64,000 nucleotides of DNA from Rhynchopus sp. YZ270_cl-10 (Eukaryota; Euglenozoa; Diplonemea; Diplonemida; Diplonemidae). The stretch is taken from contig OZ037838.1 in NCBI GenBank assembly GCA_964035575.1, positions 1,302,001 through 1,366,000 of the forward strand. Reading direction: 5' to 3'. Of this stretch, positions 1 to 64,000 are shown piece after piece. The position numbers and the translations under genes were made by a program. Each line of letters begins with the position of its first letter. Position 1 is the first letter of the stretch. The notes below the pieces were generated by a model. That model was not told where the DNA came from, made no database searches, and saw only the letters and a list, made by a program, of their open reading frames with translations.

Positions 1-501
1 ACCCAGTGGGGCGGGAGCATGGCAGTGTCGGACTGTGGTGGGTGGGTGCTCACGTGCTCCAAAAGTGAGAACAACGCACGTCTGTGGGATGTGAACACAG
101 GTGAAGCTGTGGCATGTGTGCCTATGTCAAGGTGCGTTGTAGCGCTTTCAAGGTCTGCCTCTGTCTTTGCTGTGGGGGTCGATGTGGATGGGGTACAGAG
201 TGTGCAGCTCTACGACTGGAGTGGTGCGGCTCTTCAGAACGCTACTATCTCTGGAAGTGTCTGTGGCGTGCAATTCACCCAGTGTGGGAAGTACCTTGTG
301 GCCCGTTCGCAAGATTATGCTGATAAAGGCTCATACGCAAAGCTGCACCAGTATGATGTGGCGACCATGTCCTGTGTACTTGTGATCCCGGACGTCAGCA
401 ATCAGCCATTTGCGATATCACCGTGTTCGTGTGTGGTTGTGTTCGTATCCTCCGACGAGACCACTATTAGGACAAGACATCTGTACCCCCACAACGAGTG
501 A
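1..501 (+). CDS. UBLP family copy 1, C-terminal part (cut by window edge)
   Basis: The frame is already open at base 1 (codons ACC CAG TGG), so the ATG at 19 is internal and the gene starts upstream of the window. About 166 residues of the WD40-like half are present: the RLWDVNTGEA block, the LYDWSGAAL block, an FTQCGKYL block, QYDVATMSC and the tail RHLYPHNE. The loop between the LYDW and CGKYL blocks (QNATISGSV) and the LVIPDV segment recur almost unchanged only in copy 15, 40 kb away. The 3' spacer is also shared with copy 15. The family is described under the copy at 923. Function unknown. Confidence 0.85.
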   Translation, partial: TQWGGSMAVSDCGGWVLTCSKSENNARLWDVNTGEAVACVPMSRCVVALSRSASVFAVGVDVDGVQSVQLYDWSGAALQNATISGSVCGVQFTQCGKYLVARSQDYADKGSYAKLHQYDVATMSCVLVIPDVSNQPFAISPCSCVVVFVSSDETTIRTRHLYPHNE

Positions 502-922
502 TGTTCATGCTTTGGCACCATGTGAAATGGGTGTGGTGACTTACCCCCTTGTATTCCGTGGAGGCGGAAGAACTGGTGTCGTCAACAGAAGCCTGCGTCT
601 TGCCACCACACACCTATCCAGTGATGGCAGATCTGCATCCACGAGCAAGACACCGCAGACCACCTTGTCGCAGCCGAACACCACATCGCCTCCCGCCAGG
701 CCGCCCTCGTCGCCCTCCACACAGAGATGTGCGCCATGGTGAGACCCATTCATGTCCTCACTGCTGTTTATTTTTGTCCTGTACCCCAGAACTTCTACCC
801 CAACCCAAAACAACGACCCCCATCCCTCGTCCCCTCTTTCCACGTGTGCACCCTCTCAGCTCCTTCAACTGTCCACCCAACAGAACATTCAATTGCATCA
901 CACCAACACAGCTCTTGAAACA
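502..922. other. Spacer between copies 1 and 2; duplicated downstream of copy 15
   Basis: Bases 502-760 are almost identical to 41095-41355. Inside, 624-735 has codon-like GC-rich structure; one frame reads IHEQDTADHLVAAEHH and continues as a helix-like stretch with no start codon, so it may be a relict exon. The last 80 bases form leader type A (CTCAGCTCCTTCAACTG, then CA-rich sequence), which also precedes copy 5. The pyrimidine-rich tract with CAG/ACAG just before the ATG could be a splice acceptor. No promoter motif was recognised. Confidence 0.6.
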
Positions 923-2056
923 ATGATGGATGTGACCTTTGTGCTGGAAGAGTCAGGCGTGACTGCGACAGTGGAGGTGCCGTGCGGGGCAGACGCTGCA
1001 GCGGCAAAGGAGGTTGCGTGCACGGCGCTTGCTGTCTCGCCTGCGTCTGTCGAGATGCGCATCGGCACGCAGGTGCTGGAGGGGACGTGCCGTCTGCAGG
1101 ACACTGCGTTTGGTGCAGGGGTGCAGGTTGTGCTTGCCCGCCCTCGCTTTGCTGACATCAAGTGTCCTGCTGAGTACAGCGCGGATGGGGGCGCGACGTA
1201 TATGTCGCTGTCACGTTGTGGAACGGTCTGCGTTTTTGTGCACTGGAATGGGCTTGTTGAAGGTTTCGACACAGAAACCTTCGACACTGTCTTCTCGTTT
1301 GGAGTGAGAGGTATAGAATGCGCTTTGATGGTACGCGGTGCGCCTGTCATCTCGGTTCACGGTCCACCTGCCATCTCACGGTGCATGACACGCTGCTACC
1401 TGGCGTGTGCGCATCACCTTCTCGAGGTTGCGCTTCCGGGTGGGGAGGTGCTCCGCAAAGTCGAAGGCTCCTCGATGGCAGTGTTCGCGTGTGGCAGTGT
1501 TGTTGTCTCAAAGGGCAAAGACGGCGTCTCTGTGTATGACGAAGACCTGACGTTGCTCCGCTTTCTCTCGCACGAAGGGTGTGAGGGTGAGGCAGTATCG
1601 GACTGTGGTGGGTGGGTGATCACCTCCTCCCTCACTGAGATGAAGGTACGTCTGTGGGATGTGAACACAGGTGAAGCTGTGGCATGTGTGCCTGAGGGTG
1701 ACTGGTGTTCAGTGGCGCTTTCACGGTCTGCCTCTGTCTTTGCTGTGGGGGTGGACAACACCGTGCACCTCTATGACTGGAGTGGTGCGGCTCTTCGCAG
1801 TATTGATGTAGGTGGGGTTGTCGTTGTCATGCAGTTCACCCCGTCTGGGAAGTACCTTGTGGTGGGGATACATGATGACGAAGATCCTCATTATACACAC
1901 CTGCACCAGTATGATGTGGCGACCATGTCTTGTGTGAGTGAACTGCAATGCTCATTTGAGTCATTTGCGATATCGCCATGTTCACGTGTTGTTGTGGTAT
2001 GGGAAGCAGATACCAACATTGCAACAAGACATCTGTACCCATACAACAGTCAGTGA
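923..2056 (+). CDS. UBLP family copy 2: ubiquitin-like head plus WD40-like beta-propeller
   Basis: 377 aa from the first ATG of an ATG ATG pair, the start used by most copies. Family layout: residues 1-75 follow a ubiquitin-like order (strand DVTFVLEES, strand TATVEVP, helix AAAKEVACTALAV, strand VEMRIGTQVLE, strand GVQVVLARP) without a terminal GG, so conjugation is unlikely. Then a CPAEY linker and WD40-like strands marked by LSxCG, FDTETF, PAISxCKTRCY, VALPGGEVLRKV, SVYDEDLTLLR, AVSDCGGWVI, RLWDVNTGEAV, LYDWSGAAL, CGKYLVV, QYDVATMSC and AISPCSRVVV. There is no signal peptide or membrane segment, so it is probably cytosolic. Oddities here: CGAD instead of CEAD, FGAG instead of FDAG, and a partial internal repeat (RGAPVIS then HGPPAIS) before the CMTRCYL block. 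Fold assignment is inferred; function unknown. Confidence 0.88.
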   Translation: MMDVTFVLEESGVTATVEVPCGADAAAAKEVACTALAVSPASVEMRIGTQVLEGTCRLQDTAFGAGVQVVLARPRFADIKCPAEYSADGGATYMSLSRCGTVCVFVHWNGLVEGFDTETFDTVFSFGVRGIECALMVRGAPVISVHGPPAISRCMTRCYLACAHHLLEVALPGGEVLRKVEGSSMAVFACGSVVVSKGKDGVSVYDEDLTLLRFLSHEGCEGEAVSDCGGWVITSSLTEMKVRLWDVNTGEAVACVPEGDWCSVALSRSASVFAVGVDNTVHLYDWSGAALRSIDVGGVVVVMQFTPSGKYLVVGIHDDEDPHYTHLHQYDVATMSCVSELQCSFESFAISPCSRVVVVWEADTNIATRHLYPYNSQ

Positions 2057-2941
2057 TGTGTGACCAGGGGGGAGGGTGGCATAATTGTAGTGTCTGATAA
2101 CTGTAAACTGGCAGATATAATGGGGAATAGTCAGCCTACCTTTTTTTTTTTTACCCTCAACAACGCCCGCAAACCCTTTTTGCGGAGCAAAAAACGAAAA
2201 ATGGCGCCGCGGGCAAAAAAAAATTGGGTCCAGCCCTGGACGGTGCCGGATTTTTTTTGTCGATATTTTTTTCCCTTACCCCAGAAAAGGTAATTTATGT
2301 GGTCCACACGCGCTGGTTTTTGTATCTCGCTAATTTTTATCAAAAAGCCTAGTTTCGAGTGCGAAACGTTTCTCCATGTATTGCACGGGAAACAATATGA
2401 CAAACAGGTGCAGGGTAGTTCCGTGCATATCATAGAACTGGCACCTTGTGTGTCTTCCAAAAACCAAAAGCGTTGTGTGAAGTTTTGAAGGAAGGAAAAA
2501 TAAAACCACAACATGCAACACATAACAGTACCTCTCCCCCACCTCATCACTCCCTCCGTTTGTGGTGGAGCAAAGAAGAAGACAAAACAAAGAAAAATAG
2601 CGGATCTCATGCTCGGGGTGTCTGCACTAATCCAAACCAAATTTTCAAAAAAAGTTAGAAGAAAAGTTAGTGGAGCACACTCTAGGGTGGCTACACTAAT
2701 ACAACCAATTTTCAAAAAAAAAAAAAAAAAAAGATAGAAATTTCAAAAACAAAACATTCGCCCAATACAATGGACCTAAAAATTTACCCCCACCAAGTGT
2801 TCCTCTCTCCTTTTCTCTGCCTCTTTCTAGCATTGATGAAGACACTGCAACATAAAAGGAACACACTCACCTCGCTCCACATATTTAATCCCCCTTCCAC
2901 CGCCACCCCAACTACCACATTGCAGTGTATTGAATAAGAGA
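2057..2941. other. Spacer between copies 2 and 3 with dispersed short repeats
   Basis: No gene seen. Bases 2180-2215 carry a TTTTTGCGGAGCAAAAAA / GGCGCCGCGGGC segment that recurs inverted at 4585-4625 and 45360-45555. Bases 2668-2715 carry AGTGGAGCACACTCTAGGG followed by GTGGCTACACTAATACAACC, which recurs at 24533-24585. The sequence before copy 3 matches none of the three common leaders. Confidence 0.5.
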
Positions 2942-4051
2942 ATGGATGTGACCTTTGTGCTGGAAGAGTCAGGCGTGACTGCGACAGTGGAGGTGCCGTG
3001 CGAGGCGGACGCTGCAGCGGCAAAGGAGGTTGCGTGCACGGCGCTTGCTGTCTCGCCTGCGTCTGTCGAGATGCGCATCGGCACGCAGGTGCTGGAGGGG
3101 ACGTGCCGTCTGCAGGACACTGCGTTTGATTCAGGGGTGCAGGTTGTGCTTGCCCGCCGCTTTGCCAACATCAAGTGTCCTGCTGAGTATCGTGTACAGA
3201 GGGTGCAGAACTTATCGCTGTCTCGTTGTGGAACACTCTGTGTCTATGGTTGTTATGGTACGTTTGACAATGATTATGTTGCACATGTTGATGGCTTCGA
3301 CACAGAAACCTTCAACACTGCCTTCGCTTGTACTCTAGACAGTGGCTGCTTCATGTACGGTCCGCCTACCCTCTCACAGTGCAAAACATGCTGCTACGTG
3401 CCGTGTGGGGATGATTTACGCAAGGTTGCGCTTCCTGGTGGGCAGGTGCTCCGCAAACTCGACGTCCGCTCATACCTAGTATTTGCATGTGGCGGTGTTG
3501 TTGTCTCCAAAGGCAAAAACGGTCTCTCTGTGTATGACGAAGACCTGACGTTGCTCCGCACTCTCTCGCACAAGGATTGCAAGGACATGGCAGTGTCGGA
3601 CTGTGGTGGGTGGGTGATCACCTCCTCCTACAGTGAGAAGAACGCACGTCTGTGGGATGTGAACACAGGGGAAGCTGTAGCATGTGTGCCTGCGGGGGGC
3701 AAATACCAAGTGGCGCTTTCACGGCATGCCGCTGTCTTTGCTGTGGGAGGTGCTGACAGCATCCACCTCTATGACTGGGGAGGTACTGAAGTTCACAGGT
3801 CGATCGGAGGTGGGGAGGTGGGGTGCACGAAACTGCAGTTCACCCCGTGTGGGAAGTACGTTGTGTCTGCGACGCTAGCCGGCAACATAGAACATACACT
3901 GCACCAGTACGATGTGGCGACCATGTCCTGTGTGCGCGTGATCCCGAACGGCAGCTCTCTGTTTGCAATATCGCCGTGTTCACGTGTGGTTGTGTTTAGG
4001 AGTTTTGACGGCAACACCATTGAGACGAGACTTCTGTACCCACGTGAGTGA
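2942..4051 (+). CDS. UBLP family copy 3
   Basis: 369 aa from ATG 2942; an upstream in-frame TTG is ignored because every other copy begins at this ATG. The head belongs to the DAAAAKE subtype shared with copies 2 and 4 only. The Pro-Arg pair after VVLAR is missing (RRFANIK). Variable blocks DYVAHV, FMYGPP and DLRKVALPGG are shared with copy 15, 37 kb downstream, while the C-terminal half differs from copy 15. The tail is RLLYPRE. Intact reading frame. Role unknown, as for the rest of the family. Confidence 0.87.
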   Translation: MDVTFVLEESGVTATVEVPCEADAAAAKEVACTALAVSPASVEMRIGTQVLEGTCRLQDTAFDSGVQVVLARRFANIKCPAEYRVQRVQNLSLSRCGTLCVYGCYGTFDNDYVAHVDGFDTETFNTAFACTLDSGCFMYGPPTLSQCKTCCYVPCGDDLRKVALPGGQVLRKLDVRSYLVFACGGVVVSKGKNGLSVYDEDLTLLRTLSHKDCKDMAVSDCGGWVITSSYSEKNARLWDVNTGEAVACVPAGGKYQVALSRHAAVFAVGGADSIHLYDWGGTEVHRSIGGGEVGCTKLQFTPCGKYVVSATLAGNIEHTLHQYDVATMSCVRVIPNGSSLFAISPCSRVVVFRSFDGNTIETRLLYPRE

Positions 4052-5491
4052 GTGATGTTTGTTACGACTTGCCCGAGGCAGTGCCTGACGGAATCTCGGA
4101 GGGGTATTCGCACGTATTTGTATTTAGTAAACACGTAGTATGTGACAAAATGCTCGTGACCCTCGTGAAAAGTCGCGCGTCTGCGTATCCCCCTCCCCGC
4201 TTGTTTCCCCCCGCTCTCTTTTCTCCCCTCTGCTTCACGACACTTTCTGTACTTCAGGCAAACACAACAATACCGTAAATCAAGTCGAAGAAAAAGAACA
4301 GTGGAGATTGCACGTGGCAACACAACTGAGGCAACTACACTACTCCAACAATTTCAGGGAAATAGCTTGGGTACTTTTACTGGTTTCAAAACCAGAACGT
4401 TACTGGTTTGGGGGAAAATAAAAAAAAAAAGTGGGATTCGGGATTCAGTTTTTCTTCGCCCCCGCACCACTTTCCCACTCACAGAAGAAAGCCTCACACG
4501 TAAGCGAACCCCTAAAAAGGGTTCATTGAGTGACTCTGTGGTTTAAAAAGCTGTATGTTTTGCGCTATACCCTAATTTTTTTCGCCTGCGGCGCCACTTT
4601 ATATTATTTTTTTGCTCCGCAAAAAAATAGAGTTTACAATATCTTAGGGAACCCCCTTGCATTTTGCAGCCACAAATGCAACTTGACCAAAGATGCAAAA
4701 AGTTGACCGTTTTTTTTTTCAAAATGACCCACCGTTGCAACAGCCCCTGCTTCTGGAAGACGTATTGACTTTGTACGGTTAGTGGTAAGGTGCAAGACCA
4801 AGCTCCGTTAACACAGGATTATATTCCATTTTCTTTGTTGTCTCGCACCCTTTGCCTCTCCACTCTGTGGTTGGCAGGGAAGCGCGCGACGACCGCTTTC
4901 AACCGGGGAAAATTTTTTTCTAAACCAGCAAACCAGCAACATTCGAAAAGTGCACCTTTCAAGCTACTACCCTGAACAATTTATCAAAGAAGAAAAAAAA
5001 AGTGGAAGCGAACAACAAACAACCTTTACTTTTTTCCCCCCCCGTTTATAGTCTTTTGAGCAACAAGCAAAGAGGAACGAGTCTCTCGAGCATTTTCGGT
5101 TTACCTTCCACACATTTTTTTTTGGTTCTCTTCACGACACTATTTTTTCCACGATCATGGCATGACGCGCACTGCCCAGACGATTGCATGGAGTAGTACC
5201 CACCTCAAATAGACACGTGTAGTAGAGTGGAGCGAATGCTTGGGCTCAAATGACCATTTTGACCAAAAAAACAAATTGGATTTGAGACTGTGCCAGATGT
5301 TTACTGATCCAGATCGGTACAAAGGAACCACAACAACTGGTTTGACCACCCTTTACGAAGTTTACCTCTTTTTCGCTGTTACCTCGTTTGAACCCTCTCC
5401 TGTTGGGTGGAACTGCAGACACAACGAAAACATCAAACACACGCAACAAAACAACCCACACATCTCCTTCCTAACAGAGGAAGACAAAACC
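4052..5491. other. Long spacer between copies 3 and 4; dispersed repeats, no gene
   Basis: Contains the GCCTGCGGCGCC / TTTGCTCCGCAAAAAA repeat (4585-4625). A 75-bp stretch at 5023-5095 is found inverted inside intron 3 of the phosphatase gene (16776-16853). A segment at 5175-5230 (ATTGCATGGAGTA ... GTGTAGTAGAGTGGAG) resembles 24295-24350. The last 130 bases are leader type C-like (CCTCTCCTGTTGGGTGGAAC, then CA-rich sequence, then AACAGAGG) before copy 4. Confidence 0.5.
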
Positions 5492-6614
5492 ATGGATGTG
5501 ACCTTTGTGCTGGAAGAGTCAGGCGTGACTGCGACAGTGGAGGTGCCGTGCGAGGCGGACGCTGCAGCGGCAAAGGAGGTTGCGTGCACGGCGCTTGCTG
5601 TCTCGCCTGCGTCTGTCGAGATGCGCATCGGCACGCAGGTGCTGGAGGGGACGTGCCGTCTGCAGGACACTGCGTTTGATGCAGGGGTGCAGGTTGTGCT
5701 TGCCCGCCCTCGCTTTGCCGACATCAAGTGTCCTGCAGAATATAATGTGCAGCAGTGTCGCTGGGTAGAGATGGACTGGCGCGTTGGTGGTACTGCGTTT
5801 TCGGAGTACGTATCGCTGTCGCGTTGTGGCGCACTCTGCCTCTACAGTGATGGCAGGCATGTTGGTGGCTTCGACACAGAAACCTTTCTCAATGTCTTCG
5901 ACCTCACAATGGCCTATCGTCCGTACCGTGCGCCTGCCATCTCGCAGTGCAAGACACGCTGTTACATGGCTTGTAGGGAACACTTAAGCGAAGTTGCGCT
6001 TCCGGGTGGGGAGGTGCTCCGCAAAGTTGACGGCATCTCGCGCTCAGTGTACGCGTGTGGCAGTGTTGTCGTCTCCCTGAGCCTACACGGGGTCTCTGTG
6101 TATGACGAAGACCTGACGTTGCTCCGCTCTCTCTCGCATTTGCAGTGCAGGAAAGCGGCAGTATCGGACTGTGGTGGGTGGGTGATCACCTGCTCCCTTC
6201 AGTGAGAAGAACGCACGTCTGTGGGATGTGAACACAGGTGAAGCTGTGGCATGTGTGCCTATCGAGGAGGAATACCACGAAGTAGCGCTTTCACGGTCTG
6301 CCTCTGTCTTTGCTGTGGGGGACTCTCACGAAGTACGGCTCTATGACTGGAGAGGTGAGGCTCTTCGCAGTGTTGATGTGGATGGGGATATCGACGACAT
6401 GCACTTCACACCATGTGGAAAGTACCTTGTGGTCAATGTTTTCAGTCGCCGAAGTTCTAAGCTGCAACAGTATGATGTGGCGACCCTTTCCTGTGTGCAT
6501 GTACTCACGGAAATAGGACGTATCGGGTTTGTGATATCGCCCTGTTCACGTGTCGTTGTGTTTCCGTCCAATAATCGTAAAAACATTGTGACACGCCACC
6601 TGTACCCAGAATAG
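5492..6614 (+). pseudogene. UBLP family copy 4, one frameshift
   Basis: The first frame runs 5492-6205 and stops in the block VITCSLQ. The remaining half of the protein continues in another frame to 6614 (FSEKNARLWDVNTGEAV and onward, tail RHLYPE). Compared with copy 9 (CTGCTCCTTCAGTGAG), this copy has one extra C in the run at 6195-6197, which fully explains the shift. Everything else is intact, so this is either a very young pseudogene, a programmed slip (no evidence for one) or a sequencing/assembly error. The head is of the DAAAAKE subtype and contains a long first loop (WVEMDWRVGGTAF). Confidence 0.8.
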
Positions 6615-6875
6615 TTGGTGCCTGCGTGTGACGTTAGCCCTGTGCCACCAGAGTCGTCTACACCAGGAGCTCTGTCTTTGCTGTGGACATATTCATGTGC
6701 TCACTGCCCGTTCTATTTGGCCTTTGTGTTCAGCTTCCTTTCCTGTACTCAGAACTTTTACCCCGTCCAAACAAAAGACCCCCATCCTCTTTCCACGTGT
6801 CCACCCTCTCAGCTCCTTCAACTGTCCACCCAACAGAACATTAAATTACATCACACCAACACAGCTCTTGAAACA
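6615..6875. other. Spacer between copies 4 and 5, leader type A
   Basis: The downstream half (TCTCAGCTCCTTCAACTGTC through CAACACAGCTCTTGAAACA) is almost the same as the spacer before copy 2. The open frame through it is accidental: it has no family-like sequence and its composition changes at the ATG pair at 6876. Confidence 0.55.
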
Positions 6876-8012
6876 ATGATGGATGTGACCTTTGTGCTGG
6901 AGGAGTCCGGCGTGACTGCGACAGTGGAGGTGCCGTGCGAGGCGGACGTTGCAGCGGCAAAGGAGGTTGCGTGCACGGCGCTTGCTGTCTCGCCTGCGTC
7001 TGTCGAGATGCGCATCGGCACGCAGGTGCTGGAGGGGACGTGCCGTCTGCAGGACACTGCGTTTGATTCAGGGGTGCAGGTTGTGCTTGCCCGCCGCTTG
7101 GCCGACATCAAGTGTCCTGCTGAGTACAGTATTGAGGTGCCACCTGGAACGCATCGGATGTATCTACATCGCTTTTCGCTGTCTCCTTGTGGAGCACTCT
7201 GCCTCTGTACACATCAGCAAGGCTATGTCACCGGCCTCGATACAGAAACCTTCAGCCCTGCCTTCAAGTTCAAAGTAGACTTTGAGGTGCGCGGTGAGCC
7301 TGCCATCTCACGGTGCAAGACACGCTGCTACCTGGCGTGCAAGGAAGTCCTTCTCGATGTTGCGCTTCCGGGTGGGGAAGTGCTCCGTAAAGTCGACGGC
7401 ATCTCGCGCTCAGTGTTCGCGTGTGGCGGTGTTGTTGTCTCCCAAGGCGAAAGAAGCGTCTCTGTGTATGACGAAGACCTGACGTTGCTCCGCTCTCTCT
7501 CGCTCGAAGGGTGTGCGGACATAGCAGTGTCGGACTGTGGTGGGTGGGTGATGACCTCCTCCAACAAGGAGAACAACGTACGTCTGTGGGATGTGAACAC
7601 AGGTGAAGCTGTTGCATGTGTACCGTTGGGGGAGCGGCGCTGTAGAGTGGTGGCGCTTTTACGGTCTGCCTCTGTCTTTGCTGTGGGGCAGAAAGAAGTC
7701 CGGCTCTATGATTGGAGTGGTGAGGCTCTTCGCAGTATTGATGTGGATGGGTCTCTCGAGTCTGTGCAGTTCACCCCGTGTGGGAAGTACCTTGTGGTAT
7801 GTGGAGAGGTCCTGGTTCCTGTTGAGGGTGAATACGGAACTGAGTATGATGAGGATGGTTACCTGCACCAGTATGATGTGGCGACCATGTCCTGTGTGCG
7901 TGTAATATCTCAAGAGTCATATGTGTCCTTTGCGATATCGCCGTGTTCACGCGTTGTTGTGGGTATGCAGCCAGATGGTGTCATTGTGACGAGATATCTG
8001 TACCGTGAGTGA
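6876..8012 (+). CDS. UBLP family copy 5
   Basis: 378 aa from the ATG ATG pair. First copy of the DVAAAKE head subtype that all later copies carry (copy 6 has KV). It has FDSG and lacks the Pro-Arg pair (ARRLADIK). It belongs to the sub-group with the loop GYVTGLDTETFSPAFKFKVD, shared with copies 9, 12 and 14. It carries the longest acidic loop between CGKYLVV and LHQYDV (EVLVPVEGEYGTEYDEDGY). The tail is RYLYRE. Intact. Confidence 0.88.
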   Translation: MMDVTFVLEESGVTATVEVPCEADVAAAKEVACTALAVSPASVEMRIGTQVLEGTCRLQDTAFDSGVQVVLARRLADIKCPAEYSIEVPPGTHRMYLHRFSLSPCGALCLCTHQQGYVTGLDTETFSPAFKFKVDFEVRGEPAISRCKTRCYLACKEVLLDVALPGGEVLRKVDGISRSVFACGGVVVSQGERSVSVYDEDLTLLRSLSLEGCADIAVSDCGGWVMTSSNKENNVRLWDVNTGEAVACVPLGERRCRVVALLRSASVFAVGQKEVRLYDWSGEALRSIDVDGSLESVQFTPCGKYLVVCGEVLVPVEGEYGTEYDEDGYLHQYDVATMSCVRVISQESYVSFAISPCSRVVVGMQPDGVIVTRYLYRE

Positions 8013-8366
8013 TGTATGACCAGGGGGAGGGGAGGGGGGGTGGTGATGAATATAACCCAGAGTCCCAGCAAAAAAACCCAAGCCTCTCATAACACCCCAA
8101 GAAACTCCCCTTTCAGCCCTGTTGCTGCTTTTCTCTTGTTTGCATGCCACAGGTCGCCCACCTTACACGCTGCCCATGCGGTGCTCTAGTGTGGGTGACA
8201 GATCACGATGCCGAGCATCATTTTCCATTCGTCACCTCTCACAACGAGAACCACCACAAACATGCAACACAGAACAACACCTCTCCCCCACCCACCTCAT
8301 CACTCCCTCCGTTTGTGGTGGAGCAAACGTGCTGATTTGCACCTTCTCACGAAGCAACGCAACACA
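8013..8366. other. Spacer between copies 5 and 6, leader type B
   Basis: A 3' element GACCAGGGGGAGGGG and GGTGATGAATATA is followed by CCAAGAAACTCCCCTTTCAG, CTTTTCTCTTGTTTGC and an ACAAACATGCAACACAGAAC leader ending in TTCTCACGAAGCAACGCAAC before the ATG. The same block occurs before copies 11 and 14, and partly before copy 7, so it travels with the genes. Confidence 0.55.
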
Positions 8367-9488
8367 ATGATGGATGTGACCTTTGTGCTGGAAGAGTCAG
8401 GCGTGACTGCGACAGTGGAGGTGCCGTGCGAGGCGAAGGTTGCAGCGGCAAAGGAGGTTGCGTGCACGGCGCTTGCTGTCTCGCCTGCGTCTGTCGAGAT
8501 GCGCATCGGCACGCAGGTGCTGGAGGGGACGTGCCGTCTGCAGGACACTGCGTTTGATTCAGGGGTGCAGGTTGTGCTTGCCTGCCGCTTTGCCGACGCC
8601 AAGTGTCCTGCTGAGTACACTGCAGCGCGTGCGACAGACTTGTTACTGTCGCGTTGTGGAGCGCTCTGCGTTTATAATTTTAATTCGCACGGGAGTGTGC
8701 ATGTTGGCGGCTTCGACACAGAAACCTTCGACACTATCTTCTCCTTTACAGTGGGCAATGTCGTGCACGGTGCGCCTGCCATCTCGCAGTGCAAGACACG
8801 CTGCTACCTGGCGTGTTGGAACGCAGGACTTCTCGAGGTTGCGCTTCCGGGTGGGGAGGTGCTCCGCAAAGTCGACAGCACCTCGTACTCAGTGTACGCG
8901 TGTGGCGGTGTTGTTGTCTCCGATGACAAAGACGGCGTCTCTGTGTATGACGAAGACTTGACGTTGCTCCGCTCTCTCTCGCACGAAGCGTGCGAGGACA
9001 TGGCAGTGTCGGACTGTGGTGGGTGGGTGATCACCTCCTCCAACAAGGAGAGGAACGTACGTCTGTGGGATGTGAACACAGGTGAATCTGTTGCATGTGT
9101 GCCGATGGAGGGGTGGTGTGGGGTGGCGCTTTCACGTTCTGCCTCTGTCTTTGCTGTGGATTGCTATACCACCGTGCACCTCTATGACTGGAGTGGTGCG
9201 GCTCTTGGCAGCTTTGATGTGGGTGGCAGTGTCAAGGGCATGCAGTTCACCCAGTGTGGGAAGTACCTTGTGGTGAGGGTTCGGGTTGTGCAACCTTTGG
9301 ATGATGGTGATTGCATTGTAGAGCGGCACCTGCACCAGTATGATGTGGCGACCATGTCCTGTGTGCATGAGATACCGCAAAGGTTTGTCGAGTCATTTGC
9401 GATGTCGCCGTGTTCACGTGTCGTTATGGTTTTGCAATCCAATGGCGTCATTGTAACGAGACATCTATACCCACACAACAGTGAGTGA
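8367..9488 (+). CDS. UBLP family copy 6
   Basis: 373 aa from the ATG ATG pair. The head has CEAKVAAAKE (Asp to Lys) and ACRFADAKC, small departures from an otherwise invariant domain. The middle carries the HVGGFDTETFDT block also seen in copies 4, 7 and 15. The loop before LHQYDV is long and mixed-charge (VVQPLDDGDCIVERH). The tail is RHLYPHNSE, as in copy 13. Intact. Confidence 0.88.
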   Translation: MMDVTFVLEESGVTATVEVPCEAKVAAAKEVACTALAVSPASVEMRIGTQVLEGTCRLQDTAFDSGVQVVLACRFADAKCPAEYTAARATDLLLSRCGALCVYNFNSHGSVHVGGFDTETFDTIFSFTVGNVVHGAPAISQCKTRCYLACWNAGLLEVALPGGEVLRKVDSTSYSVYACGGVVVSDDKDGVSVYDEDLTLLRSLSHEACEDMAVSDCGGWVITSSNKERNVRLWDVNTGESVACVPMEGWCGVALSRSASVFAVDCYTTVHLYDWSGAALGSFDVGGSVKGMQFTQCGKYLVVRVRVVQPLDDGDCIVERHLHQYDVATMSCVHEIPQRFVESFAMSPCSRVVMVLQSNGVIVTRHLYPHNSE

Positions 9489-9903
9489 TGTGTTCCCAGA
9501 GAGGGTGGTGATGAATATACCCAGCAAAAAACAGACAAGTCCCCTTTTGTAGGTGGTATTGGGGGATAGGTATCATATTTGACACCTTAAATGTCCATAA
9601 TTGCCGTTTTTTTCCCTCTATTCACAACCACGAATTCACTGCGATTTGGAAACCCCTTACTCCGGGCCTCGACCTTCTGTTGTTGGCCGCAGGGTACGTG
9701 TGCTTTCATCCGGAGTGGTGGTGGAATCTTACGTGGGTCAGTCGGAGGTGCCTGCATCAATAACTTCAATCTCCTTTCCTACGACAAGAACCACCACAAA
9801 CATGCAACACAGAACAACACCTCTCCCCCACCCACCTCATCACTCCCTCCTGTGGTGGAGCAAACGTGCTGATTTGCACCTTCTCACGAAGCAACGCAAC
9901 ACA
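9489..9903. other. Spacer between copies 6 and 7
   Basis: Bases 9700-9775 hold the dispersed module TCATCCGGAGTGG ... GTGGGTCAGTCGGAGGTGCC ... CATCAATAACTTCA, also found at 44945-45010 and, more diverged, at 60630-60690. It is followed by a shortened leader type B. No gene. Confidence 0.5.
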
Positions 9904-10983
9904 ATGGATGTGACCTTTGTGCTGGAAGAGTCAGGCGTGACTGCGACAGTGGAGGTGCCGTGCGAGGCGGACGTTGCAGCGGCAAAGGAGGTTGCGTGCA
10001 CGGCGCTTGCTGTCTCGCCTGCGTCTGTCGAGATGCGCATCGGCACGCAGGTGCTGGAGGGGACGTGCCGTCTGCAGGACACTGCGTTTGATGCAGGGGT
10101 GCAGGTTGTGCTTGCCCGCCCTCGCTTTGCCGACATCAAGTGTCCTGCTGAGTACAGTGCAACAGATGTGGAAAACTTGTCGCTGTCGCGTTGTGGAACG
10201 CTCTGCATCTATGTTCATCATAGGCATGTTGGCGGCTTCGACACAGAAACCTTCGACACTGTCTTCTCATTTGAAGTGGACACCAAAGTGATCCGTGGGC
10301 CTGCCATCTCGCAGTGCAAGACACGCTGCTACCTGCCATGTGGGGACTACCTACTCGAGGTTGCGCTTCCTGGTGGGGAGGTGCTCCGCAAAGTCGACGG
10401 CACCTCGATAGAAGTGTTCGCATGTGGCGATGTTGTTCTCTCCCAGGGCTTAGAAGGCGTGTCTGTGTATGACGAAGACATGACGTTGCTCCGCTCTCTC
10501 GCGCACGAGTTGTGCAGGAATGTAGCAGTGTCGCCCTGTGCTGAGTGGGTGATCACCTCCTCCTACAAGGAGAAGGAGGCACGTCTGTGGGATGTGAACA
10601 CAGGTGAAGCTGTTGCATGTGTACCTGCGCAGGGGTGGTGTAAAGTGGCGCTTTCACGGTATGCTTCTGTCTTTGCTGTGGAGGGGGTGGGAAATACCGT
10701 GCAGCTCTATGATTGGAGTGGTGCGGCTCTTCGCAGTGTTGATGTGGATGAGACAATCCGGGGCATGCAGTTCACACCATGTGGGAAGTACCTTGTGGTA
10801 AAGACTACATATGCGGGGCACCAGTATGATGTGGCGACCATGTCCTGTGTGCGTGTGTTCCCTGTCGTAGCTTTCTACTCTTCCTTTGCGATATCGCCGT
10901 GTTCACGTGTGGTTGTGTTCAAAGCAGCAAGAGGTGACACACAATGTGACGTTCTTTTCACTAGACATCTGTACCCCTACTGA
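9904..10983 (+). CDS. UBLP family copy 7
   Basis: 359 aa, among the shortest copies, because the loop between CGKYLVV and HQYDVATMSC is only a few residues (KTTYAG). It has VSPCAEWVI in place of VSDCGGWVI, as copy 9 has VSPSGGWVI. The spacer after it is a near copy of the spacer after copy 12, yet its variable loops differ completely from those of copy 12. The tail is RHLYPY. Intact. Confidence 0.88.
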   Translation: MDVTFVLEESGVTATVEVPCEADVAAAKEVACTALAVSPASVEMRIGTQVLEGTCRLQDTAFDAGVQVVLARPRFADIKCPAEYSATDVENLSLSRCGTLCIYVHHRHVGGFDTETFDTVFSFEVDTKVIRGPAISQCKTRCYLPCGDYLLEVALPGGEVLRKVDGTSIEVFACGDVVLSQGLEGVSVYDEDMTLLRSLAHELCRNVAVSPCAEWVITSSYKEKEARLWDVNTGEAVACVPAQGWCKVALSRYASVFAVEGVGNTVQLYDWSGAALRSVDVDETIRGMQFTPCGKYLVVKTTYAGHQYDVATMSCVRVFPVVAFYSSFAISPCSRVVVFKAARGDTQCDVLFTRHLYPY

Positions 10984-11240
10984 GTGATGCAGTCCACCCT
11001 GTGTGGGAAGTACCTCCTCGCTGTCGCTGAGTACTGCGGTGTGTTGCTATCGTGTGTTGCATCAGTATTTGCGTTGCACCCTCGACCTACTAGACTGTGA
11101 GGAAATTCATTTGTACGAGTATGTAATACGTCTGGAAATGAAGGACGCGCTCTTCGGTTGCCATGTGTCTTACCGTGTTCCCCTTCCCCCCTTTTGTTCT
11201 CCACCTCTCCCGTACTTCAGGACGCGGGGGTTTGAAAAAT
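10984..11240. other. Family 3' spacer, class shared with copies 9 and 12
   Basis: Begins TGAGTGATGCAGTCCACCC and includes GTGGGAAGTACCTCCTCGC, which resembles a duplicated piece of the CGKYL coding block. Then TGCACCCTCGACCTACTAG and a pyrimidine-rich stretch ending in TACTTCAGGACGCGG. The same arrangement follows copy 12 (32237-32510), and a shorter version follows copy 9. Confidence 0.55.
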
Positions 11241-12464
11241 AAAATGAAGGGCAAATTGCGATAACACGTATACTTTTTGTTTCCATTTGCGATAACACGT
11301 ACACAAAAAGTATACGTGTTATCGCGAAAAAGTGTACGTGTTATCGCGAAAAGTGGTCAAAAAAGTATACGTGTTATCGCGAACAAAAATGTACGTGTTT
11401 CCTTCTTCTAAGGTGCTCGCTCTCCATACCTAGACCCTCGAATTTTTTTTTTGGGCCCCAAAAATGGCTAATTTCGACGATTTGAGGCCATTCAAAGCAA
11501 AATTTGGCACTTTTGAGCATCTGTAGGGGTCTAGAACGCGGTTGCGAGCACCCCGTTTTTTAGCGAAATATGTACGTGTTATCGCGAAAAGTGTTCAAAA
11601 AAATGTACGTGTGACATTCAGAAGACAGGGTCTGGTGGTAAATTTTGCGTATCCCTCTGTGGGTCACTCACACTTGCGGTCATGTGCCACTGCGTGGGTC
11701 TGGGAACCAGACTTACGTACTTAAGGTGCACGAAGACAGGGTCTGGTGGTAAATTTTGCGTAGTACTGCGACGTGGTACTGCGTGGGTCTGGGAATATGG
11801 GTACCTGGTACAGGATATTTGTTGTCAAAGACATCTTCCACCATGCATTGAGGAGGGTAAGACAGTGGTCGCAGTTTGTACTTGATAGCATTACAACATT
11901 TAACTTCTCCACGGGGGTCTTGGGCCGTTCATTCGGTTATACCTTGACTAGCGGAAGAGGCCTTTTTGGTCTCTAGAATATCCGGTATTCCCGAACGGAG
12001 GCACACTTTGTGTGTTACTACGACCTGGCAACTTCCAGCAGTAGGTTAAGTAATCTTTCTTGTAAATTGTTGGATCATTATCTCCTCAGTGCATGAATGC
12101 CCCACGTGACTGGACACTTTTGTGTTTGTCATGTGGAGCTGTGGTTGCTCTTTCACGACTTTTATCCTTGTACACAGTGTACCCAGTACCCAGTGCCCTG
12201 TCACGACTTTTTCCGTGACAAAAAGTTTGGTTTCCTTGACAAACCAGGTACCCAGGTACCTGGGTACCTGGGTACCTGGGTACCTGGGTACCTGGGTACC
12301 TGGGTACCTGGGTACCTGGGTACCTGGGTACCTGGGAAAACACGTACGTTTTTGTTCGCGAAAACACGTACACTTTTTCGCGATAACACGTATACTTTTT
12401 GTGTACGTGTTATCGCAAATCGAAAAAAAAAGTATACGTGTTATCGCAATTTACCCTAAAATGA
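11241..12464. mobile_element. 1.2-kb non-autonomous inverted-repeat DNA transposon with 7-bp target duplication
   Basis: The element spans 11248-12457. Its ends, AGGGCAAATTGCGATAACAC on the left and, on the opposite strand, AGGGTAAATTGCGATAACAC on the right, stay matched for about 97 bp with a handful of differences. AAAATGA directly flanks both sides (11241-11247 and 12458-12464). The duplicated spacer at 32508-32524 lacks the element and one AAAATGA, which is an empty site. Inside are further GTGTTATCGCG subterminal repeats, a duplicated segment (GAAGACAGGGTCTGGTGG at 11626 and 11731) and a GGTACCTG minisatellite. No transposase frame is visible, so it would need a transposase supplied elsewhere. 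Superfamily not assigned; 7-8 bp target duplications fit several. Confidence 0.85.
12244..12338. repeat. GGTACCTG minisatellite (8-bp unit, about 11 copies)
   Basis: Perfect 8-bp units in tandem. Each unit contains the palindrome GGTACC, and the left edge (CCAGGTACCCAGG) is inverted relative to the rest. It lies inside the transposon. The open frames crossing it (VPGYLGTW repeats) are a by-product of the repeat. Confidence 0.9.
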
Positions 12465-12956
12465 AAAAAGATGAAAAGTACAAAAGGGACATCCGACTTT
12501 AGTGGGAGGGATGGATGCGATCAACAAACAACAAACAACGAATAAATATAGAAGTATTTCATTTTTAGGGACACGCAATGTATAAAAGGAAGTTTCTGTC
12601 GCGATTGTATTTGAGAATGCTGTTGTTTCCTTTTGTACCCCTTTGGAAAAAGGCTTTTTACCTCTCTCCCACATAGACAGAGCAAGGGTGAAAAATAATC
12701 CATGTCAATGTGAATATTGGTGTGGATGCATCAATGCACAACAAAACCGATCATAAAGAAAGAGAAATAAGCATACTTTTCAGGTATTTTGACGATAACG
12801 ACCACACCACCCTTTACCTCTCTTTTTCACTTTTGCTCTGTTATAACCCTCTTCTGTTGGTGGAAGCTACAGACAACGATAACATCACACAAACACACAA
12901 AACAACCCACACCTCATCTCCTCCCAACAGAGGTGGAACAAGAAGAAGACAAAACA
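12465..12956. other. Spacer before copy 8, leader type C
   Basis: Bases 12475-12675 (GACATCCGACTTTAGTGGG through CCCTTTGGAAAAAGGC) match 32520-32717 before copy 13 almost base for base. Copy 8 then has an extra 200 bp. Leader type C follows: TTCTGTTGGTGGAAGC, a CACAAACACACAAAACAACC run, then CTCCTCCCAACAGAGGTGG and AGAAGACAAAACA. The TCCCAACAG sequence looks like a splice acceptor about 35 bp before the ATG. Confidence 0.55.
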
Positions 12957-14057
12957 ATGGATGTGACCTTTGTGCTGGAAGAGTCAGGCGTGACTGCGAC
13001 AGTGGAGGTGCCGTGCGAGGCGGACGTTGCAGCGGCAAAGGAGGTTGCGTGCACGGCGCTTGCTGTCTCGCCTGCGTCTGTCGAGATGCGCATCGGCACG
13101 CAGGTGCTGGAGGGGACGTGCCGTCTGCAGGACACTGCGTTTGATGCAGGGGTGCAGGTTGTGCTTGCCCGCTGCTGTTCCAACATCAAGTGTCCTGCTC
13201 AGTACAGTATCCGAGACAACGTGCCAAAGTTCTCATTGTCTCTTTGCGGAACACTCTGCGTCTTGACTGACGATGTCCGTAGTTCCTGTATCGGCTTCGA
13301 CACCGACACCTTCAACACTGTCTTCAAGTTTGAGGTCGCATCTGATGATCTCGGAACGCCTGCCATCTCACGCTGCAAGGCACGCTGCTACCTCTCGGGT
13401 TGGAGCAACTTACGCATGATTGCGCTTCCAGATGGGGAGGTGCTCCGCAAAGTCGACGACCTCTCGAGAGCAGTGTTCGCGTGTGGTGGTGTTGTTGTCT
13501 CCCAGGGTGATGACGGCGTCTCTGTGTATGACGAAGACCTGACGTTGCTCCGCTCTCTCACACACAAAGGTTGTGAGAAAGTAGCAGTGTCTGACTGTGG
13601 TGGGTGGGTGATCACTTGCTCCGATGTGGAGAACAACGCACGTCTGTGGGATGTGAACACAGGTGAAGCTGTTGCATGTGTGCCTGCGGATGGGGGGTAC
13701 GTGTCTGTTTCACGGTCTGCCTCTGTCTTTGCTGTGGGGGTGGACAACACCGTGCACCTCTATGACTGGAGTGGTGCGGCTCTTGGTCGCGTTGATGTAG
13801 GTGAGGCTACGGAAGGCATGCAGTTCACCCCGTGTGGGAAGTACCTTGTGGTCAAGATATATTACAAGATACAGGAGTATGATCGGAAATACGAGCTTCG
13901 CCAGTATGATGTGGCGAACACGTCCTGTGTTCGTGTGTTCCGGAATGTTGGCAGTTCATCGTTTGCGATATCGCCGTGTTCACGTGTGGTTGTGTGTCAG
14001 GAACGCCACTCCATAGTGACGAGACATCTTTGCACACACAACATACAACAACAGTGA
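12957..14057 (+). CDS. UBLP family copy 8
   Basis: 366 aa. Divergent around the linker (ARCCSNIKCPAQYS) and in the first propeller block (FDTDTFNTVFKFEVASDD). QYDVANTSC replaces QYDVATMSC, and the tail is RHLCTHNIQQQ rather than RHLYP-type. The loop before LRQYDV is aromatic and charged (KIYYKIQEYDRKYE). Intact. It is the last family member before the PPEF-type phosphatase gene. Confidence 0.88.
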   Translation: MDVTFVLEESGVTATVEVPCEADVAAAKEVACTALAVSPASVEMRIGTQVLEGTCRLQDTAFDAGVQVVLARCCSNIKCPAQYSIRDNVPKFSLSLCGTLCVLTDDVRSSCIGFDTDTFNTVFKFEVASDDLGTPAISRCKARCYLSGWSNLRMIALPDGEVLRKVDDLSRAVFACGGVVVSQGDDGVSVYDEDLTLLRSLTHKGCEKVAVSDCGGWVITCSDVENNARLWDVNTGEAVACVPADGGYVSVSRSASVFAVGVDNTVHLYDWSGAALGRVDVGEATEGMQFTPCGKYLVVKIYYKIQEYDRKYELRQYDVANTSCVRVFRNVGSSSFAISPCSRVVVCQERHSIVTRHLCTHNIQQQ

Positions 14058-14588
14058 GTGATGTCTCGCTTGGGAGGTGGCTACTGCAATTCTGGTAGGA
14101 AGTCGAGCGTCCCGCCCAGTGGTTTGTCCCAAACAACACCGAAAAACACGAGCGGACAACTTTATGTAACCGTTCCCAAAAATTCACGATGAGCAGAAAA
14201 GCATTTTCAATGCAAAAAAAATAGTGGCGCAGTTGAATAATGGGTGTGGGGTTTTCGCCGAGCGATATATCGGCATTTCAAGATCAATCCCGGCCTTCTT
14301 CACGTCAAATTTTGTTATATTTTTCTTTTCCACACACCCCCAACATGCCATACGCCCACTTTCCCTCCCTCATCCACTGATCCAGAACACCACAACACCC
14401 CACACACATACACACCCTCTTTTCTCCCTCCCCACTACCCCCCCTGGTATTCTTTTCCTCTCTCGATCTCCCCCCCTCCCCCACTCCTGCCCCACCCCCT
14501 TTTTTAAACACCCGATTTGTTACATTTACACAAAGCACTTTTTGGGTGTGCGTTCGGTGGGGGGAGTGGCCGCCCCACCTGGCCGAGG
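14058..14588. other. Spacer upstream of the phosphatase gene
   Basis: Almost pure pyrimidine/CA sequence from 14330 to 14510, then a short purine-mixed stretch to the ATG at 14589. A promoter or 5' leader for the phosphatase is likely here, but no specific motif is recognisable. Confidence 0.4.
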
Positions 14589-17500
14589 ATGGGACAGTGT
14601 TGCGCGAAGGGTGAAGTAGGAGGCAAGGCAGCGGAGACAGAGGACAAAGAACCTGTGAAGAAGAAGGAGGAGCCCCAAGACAACGAGGTTGTCGTCCGCA
14701 ATGGTGTTATGTACGATGAATTCTGCGACCTTGTGCTCACAGTATGGTTCTTCTTTTATTTTTATGATTGCATATTTGCAAAATTCGAACAGAGTTATTG
14801 TTTCTAACACCCGAATTTCCCCCATTTTTTCTCCTATTAATCCCTTTAATTTTATACTGCTCAAATTTTTCTTGCATCTCAATAAAACCACCAGCAATAC
14901 GCAAGCGGGGAGGTACTAACTCAGAACACCACTTACGCGGACCCACAAGAAGCTTGGAGGTACACCGCTGAGATGCTTGACACGACAGAGAAGGGGACCA
15001 TCGAATGGAACGACGTCGAACGCACCATCAACGACTTGGGAGCAGAGTTTGGCCAGGCTGTCATCATGATGGAGCTGATCGAGACTATCACGCGGTCTAA
15101 GGTCAAGCTACGACATCTGTTTGCAACCTTGGACCTTGACGGGGGCGGCAAGCTGTCTGAAGAAGAGTTTTCTCAGGGCCTGGTCAAACTTCACGGCAGG
15201 GAGGCCTCCTTCCCTGGCTTCCGCGAGCTCTGGACCATGCTCGACCAAGATGGCGACAATGAAATCTCCTGGTCAGAATTCCTCTCGGGCCTCTCCGTCG
15301 AGGACGTTATGGGCCTCCACCCAAACGTCGAGATCACCCAATCCATGGAGAAACGTCCTTCCTGCGAGGACATCTCAGGCAACGAAGCTGCCGCTGCAGA
15401 CATCCCACCTGAAGAGGACTTCACGGACATGATGACGAAGGAGGTCGAAGAGGCGGCACGGATTGTACAACGATTCTACCGTCGTAATAAGGCTCGCATT
15501 TTGATGAAAAACCGGATCTGGCAGGTGACCGTCACAGCGCTCGATATGGGGGAAGAGAACGAATGTAACTCCGATGAAGATATCACAATAATGTCTGAAA
15601 GCGTCGGAGGATCCTCGACACACTCGGAAGAGTCTGCCGACAACGAAAACGACCAGGACGATCCTGCTGCTCCAGAAGAGGATACCGCAACGCCGCAGTC
15701 CCGAGAGGATTCGCTTCTCAAGGTCTTTCAAAACCTGCGCGAACGACGCGAGCTTCCTCCCCGCGCCGTCGCAGCGTCCATCATCTTCGAGGTCTCACGC
15801 CTCCACAAACTATCCCGCAATGTTGCAGAAATTAAAATCCCCCCAAAAGGCCTTATGCACGTGATAGGAGACATCCACGGACAGCTTGAAGACGTTCTGC
15901 TCATCCTCGATGACTGTGGCCTCCCATCACCAATGTGCACCTTTTTGTTTAATGGGGACTTTGTTGACAGAGGTCAGTTCGGCGTGGAGGTTTTGTTATT
16001 GCTTTACACGATGAAGTTGCTTTGGCCCGACCATGTACATCTGAACAGAGGAAACCACGAGGCACGGCGGTTAAACGAGAAGTACGGGTTTGATGTGGAG
16101 GTCTCGGAGAAATATGATTTGCAGTTGTTTAAGAATATTACACGGTCCTTTTGTATGCTGCCTTTGGCCCATATCGTAGAAGACCATTTCTTTGTGATTC
16201 ATGGAGGGCTCAGCTCGGAGCCCGACGTTAGCATCGAAGACTATAACAAAATCGATCGTTTCCGGCAGGTTCCGCGACGTGAGGAAAGCCTCTGTGGGCC
16301 AATCGCGCTTCGCCGTTACGCTCGGTTATTTGAAGGCGCAATGTGGTCGGACCCACGCGAGGTGAAAAACTGGGAAGAATCCAAACGTGGTGCAGGAGTT
16401 TTCTTTGGCAAAGCCATCGTAGAGAACTTCCTGAAGAAGAATGGGCTCAAGAAGATAATACGATCGCATGAGGTATGTGGACAAAAAAAAAGATTGTTTG
16501 AAAAAAAAAAAACATCACACAGTCATACCAACCTGGCTACTGCGAGCACCACGACAGACAGACCTTGACAGTGTTCTCAGCATCGAACTACTGTGGAGTA
16601 GACGACAATCAGGTACGTTCAAAAAAAAACCCCCCCCCCCCAGCGTGTTTTCCTCACATTAAACAGTCGCCAAAGAGATATGAGAAGCTTTTTGCACTTT
16701 TCAACTTCTCTGTATCACGAAATAGAATTGGTGTATTTCAAGTCAAACTTTTTTCACATTTTGTTTTCACTCAAAATGCTTGAGAGACTCGTTCCTCTTT
16801 GCTTGTTGCTCAAAAGACTATAAACGGGGGGGAAAAAAGTAAAGGTTGTTTGTCACTCAACCCCTCTCCTCCTCCCCCCTTTAGGGCTGCTTCCTGACGA
16901 TCCACCCCAACTGCGAGGTCCGGTATCGACAGTACCGTGTTGCCAGCAGCGACCTTCTGCAGATCGGCAAGAACAGCAGAATGAGCTCTGGCATCTCTTG
17001 GAAGGGTAGTGCCTGTGAGGACTCGCTCCGTCGGATACGGGTATGCATTCTATTACAGTACAAAGCAAAATTGGAAGACCAAAAAATGCCAATTCTACAA
17101 GAAAATACCCACCAAAAATCCGCCAATATTTTGCCAACACTCTCCTTCAATCCTCTATTCCCCATATGGAACCAAAAATACCTCCCTACAGAACCTGATT
17201 TTCTGCCAACGGAGCGCATTGATGCACGAATTCCAGGCGGTTGATACAGAAAAGACTGGGAAAGTGTCGTCTGATGATTGGGTAGCAATCATGAACCAGG
17301 TCATCAACGACGAGGTGCCGTGGCGCTGTATCATGAACGACATTGTTATCATGGAGAAGGACGGCAAAGTTGCCTACGTTCCGTACCTCGAACGCTACCA
17401 GAACCTTATGCAGCAGCGTATGATCCAATCCTGGGTCGAGAAGATGATGAAATACCTGGGCGGCCGCATGAAACGGTTTGTGGATGAGCTCGCCCAGAGC

Positions 17501-17845
17501 ACCCCAGGGATTTCTTTATCATATTACGAGATGTGTGAATCCCTACGCAAGCATATCCCTGGGCTAGGGGAAAGCAGTGCCTACCATATAGTGTTAGCGT
17601 TGGATGAAAACAAAGATGGATTCATCGACGTAGGGGAGTTTACCCACGCATTCTCAAAGCTGGACCTGATCGACCCGAAGTCCTGCGTGATAGAGCTCTG
17701 GGAGATGGCGACCTTTGACCAGATTTCCTTTATGATATTCAAGCGAGCGTTCCAGAAGCAAGTGCTCATGGCGAACAGAACGCATGGTTCGCACGATACT
17801 ACAAACTCTACCCACTCAAACCCACTTCAAGTGTATTCTCGATAA
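14589..17845 (+). CDS. PPEF-type serine/threonine phosphatase with EF-hands, five exons
   Basis: Exons 14589-14741, 14925-16472, 16523-16612, 16885-17040 and 17192-17845 join to 866 aa. All four introns are phase 0 (donors GTATGG, GTATGT, GTACGT, GTATGC; all end in AG). The N-terminus MGQCC suits myristoylation/acylation. EF-hand-like loops lie near 121 (DLDGGGKLSEEE) and 158 (DQDGDNEISWSE), then an IQ-like helix near 225-247 (RIVQRFYRRNKAR). The phosphatase core has GDIHGQ near 366, GDFVDRG near 395, RGNHE near 427, HGG, and RSHE split from the next segment by intron 2. More EF-hand loops follow near 667 and 787 (DENKDGFIDVGEF). PPEF enzymes are calcium/calmodulin-regulated protein phosphatases. 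The N-terminal EF-hand pair is an addition to the usual IQ-phosphatase-EF order. Exon 5 acceptor choice is the least certain point. Confidence 0.9.
16613..16884 (+). other. Phosphatase intron 3, holding an inverted dispersed repeat
   Basis: 272 bp, donor GTACGT, acceptor CCCCTTTAG. Bases 16776-16853 are the reverse complement of 5023-5095 with very few differences (AGAGACTCGTTCCTCTTTGC ... AAGTAAAGGTTGTTTGT). The intron may have been enlarged by a repeat insertion; the other three introns of this gene are 50-183 bp. Confidence 0.75.
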
Positions 17846-19319
17846 AAAAAAGGGGGGTAGAAAAGGGTTCATTTTGCTTTATTTTCACATTTTTTTGAAG
17901 AAATATATTTGAAAATACAAAAAATATTGGGTGTATCTGTATCTTTCTCTAATGTGCGTGATTTTAACTTTTTTGTTTTGTTGCTTGTCAATGTCCTTAT
18001 GCGACCACTTCAAAAAAAATCATCAAAAAAAATAAATATGAAGTGTTTCATCAGTCTGGCATTGTGCGCGGTCAGTTAGAGGTGTGCCATCAACAACTTG
18101 ACTTTTGTTTATCAGCTGTAAACCAGGAAATGTATTGTCGGACATGCATAATTGGGTGTACACCCCCGGTGCAGCCGGTCGAGGGCTTTTGTATTTCGAC
18201 TAAACTATATTTTTCTCTTTTTCTTTTGCATGAGTGGGTGTGTTTCCCCACCTTTCCTTCCCCTTACTCCCCGACCCCTTCCCCTACTTCCCCCTCCCTT
18301 TTTTTTTTTCAAAAAAAAAAAAAAAAAATAAAGTTTATCAAATTGAGCATGGCTTGCGGAGTATCGTTCCGAGAGTTCCAAGAGTTCCAAGAGTAGTGGA
18401 GTTTTTAATTTTTCAGATCCTCCGCAAGCCATGATTATGGCGCTTTGGCTTGTTTCCACAAGCCAGCAAAAAAAGCTTAGACCAAATTGGAGTGTGGGGG
18501 GGGTTGGGGTATTCTGGGGAAAAAGTAAATACATAGAAACACAATATCGAGGTGGCAGTTGCTCCAGGCAAAAGGGGGAAAATGTCTGGAGAAGTTGTAA
18601 AGAATAAAAAATGAAAGTCGTGAACAGGAAGTACTTTTTCCAATGTACTCCTTTATTTTGCAAAACCTCACGGGGGAAAGCCAAAAAATGTGTACCAGAC
18701 TCATTTCTTCTTTTCCCAGTTTTCCCTCTCTGTTTTTTTTTATTTTTTTCTTTTTTTGAAATTTTCAACTTTACTTTCGTTCCCCTTATAATCTTTCGGC
18801 TTTGTGTCAAAAATGGTGCCCACTCCACCCAAAAGGAGCCGATATTTCCATTTTCTGGAATACATACACATTTTTAGCTATTTATTAGCAACAAATATTT
18901 TGGACATTATTTTCACTGAATTATACAAGATGAGGACGACTGATTCGGGACATGAAATAATGGCCCATAATGTTGCCTGATATGCAAAATAATTCCCATT
19001 TTTTTTTATTTCAAAGCTCTCTGAGCTCTCTGACAAGAATAGAATAAAAGAAGTAAAATGATAAAAGCAGGTTACCAGCAAAACAGCCTTTCTCCCCCAA
19101 TATTTTCTCTCCCTTTCCCCCCAAAAAAAACACCCCCGTTGCGAAAAAAAACCCGATTTTTTTGATATCTGCAACAATTGAAGATAACCGCTGGCAATGT
19201 CATTTTTCCTTTTTTTTTCTTCTTTGGGCATAGCAAACCCCTTCTTATAAAACACCACCTTTGCATTGCGCTTTCTCTTCCAGCATCTTCACCCTTCCTT
19301 AGGAATACACACCAATAAA
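17846..19319. other. Long AT-rich spacer, no gene
   Basis: Homopolymer-rich. One clear structure: CATGGCTTGCGGAG at 18348 pairs with CTCCGCAAGCCATG at 18419, a 14-bp perfect stem around a loop with GAGTTCCA repeats. Long open frames on the - strand here are low-complexity and not family-like. Confidence 0.5.
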
Positions 19320-19913
19320 ATGGGTCCGGACATCACTTTTTTTATCCCGCTTTTTGTGTTTGTGGGGTTCTTGGTGACATGCATACTGATATTTGCATGC
19401 TGTCAATGCCACAGGAGGAGCCAGTACCACCAGCACCACCATCATTCTCCATTGCTCCAGGTTCGAACCGCACCACCGGCGCAGGCTGGGTGGGACGACG
19501 TTCCCGCGCCCTCTTACATGCGATGCCCGATCACCACCCAACTAATCCGCGATCCTGTGTCATGTACGTGTGGACACAACTTTGAGAGGTCGTACCTAAT
19601 TGAGCAGGTCCGGAAGTACCAAAGGTGTCCCGTCTCTTCGCAGACCCTTGCAGAAATGGAGGTGCGGGAAAATGAAAACTTACGACTAGAAATTCAACGG
19701 CATGTGTCCGCATACCAGGCGGCTACGACTCAGTTCGGCCCTCCGCCTGCACAACAACAGATGTACGCCGCGCCGAATATGGGTGTGGGTGCGTACGGTG
19801 GGGGAGAAGGAGGAGGAGGTGCCATGCCTAACCTAGGCCAAACCCCAGCACCCCTCCCCACGGCGCCCCCCATGTCTGCCTTGCAGCCGAAAGCCGATCC
19901 GGAATTGATATGA
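19320..19913 (+). CDS. Membrane-anchored U-box E3 ubiquitin ligase-like protein
   Basis: 197 aa. Residues 5-28 form a hydrophobic anchor (TFFIPLFVFVGFLVTCILIF) with no cleavable signal pattern, followed by a Cys/His-rich stretch (ACCQCHRR, QYHQHHHH). Residues 64-133 match a U-box: MRCPITTQLIRDPVSCTCGH, FERSYLIEQV, RCPVSSQTL, then a charged helix. The C-terminal 60 residues are Pro/Gly/Gln-rich. U-box proteins bind E2 enzymes and promote ubiquitin transfer; here the anchor would place the domain on the cytosolic face of a membrane. ATG 19320 is chosen because the upstream in-frame codon is TTG. Confidence 0.85.
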   Translation: MGPDITFFIPLFVFVGFLVTCILIFACCQCHRRSQYHQHHHHSPLLQVRTAPPAQAGWDDVPAPSYMRCPITTQLIRDPVSCTCGHNFERSYLIEQVRKYQRCPVSSQTLAEMEVRENENLRLEIQRHVSAYQAATTQFGPPPAQQQMYAAPNMGVGAYGGGEGGGGAMPNLGQTPAPLPTAPPMSALQPKADPELI

Positions 19914-21740
19914 AAAAAAGGATCGATGTGTAAAGTACGCCCCTTTCAGGCAAAGATGGTTGCGCTTCCATCCGGATGGAGTATCTATTATGGACTTATG
20001 GGTCAGTCGAGAGGGGTTAGTGTAGAGTTCCGCACCTTGTGATTTGTTTTTTTTGGTCATGAAACGTATTTTGGGGGGGTTTTTTTATCTGTTATTTTAG
20101 TTCGTTCTCAGTATTCTTTTGAGGTTGGCTTAATACTATTGGTTCATCTTCTCATTCTATAGTGTGCGTCCCATAGGCGTTTATAGCACTATCAACTTCA
20201 CTTTTTTTTTTCGAAGGTGTCAGGACTCAGGAATCCGAAGAGTCAGGATCTTCTTACAATAAAAAATCCCACATTTTTTTTTGTGTCTTTGCAATCCTGT
20301 TGAATTCGCTCAATATTTTTTTTGTATACAAACGTACGAAGCGGTACGCGTACGGTTGTAAGGAAATAATACAAGCCGAAATGTTTGGGTGTCTTCGGCT
20401 CGAATGATTGAAATTGTGTGGGGATGCGTCCAATGAAAATCACTTCGTATAGAAGAAAGAATGTAGGTTTCGTTATTTTCTTTGACTATGGATATGCATG
20501 TCACAATATGCTGATCTTTATGACGGCGATGAAACCCGAGGGCTCAGAATCATTTCTCACCCATTTTTTCTCCCAAAAAAATCTTTTTAATTGGAGTGGT
20601 GTGCACACAGTGCATTGTCATCTTCTTCAGGTCTTCATATTGGACAGCACCGTTGTACAACATCCGTGTGTGATGAAGTGATTCCTCCGTAGTCCGATAA
20701 TTAACCAGGCGGAAAAACCAGTGTGTTTAGCACTTTTCAACAATTTTATTTTATTTTCAATTTGGTGACCTAAGCAACGAAAGGCTTAGGTTCATCTTAT
20801 TTCACCCAGATTTTTTTTTGATCTTAAGCCCTGACTCGGTTAATTTTTTTTTTTTTCGTTTTGTTATGTCAAAAATTTCTCTTTTTTCCGTTCAAATCGA
20901 AAAAAAAAATGGTGCCAACATTGTTTGGGCTTCTACCCTGTTTCCCCCCCCCCCCCCCCCACCTTCCCTCATATATTCGTTTATATTCACACCCCCCTTC
21001 CTCAAATATTTTTAGTTTCCGCTGCGCTGCAATATTTGGTCTGGTACTCAAAACAGCCTAGTACTCTAGTGGTCTGCGGCAACACCCAACATGCTTCTCT
21101 TATTAATGTGGGGGCTGGATCATAGTACGTGGTGCCAGTTGGATGGGTGCTTTGCACTGAAACAAAAATGTGATGTTGTCGGCAAGCCTTCACCTTCCCT
21201 CATAACCTTGCCAAACAGTTTTCTCTCATGAGTTTTTTTTTTGTCTTTCATTTTTTGCCCAATTTCACGGCCTGCGGCACATCCTGATCACACAGTATGT
21301 ATTGGCAGGATTCGCCTTCGATATCGTGTGGGGTAGCGTATCAGCTAAACAAAAAGCATACGGGAGGGAATTATTTTGCAAAACAACTTTCTATTATTCA
21401 ACACTTTTTTCAACACAAAAAAAAAATCTTCACCACCCCAAATTTTTTTTTGTATTTTTGCGCTGCGATCACACCATGAGAGCCCCCATCACGCAGACAC
21501 CCTCCAGTGGTCTATACTCCGTTCACATCACCCACGCTAAATCTATCAAACACACACACACACACACCCTTTGGGGCCATATTCTGTGCAAGAATCGCCC
21601 CTATTTAATAATTAGTATTCAAAAACGCACACCCTCCAGTGGTCTATACTCCGTTCTATCCCCACGTTGTATTGTTGCCCACTCTAAATCTATCAAACAT
21701 ACGCACACACCCCCGCAGGCCTCATATCTTATATCAAACA
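19914..21740. other. Spacer with dispersed structured repeats; upstream region of the amidohydrolase
   Basis: No gene. Contains a CCATCCGGATGG palindrome (19970), a GGCGTTTATAGCACTATCAA module (20162-20215), a 145-bp repeat (20324-20470), the CTAAGC/GCTTAG hairpin module (20764-20800), a C-tract (20946-20960) and a CA microsatellite. Immediately before the amidohydrolase, ACACCCTCCAGTGGTCTATA ... TAAATCTATCAAACA is duplicated (21497-21560 and 21627-21705). A CCCCCGCAG acceptor-like site lies 25 bp before the ATG. Confidence 0.55.
20324..20470. repeat. Dispersed 145-bp repeat with inverted ends, copy a
   Basis: Matches 61733-61873 along its length, with a shorter third copy at 61894-61992. 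The outer ends pair (TACGAAG ... CTTCGTA), and an inner hairpin is formed by AAGCCGAA and TTCGGCT. It may be a small mobile element or a structured RNA gene. Confidence 0.7.
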
Positions 21741-23120
21741 ATGCAAGCACGTATTGCTGTTTGCGCAGCAATTCTGTTCGCAGCGCATGCCTGCGAGCTC
21801 CACAAGCTGCCCGGTGTGAAGAGCTACACCACCTTCCACAAGGCTGCCGACCCCACCAAGACACGCATCGACGCTGACCTGCTCATCCCCGGCCGTGGCG
21901 ACCCCATCAAGAACGCCACCATCGTCTTCGACACTAAGATCCTCTACGTCGGTTCAAGACTTCCCCCGGACGAGACGCCCACCTTCACCCTCCCTGTCGT
22001 CATGCCCGGTATGTGGGACACCCACACCCACTTCAGCGGTTACAGCTGCCACGAGGCCTGGGGGAAGATCCAGAAGACGCAACCTGTGTTTGGCGACATC
22101 GGGCAGGGGTGGTATCCACGCAACTACGAGAACTTTGCCTGCGCGCTGAAAGACATGAAGGACGTCCTCGATGCTGGAGTGACCAGCGTTAGAGAGCTTG
22201 GAGGCACTTACGGACAGCCGTTGAACCACATTGAGCAGAGCGGGTTGTTCCCGGGCCCGCACTTCCACTATGCATCCCGCGCTATTGGCATGACAGGTGG
22301 ACATTCGGACCTCCAAATGATGGACTTAACTGCAGAGCAGGCACCACAGTACGAGACCTTTGGAGCCTTCTGCGACGGTCCTGCTGAGTGCATCAAACGG
22401 ACCCGCGAGCAGATCAGAGCTCAGGCCGATGTCATCAAGATCATGACAACCGGAGGTGTCCTCAGTGCCTTCGACCAGCCCACCGATGAGGAGCTGAGCG
22501 CAGACGAGATCCTTGCCGTCACACAAGAAGCCGCACGCTCCCGCAGGGTCGTCGCAGCCCATGCCCACGGCCTGGGAGGTATCCTCTCGGCCGCGAACAA
22601 CGGAGTCTTCACCCTCGAGCACGGAAGCTACATGGACGAAGCTGCTGCCCGCGTGGTCAAGGATAAGGGCATGCAGTACCACCCTACCTGCGTCATCACG
22701 CAGACCTTCAACCAAACCGTGAAGCCGGCTATCTACGATGACGATCAATGGGCAAAGGGGCAGGCACTCCTCAAGGCCCATCGTGCGGCTGTGCAGTTCG
22801 CGATTAGCGCAAACATTACGATTGCAACCGGAACAGATTGTCCGGCTGGAGACTGCACCCAGGCAGGCACTGAGGCATACCTGCTGCACACACTCTACGG
22901 GATGACACCACTGCAAGCCATCGAGGCTGCCACCGCAAACGGGCCCAGCTCGCTCGGCAAGCTTGGCATGGCGCCTCAGACAGGCCAGCTCCTGACAGGC
23001 TACGATGCTGATATCATTGGCCTCGTGAGCTCCCCCATCAACGACATGGCAGTGCTGCGTGACAGCCGCGACACCGTCAGCCACGTATGGAAGATGGGTC
23101 AAATCCACAAAGGAGCGTGA
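21741..23120 (+). CDS. Secreted metal-dependent amidohydrolase (imidazolonepropionase/prolidase-like)
   Basis: 459 aa. Residues 1-19 form a signal peptide (ARIAVCAAILFAAHA). The amidohydrolase-superfamily metal ligands are all visible: H95 and H97 in WDTHTHFSG, K233 in VIKIMTTGG (the usual carboxylated lysine), H274 (with H276) in VAAHAHG, H294 in LEHGSYMD, and D366 in ATGTDCPAG. Members of this group hydrolyse cyclic amides or Xaa-Pro-type peptides; the substrate is not predictable here. With a signal peptide it probably acts in the secretory pathway or outside the cell. Strong C/G third-position bias and no intron. The closest relatives I know of are bacterial, so transfer is possible but untested. 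A 122-bp fragment of this gene reappears at 28247-28368. Confidence 0.88.
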   Translation: MQARIAVCAAILFAAHACELHKLPGVKSYTTFHKAADPTKTRIDADLLIPGRGDPIKNATIVFDTKILYVGSRLPPDETPTFTLPVVMPGMWDTHTHFSGYSCHEAWGKIQKTQPVFGDIGQGWYPRNYENFACALKDMKDVLDAGVTSVRELGGTYGQPLNHIEQSGLFPGPHFHYASRAIGMTGGHSDLQMMDLTAEQAPQYETFGAFCDGPAECIKRTREQIRAQADVIKIMTTGGVLSAFDQPTDEELSADEILAVTQEAARSRRVVAAHAHGLGGILSAANNGVFTLEHGSYMDEAAARVVKDKGMQYHPTCVITQTFNQTVKPAIYDDDQWAKGQALLKAHRAAVQFAISANITIATGTDCPAGDCTQAGTEAYLLHTLYGMTPLQAIEAATANGPSSLGKLGMAPQTGQLLTGYDADIIGLVSSPINDMAVLRDSRDTVSHVWKMGQIHKGA

Positions 23121-23831
23121 TAGCTGACGTATTCACCAACAACAAAAAAAGGAAAAAGGAAAAAGGAAAAAACAAAAAAGTAAAGAGCTGAGAGATATAG
23201 CCAAGTATTGTTTGTTTTGGAGTGTCAGTGTCAGCGTGGCGTTTGCACTATCAACTTCACTTTTTTTTTCAAGATGGATTCAGGTTAGGTTCATCTCTGT
23301 ACATTTTTTTTTGAGACAACTGCCTTGCAAAGGTTGTAGGGGAGGAAATGAAAACATATCTGAGTGTGCCCGAATTTTTTGGTGAGAGCGACTGTAAACA
23401 CGACACAAACTTATTCACAGAAAAAGTTTTTGAATTTGTCCCTACACACTCCACAAAAATTCGGTGCGATCAGCGAAAACTTCTTTTTTCTGATTTCGTT
23501 TCTTTATCAGACTAACTAAAAACTCGGATTTCAGTTTTCATTAAATTTTTTTTTTGCAAAACTTTTTCACCCCTCAAAGAATGGCGTCACAATAAACCTC
23601 GCGTTTTGTTAGCTCCTTTTGCACAAAGAGCCTTCATTGGTGAGGGGAGGGTGATTGTCACAACAACGAAGAGGGGGAGGGGGGATGGGTTCACTCATTT
23701 TGATGTTACAGAATTGAAGTGAGGATGATGGGGGAAAAAAAAAACTGTACTTCATTGGTCCCCACCAGTGGAGTCCCCCATACAGGAGGAAGGGAGGGGG
23801 TTCGCCCTCTCCCACCATACTACACGCGAAT
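23121..23831. other. Spacer with a 235-bp dispersed repeat
   Basis: Contains a GGCGTTTGCACTATCAACTT module (23225-23270) and, from 23305, a 235-bp segment repeated at 54144. No gene. Confidence 0.5.
23305..23540. repeat. Dispersed 235-bp repeat, copy a
   Basis: Starts at a GAGACAACTGCCTTGCAAAG hairpin (ACAAC pairs with GTTGT, CCTT with AAGG) and runs through CCCGAATTTTTTGGTGAGAG, GTCCCTACACACTCC and AAAATTCGGTGCGA to ACTCGGAT. Copy b is at 54144-54378. Both copies lie just downstream of a gene. Could be a structured non-coding RNA or an element remnant. Confidence 0.75.
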
Positions 23832-24332
23832 ATGACTCTCCTTTTAAGGAGATATGATATGGCGATTGCTCAGGCGCGGGCTATGACGGCTGAAGCGATG
23901 ACTGAGGATGAGTGGTGTGATGCGGCCGACCTGGTGTCAGCTGCATGCACTCTATCGGGGCTGATCTCGCAGCTCACGATAGAGGTGGCAGAAGAGGAAA
24001 CGGCGGTGCAACCGCCACATGACGTGACACCGCGGGCCGTAGCGCTTGCGATGTTGGTGCGAGCAGCAGCAGCGACTTGCACCGAAGACGAGACACCCGG
24101 CGCCTGCTTCCCCGCAGGAGCCACAACAACAGCGACCCCCACCATGACGTGCACCACCGGTGGGAAGGTCAAGACGCCTCACAAGGCGCTGAAGAACAAG
24201 CCCCCGCCGCCGCCCCCACCCGACCGTGGGTTGACTGCAGCCAGGAAGCCAGTGCCGCCGCCGCCGCCCAATCGAGACTGGACGACGACGACCGCCATGA
24301 GCATTGCATGGAGTAACTCCGGCATCACTTAG
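23832..24332 (+). CDS. Hypothetical Ala/Thr- and Pro-rich protein
   Basis: 166 aa from ATG 23832; an internal ATG at 23859 is equally possible. The first half is helical and Ala-rich (AIAQARAMTAEAMTEDEW), the second half has two proline runs (KPPPPPPPDR and PVPPPPPNRD). GC-rich third positions resemble the coding genes here, but no family is recognised. Its last 40 bases belong to a repeat also seen at 5175-5230, so the stop may be borrowed from a repeat. Could be a fragment of a larger gene. Confidence 0.4.
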   Translation: MTLLLRRYDMAIAQARAMTAEAMTEDEWCDAADLVSAACTLSGLISQLTIEVAEEETAVQPPHDVTPRAVALAMLVRAAAATCTEDETPGACFPAGATTTATPTMTCTTGGKVKTPHKALKNKPPPPPPPDRGLTAARKPVPPPPPNRDWTTTTAMSIAWSNSGIT

Positions 24333-25589
24333 ACGCGTGTAGTATAGTGGAGTTCATCTTCGGGTGTCTACACTAAAACAACCAAGTTTTCAAAAAAAAT
24401 ACGTAGTGTATGACTGTATGTTATTGTGTGATGTGAAGAATGCAAGAACAAAAAAAAAGCAGAAATAAAAAAGAGAAAAAAGGAGAGGAGCTAGACTCGA
24501 GTCTGTGTTTTATATTTAAAAAAAAAACATATAGTGGAGCACACTCTAGGGTGGCTACACTAATACAACCAAGTTTTCAAAAAACGTACCAATTTCTCGC
24601 CGTGAAAATATCTTGCGTAATAATTTTGTGTGTACGACAGGCACATTCATCTTACAAGTTTTTTTCTACTTCCCATTTTTATTTATGTTCTTTTTATGCT
24701 TGAAAAATGTGGCGTGTGTGTTATATCGTGTGTATATGTTTTTTTTTTCTCGAAAATTTGTCGTCAATTACGATCGAAGGTTACCTAGCAACGAGAGGCT
24801 TCGGATCAAATAATGTACAACACTTTTTTTTTGAAAAAGTAAAATTGTGAATCGTGTGCACTTTTGTTTTCCCCCTCTTTTATTATTATTTTATGTTACG
24901 GATGGGGGGCAATGGTTCTGTGCACAACCTCTTTCGTGGAAACCGTGCGCATGTCAATGAAGTGCTCTCCGGGGGTTCGACAACCTGCGAAAGTAGCAAT
25001 ACTCTGCATCCGGCGATGAACTGGTGAGGCATTTTGCATTTTTTCGACCCTCTCTTTTCGTATGCTACACAATATTGTCGTAATGTCGTCCACTCCCCCC
25101 GCCCAGCAAAAAATAAAGCAACCCCAACACCCACATCCCTATGATATTGTCTTCCCCCCTAATATTTGATATCAGATGGAAACCACGAAATGGATTGTAG
25201 GACTGTATGGGTGGGTGTTCACCCGTACACCCATTGGACCAAGGTACACTGTTCACGGGAGGGTTTTGTATTTCAATTCTATTAGGACAAATACTTTGTG
25301 CGTATGACGTGGGTAGCGTACCAACTAAACAACAAGACGAACGGGGTTTTTATTATTCCACTTTGATTGGGAGCTCAGATATGAGGTGCTTCAGTCTGTT
25401 CGCGTTGTTCTGTTTTTTTATTGCTGTGCAATATGCGCAGTAGTCTTTGCTGTGGCAGACATGTCTAAGCATGCGTGTCTAAGTTCATGTGTACGTACTT
25501 TCACAGAGCGTCCGCAAACAGAACAATCCACGCCCCAGCTCCAGCACCTCCCCCAGCAGAGAAAACAAACGACAAGAAAGAAAACAACG
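24333..25589. other. Spacer before copy 9; dispersed repeats
   Basis: Two TAGTGGAG ... CTACACTAA ... ACAACCAAGTTTTCAAAAAA elements (24343-24392 and 24533-24588) and one hairpin module (24778-24810). The upstream sequence of copy 9 is unlike leaders A-C except for its final CA/AG-rich 60 bases. No gene. Confidence 0.5.
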
Positions 25590-26714
25590 ATGGATGTGAC
25601 CTTTGTGCTGGAAGAGTCAGGCGTGACTGCGACAGTGGAGGTGCCGTGCGAGGCGGACGTTGCAGCGGCAAAGGAGGTTGCGTGCACGGCGCTTGCTGTC
25701 TCGCCTGCGTCTGTCGAGATGCGCATCGGCACGCAGGTGCTGGAGGGGACGTGCCGTCTGCAGGACACTGCGTTTGATGCAGGGGTGCAGGTTGTGCTTG
25801 CCCGCCCTCGCTTTGCCGACATCAAGTGTCCTGCTGAGTACAGTGTAGAGTCGCCAACTGGTAGGCAAGGGAGGAACATACAATGTTTATCGCTGTCTCC
25901 TTGTGGAGCACTCTGCCTCTTTACACAGGAGGATGGCTATGTCACCAGCCTCGATACAGACACCTTCAGCCCTGCCTTCAAGTTCAAAGTAGACATTGAG
26001 GTGTACGGTGCGCCTGCCATCTCACGGTGCAAGACACGCTGCTATCTGCCGTGCAGGGAAGGCCTACACGTGGTTGCGCTTCCGGGTGGGGAGGTGCTCC
26101 GCAAGGTTGACGGCACCTCGTACCTCGTGTTCGCGTGTGGTGGTGATGTTGTCTCCCGTGGCGAAGGTAGCGTCTCTGTGTATGACGAAGACCTGACGTT
26201 GCTCCGCTGTCTCACACACGAAGGGTGCAACAAGTGGCGCGGGAGCGTGGCAGTGTCGCCCTCTGGTGGGTGGGTGATCACCTGCTCCTTCAGTGAGAAG
26301 AACGCACGTCTGTGGGATGTGAACACAGGTGAAGCTGTGGCATGTGTGCCTGCGGATGGGGGGTGTAAAGTGGCGCTTTCACGGTCTGCCTCTGTCTTTG
26401 CTGTGGAGTGCTCTGACAAAGTGCAGCTCTATGACTGGAGTGGTGCGGCTCTTGGCAGCTTGGAAAAGGAGCAGTCTCACGTCTGTGCCGTGCAGTTCAC
26501 TCCATGTGGGAAGTACGTCGTTGTTGCGTTTGAGAGGGGTGAAATATTTTGTGAAGAGTACACTCTGCACCAGTATGATGTGGCGACCATGTCCTGTGTG
26601 CGTGTGATACAGGACACCGAAGGTGTATTTGCGATCTCGCCGTGTTCACGTGTGGTTGTGTTCAGGGCAGCAGGAGGTGACGTCCTTGTCACAAGACATC
26701 TGTACCCCTACTGA
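25590..26714 (+). CDS. UBLP family copy 9
   Basis: 374 aa from a single ATG. Close relative of copy 12 in the variable blocks (FTQEDGYVTSLDTDTFSPAF, and the EKEQSHVCAVQFTPCGKYVV segment), although its leader differs. The insert CNKWRGSVAVSPSGGWV before the RLWDV block recalls copy 1 (QWGGSMAVSDCGG). The tail is RHLYPY, followed by the same 3' spacer class as copies 7 and 12. Intact; first family copy after the four-gene interruption. Confidence 0.88.
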   Translation: MDVTFVLEESGVTATVEVPCEADVAAAKEVACTALAVSPASVEMRIGTQVLEGTCRLQDTAFDAGVQVVLARPRFADIKCPAEYSVESPTGRQGRNIQCLSLSPCGALCLFTQEDGYVTSLDTDTFSPAFKFKVDIEVYGAPAISRCKTRCYLPCREGLHVVALPGGEVLRKVDGTSYLVFACGGDVVSRGEGSVSVYDEDLTLLRCLTHEGCNKWRGSVAVSPSGGWVITCSFSEKNARLWDVNTGEAVACVPADGGCKVALSRSASVFAVECSDKVQLYDWSGAALGSLEKEQSHVCAVQFTPCGKYVVVAFERGEIFCEEYTLHQYDVATMSCVRVIQDTEGVFAISPCSRVVVFRAAGGDVLVTRHLYPY

Positions 26715-27025
26715 GCGATGCAGTCCACCCTCTGTGGGAAGTACCTCCTCGCTGTCGCTGAGTACTGCGGTGTGTTGCTGTCGTGTGTTGCATCAGTATT
26801 TGCGTTGCACCCTCGACCTACTAGCCTGTGAGAGAATTCATTTTGAGACATTTTGAGGATAACGACCACACCACCCTATTCCTCTCTCTTTTACAGTGCC
26901 TTGATCAAACCCTCTTCTGTTGGTGGAAACTACAGACACAACGAAAATGTCTAAATACCCAAAACAAAACAACCCACACCTCATCTCCTCCCAACAGAGG
27001 TGGAACAAGAAGAAGACAAAACAAT
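26715..27025. other. Spacer between copies 9 and 10, leader type C
   Basis: Short version of the copy 7/12 3' spacer (TGCAGTCCACCCTCTGTGGG, ACCCTCGACCTACTAGCC) joined directly to leader type C (ACGACCACACCACCC, CTTCTGTTGGTGGAAAC, CCTCCCAACAGAGGTGG). Confidence 0.55.
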
Positions 27026-28144
27026 ATGATGGATGTGACCTTTGTGCTGGAAGAGTCAGGCGTGACTGCGACAGTGGAGGTGCCGTGCGAGGCGGACGTT
27101 GCAGCGGCAAAGGAGGTTGCGTGCACGGCGCTTGCTGTCTCTCCTGCGTCTGTCGAGATGCGCATCGGCACGCAGGTGCTGGAGGGGACGTGCCGTCTGC
27201 AGGACACTGCGTTTGATGCAGGGGTGCAGGTTGTGCTTGCCTGTCGCTTTGCCGACATCAAGTGTCCTGCTGAGTACAGTGTAGCGGCGCCGTTGTCTTC
27301 TCACATTTCACTCTCACGTTGTGGGACGCTTTGTGTCTTCTCTAGCCCTTTGTTTGGGCAGTTTTTCGGATTAGAGACAGAAACCTTCGAGACTGCCTTC
27401 AAATTCAAAGTAGACATTGAGGTGTGCGGTGAGCCTGCCATCTCACGGTGCAAGACACGCTGCTACCTGGCGGGCGAGGGAGATCTTCTCGAGGTTGCGC
27501 TTCCGGGTGGGGAGGTGCTCCGCACAGTGGACTGCTCGTCAAAGGCAGTGTTCGCGTGTGGCGTTGTTGTCTCCCAAGGCAAAGACGGCGTCTCTGTGTA
27601 TGGCGAAGACCTGACGTTGCTCCGCTCTATCTCGCACGAAGGGTGCAGGCGCGTAGCAGTATCGGACTGTGGTGGGTGGGCGATATCCTCCTCCGCCTTG
27701 GAGAAGAACGCACGTCTGTGGGATGTGAACACAGGTGAAGCTGTTGCCTGTGTTCGTTTGGTTGGGGGCACCTACCAAGTGGCGCTTTCCCCGTCTGCCT
27801 CTGTCTTTGCTGTGGTGTGCTCTGACAAGGTGCAGCTCTATGACTGGAGTGGTGTGGCTCTTCGTAGTGTTGATACGGAAAGACGGGAGGTGGGGCAGAT
27901 GCAGTTCACACCGTGCGGAAAGTACCTTGTGGTCAGAACCTCTTTGCTCTTATTCGATGGTGACTCTTTTCTGTGTGATAAGGAGCACGAACTCCGTCAG
28001 TATGACGTGGCGACCATGTCCTGTGTGCGCGTGATCCCGAAGAGCGGCACTCTATTTGCGATATCACCTTGTTCACGTGTGGTTGTGTTCCGGTGTGGCG
28101 GAGTGGTGAAGACGAGACATCTTCACCCTTACAGCAGGGACTGA
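27026..28144 (+). CDS. UBLP family copy 10
   Basis: 372 aa from ATG 27026 (a second ATG follows directly). Lacks the Pro-Arg pair (ACRFADIK). Distinct features: VYGEDLTLL instead of VYDEDLTLL, one residue missing in FACGVVVSQ, and SDCGGWAISSS. The loop before LRQYDV is long (TSLLLFDGDSFLCDKEHE). The tail is RHLHPYSRD. Intact. Confidence 0.88.
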   Translation: MMDVTFVLEESGVTATVEVPCEADVAAAKEVACTALAVSPASVEMRIGTQVLEGTCRLQDTAFDAGVQVVLACRFADIKCPAEYSVAAPLSSHISLSRCGTLCVFSSPLFGQFFGLETETFETAFKFKVDIEVCGEPAISRCKTRCYLAGEGDLLEVALPGGEVLRTVDCSSKAVFACGVVVSQGKDGVSVYGEDLTLLRSISHEGCRRVAVSDCGGWAISSSALEKNARLWDVNTGEAVACVRLVGGTYQVALSPSASVFAVVCSDKVQLYDWSGVALRSVDTERREVGQMQFTPCGKYLVVRTSLLLFDGDSFLCDKEHELRQYDVATMSCVRVIPKSGTLFAISPCSRVVVFRCGGVVKTRHLHPYSRD

Positions 28145-28716
28145 GGCTTTGCCGTGCGCGAGGTGTAGCTCTTGCCCACTTCCACTTCCACTCCTTCTTG
28201 GCGGCGTGTGAGACGCGTCGCCAAGAAGCCCCTCTAGTGCCTAGGTACAGCCGTTGAACCACATTGAGCAGAGCGGGTTGTTCCCTGGCCCGCACTTCCA
28301 CTATACATCTGCGCTATTGGGATGACAGGTGGACATTCGGACCTCCAAATGATGGACTTAACTGCAGACGAGATGGGGTCATTGTGACAAGGCATCGGTA
28401 CCCAACAGTGTGATGTGTGCCCAGGGGGGGTGGTGATGAGTATACCCAAAGAAAAACCCAAGACCCTCAAAACACCCCCAAGAAACTCCCCTTTCAGCCC
28501 TTTTGCTGCTTTTCTCTTGTTTGCCTGCCACAGGTCGCCCACCTCACACGCTGCCCATGCGGCGCTCTCGTGTTGGTGACAGATCGCGATGCTGAGGATC
28601 ATTTTCCTTTCGTCACCTCCCACAACAAGAACCACCACAAACATGCAACACAGAACAACACCTCTCCCCCACATCACTCCCTCCGTTTGTGGTGGAGCAA
28701 AGAAGAAGACAAAACA
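28145..28716. other. Chimeric spacer: amidohydrolase fragment fused to a family 3' tail
   Basis: 28205-28236 has a 10-bp stem (CTTCTTGGCG pairing with CGCCAAGAAG). 28247-28368 is a copy of amidohydrolase bases 22214-22336 with few differences. Directly after it, GATGGGGTCATTGTGACAAG ... TACCCAACAGTGTGATG is the tail of a lost family copy (DGVIVTRH). Then comes the type B leader for copy 11. Confidence 0.75.
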
Positions 28717-29972
28717 ATGGATGTGACCTTTGTGCTGGAAGAATCAGGCGTGACTGCGACAGTGGAGGTGCCGTGCGAGGCGGACGTTGCAGCGGCAAAG
28801 GAGGTTGCGTGCACGGCGCTTGCTGTCTCGCCTGCGTCTGTCGAGATGCGCATCGGCACGCAGGTGCTGGAGGGGACGTGCCGTCTGCAGGACACTGCGT
28901 TTGATGCAGGGGTGCAGGTTGTGCTTGCCCGCCCTCGCTTGGCCGATATCAGGGTGGCGCGTTCCCCTGCAAGTGTCCTGCTGAGTACACATGCTTCGGA
29001 GTGTTTGAGCACCATATTTGCACATTCTCGTTGTCTCCTTGTGGAACGCTCTGTCTCTATTTCTTCCAAAGCCATTCAGCCTCGGACGGAAGGATATTCT
29101 TCTCCATCTTTGACACTGAAACCTTCGAGTTGGTGTTCAAGTTTGAAATCGACTACGGAGAGTATCGCGAGTGCAAACTAGGTAGAGCTGCCATCTCACG
29201 GTGCAAAACACGTTGCTACATCCCGTATGATTGCTACCCCCACAATAGTGGTTTTCTGCAGTGTGTTGCACTTCCGAGTGGAGAGGTGCTCCGCAAAGTT
29301 GAGCGCACCTCGAGAGCAGTGTTCGCATGTGGCGATGTTGTTCTCTCCGAAGGCGAAGACGGCGTCTCTGTGTATGACGAAGACCTGACGTTGCTCCGCT
29401 CTCTCTCGCACAAGCATTGTAGGCACGCGGCAGTGTCGCGGTGGGTGGGTGACCACCTACTCCAAGAAAGAGGACGACGTACGTCTGTGGGATGTGAACA
29501 CAGGCGAAACTGTGTCATGTACACAGGTGGAGTTGTGGTGTGGCCACTGGTGCATTGGGGTAGCGCTTTCGCGGTCTGCTTCTCTCTTTGCTACGGGGGT
29601 CTCTTTCGGAATACAGCTCTATGATTGGAGTGGTGCGGCTCTTCGCAGTGTCGATGTGGATGAGAGCATCCGGGGCATGCAGTTCACCCCGTGTGGGAAG
29701 TACCTTGTGGTCAGTATCCGAACGGTCAAGGTGGATGTTTTTCTGGAACCTACGGAAGATAGCACTGATGATGTGGATGACGATGATGATTGTTACGCTA
29801 TTGACTGACGGAACTCCGCCAGTACGATGTTGCAACCATGTCGTGTGTGCATGTGATACAAGAAGTCTGTGAGTCGTTTGAGATATCGCCGTGTTCACGT
29901 GTGGTTGTGTTTGCGGAGGTGGGGACAACCTTTGCTCTCCCCTGTTCACATCAAAACAAAGAGGGTCGGTAA
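28717..29972 (+). pseudogene. UBLP family copy 11, broken
   Basis: The head reads normally from ATG 28717 to about 28946. A 20-bp insertion near 28953 then shifts the frame. The middle (LSPCGTLCLYFF ... VYDEDLTLLRSL) continues in another frame to about 29430, where about 5 bp are missing in the VSDCGGW block. A third frame (VRLWDVNTGETVSC ... CGKYLVV) ends at 29808, and the last blocks (RQYDVATMSC, EISPCSRVVV) lie in a further frame to 29972, without the RHLYP-type tail. With three shifts it is a true pseudogene, unlike copy 4. It contains an unusually acidic loop (DDVDDDDD). It may still serve as a donor for conversion. Confidence 0.85.
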
Positions 29973-31096
29973 TCATGTTATTGATGTTTAATTTTTCTGT
30001 TTACACGTATGAAAATACACCCACACAGCGCAGCATTGCGCACCTCGTAACCTCCAGTTGCATTACACCTCAGCTTAATCTCCCCTTTCCTGTGCCCTAC
30101 TTAAACTACTACTTTTCTTTTTCCCATCCCCCACCCCGTTGCCTTACTGTGCTTGCACTACCCACCCCCTGATATAAATACACCTACACAGCGCAGCATT
30201 GCGCACCTCGTACTCCAGTTGCATTACACAGACTGGAGATGTTGAGCCGAATGAGGGTTCGAGAAGTTGGAGAGAAAGTTGACCTATTGCCTGCTTCCAC
30301 ACCTGTGGTGTGTGGCACCCTGTAAGTTCTTTGTGTAATGATGTCAACTACTTTGGATTACAGCAATGCGAACAGTGTGTTCAAGAATTTAATTTTGATA
30401 AAAATGATCGTGGCACCACTAATCATATTCATTTCCTGTATTTGCACATCAAACAATCATCGTGCACTACCTTGGCTCTCGTAAGTAACAAAGTTGTAAG
30501 GACCTTCAACAGAAAGTATGAAGATCGGAGGACGAGAATTTGTTCATATTCTTCTTGTCTGTCTGTTTGTAAATGGTGCATGTGCACACAACATTGGTGT
30601 ATTCGTAGTGACCATATTGAGTTGCAGCCCAACCACGACAACATAATATACCACACCCTCCCCAGTCCCACCCTGTAATGCAACCAAGTTTTTAAAGAAA
30701 AATAAACAAAAAACAAAATAAAACAGCACAACAAAGAACACGAAACACGAAACCACACACCTTTGTTTCCCCTCCGTACCTCCCTCTGCTCTCCTCTTTT
30801 GCAAGAACGCTCCTTCGTTTATGAAGCAATCTTCTTTTATTCTCCTAAACGCATGCATCGCAAACATTTTGTTGCTTGCTAACTCAGTCAGACACAACAC
30901 AGAACACATCGACGCACCCTCTACCTCTAACCTGTGAGGAAATTTATTCTCAGACATTTTAATTTTTCACTTTTGCCTGTTCAAACCCTTCTGTTGGTGG
31001 AAACTGACACAACGAAAACATCACAAACACACAAAACAAAAACAACCCACACCTCATCTCCTCCTAACAGAGGTGGAACAAGAAGAAGACAAAGCA
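29973..31096. other. Spacer between copies 11 and 12; short direct repeat, no gene
   Basis: CACAGCGCAGCATTGCGCAC plus CTCGTA...CTCCAGTTGCATTACAC occurs twice (30024 and 30189). Open frames on both strands here overlap each other and resemble nothing. The last 150 bases are leader type C. Confidence 0.5.
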
Positions 31097-32236
31097 ATGA
31101 TGGATGTGACCTTTGTGCTGGAAGAGTCAGGCATGACTGCGACAGTGGAGGTGCCGTGCGAGGCGGACGTTGCAGCGGCAAAGGAGGTTGCGTGCACGGC
31201 GCTTGCTGTCTCGCCTGCGTCTGTCGAGATGCGCATCGGCACGCAGGTGCTGGAGGGGACATGCCGTCTGCAGGACACTGCGTTTGATGCAGGGGTGCAG
31301 GTTGTGCTTGCCCGCCCTCGCTTTGCCGACATCAAGTGTCCTGCTGAGTGCAGTGTAGAGGCGCCACCTGGAAGGACAACTGGTGGTCAGCGGATGAATC
31401 GATTAACGCTGTCACCTTGTGGAGCACTCTGCCTCTTTACACAGGAGGATGGCTATGTAACCGGCCTCGATACAGACACCTTCAGCCCTGCCTTCAGGTT
31501 CAAAGTAGACTTTGAGGGGTACGCTGTGCCTGCCATCTCACGGTGCAAGACACGCTGCTACCTGGTGTCCTGGGAAGGTCTGCACGAGTTTGCGCTTCCG
31601 GGTGGGGAGTTTCTCCGCAAAGTCGACGGCACCTCGTTCCAAGTGTTCGCCTGTGGCAGGGTTGTTGTCTCCCGTGGCGAAGACGGGGTCTCTGTGTATG
31701 ACGAAGACCTGACGTTGCTCCACACTCTCTCGCACGAAGGGTGTGGGTGTGTGGCAGTGTCGGACTGTGGTGGGTGGGTGATCACCTCCTCCTACAAGGA
31801 GAGGAACGCACGTCTGTGGGATGTGAACACAGGTGAAGCTGTGGCATGTGTGCCTGCGGATGGGGGCATCGTGGCGCTGTCACGGTCTGCCTCTATCTTT
31901 GCCGTGGAGTGCTCTCTGGCTGAGAAAGCGCAGCTCTATGACTGGAGTGGGGCGGCTCTTGGCAGCTTTGAAAAGGAGGAGTCTCGCGTATGTGCCGTGC
32001 AGTTCACTCCATGTGGGAAGTACGTCGTCGTTGGGTTTGATAACAATGATGTTCGATATTGTGGAGAGTATACTCTGCACCAGTATGATGTGGCGACCAT
32101 GTCCTGTGTGCGTTCGATACAGGACAGCAAAGGTGTATTTGCGATCTCGCCGTGTTCACGTGTGGTTGTGTCCAAGGCAGCAGGAGGTGACGCAGGAGGC
32201 GACGTCCTTGTGACACAACATCTGTACCCCTACTGA
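31097..32236 (+). CDS. UBLP family copy 12
   Basis: 379 aa, the longest intact copy. Head substitution GMTATVEV. A long first loop (EAPPGRTTGGQRMNRL) and the FTQEDGYVTGLDTDTFSPAF block shared with copy 9. A short tandem duplication near the end (AAGGDAGGDVLV versus AGGDVLV in copy 9) shows ongoing loop-length change. The tail is QHLYPY. The 3' spacer pairs with that of copy 7. Confidence 0.88.
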   Translation: MMDVTFVLEESGMTATVEVPCEADVAAAKEVACTALAVSPASVEMRIGTQVLEGTCRLQDTAFDAGVQVVLARPRFADIKCPAECSVEAPPGRTTGGQRMNRLTLSPCGALCLFTQEDGYVTGLDTDTFSPAFRFKVDFEGYAVPAISRCKTRCYLVSWEGLHEFALPGGEFLRKVDGTSFQVFACGRVVVSRGEDGVSVYDEDLTLLHTLSHEGCGCVAVSDCGGWVITSSYKERNARLWDVNTGEAVACVPADGGIVALSRSASIFAVECSLAEKAQLYDWSGAALGSFEKEESRVCAVQFTPCGKYVVVGFDNNDVRYCGEYTLHQYDVATMSCVRSIQDSKGVFAISPCSRVVVSKAAGGDAGGDVLVTQHLYPY

Positions 32237-32779
32237 GTGATGCAGTCCACCCTGTGTGGGAAGTACCTCCTCGCTGTCGCTGAGTACTGCGGTGTGTTGC
32301 TGCCGTGATCAGTATTTGCGTTGCACCCTCGACCTACTAGCCTGTGAGGGAATTCATTTTGTACGAGTATGCAATACGTCTGGAAATGAAGGACGCGCTC
32401 TTCGGTTGCCATGTGTCTTACCGTGTTCCCCTTCCCCCCTTTTGTTCTCCACCTCTCCCGTACTTCAGGACGCGGTTTTGGGGGTTTTTTCGAGACTGTT
32501 GGGGTTCGAAAAATAAAAAAGGATGAAAAGTACAAAGGGGACATCCGACTTTAGTGGGAGGGATGGATGCGATCAACAAACAACGAATAAATAAAGAAGT
32601 ATTTCATTATTAGGGACACGCAATGTATAAAAAGAAGTTTCTGTCGCGATTGTATTTGAGAATGCTGTTGTTTCCTTTTGTACCCCTTTGGAAAAAGGCT
32701 TTTTACCTCTCTCACAAAACAAAACAACCCACACCCCATCTCCTTCCCAACAGAGGTGGAACAAGAAGAAGACAAAACA
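32237..32779. other. Spacer between copies 12 and 13 (empty site of the transposon at 11.2 kb)
   Basis: Nearly the same as 10984-11240 joined to 12465-12675, without the 1.2-kb element: at 32508-32524 TTCGAAAAATAAAAAAGG runs straight into ATGAAAAGTACAAAGGGG. Ends with a short leader type C (CCTTCCCAACAGAGGTGG). Confidence 0.7.
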
Positions 32780-33844
32780 ATGGATGTGACCTTTGTGCTG
32801 GAAGAGTCAGGCGTGACTGCGACAGTGGAGGTGCCGTGCGAGGCGGACGTTGCAGCGGCAAAGGAGGTTGCGTGCACGGCGCTTGCTGTCTCGCCTGCGT
32901 CTGTCGAGATGCGCATCGGCACGCAGGTGCTGGAGGGGACGTGCCGTCTGCAGGACACTGCGTTTGATGCAGGGGTGCAGGTTGTGCTTGCCTGTCCTCG
33001 CTTGGCCGACATCAAGTGTCCTGCTCAGTACACTGCAACGCATGTGGGACCCTTGTCACTGTCGCCTTGTGGAACGCTCTGCGTCTATAGTAGCAGGGAT
33101 GGGCATTTTGATGGTTTCGACACAGAAACCTTCGACACTGTCTTCTCGTTCATACTGGACACTCTAGTGTCCGGTCTGCCTGCCATCTTACAGTGCAAGA
33201 CACGCTGCTACTTGGCGTGTGAGAATTGCCTTCTCGAGGTTGCGCTTCCTGGTGGGGAGGTGCTCCGCAAAGTTGACGGCACCTCGAACGCAGTGTTCAC
33301 GTGTGGCGGTGTTGTTGTCTCGAAGGGCGAAGACGGCGTCTCTGTGTATGACGAAGACCTCACGTTGCTCCGCTCTCTCTCGCACAAAGGGTGCACGACC
33401 ACGGTAGTGTCTGACTGTGGTGAGTGGGTGATCACCTCCTCCCTCAGTGATCAGAAGTCCCGTCTGTGGGATGTGAACACAGGTGAAGCTGTGGCATGTG
33501 TGCCTTCGGGGTGGTTGCCTAGAGTGGCGCTTTCACGGTCTGCCTCTGTCTTTGCTGTGGGGCAGGGTGAAGTCCACCTCTATGATTGGAGTGGTGCGGC
33601 TCTCTGCAGTGTTGATGTGCGTGGGGATATCCAGGGCATGCAGTTCACCCCGTGTGGGAAGTACCTTGTGGTAAGGAATCTAAACGAGCTGCACCAGTAT
33701 GATGTGGCGACCATGTCCTGTGTGCATGTGATACCGCATAGGGAGGTTATGTCCTTTGCAATATCGCCGTGTTCACGTGTTGTGGTTTTGCAACGAGATC
33801 GCGTCATTGTGACGAGGCATCTGTACCCACACAACAGTGAGTGA
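32780..33844 (+). CDS. UBLP family copy 13
   Basis: 354 aa, the shortest intact copy; the loop before LHQYDV is minimal (RNLNE). Head end ACPRLADIKCPAQYT. Substitutions within usually fixed blocks: PAILQC, VFTCGG, VVSDCGEWVI, SDQKSRLWDV. The tail is RHLYPHNSE, as in copy 6, and a copy 6-like 3' spacer follows, whereas its 5' spacer is of the copy 8 type. Intact. Confidence 0.88.
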   Translation: MDVTFVLEESGVTATVEVPCEADVAAAKEVACTALAVSPASVEMRIGTQVLEGTCRLQDTAFDAGVQVVLACPRLADIKCPAQYTATHVGPLSLSPCGTLCVYSSRDGHFDGFDTETFDTVFSFILDTLVSGLPAILQCKTRCYLACENCLLEVALPGGEVLRKVDGTSNAVFTCGGVVVSKGEDGVSVYDEDLTLLRSLSHKGCTTTVVSDCGEWVITSSLSDQKSRLWDVNTGEAVACVPSGWLPRVALSRSASVFAVGQGEVHLYDWSGAALCSVDVRGDIQGMQFTPCGKYLVVRNLNELHQYDVATMSCVHVIPHREVMSFAISPCSRVVVLQRDRVIVTRHLYPHNSE

Positions 33845-34368
33845 TGTGTGAGGGGAGGGGAGGGAGGGAAGTGATGAAAAAACCCCAGGGTACCAGCAAA
33901 AAAACCCAAGACCCTCAACACACCCCCAATAAACTCCCCTTTCAGCTCTGTTGCTGCCTTTCTCTTGTTTGCCTCACAGGTCGCCCACCTTACACGCTGC
34001 CCATGCGGCGCTCTCGTGTGGGTGACTGATCACGATGCCGAGTATCATTTTCCTTTCATCACCTCCCACAACAAGAACCACCACAAACATGCAACACAGA
34101 ACAACATTTAGCAGCAGTTTCCGTTTTCCCCACTCTAGCCCCTCCCCGCACATGCATTTTGCACTAACGGTGCCAATTGAAAACAGATTCCTCCCTCATT
34201 CTCCCCCCTTTTGCTTTTGCTTGATTTCTTTAGCCTCTAAGAGTACGATCAGAAACCCCACACAAATTTGCAACACAGAACAACACCTCTCCTCCACCTC
34301 ATCACTCCCTCCGTTTGTGGTGGAGCAAACGTGCTGATTTGCACCTTCTCACGAAGCAACGCAAAACA
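33845..34368. other. Spacer between copies 13 and 14, leader type B with an insertion
   Basis: The AACAAGAACCACCACAAACA ... AACAC block occurs twice because about 170 bp (34105-34270) separates two partial leaders. Otherwise the same as the spacers before copies 6 and 11. Confidence 0.5.
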
Positions 34369-35481
34369 ATGATGGATGTGACCTTTGTGCTGGAAGAGTC
34401 AGGCGTGACTGCGACAGTGGAAGTGCCGTGCGAGGCGGACGTTGCAGCGGCAAAGGAGGTTGCGTGCACGGCGCTTGCTGTCTCGCCTGCGTCTGTCGAG
34501 ATGCGCATCGGCACGCAGGTGCTGGAAGGGACGTGCCGTCTGCAGGACACTGCGTTTGATGCAGGAGTGCAGGTTGTGCTTGCCCGCCCTCGCTTTGCCA
34601 ACATCAAGTGTCCTGCTGAGTACACTGTAGGTGTAGAGGTGATACCTGGAATGCATGAAGGGAGTGTATATGAATTTTCGCTGTCTCCTTGTGGAGCACT
34701 CTGCCTCTTTGCACAGGAGGAAGGCAATGTGACCGTCCTCGATACAGAAACCTTCAGCCCTGCCTTCAAGTTCAAAGTAGACATTGTGGTGTGCGGTCCT
34801 CCCGCCATCTCACGGTGCAAGACACGCTGCTACATGGCGAGTAGGAATTGTCTTGCCAAGGTTGCGCTTCCGGGTGGGGAGGTGCTCCGCAAAGTCGATG
34901 GCAACTCGTACGCAGTATTCGCGTGTGGCGGTGTTGTTGTCTCCCAAGGTGACGACGGTGTCTCTGTGTATGACGAAGACCTGACGTTGCTCCGCTTTCT
35001 CTCGCATAAACGGTGCAGGGACGTGGCAGTGTCGGACTGTGGTGGGTGGGTGATCACCTCCTCCAACAAGGAGAAGAACGCACGTCTGTGGGATGTGAAC
35101 ACAGGTGAAGCTGTGGCATGTGTGCCTGCTAATAGGATCGTGTCGCTTTCACGATCTGCCTCAGTCTTTGCTGTGGTGTGTAACGAAGTGCAGCTCTATG
35201 ACTGGAGTGGTGCGGCTCTTCGCAGCTTTGCAAATGCAGGTCAAAAAATTTCTGGCCTGCAGTTCACTCCCTCCGGGAAGTATCTCGTTGTACGGTTGAT
35301 GGATGTGGGTGCTGAAAAATATTCACTGCACCAGTATGATGTAGCGACCATGTCCTGTGTGCGTGTGTTACCGGCCTCCGACGACTGCGGCCAGTTTACG
35401 ATATCGCCGTGCTCACGTGTGGTACTATTTACGAACAGCAAACGAGACGCTATTGTGACGAGACATCTGCACCCCTACTGA
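34369..35481 (+). CDS. UBLP family copy 14
   Basis: 370 aa from an ATG ATG pair. Member of the SPAFKFKVD sub-group (EEGNVTVLDTETFSPAF). The head carries a few synonymous changes (GTGGAAGTGCC, CTGGAAGGGAC, GCAGGAGTGC) that other V-subtype heads lack. FTPSGKYLVV and FTISPCSRVVL deviate from the usual FTPCGKY and FAISPC. The tail is RHLHPY. Intact. Confidence 0.88.
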   Translation: MMDVTFVLEESGVTATVEVPCEADVAAAKEVACTALAVSPASVEMRIGTQVLEGTCRLQDTAFDAGVQVVLARPRFANIKCPAEYTVGVEVIPGMHEGSVYEFSLSPCGALCLFAQEEGNVTVLDTETFSPAFKFKVDIVVCGPPAISRCKTRCYMASRNCLAKVALPGGEVLRKVDGNSYAVFACGGVVVSQGDDGVSVYDEDLTLLRFLSHKRCRDVAVSDCGGWVITSSNKEKNARLWDVNTGEAVACVPANRIVSLSRSASVFAVVCNEVQLYDWSGAALRSFANAGQKISGLQFTPSGKYLVVRLMDVGAEKYSLHQYDVATMSCVRVLPASDDCGQFTISPCSRVVLFTNSKRDAIVTRHLHPY

Positions 35482-35835
35482 GTGATGTTTTGCGAGAGGT
35501 TGTGTTTGTGCAGCAGGATAGTACTCCCTTACAACAGGAAAAACAAGACATGCAGCAAAAACAGACCAAGAGAAAACAAAGAGGTTTTGAAAAGGGACAA
35601 TAAAAAGTTTCTCCTCTTTAAGTTTCTGCTTTTATTTTGTCCTACTCCTGGTCGTGATGTACGCAACTTTCCTGCAGTCAACGCAGGGAAAGAAGAATCA
35701 ACGATGTGACACAGGATATGGGCAGAACCGACACCTTTGTCTCAACCAAACCAATTCTATTCTCACATCCTTCCACGTGTACCAACATACCACATCACAG
35801 TGCGTTAAACACAAAGGATCCTGATACATAAAACA
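35482..35835. other. Spacer after copy 14
   Basis: No gene. Ends in a CACATCACAGTGCG ... ATAAAACA leader that would fit a family gene, followed by the stub at 35836. Confidence 0.45.
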
Positions 35836-35871
35836 ATGGATGTGACCCTTGCACCCTCGACCTCCACTTAG
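35836..35871 (+). pseudogene. UBLP family stub (start codon and four codons only)
   Basis: AACAATGGATGTGACC matches the family start, then the sequence jumps to TTGCACCCTCGACCT, a motif normally found in the 3' spacer of copies 7, 9 and 12, and stops at TAG. This looks like a deletion joining the beginning of a gene to a 3' spacer, possibly at CTTGCACC-like microhomology. The 12-codon frame (MDVTLAPSTST) has no expected function. Confidence 0.65.
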
Positions 35872-35950
35872 GGGGTCTCCTGGTCAGTATATTAGCTGTC
35901 CGAAAAATTAGTAAATAAATAAAAAATGCTCTATGTGCTCAGAAACGGCA
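35870..35950. repeat. 81-bp direct repeat, left copy
   Basis: AGGGGGTCTCCTGGTCAG through GTGCTCAGAAACGGCA. The right copy at 37895-37975 differs by one or two bases. Together they enclose the 122-bp satellite and the ankyrin remnant. Confidence 0.85.
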
Positions 35951-36453
35951 CAGGGGTCCCCCAGAAAACATTTTCTGCACAATTCGTCACAACCCGCACT
36001 GGATTAGTGCCTTTTTTTGGGCCTAAAATTCAAAAATTCAAAAATGGCTTTGTACAAGGGCGTTTTTTGCGTGTTTTTTCATGATTTTTCAAAGTCGCCA
36101 AAAATCATGTAAAATACGGCTTCCCACCCAACATTCTCCCCACAGCGTCGTTCTGACACCCATATGCCCCAAAAAAAACAGGTTTTTTTATATTTTTTTC
36201 CACACCCAATGCATCATAAAAAATACACATTTCCACCAAACTCTACTAACCCACCGCACCCACAGGAAAATTTCTTAACTATGTGTACCTAAGTGTTCAG
36301 ATCGACGCGTTTTTAAAAAAAAGTAAAACAAAATCATAAAAAATGGGGTAAAACGCCACCTGGGGTCACAAGGCCCAGGCTCCTACCTTTACAGGTAGGG
36401 GAGCTGTTGAGTGACCCATCGGAAAATGGGTCAATGTCTATTCATGAAATCTT
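35951..36453. other. AT-rich non-coding stretch inside the direct repeats
   Basis: Nothing gene-like. Composition (runs of A/T with CCCAAAAATGG-type words) resembles the arms of the fold-back element at 62 kb, but no alignment was evident by eye. Confidence 0.35.
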
Positions 36454-37338
36454 TTGAGCCGTACTGTATTGTGCCAATTGGTCGCCAGCTAAAATGTCAC
36501 TATTCGAACCAGTTCTGTCTTCTGTAACGTGTCTTATGGGTGCATGCTGCGTGCGCTGGCTGTAATTGCGATATTTTGATTCAAATTGTATTGTACTAAT
36601 TGGTCGCCAGCTAAAATGTCACTAATCGAACTAGTTCTCACATCTGTAACCTGTCTTATGGCTGTATGCTGCGTGCGCTGGCTGCAATTGCGATATTTTG
36701 AGAAGAATTGTATTGTACTAATTGGTCGCCAGCTAAAATGTCACTATTCGAACCAGTTCTGTCTTCTGTAACGTGTCTTATGGGTGCATGCTGCGTGCGC
36801 TGGCTGCAATTGCGATATTTTGAGTCAGATTGTATTGTACTAATTGGTCGCCAGCTAAAATGTCACTATTCGAACTAGTTCTGTCTTCTGTTACCTGTCT
36901 TATGGCTGTATGCTGCGTGCGCTGGCTGCACTTGCGATATTTTGAGTCAGATTGTATTGTACTAATTGGTCGCCAGCTAAAATGTCACTATTTGAACCAG
37001 TTCTGTCTTCTGTTACCTGTCTTATGGGTGTATGCTGCGTGCGCTGGCTGCAATTGCGATATTTTGAGTCGAATTGTATTGTACTAATTGGTCGCCAGCT
37101 AAAATGTCACTATTTGAACCAGTTCTGTCTTCTGTAACCTGTCTTATGGGTGCATGCTGCGTGCGCTGGCTACAATTGAGATATTTTGAGCCGAATTGTA
37201 TGGTACTACTTGGTCGCCAGCTAAAATGTCACTATTCGAACCAGTTCTCACATCTGTAACCTGTCTTATGGGTGCATGCTGCGTGCGCTGGCTGCAATTG
37301 CGATATTTTGATCCGAATTGTATTGTGCTAATTGGTTA
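36454..37338. repeat. 122-bp tandem satellite, about 7 units
   Basis: The anchor AATTGGTCGCCAGC recurs at 36476, 36598, 36720, 36842, 36964, 37086 and 37208, exactly 122 bp apart, with a truncated eighth at 37330. Units differ at a few sites (for example TCTGTAACG versus TCTGTTACC). The ~61-aa open frames that recur every 122 bp are a product of the repeat, and 122 is not a multiple of three. Confidence 0.95.
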
Positions 37339-37943
37339 TGAAGGGACGTGTCTTATTCTTGCGGTATATTTTGGATGATATCGGCTACGCTGCGGTGCTC
37401 GCAACAGCTGGGGGTGGTGGTGGAGATGTGATGCAGGTGCTGACATTGAGGTAAAGAACAAGGACGCTGCGTGTTGAGAAGGTGTCGGTCAGAGCAGGTG
37501 CGGAAGTGTGTGTCACAGACAACAATCGAAACACATGTCTTATCCTTGCGGCACATCACACCGAGACTGTACGCACTCTTCTGTGCCTGCCTGAGGTGGA
37601 TTGTGTGAATCAGTCAAATACGAGCGGCTTCACTCCACTGCATGGCGCAGTGTCACAGAAACACCCAGATGTGTCGAAGTTGCTCATTGATGCAGGGGCA
37701 GACATCGAAGCCGTTAATTACATAGGCAGGACACCTCTTCACTGTGCTTGTGAGGTTGGGGCACTCGAAATTGTGGAGATGTTGGTGAAAGCAGGTGCGG
37801 ACGAGAGTGTGGTGGACAACAAGAGTCACACATCTCTCAACATTGCGGCATATCGTGGGCATACCGAGACTGTGCGCTATCTTGTGGGCTTGCTAGGGGG
37901 TCTCCTGGTCAGTATATTAGCTGTCCGAAAAATTAGTAAATAA
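37339..37943 (+). pseudogene. Ankyrin-repeat protein remnant
   Basis: From 37482 an open frame of about 150 codons, without an ATG, holds ankyrin repeats (GFTPLHGAVSQKHPDVSKLL, DAGADIEAV, GRTPLHCACEVGALEIVEML, KAGADESVVDNKSHTSLNIA). Upstream, more degenerate pieces such as DAGADIEVKNKDA lie after stops, and the 5' end merges into the satellite. The 3' end runs into the right 81-bp repeat, which supplies the stop. Ankyrin repeats mediate protein binding; here it is a fragment. Confidence 0.75.
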
Positions 37944-37975
37944 ATATAAAATGCTCTATGTGCTCAGAAACGGCA
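37895..37975. repeat. 81-bp direct repeat, right copy
   Basis: Second copy of the repeat at 35870-35950, same orientation, overlapping the end of the ankyrin frame. Confidence 0.85.
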
Positions 37976-37979
37976 TAAC

Positions 37980-38265
37980 TTGACATGTGTTTATGGAATT
38001 GGTCCCGTACCAAGGTGTCTTGTTCGGTGTGATTTGTGCTGAAATGGATAGATTCTGAGGGTAAATGCTGCAAGCGCTAGGTATTCCGTGACGCAAATAA
38101 ATTGACATGTGTTTGTGGATTTGGTCCCGTACCAAGGTGTCTTGTTGGATGTGATTTGTGCTGAAATGGATAGATTCTGAGGGTAAATGCTGCAAGCGCT
38201 AGGTATTCCGTGACGCAAATAAATTGACATGTGTTTGTGGAATTGGTCCCGTACCACAACCGCAA
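37980..38265. repeat. Second 122-bp satellite, about 2.3 units, diverged from the first
   Basis: TTGACATGTGTTT starts at 37980, 38102 and 38224, spacing 122. In both satellites the words AATTGGTC and TGCTGC are separated by exactly 61 bp, and the following stretch (AAGCGCTAGG versus GTGCGCTGGC) is similar, so the two arrays probably descend from one unit. Confidence 0.8.
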
Positions 38266-38280
38266 CCGCAATAATTAGGG

Positions 38281-39473
38281 AAGACGGCTGGCAAGCGGAA
38301 GAGAGATGAGAGTGATGCAGAGAGTGATGCAAAGAAGCAGAAGAAGTCCACTGCAAAGAATGCTGCTGCGAACAGCCAGGGGAAAGAGGAGTCTGCGAGT
38401 GGGGTGAAGCGCAGCAGTGATGACGGCGCCGATGCCGAGTGGCCCGGACTCGATATCGCTATGGCTGTGAGCAAGCAGGAGTCCGCAGGCCCGGCGGCAG
38501 GGACGACACGTGCCAGTGGGTTGCCACATGGAATACAGGATACGGGGTTTCTGCACCAGGAAGAACTTCTGGTGCACAACATGTAGAGGGTTCTCCCCAT
38601 TGCGCTGGACGATGTGGAAGATTCGACCTATGGATTCTCCTCTTTGCACATGGTGGGATACGAAACCTCCTTAGCAGTGTCGCCGCCAGGATTCCAGGCC
38701 AATGATGTGACGTCGCTCACCTCGCGCCCTATCGCAACTCGGGGAGACGGAGCATGTGCGTTGCATGCGTTGCTGGGGAGGCATTTGTTGCATGGCGAGA
38801 TTGTGTGCCGAGGTCTGCCAGATGTGACGGAGTCACAGCTCAGGGACAGGCCTTGGCATCATGCCAGGGTATATGCGTTGAGAGAGCTCGTCAAGCATAG
38901 TGGCTTGTTCTTGAGGTGTGCCCGACAGTTTTGCGGCTTGACTCCAAGCTCGATAAGCACTGTGCGGACGCGAAGGCCGAGTTGACCAGACTCGAGTCGC
39001 TACGAGGTGCTCTCATTTTTGAGCACGTCAAGGCTAGGGATTTGTGTGCTGAAGATTCGCAGTTCTTACTGGAAATGAGGACGCTGCATGAACTTCATCG
39101 CGAGATGAGTCACGCGGACTTCATGCCACACGTGAATCCGGATTTGTGCAATGAGGGTTACAAGACGTGTGACCACATTCGTGAACGTGTGCGCGACGTT
39201 GCTGTTGCTGATCTCTTCCCGCAGGATGAGGCTGTTCAGCGTCAGACAGATGTGATCACGCGCAAGCAGGAGGAGTTCTATTCCTCAAGAGGCGTACAGG
39301 AAGAAGTTCGTCAGTCGGGACTATTACCTGTCTGTGAAGAAATCGAGGCAGTGGCAGTGGCGTTCGGCAAAAGGGTGCTATTGGTCCACGAGGACACCAA
39401 TACTTGTGTTGTGATGAATCCGGAAGCGACCCATGTTCGCGTCATCCTGCAACAAGGGGACAGCAGCACCTGA
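38281..39473 (+). pseudogene. Broken OTU-like cysteine protease reading frame
   Basis: A basic, nuclear-signal-like start (KRKRDESDAESDAKKQKKS) is followed by a segment with RGDGACALHALLG, which fits the catalytic Asp-Gly-x-Cys box of OTU-type deubiquitinases. It ends in AVAFGKRVLLVHEDTNTC, which resembles the strand region late in such domains. The frame is interrupted at least twice. I cannot say whether it was a host gene or cargo of an element; it sits in a repeat island, so I treat it as a fossil. Assignment rests on one motif. Confidence 0.5.
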
Positions 39474-39963
39474 GAAGTGCCATTTCTCCCTGCTGAAACA
39501 AAACTCGCGCACGCCACCAAATTTCCAGTGTCCGCAGTGTCGCACCACTTATTTTTTTCGCATTTTGAGGGGGGGGAAATGCAAAATGAAAACAAAATTT
39601 TGGTAGATTCACAGAATTCAGATTTTTGCTAAGGTGCTGGCAGCTGGCCCCAAAAAAAAAAAAAAAATATTTTCCCCCCACATTTTTTGGTCCAGGGTCA
39701 CAAAAAAAAATCTCCGATTCCTGAAACCCCAAATCCTGGCGGAAACCCTGCCGGGGGGGGAAAAACAAAAAAAAAAAATTTTGTTTTTTTTGACAAAAAC
39801 GGCCAAAAACGACAAAATAGTTTTTACGACAAAAATTCCTTCACAAATTGTACAGGATGAGACCCCCTACTCCACTCAGGCGTAACGCAAACATCACAAA
39901 CACACAAAACAAAACTACACACCTCATCTCCCAACAGAGGTGGAACAAGAAGAAGACAAAACA
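39474..39963. other. Low-complexity spacer before copy 15
   Basis: Long A and T runs broken by CCCC/GGGG words, then a short leader type C (CATCTCCCAACAGAGGTGG). No gene. Confidence 0.45.
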
Positions 39964-41094
39964 ATGGATGTGACCTTTGTGCTGGAAGAGTCAGGCGTGA
40001 CTGCGACAGTGGAGGTGCCGTGCGAGGCGGACGTTGCAGCGGCAAAGGAGGTTGCGTGCACGGCGCTTGCTGTCTCGCCTGCGTCTGTCGAGATGCGCAT
40101 CGGCACGCAGGTGCTGGAGGGGGCGTGCCGTCTGCAGGACACTGCGTTTGATGCAGGGGTGCAGGTTGTGCTTGCCCGCCGCTTTGCCGACATCAAGTGT
40201 CCTGCTGAGTACAATGTTTGTGTGAGGGAGGCAGAATTTTTGTCGCTGTCTCCTTGTGGAGCACTCTGCCTCTATTGTTATGAGATATGTGCTGGTGGCG
40301 ATTACGTTGCGCATGTTGGTGGCTTCGACACAGAAACCTTCAACGCTTCATTAGCTTTTTCAGAAGGCAACAGCCTTTTCATGTACGGTCCGCCTGCCAT
40401 CTCACAGTGCAAGACGCGCTGCTACCTACCGTGTGGGCAAGACTTACGCAAGGTTGCGCTTCCTGGTGGGGAGGTGCTCCGCAAAGTTGAAGGCCGCTCG
40501 TACGCAGTGTTCGCGTGTGGTGGTGTTGTTGTCTCCCAAGGCAATGACGGAGTCTCTGTGTATGACGAAGACCTGACGTTGCTGCGTTCTATCTCACACA
40601 AGAGTTGTGAAGGCTTGGCAGTATCGGACTGTGGTGGGTGGGTGATCACCTCCTCGAAGGAGAGGAACGCACGTCTGTGGGATGTGAACACAGGTGAAGC
40701 TGTGGCATGTGTGCCTATGTCAAGGTACGCTGTAGCGCTGTCACGGTCTGCCTCTGTCTTTGCTGTGGTGGGCTCTGTGGCTGAGGCAGCGAGAGTGCAG
40801 CTCTACGACTGGAGTGGTGCGGCTCTTCAGAACGCCACTATATCTGGAAGTGTCTATGGCGTGCAATTCACCCACTGTGGGAAGTACCTTGTGGTCCATG
40901 TACAAAAGCGCACTGACGATGAAGCAGAATATGAGCTGCAACAGTATGATGTGGCGACCATGTCCTGTGTACTTGTGATCCCGGACGTCACCGGTGCGTC
41001 ATTTGCGATATCACCGTGTTCGCGTGTGGTTGTGTTCGTATCCTCCGACAGCACCAATATTTCGACAAGGCATCTGTACCCCCACAACGAGTGA
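39964..41094 (+). CDS. UBLP family copy 15, last of the array
   Basis: 376 aa. Head substitution EGACRLQD. It is a visible mosaic: the middle (DYVAHVGGFDTETFN, FMYGPPAIS, DLRKVALPGG) follows copy 3, while the end (PMSRYAVALSRSASV, LQNATISGSVYGVQFT, LVIPDV, RHLYPHNE) and the 3' spacer follow copy 1. Intact. Downstream the leader-like sequence continues, but the next gene is unrelated, so the family array ends here in this window. Confidence 0.88.
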   Translation: MDVTFVLEESGVTATVEVPCEADVAAAKEVACTALAVSPASVEMRIGTQVLEGACRLQDTAFDAGVQVVLARRFADIKCPAEYNVCVREAEFLSLSPCGALCLYCYEICAGGDYVAHVGGFDTETFNASLAFSEGNSLFMYGPPAISQCKTRCYLPCGQDLRKVALPGGEVLRKVEGRSYAVFACGGVVVSQGNDGVSVYDEDLTLLRSISHKSCEGLAVSDCGGWVITSSKERNARLWDVNTGEAVACVPMSRYAVALSRSASVFAVVGSVAEAARVQLYDWSGAALQNATISGSVYGVQFTHCGKYLVVHVQKRTDDEAEYELQQYDVATMSCVLVIPDVTGASFAISPCSRVVVFVSSDSTNISTRHLYPHNE

Positions 41095-41685
41095 TGTTCA
41101 TGCTTTGGCACCATGTGAAATGGGTGTGGTGACTTGCCCCCTTGTATTCCGTGGAGGCGGAAGAACTGGTGTCGTCAACAGAAGCCTGCGTCTTGCCACC
41201 ACACACCTATCCAGTGATGGCAGATCTGCATCCACGAGCAAGACACCGCAGACCACCTTGTCGCAGCCGAACACCACATCGCCTCCCGCCAGGCCGCCCT
41301 CGTCGCCCTCCACACAGAGATGTGCGCCATGGTGAGACCTATTCATGTGCTCACTGCCGTTCATTTTTGTCCTGTACCCCAGAACTTCTACCCTAACCCA
41401 AAACAACGACCCCCATCCCTCGTCCCCTTTTTCAACTGTCCACCAAACAGAACATTACATTGCATCACACCAATTCCCTCGAGAGCAACGCTTTTTGGAC
41501 ACGCTTTTTAAACGTCTTTTCTGTCTCACTCCACGACTCATTCGTCTTAACTTTCACAACCTCATGGAAGCACAGTGGTCTCACTCACAACACAACCCAC
41601 CAAATCACACGAAACCTCCCCAGGGCTCCCCCTCCTCAACTCCCCCCCACTCTCTCTCTCAGAAACAAGGGGAAGGGAGGGCGCC
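41095..41685. other. Spacer between the family array and the GTPase-like gene
   Basis: 41095-41355 duplicates 502-760. A partial leader type A follows (TTTTTCAACTGTCCACC ... CATCACACCAA), and family-type sequence ends near 41470. Then comes a pyrimidine-rich tract ending in CTCTCTCTCAG, an acceptor-like site 27 bp before the ATG. Confidence 0.55.
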
Positions 41686-44425
41686 ATGACTTCCCAACTG
41701 GGTTGCACCAACCGTACTCAACGTGATATTATTGAGATCATCAAATGCGGGCAACGTATTGTCACGCAGTTTACGGATACGGTGTTCGAAATTCACAAGC
41801 CCATTGATGCTATGGTACAGAGACTGCTGTCGCCAGATGCCTGCTTATCGGTGATGGTGTCGGGTCATGGAAAGTGCGGGAAGTCTGAGCTTATCAATGC
41901 CCTTTTGGGAGAAACGCTGCTGCAATGCAGTGGGAGCGACGGTGCAGAGGTGACAACACATTTTCCTTTACGCATTAAGGCTGGTATCTCGGATATACCG
42001 TTACTTCATGGAGCCTCCGGTCGGCCGCTTGCTGTCGAAGTACCCTCCATCCGCGAATGGATCCGCGCCGAAAACACACGCCAGCACGACGCCCAAAAGC
42101 ACTACCACGAAGCCTCCAAAAAGGAGGCGCGCATCCACCACCAATACTCCCTTGCCGGCCTCCCTCGACCCGAACCTCAGGTCTTCGTCGAAAATACGGA
42201 CATCCCGGTACTAGAATGCACCCCATTCTTCTTGAGGGATATGCAGTGCGAGTTGGAAGTGTCCATTATGGATACATGCCGTGATACGCCGTTTGCGTCT
42301 ACAAGACAGAGGGGCCATGTTGCGTATGATGCTGATGTGTTTACGTTGATGATCGATTATTGGAAGCTTAAGACTGAGCAGGAGGCGGATGTGTTCTCGG
42401 TGCTGCCGCAGTCTGCGTTGCTGCCGTTGCATGCGGAGAGGTACATCTTTGTGGTGGTCAACGCAGATGCGTTGTTTCTGAACACAGTCATCGATGACAG
42501 CGAGCCCTTCAAAAGCGTGGCCGAAGTGAAGTCCTACGTTCTCGAAATGCTCCGACCGCTCTTCGGCAAAGTAAGCAAAGAACAGGTGCTAGTACTCTAT
42601 GGGAAGCTGGCAGTGCACGCTCGCATAGTGCATCACAACAAAGGGGAGGTGCCTCTGGAAATATTGTATGACTACTGTGAGCTTGGTTACGGAAGCCAAT
42701 TCATGCAGACGGTGGATAAGATACCGCTGGAGGAGCTTCAAATGCAGAGTACGAACCATGCGTCGGAACGGCTGCAAAGTTCGGGTCTTCTCGCGTGTGA
42801 GCGTGCCTTTCGGACGGTAGGTTTCAATGGAGGGTCGTTGTTTTTGTTGTCGGTAGCGAGCGAGGCGTATACGCTGTTTTCGTCTTTTTCGGCGGCGCTT
42901 GAAGGCGCGCACCCAGGACTGCAGAAGCAGCAGACGGTGACAGAGGAGGAGCTGGAGCAGCTGCTGACGGAGCAAGACTTCATTGGGACGCGGCTGGAGC
43001 AGGTTCGTACTATCACGTCGCTCATGCGGACGGAGCTGGAGTCGCTGCTTGAGGAAAGCCTTGGGAGCTTCTGGGAGTCGTGCTTTGCGCAGCTGAAGGA
43101 TATCCTCCACGGGGCGGACATCGACTCCTTCAAGCTCCGCCAAAAGACTGCGGCAGGTGACGTCATCCGCCATGTCGCGTACTTCAAAGAGTTTGTTGAG
43201 ACACGTTACATCCGTGACAGACGCTTCATTGAATCCCGCGAACGTCGTCGTACCACAGCCTCAGATGACGACCGGTCCAGTGGTATGCTGACACAGAACT
43301 GCACATATGATACTGTTTTCCATGGATACACGTACAGTTCCGTATTCATGCGAAAAGCAATTTGAGTGTATCTCTAACAACCAAAACAAAAAATAGGCCC
43401 AAAGTGAACAATAAAATTACAATTTTTCTCCACCTCTCACCACCACCCCCCCTCATCCAGACGACGGAAACTACAAATTCTGCGACGAAGAGGACAGTGT
43501 CGGGCACAGCCAGCATCGTCTCTCCAGCTCCCTCCCCGATGCGCAGTCGCGGAACGGCACCCCACCCAGCGAGGCCTCCGCACCAGACGCGAAGACACTC
43601 AAAACATCGCTCAACGAAGACGCGCTGATGACTGCCGTCGACCACATTGTGGAGGAGAACGCGCTCTTCCTCGACGTCAACCGCGCAGGGTTTCTGGACG
43701 CCATCCAATCAGACCTCGCTTCCAAGGTCCTCTCTGTTGGGCAGGCCTTCACACACTTCGTCAAAGACGAGCTTCAACTCGTCCTTCCCGCTCTTGTCGA
43801 AGTCTGCCTCGTACGCAAAGAACAGCTCTCCGAAATGCTGTTAAACAAAGCAGTAGGGCTGCTTGAGGCTACCCAAAACCGGCTTGGAAAAAGCATGGAT
43901 CTAAATGAACTGCTTTCACATTGGAAGGACTTCAATATTGTTGCCCCTGATGAACGTGTTCTCAACAATTTTGTGAGAGAGCTTCCATATGAGGCAACAG
44001 ATATCTTTGTGAAAACACTTCTTCCGACGATTAATATTGGGGCAGAAGTGTCGGAGGCCACCGTGTCTGCGAAGATCACGGAGGCAGTTTTGGCGGCGTG
44101 GAGTGAGGTGTTGACGACAAAGGATACGTATGCGGTCACAACGTATGACCGTGTCGGGGTGGCGGCATGTCTCGATTCGCTCCGGCATGAGATCACGTCC
44201 TATGTGAGTGCCTACTCGGATGACATTGCGTCCTCTATCTCGACCCAGCAAGAGCAGCTCGACCTCCTCACGTCACACAGAGATGAGCTGAACGCACAGC
44301 AACATCTCATAAAGGTTCCCCTCGAGGAGCTCCATGGCGTGGTGCACCTCCTAAGAGAAGGCGTGCAGTGGGACTACGACGCTGCTGCAGCGATAAAAGA
44401 AGACCAGTTGGGGGCAGAAGATTAG
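41686..44425 (+). CDS. Large GTPase-like protein (dynamin-superfamily-like), two exons
   Basis: Exons 41686-43282 and 43461-44425 (intron 178 bp, phase 1, donor GTATGC, acceptor CATCCAG) join to 853 aa. Splicing joins TASDDDRSS to DDGNYKFCDEED and removes the stop at 43363. P-loop GHGKCGKS at residues 60-67, followed by ELINALLGE. A switch-like MDTCRDTPF lies near 193, and FVVVNADALF near 255-264 could stand for the G4 motif. The remainder is long, helical and charged, with coiled-coil-like stretches (EEELEQLLTEQDF, ISTQQEQLDLLTSHRDEL). This size and order resemble dynamin-like or guanylate-binding-type GTPases that remodel membranes. Nucleotide binding is likely; the exact family is uncertain. 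Confidence 0.75.
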
Positions 44426-46037
44426 CCCTTTTTCTTTCTTTTCATGCGTTTTTCAATCGTAAAAATCGACCGTAAAAAAGGTCGAACTTCCAGAAAAAAT
44501 ACTGAAAAGGTCGAACATCATTACGAGAATTTTTACGATTATGTGAGCAGATTTGAAAGTAAAAAACCCTCCGATTTTGTCCTTTGTTCAATAATATTTT
44601 AATATGACTCTAGAGTGAGAGAAGTTTCGCCTTTTTGTTTAACGCCATTTTTGTTTCTTTAATTGGGTGCATTCAGCTGTAATTTTTTTAAAACGAAAAT
44701 CTTTTTTTAAATGGGGGAGGGTTTTGTGTGTTGTGAAGCGGTGGCTTTCGTTACCTTAATGTAAGACTCTGTGTGGGTGTCACGAGAGGTTCATACTGCA
44801 TCAATAACTACCATTCAACCGAGATGTGTTTTTTAGCACGTTTCAACTTCTCTTTCCTTTTCTTGATAACGGATGTGATCAAGATGACTAAGCGCGAGAG
44901 GCTTAGGATCATCTGTTTAATTCTTTTCTTTCTTTTGCTTGTGCTCTCATCCGGATGGCTGGCATCGTACGTGGGTCAGTCGGAGGTGCCTGCATTAATA
45001 ACTTCACGTTCTGTCTTATTCTCTGATTGTATAGGTTTCCACCTATCGCCCAGCGCCTCCCCTCCCTCTGCTCTTTGAAATAACGCCCTTCAAAATACAA
45101 GCAGGGTATTAGGGTGGTTAAAAAAACTGGTTTTGAAAACCAGTTTTTCCAAAAACTGGTTTTCAAAAAAAAAAAAAAAACAGAGAAATCTGGAGGGGAA
45201 AAAAAAACCGACACTTTTCACCAGGCCTTTCTGTAAATGTCGTCCCCAGATTAGGGCGGACTCGATTTTTTCCCCCTCATTTTTTCCCCGCCTGGTAGAA
45301 CCGTGGTTGAACCACGGGAGTGCCTTTGGGAAATGGCTGTTCCTTGATTTTTTTTTTTGCCTGCGGCGCCATTTTTCATTTTTTGCTCCGCAAAAAAGGG
45401 TTCGTTTAGTGGCTCTGTGGTGTAAAAAGCTAGATTTTTACACCGTACCCTCAAAAATTTTCGCCTGCGGCGCCATTTTATGTTTTTTTGAAAACTTGGT
45501 TGTATTAGTGTAGACACCGAGGATGAACTCCACTATAAGTTTTTTTTTTTTTTGCTCCGCAAAAAAAAGAAAACATGGTCCCTCTGTTCCCAATGTCTAC
45601 CCTGGGTCAGCAGCGCCGAAAAATATTTTGAAATCTGGATTCCTGGATAAGACACTGACCCCACCCCCGAAAAACCCGAAAAAGGTGACTGTGTCCGTCA
45701 ACGGTGGAGGTTTTCGCCGGAAACACTAGTTTTCGCCACCCAGGAGAGAAAACCAGAAAAACCAGTTTTTTCTGGAATTTTGGATTTTCACCCTAATACC
45801 CTGATACAAGAAAATTCAAAAAAAAAACTAACCATGACATGATGTTCCGTTTTTCTTATTCATTTCTAACTTCCACAATACTAAATCACACCTTTCAGAT
45901 ATTCACACAATACACGCGGCAATACTCCCGCTACTTTTATTTTGTTTTCTCTCATTTTTTTTTTTGCACCTTTTTTTTCAACTCTCTCTGCACACTTCAA
46001 CCCTTCCTAGAATTTCTGTTTTTTTTCCAACAGAAAA
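44426..46037. other. Spacer rich in dispersed repeats
   Basis: Contains the hairpin module (44884-44915) directly before the TCATCCGGATGG ... GTCAGTCGGAGGTGCC module (44945-45010), an ACTGGTTTTGAAAACCAGT palindrome (45126), two GCCTGCGGCGCC/TTTGCTCCGC units (45358-45397 and 45462-45555) and an inverted GTGTAGACACCGAGGATGAA element (45505-45535). The last line ends TTTTTTTTCCAACAGAAAA before ATG 46038, a textbook splice-acceptor pattern. Confidence 0.55.
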
Positions 46038-47201
46038 ATGACTCAAGCTGGGTTGCGTAATTCTACTATACTGCAGAATGAGGGGCAAGCCTCGAAGATT
46101 AAGCTGTCGACACATGCGCCTTGGGTTACTGCACAGAATTGGCTCTGCCGCTCTGGACGTGCGTCGACACGACTCAGCAACATCGTGGAAGGGTCTCTCG
46201 ATTCTTACAAGGTAGACTGCCTCTCTGGCGTTGTACTGCGTGTTGTTCTCGATGAGCGTGGCTGCAAGCTTCTTCTCTTTAGTGACGGTACCGCGACGCT
46301 ACCGGTCACTGTGCATGCTTCTGTCTTCAAAACCCGTCCCGGTGTGGACCAAGAAGGAGCCGCGTTGATTCTGCAGCGTGTCTCTGTGTTGGAGCACCTT
46401 CCAGGCGTGCGGTCTTTGATCATCTGTCCAAGCAATGTTGTGCGTGTGGTTGCTGCGGATGGTGGTGAAGGGGTAGGTGTGTTTGCACCGCCGCACACCA
46501 CAGCGGGGGTGGGGAAGGGGAGGGAGGAAGGTGCGGTGAATGAGGTGCGGTTCCACGATGTGCCGCTGTTCTCGCAGGCGCAGCAGGTGGGTGGGTCTCA
46601 GGTGGGAGGGTCGCAGCATGTCGGTGTGTCGCAGGCCTCGCAAGGGGAGAGAGAGAGAAGGCCCGTCGCGTTTGTAGGGAGGGAGAGCTCGCAGCAGAGC
46701 CAAGCGGGGCTGGTGGGTGTGTCGCAGGCACCGTCGCAGGTAGTGCAAGGTGCTGAGGGGAAACTGTCGCAGTCGTCGCAGCGGCGGCCCGTTCCATTTG
46801 TGCAGAGCTCGCAGACATTGTCGCAGCCGCTGTCGCAGGCAGTGCCGGTGTTTGCAGGCGTGTCGCAGGGTGTGGCTGGTGTGGCTGGTGTGTCCAGCGA
46901 ACCAAGCGGGGCAGGAGCCAAGCGTGAAAGCCCATACCCAATGTCGCGGTCGAAGCGTCTCAAACGCGGCCTCAGCGACGCAGCGAGCACATTGCACAGT
47001 GCGCCAAGCGATGTGCTTGCGAGTGCCTCGGAAGGGGTTGTGCTTGCCAGCGGGACGTCGGGTGGCCTCTCGAAGGACACTGCTGCCTTGGGGTCGGGGT
47101 CGGGGTCGGGGGGTGTTGTGCTGGAGTCGTCGACACCACTGCCAGGGGCGTCTGATGCGGGGGATGCGGAGACGGACCTATGCGATGGGCTTGACTTCTG
47201 A
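46038..47201 (+). CDS. HROB-like OB-fold protein with an SQ cluster
   Basis: 387 aa. Residues about 40-135 resemble the OB-fold of HROB/MCM8IP (DUF4539): LSGVVLRVVL, KLLLFSDGTATLPVTVH, ALILQRVSVLEHLPGVRSL and CPSNVVRVVAADG align in order with the HROB strands ending in its NLVRIY motif. From about 170 to 290 there are 15 Ser-Gln dipeptides (for example VGGSQVGGSQ, SSQTLSQPLSQ), an SQ cluster typical of ATM/ATR kinase targets. A basic nuclear signal (RSKRLKRG) follows, and the C-terminus is acidic (DAETDLCDGLDF). HROB recruits the MCM8-MCM9 helicase in homologous recombination. The assignment is by eye and moderate; a generic OB-fold DNA-repair protein is the alternative. ATG 46038 sits 5 bp after CCAACAG. 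Confidence 0.6.
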   Translation: MTQAGLRNSTILQNEGQASKIKLSTHAPWVTAQNWLCRSGRASTRLSNIVEGSLDSYKVDCLSGVVLRVVLDERGCKLLLFSDGTATLPVTVHASVFKTRPGVDQEGAALILQRVSVLEHLPGVRSLIICPSNVVRVVAADGGEGVGVFAPPHTTAGVGKGREEGAVNEVRFHDVPLFSQAQQVGGSQVGGSQHVGVSQASQGERERRPVAFVGRESSQQSQAGLVGVSQAPSQVVQGAEGKLSQSSQRRPVPFVQSSQTLSQPLSQAVPVFAGVSQGVAGVAGVSSEPSGAGAKRESPYPMSRSKRLKRGLSDAASTLHSAPSDVLASASEGVVLASGTSGGLSKDTAALGSGSGSGGVVLESSTPLPGASDAGDAETDLCDGLDF

Positions 47202-47991
47202 AAACGGCTGGAAAAAAAGGGGGGAAAGATGGGTGCGTTTTTCTTGTAGTGATTGTTTGTCTCTGAGGTGTTTGGGGGTTGTTTGGGTCTCCCGCAAAGT
47301 GTTGTTCGATACTGTGCAAAGAGCTTACCTAAAATGGAGGTACACAAGGTGGGTCTAGGATCGTCTCCGTGAGATACGCAGGCTGTGAGAGCTTGTGAGA
47401 TGTGAAACAATCTCTCGCCGTTCATAGATCACCCAAAAAAGGGTTCACAAAAAAAAGGTGGGTGGGTTCCTATCATCACTCTACTGGGGGTTCTCTGACA
47501 CTCCCCCTGTCTTCTTCCTCCTCGACGAACCACGAGAGTGTCGTCACTGATCTGCTTCTCTACCTAGAGAAGTACATCGCGACCAGGATACATAAAACGT
47601 TGGTTGAATTAGTGCACACATTTGACAAGGTCGATCCAAAAAACTCATCAAAACATGTTGGAGGAACAGCAGGGCGGTTCATCATACACCAGTTTACTTA
47701 GGTCTGCATCTTAGCCAACTCCACTTCCTCTTCCATATCAGCTGTGACCCCTCAGCGGATCCCCACCACCACCACCACCCTAACAAAACACCACCCGCCA
47801 GAATATAAAAAAATTGTTTTATTTTCCCAGCATCTTCCGGTGCCTCGATAAAGCTGTTCTGCACTGCGTTCAACTTCTCTTTTCTTCTTACCCCCCCCCC
47901 CCCCCTCCCCCTCCTCCCCCTCCTCCCCCCATTTTTTTTTCCACCTAAAATAATTTGACTTCCATTTCGTCTTAAAGGTCTCCGTTTGAAA
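47202..47991. other. Spacer, possibly holding an exon of an unrecognised small gene
   Basis: Bases 47500-47703 are open and codon-like (ESVVTDLLLYLEKYIATRIH, KTLVELVHTF) but lack an ATG. The helix pattern vaguely recalls histone-fold TFIID subunits, which I cannot confirm. The rest is C-rich low complexity (47887-47935). Confidence 0.35.
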
Positions 47992-48866
47992 ATGTATTGC
48001 CAGACTGCACAAGGTTCGCCTGCGGTATGGAGACTACCACGCGCACGGCGGCGTATGCAGGACGCACCACTGCAGGCAACCGATGCGTCGTGCACTTCCT
48101 CTGCCCTGTCTGTCACTCATGAGGCGAGTGGGACCACCTCTTCTTCTTCTTCGTCACTGTGCCGTGGGTATGTGGGTGTGCTGCCACAGGATATGCTTGA
48201 ATCTGTGTTTCTCTACCTGGACAGAACTGCGCTAGGGATATGCCACAACGTGGTGTCCTCCTGGCGGCATTCGATTGAGTCAAACGCAACGTTGAACCTA
48301 GAGTCACGCACGCAGCACCTCGGCAACCAATGCTACGATGAGTGCTACTTCTTCGCCTCCCTCGACGCCTTCGGCACAGACGTGGATTTCTGCTTCGCGG
48401 AACGACCCCCAGCATCTCTGCACACAGAGGAGGGGTGGGTGGTATGGCAATTTTTTGTCTTCTTTATCTCATCTTTTTACAGGAAATACAAGGGAAGGGG
48501 GGTGTTGTGCGAGACGTAAGCGATGTGTTAGCGGGCAAGCGCGAGAGGGAGAAACGGGTGCATTCCGGTGTTTTGGTGGGCGCGAAGATCAACAAGGGTA
48601 AGGGCACTGCTACCACCGCATCGAAGGCAAACAGCAAACCCCGCCCGAGCAGGGCCACCCCAGTCAAGCCCGTCAACAGCCAAAGCAGTGCGGCGGCAGC
48701 AGCCCCGTCTGTGCCTGCCGCACACCCCCTCTCGCCACCAGGGCCAATCGGCCTTGCGCTCACCCCAGCCACACTTCCCGCGCTGGGAAGCAAGCATGGC
48801 GGGACCCAACCCACCCCCTTTTCCATGGAGGTTGGCGGGTCTGCCATTCACATGGCAAACAGATGA
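47992..48866 (+). CDS. F-box protein, two exons
   Basis: Exons 47992-48441 and 48483-48866 (intron 41 bp, phase 0, donor GTATGG, acceptor TTTTTACAG) join to 277 aa. Residues 64 to about 103 fit an F-box: LPQDMLESVFLYLDRTALG then VVSSWRHSIESNATL. A Ser/Thr-rich stretch precedes it. After the splice the protein is basic and then Ala/Pro-rich (AAAAAPSVPAAHPLSPPGP), with no recognisable substrate-binding repeat. F-box proteins link targets to SCF ubiquitin ligases through Skp1. Without splicing, the first exon would read on into VWQFFVFFISS, an intron-like hydrophobic run, which supports the intron. Confidence 0.75.
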
Positions 48867-51032
48867 TTGCTTTTTTTAGTGTACGAAGTAACTGCGAGAC
48901 TTAGGTTTATGTGTCATTTGTTTTGGATTTGGATTTTTTTTGCATTTTCCGTTGTTTTTTTTTGTCTGCTTCGAAGCAAAAGCAGACAAAAACAGGTGTT
49001 TTTAGTTTTTTTATTTTTACGTTTTGTAAATTTAGGTGACTTAATACTTCAAGGTTTAGATTCATCTTACTGTTCTTTTCCCCCGCAGTGCCTGCGCCCG
49101 CCGAACGGTGAGGCGTTTGCACTTTCAACTTCTCTTTTTTGTGCACCGAAACAAAGTGCTACGAGGCTTGAAAGAAGCCCCACTCTTACCCTCTCCCGCA
49201 ACATGGAGTTAAGTATTTTGTGTTCCCTGCATCAATTCAGTCAGCGGGAAAAAGTCACCATTTGAGTCCCTTTTTTTGAGGTTTTGACCAAACCAAACTT
49301 GGGTTGTCCTTTTCAAAGATGTTTTTTAGTCGGTGTGATACGGTATTCTACCCCCTGGCGCGTTTTGGCCTTATTTCTCCCGATTTCACCTTTGTTGTAG
49401 TTCTGATCTGTGCTTCCCATCTTGTGGGAAACTGATGGGTAACATACTTTGGTGACAGGGTGTATTTCAGGTAGGGGGGTGGTCCCCCGGTACTTTCCAT
49501 GCAAAAACCCCACTTTGGGAGGAGGAAATACAATCCGACCGAGCCTGGGTGACAGATGTATGTATGTACATATATTCCTCTTTTTTCAACTTTTCTGCAT
49601 TTTTGTTGATCCCTCACCATACTATCAATCTATTGATTGCATATGATGAAAAAAACTTTTCTGCACTCAACGAACTCCCATTTCGTTCCTCTCTTTTCTT
49701 ATCCCCGTTTTGTTTTGCTCCGTATTCAGACAAAAAAAAACTACAAGATGCACTTTTTTTTTGTGCTCAATTATTTCGTTCGCCGTTTCTCCTTTTTGTT
49801 TGATTCAATAAAAGAAAAGCTCTTCACACCCTACCACATTTTGTTTCTTCTCCTTTAGGGGATCTAGAGCGTGATCAAGCCTTCTTTTGATTCCATCCGC
49901 TCCATCTCCTTTTAACCTTGCCTCGCTGTCCTTTGCAACAGACGTCTTCGCCGCCTTCAAATCCGCCTCCTTCTGCAATGCTGATGCATCTCTGCATCAC
50001 TTACCTCAGACGAACTGCTTCTTGCTCCATTTTGTTCCTCCTCCTTTTACCAACTTTGTTACACCAACAACGTTGTTGTTCCCTCCGACAATAGGGAGGC
50101 TGATACAGGCAACTCAGAATTTAATTTTTCCTTACACGTAACGTAGCAAACAACCCAAAGTCCTCAAGTTAGATGCGCGATCAACATCGCGAAGCCTCTT
50201 ATTTGGGCGTCTATCTTAAACATCTGATCGGGGTGTGACTGAAATTCATCAAAATCATCGAAGTCACGTCTGATTGCGCTTATTAATATCGGGTGAAACA
50301 TGCTAATCTGATGAAAGGACGACGGAATGCCTTGTTTGTCGTTGCTAGTGCTCACACTATTTTTTCCTTTCTTCGGGAAGGATGAGGATCCGAAATGCAA
50401 GCAGAAGCGCGGCGAACTGAAGCAAATGCTCAAATGGGCCTCCTCCCTGAAATAGAGTACTGCCATGATAAGGTGACTAATCACGAGAGGCTTAGGGACA
50501 TCTTATAAACTTTTCTTTTTTTTTTTTTTTTGGCTGCGTTCAACGAAAATAATCTCCCTTTTTTAGTCGAGTAATCAAGATCAGTTGGCGACTGTAAGAG
50601 TCGAGTTTTATGAAGACCCCCCCCACCTTCGACGTTGTGTACCTCCCTCCACTCAAAAAAAAAAACCCCCCCAACACACAATACAAAAACCACAGGATTT
50701 TTGCTTTGAACTTTTTTTTTCTCCTACTTCTCTTTCACCAGACCCAGCACGAAAAGCGCTGTAGGCTCAATCTTAACCCAAAAAACCCTCTCTCTCTGCT
50801 CTGCTTCTCCCCCCGCACCTCTTTGTCAATGCCGTGCCCCCTGGATTTCCCCCCTACACTTTAGCCATCTCTCTCCCCCATATTCACATCCCCACCACGG
50901 AGAACACGCCCACAGAGGCGTTGTGCAATTTTGTTTCTTCTTCTTCCAACTTTTATTTCGTGTCAACACCGTGGGTAAACTTTAGGACCTTTTAAAAAAA
51001 AAACATTTTCAAATTTTTTCTCTCTCTCTCCT
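48867..51032. other. Long spacer with dispersed modules and weak coding-like islands
   Basis: Hairpin modules at 48886, 49034 and 50471; a CTGCGCCCGCCGAACGGTGA ... TTGCACTTTCAACTTC module at 49086-49137. On the - strand 49820-50030 reads, from ATG at 50030, MEQEAVRLR and then, after a 13-bp GTAAGTGATGCAG interruption, DASALQKEADLKAAKTSVAK and more. The - strand frame near 50200-50300 (RRDFDDFDEFQSHPDQMF) is also codon-like. None is strong enough to call as a gene. Confidence 0.4.
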
Positions 51033-53909
51033 ATGATTAGTTTCAGTTCTTTCTTTTTTCTTATGGCGTCTTCGGGGATGACACATGCATCCGAGAACCC
51101 TCAGACTGGTGACGCCTTTTCAGGCGATATTCGTATGGAACACATTGCACTGATCGCACCTGCCGGGGCGATCCTCCTCTGTGCACTCTGCTACGTTGTC
51201 ATCGTGGAGAAGCTCTTACGGGGACGGAAGCTGGCACTCCCTGTGTTCATGCTGCTTCTGGTGTTTGGGTCTATGTTCACGATGGGAGTGGTGGCCTGGG
51301 GCGTAACGTACACCACCTCGCGACACGAGATCGAAGAGGTGACCGAACGCTTCCTCTACTCAAAGTCGCAGACCGCAGTATCCCGCGTGGTCTCTGAGAT
51401 TGAACCACTCATCCTCTCTGTCCTTTCCTTCGTGGAGGTCAGCGCGGCTGGACGTGGCTTTGATGAAACCTCCACTTGGCCTGATAGCCAGCTCTTTTTG
51501 GACCATATTCTTCGACCACACACATCTTCCTCTGTGTTCATGATATATTATGCGCTACCAGATGGAAGAATGTACGGTGTAGTGCCAGGCAGATCTGGCC
51601 CTCTTTTGCATAAGGTTTGCGTTCATCCGGAGGATCCATTACCAAGCTGGGTGATGTGTGCACGGAAGGATTATATCAGTGAGGAATCCTGCGCCGCATT
51701 AAACTGCGCAAACCAGACCGCAAGACGCGACTGCGCAGAGCACTGCAACATCCCCACCGCCACCCCCTCCCGCGAACACTGCTACGGTACGAACGCCTCT
51801 CTTCGCTATCTCACCTTCGAGACCACACCGAACACGACGCACACCGACACCACATCATCCTCACACAGCTTCCTCCCTACCAACAACCTCATCGGTGAGG
51901 CAAAGAAATACGACCCTCGACTGCGCCCCTGGTACATCTCTGCTGAAGAAACGGACAGCTTAACCTGGCAGATCTACCCCTTTATGTCAATCTCTGGGAC
52001 CGGGTTGACAGCAAGCAGACGTATTTTGCACAGGGGGGAGCTTGCCATGGTGGTTGCGGTTGATTTTACTCCGGCGCAGATTTCGGTTATCATGAAAGCG
52101 ATTATCCCGACGCAGGGTGCCTTATCTGTGCTTATGACAGAGGATTTACTACTTCTTGGCTCGTCGTTGTCGTCGGAGGAGTTAATGGCAGATGCCTTCC
52201 CAGCAGACCCTTCTCATCCGATTCTGTCCTTTGGGGAGGATAGTGAGGTGCGTCGTTTTGTACAGCATGTGACAGAGAGGTTTGGGAGTGTTTCTGCAGC
52301 GTTAGAGACAGAGGCGATGTGGAAAGTAGGGTCGGACGATGTGGTCATGGCGTTGCCGGTTCGATTGGCGGGGTGGTGTGTGCTGCTTGGCGCGCATCTT
52401 CCGTATGCGGATATGATGGGTACCGTTGATGAATCTTCAACGATGTCTCTGGGGTTGACTCTGGCGTTTTCTGTTGTGGGTGCTGCGGCGACGTTTTTGG
52501 TGTTGCGGTTTGCTTTGTTGCCTATTCAACATCTTCGTGTTGCCATGCAGCACGTGGCAGTCATGCAGACAGAGAAGGTGGAACCATGTGCAGATTCGTT
52601 CCTGCAAGATATCAGTACAATGCAGCATTCGTTTGCAAAAATGATTGAAAATTTGCAGCTTTTCAAAGAGTACATCCCTCAATCCGTCATCTTCTGTGGC
52701 AACGAAACCGAAGATCCACCCAAGGAAACAGAGGTAAAAAAACGGAGATCAACGTGCACTCCGGTACCTTCTCCTGCTGGATCGGTGGGTGCTGCAAGCG
52801 GGAGTGGGACGCCTCCTCGCAACCCATTGCGGAGGGACAGCAAAACGTCTGATTCTTTGGCAATTTCTGTGGATAAGAGGGATGATGGGTCGTACTTTTC
52901 GCATACTTCCTTTGTGTCGCAGGGGGAAGATGAAGACTCATTTCCGAGCCAAGCGAGTCTGGGGTCGAGAAAGAGCGTGGTGGTGCTCCGGGGAACGTCG
53001 TTGATGCTGCTGAAGGTGAAAAAGATCTCGCTGGCGAGCGCGAACATCCAAGGCTTTCAGAATATGGCGAGAACGCTCTCATGCGAGAACCTCAGCCGTC
53101 TCCACGAGAATTATCTGCTCCAATTCCAAATCGCCGCGAAGGAACGCAAAGGAATCATTGAAGAATTCTCTGGAGACCAGGTAACAGTTTCATTCAATGG
53201 TGTGCACACTCTTTCCGACCACAATCGAAAATGCGTAGCATATTGCCGGCATCTGCAACTCGTCTTTTCTACCACAACCTTCGAAGAGGTGGAGGCGCGC
53301 GAACTAAAAGTTAACTTCGCTGCAGTCTGCGGGCGTGTTTTGTGCGGTTCCATGGGATGTATAGGGTTGAAGCGATTTTCCATCATCGGCCCCGTAGTTT
53401 CAGATCTACGAGTTTTTGAAAGATGGGGCGCATCATGGAATATAGCGTTTATCTGTGGAGATGGAGTGGCGGAAGATTTTTCGGTGTGTGTTCATTATAA
53501 TTTTAGGATGATTGCGAGGGCAATGTGCAGAGAGATCCGCCCCCGTAGAGTGTATGAGTGTATGTCCGAATGCGAAGAAGAAGTGAAATCCGAGGAATGG
53601 ATGTACCAACTGGATCATATGCAGCACAGCAGTGCATGGGGTATGTACAACGCCGTAATAGACGCGCTGTACAGAGGGAACTTCCCGCAGGGTGCAGAGG
53701 CGCTCGCAAAGCTGGAAAAGACCGGCAGTGATACCCGCTATCTGCGCAGGTGGCTGGAGACAAGCAAAAAGGAAGGCAATAGCGCCAAACCGCTATTCCT
53801 CCGCACCGTCGCAGTACCGTACACAGTTGGCAACACCTTTCGCAGTGAAGAAGAAACAAACGTTCTCGCGTGTCTACCTGTCGTATTAGGTGATGCTGAA
53901 GACGTTTAA
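51033..53909 (+). CDS. Receptor-type class III nucleotidyl cyclase paralogue 1
   Basis: 958 aa, no intron. Signal-like start, TM near 37-60 and TM near 67-92. Then a large extracytoplasmic region with a Cys-rich part (KVCVHPEDPLPSWVMC, DCAEHCNIP, EHCYG) and the Cache-domain hallmark YDPRLRPWY at about 293-301. TM near 471-496, a HAMP-like linker (ALLPIQHLRVAMQHVAVM), a conserved KEYIPQSVIF segment, a Ser-rich insert, and a cyclase homology domain from about 660. In that domain the first metal-binding Asp position reads Asn (SANIQGF, N671), while the second is kept (FSGDQV, D715). GLKRFSIIG follows near 778, but the usual Val-Asn-x-Ala-x-Arg motif reads VVSDLRVFE. This suggests altered or lost catalysis, or activity only in a heterodimer. 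Sensor ligand unknown. Confidence 0.85.
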   Translation: MISFSSFFFLMASSGMTHASENPQTGDAFSGDIRMEHIALIAPAGAILLCALCYVVIVEKLLRGRKLALPVFMLLLVFGSMFTMGVVAWGVTYTTSRHEIEEVTERFLYSKSQTAVSRVVSEIEPLILSVLSFVEVSAAGRGFDETSTWPDSQLFLDHILRPHTSSSVFMIYYALPDGRMYGVVPGRSGPLLHKVCVHPEDPLPSWVMCARKDYISEESCAALNCANQTARRDCAEHCNIPTATPSREHCYGTNASLRYLTFETTPNTTHTDTTSSSHSFLPTNNLIGEAKKYDPRLRPWYISAEETDSLTWQIYPFMSISGTGLTASRRILHRGELAMVVAVDFTPAQISVIMKAIIPTQGALSVLMTEDLLLLGSSLSSEELMADAFPADPSHPILSFGEDSEVRRFVQHVTERFGSVSAALETEAMWKVGSDDVVMALPVRLAGWCVLLGAHLPYADMMGTVDESSTMSLGLTLAFSVVGAAATFLVLRFALLPIQHLRVAMQHVAVMQTEKVEPCADSFLQDISTMQHSFAKMIENLQLFKEYIPQSVIFCGNETEDPPKETEVKKRRSTCTPVPSPAGSVGAASGSGTPPRNPLRRDSKTSDSLAISVDKRDDGSYFSHTSFVSQGEDEDSFPSQASLGSRKSVVVLRGTSLMLLKVKKISLASANIQGFQNMARTLSCENLSRLHENYLLQFQIAAKERKGIIEEFSGDQVTVSFNGVHTLSDHNRKCVAYCRHLQLVFSTTTFEEVEARELKVNFAAVCGRVLCGSMGCIGLKRFSIIGPVVSDLRVFERWGASWNIAFICGDGVAEDFSVCVHYNFRMIARAMCREIRPRRVYECMSECEEEVKSEEWMYQLDHMQHSSAWGMYNAVIDALYRGNFPQGAEALAKLEKTGSDTRYLRRWLETSKKEGNSAKPLFLRTVAVPYTVGNTFRSEEETNVLACLPVVLGDAEDV

Positions 53910-55310
53910 TTTTTTTTGGAGGGGTTTGTGGGAAAATGATGTCTGATGTTTTGTTTATCCTCCCCTTCCGGAGTGTGAATGAAAAGGTAGAAAAAAAAGT
54001 TCTCTGTTTGCGGGTTTGCGAAAAGATACCTAGCTTCGGCGAACGGCCACCTTCCAAGTTCACATCCAGACTCCGTGTCTCCAACCGGGTCTATACGAGT
54101 CCGAATGGACTGGCGGGCGTAACTTCGAGCTGATATTTAATTACTTTTTTTGAGACAACTGCCTTGCAAAGGTTGTAGGGGGAATGAAAACGTATCTGCG
54201 TGAGTGCCCGAATTTTTTGGTGAGAGTGACTGGAAACACGACAACTTATTTACAGAAAAGTTTTTTGCATTTGTCCCTACACACTCCACAAAAATTCGGT
54301 GCGAACAAAAACTTCTTTTTTCTGATTTCGTTTCTTTCTTCTTTATGAGACTAGCTTAAACTCGGATATCAGTTTTTTTGGGATATATTTTTGTTTGAAA
54401 GGTTAGCAAGTTGCGATGATACATCCAAAAAATAAATTCCCGAATTCTCCCACCTTGGTGGGATTACTCGGCGACACGACAATAAATGAGGGCAGCATTT
54501 CAAAGAACCTTTGGTGGGGTGGTAGCAACCCAACAAAAGAAATATTTTTTTGACCCCAAGAGTTTCCCGCATATCTCATATCTTAAGGTATCAGGTGACG
54601 AAGCAGAGGCTTAGGGGTCTTGTTCTACGTTTCTATGTACGATGCTGGACTCGAATGGATGTAGGAGCAACATGGTTTTGTCATCTGTTCTTTCGTGTAC
54701 TGTTCGCGCAAGGCAGACAGTCACTAGAGGGCTTTGTGATCCAACTCATGTCTCATAATAATTATCTTTTTTATCTGCAACTTTGGGTGTGATGTGCAAT
54801 CTGTGCCCCGATTGACATTGAGGACAGAACGTACTGTAGTAGCGGTACATTTTTTTTGTGTTATCAAACATTGACGAATGGAAATGAAAAGCGACGGATG
54901 GTGCGTGTGCTTTGGCGTATTGGTTTTTCACTAACATATACTCACTCACGTTCATCAGTGGAAAGCACAAACCTTTTGTGTGATAAACGGAAAAGTGTTT
55001 TCTTTATTTCATTTAACTGTCATATCCTGAAGTCGTTTTCTATTTTTATTCATTCAAGGTAAGTACGCGATGCTTAGGGTCATTTTATAACCCTTTTCGT
55101 TTATTTTTAATTGTCAGTGCCTGCGTCCCAGAGGCGTTTGCACGACGTCACTTTATTTTTTTGCTTTGATCCGGATGAGGAAGTTTGCACATTTTTTTTA
55201 AACTTCTCTTTCGTTTTGTACTAACGTACACATTTATTGGGGTGGGGATCTCTAAACATTATTATTAGTATTTTAGTAGCAGTTCTTCGTTTCTCTTCTT
55301 CCCCCTCCCC
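53910..55310. other. Spacer after cyclase 1
   Basis: Contains copy b of the 235-bp repeat (54144-54378), hairpin modules (54593 and 55057) and a GTGCCTGCGTCCCAGAGGCG module (55112-55155). No gene. Confidence 0.5.
54144..54378. repeat. Dispersed 235-bp repeat, copy b
   Basis: Same order of words as 23305-23540: the GACAACTGCCTTGCAAAGG hairpin, CCCGAATTTTTTGGTGAGAG, GTCCCTACACACTCC, AAAATTCGGTGCGA. A few small indels separate the copies. Confidence 0.75.
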
Positions 55311-56271
55311 CTAGGCATACCTAGAAGGCGAATTTCGTATTCGCCCTACATTCGGATCCGAATATGGCATATTCGGCCTATATTCGGATCCGAATATAGG
55401 CCGAATATGATATTCGCCTTCTAGGTATGCCTAGGTATACCCAGAAGGCGAATACATATTCGCCCTATATTCGGATCCGTACATAGGCCGAATATCATAT
55501 TCGCCTTCTAGGTATGCCTAGGTATACCCAGAAGGCGAATACATATTCGCCCTATATTCGGATCCGTACATAGGCCGAATATCATATTCGCCTTCTAGGT
55601 ATGCCTAGGTATACCCAGAAGGCGAATACATATTCGCCCTATATTCGGATCCGTACATAGGACGAATATCATATTCGCCTTCTAGGTATGCCTAGGTATA
55701 CCCAGAAGGCGAATACATATTCGCCCTATATTCGGATCCGTACATAGGCCGAATATCATATTCGCCTTCTAGGTATGCCTAGGTATACCCAGAAGGCGAA
55801 TACATATTCGCCCTATATTCGGATCCGTACATAGGACGAATATCATATTCGCCTTCTAGGTATGCCTAGGTATACCCAGAAGGCGAATACATATTCGCCC
55901 TATATTCGGATCCGTACATAGGCCGAATATCATATTCGCCTTCTAGGTATGCCTAGGTATACCCAGAAGGCGAATACATATTCGCCCTATATTCGGATCC
56001 GTACATAGGACGAATATCATATTCGCCTTCTAGGTATGCCTAGGTATACCCAGAAGGCGAATACATATTCGCCCTATATTCGGATCCGTACATAGGCCGA
56101 ATATCATATTCGCCTTCTAGGTATGCCTAGGTATACCCAGAAGGCGAATACATATTCGCCCTATATTCGGATCCGTACATAGGACGAATATCATATTCGC
56201 CTGTTTTCTTCTATTTGCCCTACATTCGGATCCGAATATAGGGCGAATACCGTATTCGCCTTCGGGGTATG
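55311..56271. repeat. 87-bp palindromic satellite with alternating unit types
   Basis: TATACCCAGAAGGCGAATAC starts at 55436 and then every 87 bp through 56132 (nine units), flanked by one diverged unit on each side. Every unit is an imperfect palindrome centred on CGGATCCG with arms AGAAGGCGAAT ... ATTCGCCTTCT. After the first two units, the words ATAGGCCGAAT and ATAGGACGAAT alternate, giving a 174-bp higher-order repeat. No coding content. Confidence 0.95.
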
Positions 56272-57342
56272 CGTGCCCCTCCCCTCTCCCAAACAAAGGT
56301 GCCTTTCAAAAGGGAGTAAGCCTTCCGAAATGAACGCCAGATATAGTGGTAAAGAGTCCCGTCCTTCCTCCGAACGCGTGGGTGCTTCATTGTTTGCAAG
56401 AGTCGCTCGGTTTGGGAATGCTGAAAGCTTGCTCAAGCTAATTGGCAACAGACTACAGAGTCCAAATATGTGAAAACCTATGCAAACGGAGAAACAGGAG
56501 CAGGTGACGGCTGTGGCTACAAATTCAACCAACACCCATATTATCAAAACAGAATTTTTTTTTTGGGCCTTTTTTTTTTTGTTGCCCCTCGGCAAAAGAG
56601 GGCAATTCGTGTACCTTCTCCCCTGAGGTCCCTCCCCTCCCATATATTTTTTTGTCACAGACGCGTTTGCGCATCCTTTGGGCGTTTACGTTGATACAAA
56701 CCAACTCTCCCCATTACTACACCGCTCCTGCAACAAAAAGAACAACAAAAAAGTGAAGACACTAATCCAGCAAATGATCAACGAAGAAGAAAGATGATTC
56801 CATCAGGGTTGTCCCTAAGTGAGAGCGAAGAACATGAAATTCTGGATTTCCCCCCCTCCTTTTTTTGTGAAGGTAGAGCTTGGAAAACCCGAAAAGGGGG
56901 GGAAAAAAATGAGAACATAAATTCAGATTTTTGTTTTTTTCCGAGAACAAGGGGCCCTGTTATTACGATCACTGTTTTTGTGCCCACGACCTCTCTCACT
57001 CGGCACAAAAAAACAAAAACAAAAAAAAAGTGGCAGAATCATTGTCGATTCCAAAAAAAAGATGTTTTTTCCCCCTGATAAATCACCCTCCCCCTTGCAA
57101 GCCCCTAAACAAGAGTCCCCTACGTCAGCTGGAGTTCTCAACAAAACTTCTTTTTTGTTTACTTCATACTAGCCCTATATTCTTCTTATGGCTATGCCTG
57201 CTCGTCTTCGCCCTATTTGTACTATTTTCTTTGGTTTTTTACCTCCCCAAATCACACCCCCCCCCTCACCCACCCTCCAGGGGCACGACACCCTCCCCAA
57301 TATTTTTTTCTTCTTCTCCCACATGGAGTAGGCTAGAGAACA
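56272..57342. other. Spacer before cyclase 2
   Basis: One 47-codon frame from ATG 56331 (MNARYSGKESRPSSERVGAS) is the only codon-like piece and resembles nothing known to me. The remainder is low complexity; a pyrimidine tract (57240-57325) precedes the cyclase start. Confidence 0.4.
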
Positions 57343-60195
57343 ATGCTAGCCAAGGTGGTTGTATTCTTAGCGACCGTACCATGGCTTGTTGCCGAACCTA
57401 TGGAGCTGGACGTAACCCTGGACCACGTGGAGTTCTCCAACCGCCTGCAGAGCGAGCACCTGGGGGTCATCTTTGCGGCCTTTGTGTTGACACTCATTTT
57501 GATTGTGGTGACCTCTTTGTGGTGTGTCACGGCCCGGCGGGTCCGGTTGTCTGTGGTATTAATGTTGGTCATGACGGCGGCGCTTCTGACGGTGGGGATC
57601 GTTGCGTGGTTCGTTACCTATGCGACGCCGCGCGATGTGATTGAAGAAACGCAGGAATCGCACCTCGCTGCCTCCGTCACCGAAGCTATCGAAAAGGTTC
57701 GATCCGAACTCGACCCTGCCGTACGCATCATCGAACTCACCAAAGAACACTCCCAAGAAGGCAAAGAACTGAACCTTCTCTCCCAATGGCCGGTCCCCCA
57801 CTACTACCTGAGTACCATGCTTGATACTGTTGGGTCCGCTTCATCGTCTCTGCACATGTTATATTATGGTACAGCGGAAGGGAGGCTTATGGGGGTATCT
57901 AAGTATGGTGGGGAGGAAAGGGATGTGGATTGTCACAATCTTTGTGTGCTCCCAGGGGATGCGCTGCCGGAATGGGTGTTGTGTCCTGCCAAGGATTATC
58001 AGGATTATTGCAACTGTAGTGACGCGGTGGAACGGCAGGATTGTTTGCTGTCATGCGGCGCAGCGTCTCCGTCTGCAGAGAACTGCTATGGTTCGGAGCG
58101 TTCATTGCGTTATATTATTACAAGAGTAAAAAACTCACGTCTTGTTCATAAATCTGGACGAACCAACCACCGATTTGATGACCCAAAAATCCCAAATATC
58201 CCTTCAATCCAACGATACGACCCCCGCCAACGGCCTTGGTACAATATCAGCGTTGGGAATGTGGTCTGGAGTGCACCGTACATTTTTTCTTCGGGGGGTG
58301 TAGGGATTACCGCGGTTGCGAGGGTGGTGTCACGGCAAGGGGCGCATATCGGTACCATCGCGGTAGATGTGACCGCACAGAGCTTGCAGGATATTATTAT
58401 GTCGTTACGTCCTACCGACAGCGCGCTATCGATTTTGATGACCGCAAAAGGCTGTCTTCTTGGCTCCTCATTCACAAAAGAGGCGCTTCAGATTGACTCT
58501 GGGGTGGATATAGGAGGGGTGATGGAGATTGCAAGATTTTCTGAAAAATCGAAAATTAAAGGTTTGCTCGCGTTTCTTTTAGATCGATATGGGTCTATCG
58601 AAAATGCGATGAAACACAAAGCGATTTTGATGTCGTGTGATCACGGGGTGTTGTCATTCCCTTTTAGAATTTTAGGAGGGTTGGAACTGATTTTGGTGAT
58701 GGAGGTGCCGTATAACGATATGATGGGGCATGCAGACAGAACGTCGATGGTGGCTTTGGTGCTGGCGGTCTCGATTTCGTTGGGTTCGGCGGTGGTTGTG
58801 TTTCTCTTTGTGAGGGTGTTGTTGCAACCGTTAGACCTCCTTGCTGACGATATGGGGGACGTCGTGCTCATGAAACTACAAACCCATGGACCCCCAAGAA
58901 GGCTATCATCTATTTCAGAAGTTGCTGGAATTCAAATTGCGTTTCATACCATGGCGTTAAGCCTTTCGGAGTATAGGCAATATCTTCCACAATCTGTTTT
59001 ATGCAATCTCACCGACATTGCTGAACCTGAAGAAACTACACTCGAACCCGAGCCAGAAAGGGCAGATCCACTTACCCCTCCTAGGTCTTCCTCCTCTTCT
59101 CCGAAGGCGGTTTCGTCAGAATTTCCGACCGATGGAACATCAGGATCGCAGAGTTCAGGGGAGCTGACCCCCTCGCGAGGAGGCGATCTTCCTCTTATGT
59201 CCGCAACTCTCCGGGCAAAATGCGTTTCGTTGGTTATCGTGAATTTGCACAACTTCAATGGACTGGCGCGGTCGTTAACCTCGAGGGCCTTGGCTGGTGT
59301 CTATTCGAAGTACCTTGAGCCGATAGTCAGCACCGCGCGGACCTTTCGTGGAATAGTTGATGAATATTCCGGCGACCATGTGTACATAACATTCAACACA
59401 ACGTTGGAGAGCTCGATGCATAGAAACAAGGCAGTAGAGTGTTGTCTCGCGCTTTTAGAGCTTTTTTCGAAAAAAACGTTCAAAGAATTGTCGCAATCCT
59501 CCGACGAGCCGACACGACAGAAAAAACGACTGCGTACCAACCTTGTTGCCGGGTCTGGCAGAGCCCTATGCGGTAATATGGGCTGCTCCGGGTTGAAACG
59601 GTATTCTGTTATTGGATCGTGCGCGTCGTATCTTCGTGTCCTCGAACGTTGGGGTGCGCATTGGGGGGCAGGGATTGTAGTCGATGGGGCTATCGGAGAT
59701 GACCTAGGTATTGCGACTTCGTTTGAAAGAAAAAAACTGTGCCGGGTGACGTTAAGGGAGGAGGATACGAGGGTGCGGTCTTTGTATGAAATTGTAAAGC
59801 CGTTTCGTGGGGTCAAGGCGCAGGAGTGGATGTATCAGTTGGAGAGAGTCGCGGAGGAGGCAAAGTATCGGCAATACAACAATGCTGTAGATTTGCTGTA
59901 TGAAGCGAAGTTTGACGATGCCTTCGAAGCCTTGGAGACCTGCGATTTGCCGCATTTTGTCTCGGAGGAGTTGCACCGCTGGATCACTGCCTGCCAACTT
60001 CGCGATGAGCCCCCTCCACCCCTTCACCTCTTCTCTGTACCTCGCCCGCACGCAGCTTTTGATCCTTGTAGGTCTCCTACGCTAACCTCAAGCAGTCACC
60101 CTCCTGAGCAAGATGTGACAGAGCCAGAAACGAAATACACCCCCGTTATGTGCATGTCGCAGGTCGGGTCGAGTTCTAGTGGGAGTGTTGCATGA
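57343..60195 (+). CDS. Receptor-type class III nucleotidyl cyclase paralogue 2
   Basis: 950 aa, no intron, same layout as its neighbour at 51033. Clear signal peptide (LAKVVVFLATVPWLVA), TMs near 46-65 and 68-92, the Cys-rich segment with the CHNLCVLPGDALPEWVLC pattern, YDPRQRPWY at about 292-300, TM near 465-490, and EYRQYLPQSVL before a Glu/Pro/Ser-rich linker. In the cyclase domain the first metal position is again Asn (VIVNLHNF, N634), the second Asp is kept (YSGDHVYITF, D678), and GLKRYSVIG is followed by SCASYLRVLE, so the Asn/Arg transition-state pair is not obvious. The shared substitution argues for a family trait rather than decay. Both proteins end with a conserved EEWMYQLD/QEWMYQLE helix and a Ser-rich tail. 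Confidence 0.87.
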   Translation: MLAKVVVFLATVPWLVAEPMELDVTLDHVEFSNRLQSEHLGVIFAAFVLTLILIVVTSLWCVTARRVRLSVVLMLVMTAALLTVGIVAWFVTYATPRDVIEETQESHLAASVTEAIEKVRSELDPAVRIIELTKEHSQEGKELNLLSQWPVPHYYLSTMLDTVGSASSSLHMLYYGTAEGRLMGVSKYGGEERDVDCHNLCVLPGDALPEWVLCPAKDYQDYCNCSDAVERQDCLLSCGAASPSAENCYGSERSLRYIITRVKNSRLVHKSGRTNHRFDDPKIPNIPSIQRYDPRQRPWYNISVGNVVWSAPYIFSSGGVGITAVARVVSRQGAHIGTIAVDVTAQSLQDIIMSLRPTDSALSILMTAKGCLLGSSFTKEALQIDSGVDIGGVMEIARFSEKSKIKGLLAFLLDRYGSIENAMKHKAILMSCDHGVLSFPFRILGGLELILVMEVPYNDMMGHADRTSMVALVLAVSISLGSAVVVFLFVRVLLQPLDLLADDMGDVVLMKLQTHGPPRRLSSISEVAGIQIAFHTMALSLSEYRQYLPQSVLCNLTDIAEPEETTLEPEPERADPLTPPRSSSSSPKAVSSEFPTDGTSGSQSSGELTPSRGGDLPLMSATLRAKCVSLVIVNLHNFNGLARSLTSRALAGVYSKYLEPIVSTARTFRGIVDEYSGDHVYITFNTTLESSMHRNKAVECCLALLELFSKKTFKELSQSSDEPTRQKKRLRTNLVAGSGRALCGNMGCSGLKRYSVIGSCASYLRVLERWGAHWGAGIVVDGAIGDDLGIATSFERKKLCRVTLREEDTRVRSLYEIVKPFRGVKAQEWMYQLERVAEEAKYRQYNNAVDLLYEAKFDDAFEALETCDLPHFVSEELHRWITACQLRDEPPPPLHLFSVPRPHAAFDPCRSPTLTSSSHPPEQDVTEPETKYTPVMCMSQVGSSSSGSVA

Positions 60196-61732
60196 GGGGG
60201 AGGGGGAGGGGAGGGGGAGTTTTTAGGGGTTTTTAGTGGGAGGAGGAGATGTTGGGAGGGGGGAGTCTCAGGGGGGAGAGTTTTTTTTGTGCATGGAGTA
60301 GGCAGGTGCCTGCGTCAGGGGGGCGTTTTTTGTGCACTATCAACTTCACTTTTTTTTTGTAGAGTGATTGAAGAAGTTTCAGTCGTACTTTTTTTTTCTC
60401 TTTTTTCCTTGTCTCCGAAGTTTGCGCCCACAGAGGCTTTTGCACCAGTGATGTCTGATCAGGATACTTTGCCCGGGCACTTACCTTTAAAATATATTGG
60501 TAGTACCCAGCACTACCTGAGTCAGTTCAGGGGCAGTTTGGGAGAGTTCCACAACCCCAAAAGAGAATTTTTTTTTGTGAGCCTGGGGACATTCGTCTTT
60601 GATGATTTTATCTTTTTTTTTGTGCTCGTCATCCCGAAGCCGGCATCGTACAGTGGGTCGTGGAGGTGCCTGCCTCAATAACTTCCATTTCCCTTTTTTT
60701 TTATTGTCTTTCCGATCAATGCTTATCAATTGTTATCAGTCTGTTTTTGGCGTTTTATTCTAAAAGATATGGTTGCTCTGATACACATTTTCAGGTTTTT
60801 TTTTCTCGCTTATTTTTTAAGGTGACGACGACTTCGGTTCACGTCCAGTTGAACGCCGATGTGCACTTTACCTTCTTCCCCAGCGGGGTGGTATTTTCCC
60901 ACAACCTTCTCAACCCCTGTAGGTTCACGAGCCACTGTAATATGGGCATAGTGTAGGGGGGGGGGTAAATCGTCAATATTACAACCCCACATTTTGGGGA
61001 AATTTTTGGCCGAAAAATGCCCCACCTATTAAGTGACCGGGGCTCGACCCCACGGCACGGGGTGGATCCCAAAAAAAATGCAAATAAGGACCATTTTGAA
61101 TTTTTCTCTCCTTTTTGCAATTTTTCTCGTTTATTTGTAATCACTCGAGTTTTTTGTGTCAAAAAAAAATCCTTTTTTGATTTCTGATTGGGTTTATTGA
61201 TTGTATCGCTCAAAACAGTAAATGGTTTTGGCTGTTTTGCTCAGAGGGTGTCAGAGAATGTGTCCGGTTATTATTTTTATGGAAGCCTGATCACCGAGAG
61301 ATCACAAAGAGACCGGTGATAGCCTTTCTCCCCTTTCCCCCCATTATCTGTATATTTTTCGTTTAGTCCCTCCGCATTTCTGATTTCTTTTTTTTCGCAC
61401 ACTACTTTGTGAGCGGAAAGTGTCACATCGTTCAGCTCACCCCCAACCGACCACCACCCAACAACTGTGAGATAGTGTGTGTGTGTGTGGAAGCGTCAAA
61501 GAAACAAAAGACCGAGGGGGTGAGGGAACGACAAATGAACTCCTTTTTTCAGCATCTTTTTTTTTTGTTTGAAAAAAAATATGTTGGAATAGTGTCTCAT
61601 TGCCACCAAGGCTTGAATAATGTCGTTGTCACCAAAGCTTCCACTGTCAATTTTATTTTCGCACCTTCCAAAATAGTATTTCCTTTTCTTTTAATGGAAC
61701 CCCAGGTGTTCTACATCTTTTTTTTCAACTCT

Positions 61733-61873
61733 TGTACACAACATACGAAGCGGTACGGTAAGGAAATAATACAAGCCGAAATGTTTGGATGTCTTCGGCT
61801 CGAATGATTGAAATTGTGTGTGGATGCGTCCAATGAAAATCACTTCGTATAGAAGAGCTCAAGAATGTAGGTT
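61733..61873. repeat. Dispersed 145-bp repeat, copy b
   Basis: Matches 20324-20470: CATACGAAGCGGTACG, AAATAATACAAGCCGAAATG, GTCTTCGGCTCGAATGATTG, ATCACTTCGTATAGAAGA. Confidence 0.75.
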
Positions 61874-61893
61874 TTATTATTTCAACTCTTGTA

Positions 61894-61992
61894 CACAACA
61901 TACGAAGAAGCAGTACGCGTACGGTTGTAAGGAGATGCGTTCTGTTTGAGATGAAATCATTTTGTGTAGAATAGTTCGAAGATGTAGGTTTT
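61894..61992. repeat. Dispersed 145-bp repeat, copy c (shortened)
   Basis: Keeps the outer parts (CATACGAAGAAGCAGTACGC, GTACGGTTGTAAGGA, ATTTTGTGTAGAATAG, AGATGTAGGTTTT) but lacks the inner AAGCCGAA hairpin, 20 bp after copy b. Confidence 0.65.
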
Positions 61993-62071
61993 TATTTCCA
62001 CAACCCCAATTATTGTCCCCAATAACTTTATTTCCAATCGATCAAAATCCCCCCCCCCCCCCCCCCCCCTA

Positions 62072-63267
62072 GGGGGTCCGACTGTGAGTAAAATTACCGT
62101 ACAAAAAACTCATTATTAAACTTCTGGTCATTTCCAAGGTAACTGCGGGTGAAACACACCCTCAGAGTGGGTCACAGGGGGCCTGTGGGCCGAAAAACGA
62201 CCCAGAAGCCACCCCAGAATACAAAAAAATGGAAAAAAATAGTGAAAAAACGGCTTTTTGGCGGTTTTGGCCATGTTGGGCAAAATAGCGTTTTTTCAAG
62301 AAAAAACCAAAAAAACGGTTATTTTTTGACATCACAAAACCTCCTTTGGCACAAATATACCCCAAAAGTGGCCTGTGAGTCCATTCCAACCTGTTTTGGA
62401 CATATTTGACACTTTTGGAAGTGTTTTTTTGGTGTTTTTACGTCAAAAAACATACCCTGGCAATACCCTGACCGCGCTCCGGCAGCATTCCGGCATGCTG
62501 TTTGACCCATATAGGGGTCAAGAAATGGCCAAAAACCCCCGAAAAAGGACCCTGGGAACCCAGATAGTTCCAAATTTCCACCACATCCCCACCCAAACAC
62601 CGCAAAAACACGACAGAATATCGTCTTAAAAAACACACTTTTTTCAAAAAGGCTATTATGGAGCCTGTCTGACGACCTTTTTGAAAAAAGTGTGTTTTTT
62701 AAGACGATATTCTGTCGTGTTTTTGCAGTGTTTGGGTGGGGATGTGGTGGAAATTTGGAACTCTCTGGGTTCCCAGGGTCCTTTTTCGGGGGTTTTTGGC
62801 CATTTCTTGACCCCTATATGGGTCAAACAGCATGCCGGAATGCTGCCGGAGCGCGGTCAGGGTATTGCCAGGGTATGTTTTTTGACGTAAAAACACCAAA
62901 AAAACACTTCCAAAAGTGTCAAATATGTCCAAAACAGGTTGGAATGGACTCACAGGCCACTTTTGGGGTATATTTGTGCCAAAGGAGGTTTTGTGATGTC
63001 AAAAAATAACCGTTTTTTTGGTTTTTTCTTGAAAAACCGCTATTTTGCCCAACATGGCCAAAACCGCCAAAAAGCCGTTTTTTCACTATTTTTTTCCATT
63101 TTTTTGTATTCTGGGGTGGCTTCTGGGTCGTTTTTCGGCCCACAGGCCCCCTGTGACCCACTCTGAGGGTGTGTTTCACCCGCAGTTACCTTGGAAATGA
63201 CCAGAAGTTTAATAATGAGTTTTTTGTACGAAATTTTATACACAAGTCTATTAGGAGTCGGACCCCC
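62072..63267. mobile_element. Fold-back DNA element (long inverted repeat, TA-flanked)
   Basis: The left arm (62072-62652) and right arm (62676-63267) are near-perfect inverted copies around a 23-bp loop. The outer ends are GGGGGTCCGACT and AGTCGGACCCCC. TA lies on both sides (62070-62071 and 63268-63269), the duplication expected for Tc1/mariner-type insertion, in a poly-C site. The right arm is about 11 bp longer because of an indel near the end. The four ~70-105-codon open frames mirror each other across the axis and are not family-like. No transposase. Confidence 0.88.
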
Positions 63268-63569
63268 TACCCCCCCCCCCCTCATCCCAAACACCACTAA
63301 AAACAGGCGTTTTTTTTCTCTTCATTTTCCCTCCACAACTTCTTTCCTCCTCCCCCCCTTCTCCCTCTTCTCTCGTGGTCACCTTGGCGAGCCTACGTGA
63401 AGTACCGCGACACGCTTCAAGGTTGTCAAGAAGTACTTCCACATCCGCGACAGCCTTCTCTACCCGCCTTGCTGCTTGCACCGCAAATTCATTGAAGAAC
63501 GGAGCAAACAACATCAACACCTCCCAATACCATACCGTCTCCGGGCAGCCGCCATTCCCTTTTGTGTGA

Positions 63570-64000
63570 ATGGGAGGCTGGCCACCCCCACCCCTTGGTT
63601 GGATATGCATCGTATTGTGTTGTTCTGATGTGAATGGACTACACTATACCCCTGTCGCCGATCGGGATGACATGCCTGATGGTGTGAACGACGTGCACAT
63701 TGCCTTAGTGGTAGCACCCCTCGCGGTTATGACGGTTGTGGTGTTGTCGCTGTTTGCGTGTCTTTTTGTGGGACGGCGTTTAAGACTTCCCATCGTGATA
63801 ATGGCGTTGTTGACGTCAGTGCTATTAGGGGTAAGTCTCGTGGTGTGGGGGGTAACGTATGTGACGCCGCGTAGTATGATTCAAGATGCGCAAGAGCGTT
63901 TGCTGGCAGCGTCTGCCCGGCAGGCATTAGAAAAAATCCGCCGCGAGCTCGCTGGGGGGGGTCGCGTTGTGAGGCTCGCGCAGTCGCTAGCCACATCCTC
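63570..64000 (+). CDS. Receptor-type cyclase paralogue 3, N-terminal part (cut by window edge)
   Basis: From ATG 63570 the frame stays open to the edge (about 143 codons). A hydrophobic start (LGWICIVLCC) is followed by DVHIALVVAPLAVMTVVVLS, then RRLRLPIVIMALL and VVWGVTYVTPRSMIQDAQER, which align position by position with both upstream cyclases (HIALIAPAG; VAWGVTYTTSR; VAWFVTYATPRDVIEETQE). This shows a third tandem paralogue beginning 3.4 kb after the second. The exact start is unsure because the first 20 codons are less typical. Sensor and catalytic regions lie outside the window. Confidence 0.75.
   Translation, partial: MGGWPPPPLGWICIVLCCSDVNGLHYTPVADRDDMPDGVNDVHIALVVAPLAVMTVVVLSLFACLFVGRRLRLPIVIMALLTSVLLGVSLVVWGVTYVTPRSMIQDAQERLLAASARQALEKIRRELAGGGRVVRLAQSLATS

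Follow-up and report, generated by a model that had tools for sequence, protein, structure and literature searches.

A family of about 450 two-part genes encoding a constant head and a predicted propeller with one diversified face in the diplonemid Rhynchopus sp.

The genome of Rhynchopus sp. YZ270_cl-10 carries about 450 copies of a gene family, here termed UBLP (ubiquitin-like/beta-propeller), whose products join a nearly constant head, probably ubiquitin-like, to a predicted WD40-type propeller that varies mainly on one face. We estimate a probability of roughly 0.55 that these two-part proteins form an intracellular recognition repertoire in which the adaptor is fixed and the binding face diversified, a reading that draws on sequence comparison and a structural model. 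The variable propeller face would bind targets that themselves vary, the likeliest being molecules from intracellular parasites, viruses or non-self cells. The head would be a shared handle through which whatever is bound reaches a partner common to all copies, perhaps a signalling scaffold or a ubiquitin or proteasome route. Duplication, gene conversion or crossing-over via the near-identical head, and selection on the loops could generate new specificities.

The window analysed here (64,000 nucleotides of contig OZ037838.1) holds a small slice of the family. Using one copy as query, tblastn recovered 15 copies at positions 1-41094, all on the plus strand, as the first-pass annotation had counted them. 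Twelve are intact single open frames of 354-378 aa: copies 2 (926..2056), 3 (2942..4051), 5 (6879..8012), 6 (8370..9488), 7 (9904..10983, the query of the genome search), 8 (12957..14057), 9 (25590..26714), 10 (27029..28144), 12 (31100..32236), 13 (32780..33844, the modelled copy), 14 (34372..35481) and 15 (39964..41094). Copy 1 (1..501; tblastn match 16-492, open frame 1-501) is cut at the window start and keeps its 3' part only. The remaining two are broken in frame: copy 4 (about 5492..6614) gave two tblastn pieces in different frames, with the break near 6198-6211, and copy 11 (about 28717..29912) gave three, with the head in one frame and the propeller pieces in others. The copies had been described as an array; they are indeed repeated, but other genes lie between them (e.g., an EF-hand phosphatase, a U-box protein and an amidohydrolase).

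The size of the family was estimated with two sequence patterns. A 27-base head pattern (up to 3 mismatches) matched 471 sites in the genome against none for its reversed control, and a 23-base propeller pattern (up to 2 mismatches) matched 453 against none for the control, which excludes chance. Among the matches listed, contig C6 carries most sites, spread between about 196 kb and 1.98 Mb; further sites occur on C1, C3, C5, C9, C11, C21, C22, C25, C31, C54, C58, C63, C77, C83 and C91. The family is also present in protein records (422 proteins) whose contigs have other lengths and which are thus seemingly of another assembly. A copy number inflated by misassembly, or copies that are passengers of mobile elements, would be an extremely improbable explanation: an OTU-like fragment with 25 genome-wide matches does sit among the copies (38587-39473), but all 32 copies compared differ from each other, they are interspersed with other genes, and the protein records seem to be independent of this assembly. 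These 25 matches also led us to reject the OTU-like fragment as a partner gene of UBLP: apart from the fragment itself or its pieces in the window, four are on C6 and the rest lie elsewhere, five sit in frames longer than 3000 aa, and Pfam returned no family for either piece of the fragment.

The shared orientation of the copies was considered as a special property and rejected. Every copy listed on C6 before 663 kb is on the minus strand, and every one beyond 729 kb is on the plus strand. The remaining identified genes of the window are likewise on the plus strand, 10 of the 17 frames of 150 aa or more on its minus strand lack any Pfam match, and spliced-leader repeats are present in the genome; the polarity is therefore compatible with that of ordinary euglenozoan genes. 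As a candidate spliced-leader acceptor site, a pyrimidine tract followed by AG was found upstream of 31 of 32 UBLP copies, but shuffled leaders contained one in 26 of 32 cases, and Rfam gave no match for the window and one spliced-leader repeat.

AlphaFold2 predicted copy 13 with confidence as a seven-bladed propeller (residues 83-347, positions 33026..33820; block-mean pLDDT 68-97), in line with the fold proposed in the first-pass annotation. DSSP assigned 26 strands of at least 3 residues between residues 92 and 347 of this model, and a short strand assigned by hand (134-137) and a strand at 83-85 bring the count to 28. With strand 83-85 read as the fourth strand of blade 7, the back part of UBLP is modelled as a WD40-type seven-bladed beta-propeller with seven four-stranded blades and a velcro closure. 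The Pfam WD40 family was matched by 27 of 62 members at E 0.01; among four copies scanned singly, two exceeded its gathering score of 27 bits (29.2 and 27.6) and two fell below it (16.7 and 21.7). For the 62 members, the list of 25 Pfam families consists entirely of propeller families and isolated weak matches; it contains no effector domain such as a ligase or NTPase. A strongly hydrophobic stretch is absent from 58 of these 62 proteins, so that UBLP proteins are probably cytoplasmic.

We then asked where the variation lies on the model. Entropy was computed per alignment column over the 62 proteins, with loops defined from the AlphaFold2 structure. The 14 loops of the top face (D-A and B-C) average 2.38 bits, with loop means from 1.41 to 3.05, and 13 of them differ in length. 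In contrast, the 13 loops of the bottom face (A-B and C-D) average 0.23 bits (range 0.00-0.83) and none differs in length. Variability concentrated on one face had been set as a test beforehand, and loops that change in length and sequence between fixed blocks had already been noticed; both are borne out, the former as a variation mainly on one face. Strands A4 (1.73 bits) and A7 (1.59 bits) are also variable, exceeding two top loops, and in the alignment some of the length changes fall within strands next to top loops. A comparison of WD40 families with fixed windows, which fit UBLP blades poorly, gave for UBLP 0.27 at D-A, 0.56 at strand A, 0.54 at B-C, 0.09 at A-B and 0.07 at C-D; the result on the faces rests on the model-based loops instead. 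WD40 proteins in general may show more variation at D-A and B-C loops, the sole control being one ordinary paralogue pair (0.51 and 0.29 at the top against 0.14 and 0.43 at the bottom).

The same two faces differ in their substitution patterns. Across 32 copies, dN/dS of the top loops was 1.33 (95% interval 1.20-1.56), reaching 1.93 (1.53-2.49) when limited to equal-length loops at least 67% identical; the bottom loops gave 0.31, and 0.30 under the same restriction. The loop check suggested earlier thus yields 1.3-1.9 for the top and about 0.3 for the bottom, values obtained by a counting method on recombining paralogues and not by a codon-model test. The sets of 14 loops are all distinct among the 32 copies. 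These data bear on a recent amplification in which loops would drift under relaxed constraint and heads would be kept alike by gene conversion, with no role in recognition. Homogenised heads, the two broken copies among 15 in the window and a loop dS that is raised as well (0.546) would agree with such drift. However, the dN/dS of the top loops is above 1 and climbs from 1.36 to 1.94 as the alignment becomes more certain, the bottom loops are constrained, and 137 of 150 heads listed lie in open frames of 345 aa or longer (a manual count on a list that favours good heads). We consider drift highly unlikely.

Over residues 1-71 (32780..32992 in copy 13) the head has a mean column entropy of 0.087 bits across the 62 proteins, and the 32 copies share the same codon at 48 of 71 positions, which agrees with the nearly invariant head first reported. 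The dS of the head is 0.025 against 0.16-0.55 in other parts: the heads are homogenised, synonymous sites included. Pairwise distances over 496 pairs were barely correlated between leader and propeller (0.06), head and propeller (-0.10) or leader and head (0.01), and propeller distance was 0.202 within leader classes and 0.210 between them. Leader, head and propeller thus assort independently in these 32 copies. Blade-to-blade shuffling inside the propeller is weakly supported by split-half correlations, which average 0.49 within blades and 0.15-0.42 between them, blades 3 and 4 being uninformative.

The head, about 71 residues long, is probably ubiquitin-like, a view supported through divergent cousins. 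Searched alone, it matched no ubiquitin-like family or structure, and a head-only search with one cousin returned nothing but the query itself. A profile built from the UBLP head and four divergent cousins matched 263 PDB sequences, and the best 60 of these are by name ubiquitin, its fusions or its derivatives, except one chain labelled Uba1; single-ubiquitin chains were matched at E 2e-4 to 2e-2. PF00240 was matched by two of the five heads, both cousins (best E 0.0023), and hhalign gave a probability of 67% to ubiquitin residues 1-44. Among the best 120 of 552 matches of a full-length cousin search, we recognised two UBL-WD40 proteins. AlphaFold2 gave the head a beta-beta-alpha start at a block-mean pLDDT of 29-44, which makes this part of the model unusable. 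The ubiquitin-like assignment made at first is therefore supported indirectly, through the cousin profile, but not by the head taken alone. A conjugated modifier would carry Gly-Gly at the end of the domain; this pair is absent from residue 61 to the end of the junction in all 12 intact window copies, and in four of these a Gly-Gly follows later, within the first 30 propeller residues. UBLP heads do not appear to be modifiers of this type.

A ubiquitin-like head raises another explanation, that UBLP proteins are substrate receptors whose head docks on a ligase or the proteasome while the variable face selects a shifting set of cellular or foreign substrates to be degraded, the role proposed for F-box and BTB adaptor families. 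The ubiquitin-like signal in the head family, the single diversified face and a conserved bottom face available to a constant partner are all compatible with this function. Yet F-box, BTB, U-box, RING and UBA domains are absent from the Pfam families listed for the 62 members, the WDxR motif of DDB1-binding WD40 (DCAF/DWD) proteins occurs in none of the 62, and a ubiquitin route is suggested by the fold family alone. We regard this explanation as unlikely.

The same genome holds a second family with a comparable layout, about 100 ADP-ribosyltransferase (ART)/WD40 genes whose effector part is near-constant and whose WD40 variation is biased towards loops. Their products are ank-ART-P-loop-pentapeptide-WD40 proteins of about 1750 aa. 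A 196-residue ART-containing query gave 111 matches, of which 83 span its full length at 94-100% identity, and 44 of these 83 are on C21. In three members, WD40 variation was highest at D-A, B-C and strand A. The P-loop region looks STAND-like by eye only; the NACHT profile had seven matches elsewhere in the genome and none on C21. Four of the 20 UBLP clusters listed outside C6 lie within 10 kb of an ART/WD40 gene, against 0.23 expected. The two families are alike in their near-constant part, in WD40 variation strongest around D-A and B-C and in being sometimes neighbours, but the ART proteins differ from UBLP in length, ART domain, P-loop region and copy number.

This parallel family would also suit an intracellular recognition of self and non-self in mating or fusion, in the style of fungal heterokaryon incompatibility and not of parasite detection. 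We know of no cell fusion in this organism. The selection on the top of the propeller resembles that of fungal hnwd genes as described in PMC2873952, but the fungal genes encode STAND NTPases according to the same text and no NTPase is matched among the families listed for the 62 UBLP members. Such a function is decidedly unlikely.

Returning to the recognition repertoire, we tentatively consider a wider, tiered version of it possible: an intracellular immune repertoire with about 450 UBLP detectors, about 100 ART/P-loop/WD40 executors and secreted or membrane WD40 proteins, in which corresponding propeller loops vary and the detector head would serve as both adaptor and recombination hub. If so, the common head of the detectors would bring leaders and binding faces into new combinations. 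Animals, plants and fungi are known to have large receptor repertoires moulded by selection; a narrow search of the open-access literature returned no euglenozoan repertoire of comparable size. UBLP proteins are small, their variable face can be delimited at the level of single loops and hundreds of natural variants exist, which makes binding specificity testable, together with evolution through shared-head recombination and the link of a ubiquitin-like fold to recognition.

Several known systems share parts of this plan. Expanded F-box adaptor families, like UBLP, combine a constant module of the ubiquitin system with a fast-evolving target-binding domain, but the UBLP module is a probable ubiquitin-like fold and not an F-box, and any link of UBLP to a ligase would be putative. 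Rsa4/NLE1 and Ytm1/WDR12 join a UBL domain to a WD40 propeller, the architecture of UBLP, but they are conserved 60S ribosome assembly factors whereas UBLP is a repertoire. The Pfam NLE domain, presumably PF08154 for the NLE-type UBL, is absent from the 10 families matched by any of the five heads at E up to 10. The UBL domain of Rsa4 and Ytm1 is bound by the MIDAS domain of Rea1/Mdn1, as stated in PMC6624252. In fungi, PMC2873952 describes the HNWD genes (NACHT-WD40 NOD-like receptors; het-d, het-e, het-r) as hypervariable WD40 repertoires with positive selection on propeller-top residues, forming a gene family with exchanges between members. UBLP resembles them in both respects, its top face being under positive selection by the counting method. 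Unlike these NLR/STAND proteins, UBLP has no NTPase domain among the Pfam families listed at E 0.01 for the 62 members. Its diversity resides in loops, which vary on every one of the seven blades and also change in length, whereas HNWD proteins differ in how many near-identical repeats they carry; homogenisation affects the head in UBLP and the repeats in HNWD. The initial statement that no described family has this plan was too strong given PMC6624252 and PMC2873952, although a narrow literature search found no hypervariable head-plus-propeller combination at such scale. The nearest precedents are the fungal HNWD receptors for the variability and Rsa4/Ytm1 for the architecture.

In the Rhynchopus genome assembly (126 contigs, 152.4 Mb), patterns for the constant head and the propeller of the UBLP family matched 471 and 453 sites, respectively (0 for the reversed controls), which indicates a family of about 450-470 members. 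The window, at C6:1302001-1366000, had been annotated with 15 copies on a single strand, and tblastn bore this out: 15 copies, all on the plus strand, lie within bases 1-41094 (12 intact copies of 354-378 aa, two frame-broken and one edge-cut). Among the matches listed, most UBLPs are located on the same contig, C6, and the others are spread across 15 further contigs. By manual count, the open frame has fewer than 345 aa for 13 of the 150 best heads listed, a share biased by a listing that favours good heads. Elsewhere on this contig, C6:663000-729000 contains a strand switch with minus-strand copies on one side and plus-strand copies on the other; in the retrieved part of this region, simple repeats occupy bases 1-1126 of locus L030, and locus L033 includes a repetitive stretch.

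We modelled copy 13 (window 32780-33844, plus strand) with AlphaFold2 from an alignment of 62 proteins, hand-chosen among the matches listed (120 of 422 found) and presenting 71-82% identity to this copy. The model (mean pLDDT 77; pTM 0.73) agrees with the propeller fold initially claimed: it presents seven blades, one short strand being assigned by us, with closure by residues 83-85. Block-mean pLDDT values are 29-44 in the head and 80-97 over most of the propeller. Across the 62 proteins, the 14 D-A and B-C loops of the top face present a mean variability of 2.38 bits and 13 of them vary in length, against 0.23 bits and none for the 13 A-B and C-D loops of the bottom face (P = 2e-19; Mann-Whitney test; residues are non-independent). 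Strands average 0.80 bits, but strands A4 and A7 vary more than the two top loops with the lowest values; some length changes fall within strand ends in the alignment. These results support the first-pass annotation's expectation that variability lies mainly on one face, the variable sites sharing that face according to the predicted model. In one ordinary WD40 paralogue pair of the same genome, differences were 0.51 and 0.29 for top loops and 0.14 and 0.43 for bottom loops. This weaker contrast, although from a thin one-pair control, suggests that the top-loop bias of UBLPs may be partly generic to WD40 proteins.

The dN/dS analysis proposed earlier for the loops was conducted by Nei-Gojobori counting on a set of 32 copies, all intact and distinct, of which 12 are in the window and 20 come from other retrieved loci; duplicates and copies that were broken or cut by the edge were excluded. 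Top loops yielded a dN/dS of 1.33 (95% interval 1.20-1.56), bottom loops 0.31, strands 0.64 and the head 0.50, with very few changes in the latter. The top-loop ratio was 1.36 (1.14-1.60) for equal-length loops only, and 1.59, 1.93 and 1.94 at minimum nucleotide identities of 50, 67 and 80%, with every interval above 1. Because the ratio exceeds 1 throughout and rises with the identity cut-off, misalignment is an unlikely cause. The 14-loop set was unique to each of the 32 copies.

Synonymous divergence was much lower in the head than in the propeller (dS of 0.025 vs 0.16 to 0.55). More than one codon is in use for 10 of the 16 amino acids of the head, so protein constraint and codon bias are poor explanations for this low value. 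The leaders (100 bases before the start codon) form five shared classes and three singletons, and leader class does not predict propeller distance (0.202 within classes and 0.210 between). Leader, head and propeller distances were likewise uncorrelated over 496 pairs (r = 0.06, -0.10 and 0.01). We infer gene conversion or crossing-over via the head. Shuffling within the propeller itself has weaker support: across the 496 pairs, identical tracts of 75 bases or longer number ten there, compared to 467 starting in the head.

The head had also been described as ubiquitin-like, which held up only in part. The head alone matched no ubiquitin-like family or structure, and its model confidence was low; however, a five-head profile combining it with the heads, recognised by eye, of divergent head-plus-WD40 genes on C31, C45 and C57 matched 263 PDB sequences at E-values up to 10. 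Of these, 60 were listed, and their names denote ubiquitin or its fusions or derivatives in every case but one, a chain labelled Uba1. Single-ubiquitin chains were matched with E-values of 2e-4 to 2e-2, and polyubiquitin far lower because its repeats add up. Two of the five heads matched PF00240 (best E = 0.0023), and hhalign gave a probability of 67% to ubiquitin residues 1-44. Together, these comparisons make a ubiquitin-like head quite probable; any link to ubiquitin is putative.

Other features were found in the window. A U-box protein (window 19266-19913; PF04564, E = 2.7e-10), with an N-terminal hydrophobic stretch seen by eye, lies among the UBLP copies, and a short tandem repeat with two open frames, whose translation repeats PGYLGTWV, lies between copies 7 and 8 (window 12097-12502). 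A frame-broken OTU-like fragment with a DGxC motif seen by eye (window 38587-39473) has 25 genome matches, five in frames above 3000 aa, and is perhaps carried by a mobile element. An HROB-like homologous recombination OB-fold protein is encoded at window 46038-47201 (PF15072, E = 2.1e-11).

A 19-base pattern of the euglenozoan spliced leader matched 739 sites in the genome with one mismatch allowed, many in tandem (control, 0). The 'Euglenozoa 14' consensus is that of the diplonemid leader. One repeat carries AACCAACGATTTCTAAAGCTACAGTTTCTGTACTTCATTG, followed by GT, and is close to this consensus as given in PMC3795323. These leader matches indicate a euglenozoan and probably diplonemid genome. 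In the one paper on a diplonemid nuclear genome among those listed, that of Diplonema papillatum (PMC10161547), the words 'WD40' and 'ubiquitin' are absent from the main text.

Many of the strongest WD40 matches of the Rhynchopus genome belong to reading frames some 1600-2000 aa long. The first 1200 residues of one such protein contain ankyrin repeats, an ART domain (PF01129, 23.3 bits vs a cut-off of 22.3), pentapeptide repeats and WD40 repeats, with a P-loop region, STAND-like by eye, between domains. A 196-residue query containing the ART domain yielded 111 matches, 83 of them full-length with 94-100% identity. About 100 genes of this architecture (e.g., L052 1-5232), with a near-constant effector part and WD40 repeats that differ chiefly around the D-A and B-C loops, are present on C21, C3, C5, C76 and other contigs; we describe them as an NLR-like repertoire in a euglenozoan. 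WD40 differences among three members were 0.48 (D-A), 0.50 (B-C), 0.40 (strand A), 0.17 (A-B) and 0.06 (C-D). A family on C47 (L001, L002, L008 and L038) presents, by eye, an apparent signal peptide, WD40 repeats, a proline/threonine-rich linker and membrane spans; three of its genes gave 0.29, 0.34 and 0.25 at D-A, B-C and strand A against 0.08 and 0.12 at A-B and C-D, so that differences concentrate around the D-A and B-C loops as in the ART family. Of the 20 UBLP clusters listed outside C6, 4 have an ART gene no more than 10 kb away, against an expectation of 0.23 (binomial P = 8e-5); the clusters and ART genes compared are incomplete sets, and the cluster cut was of our choosing.

Variation, selection and reassortment of UBLPs are evident at the sequence level, and the most plausible reading of the family is an intracellular recognition repertoire with putative binding and targets. 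Each UBLP would be a small protein joining a constant handle to a diversified face; hundreds of such variants are encoded, accompanied by effector-bearing proteins of similar plan. Like UBLPs with their probable ubiquitin-like head, Rsa4 and Ytm1 combine a WD40 propeller with a UBL domain. The UBL domain of both is described in PMC6624252, but the NLE domain has no match in UBLP heads. Fungal hnwd genes, according to PMC2873952, resemble UBLPs in that the top of the propeller is under selection and copies exchange sequence, whereas an NTPase and homogenised repeats are features of hnwd. These likenesses and differences suggest that UBLPs represent a variant among WD40-based recognition repertoires.
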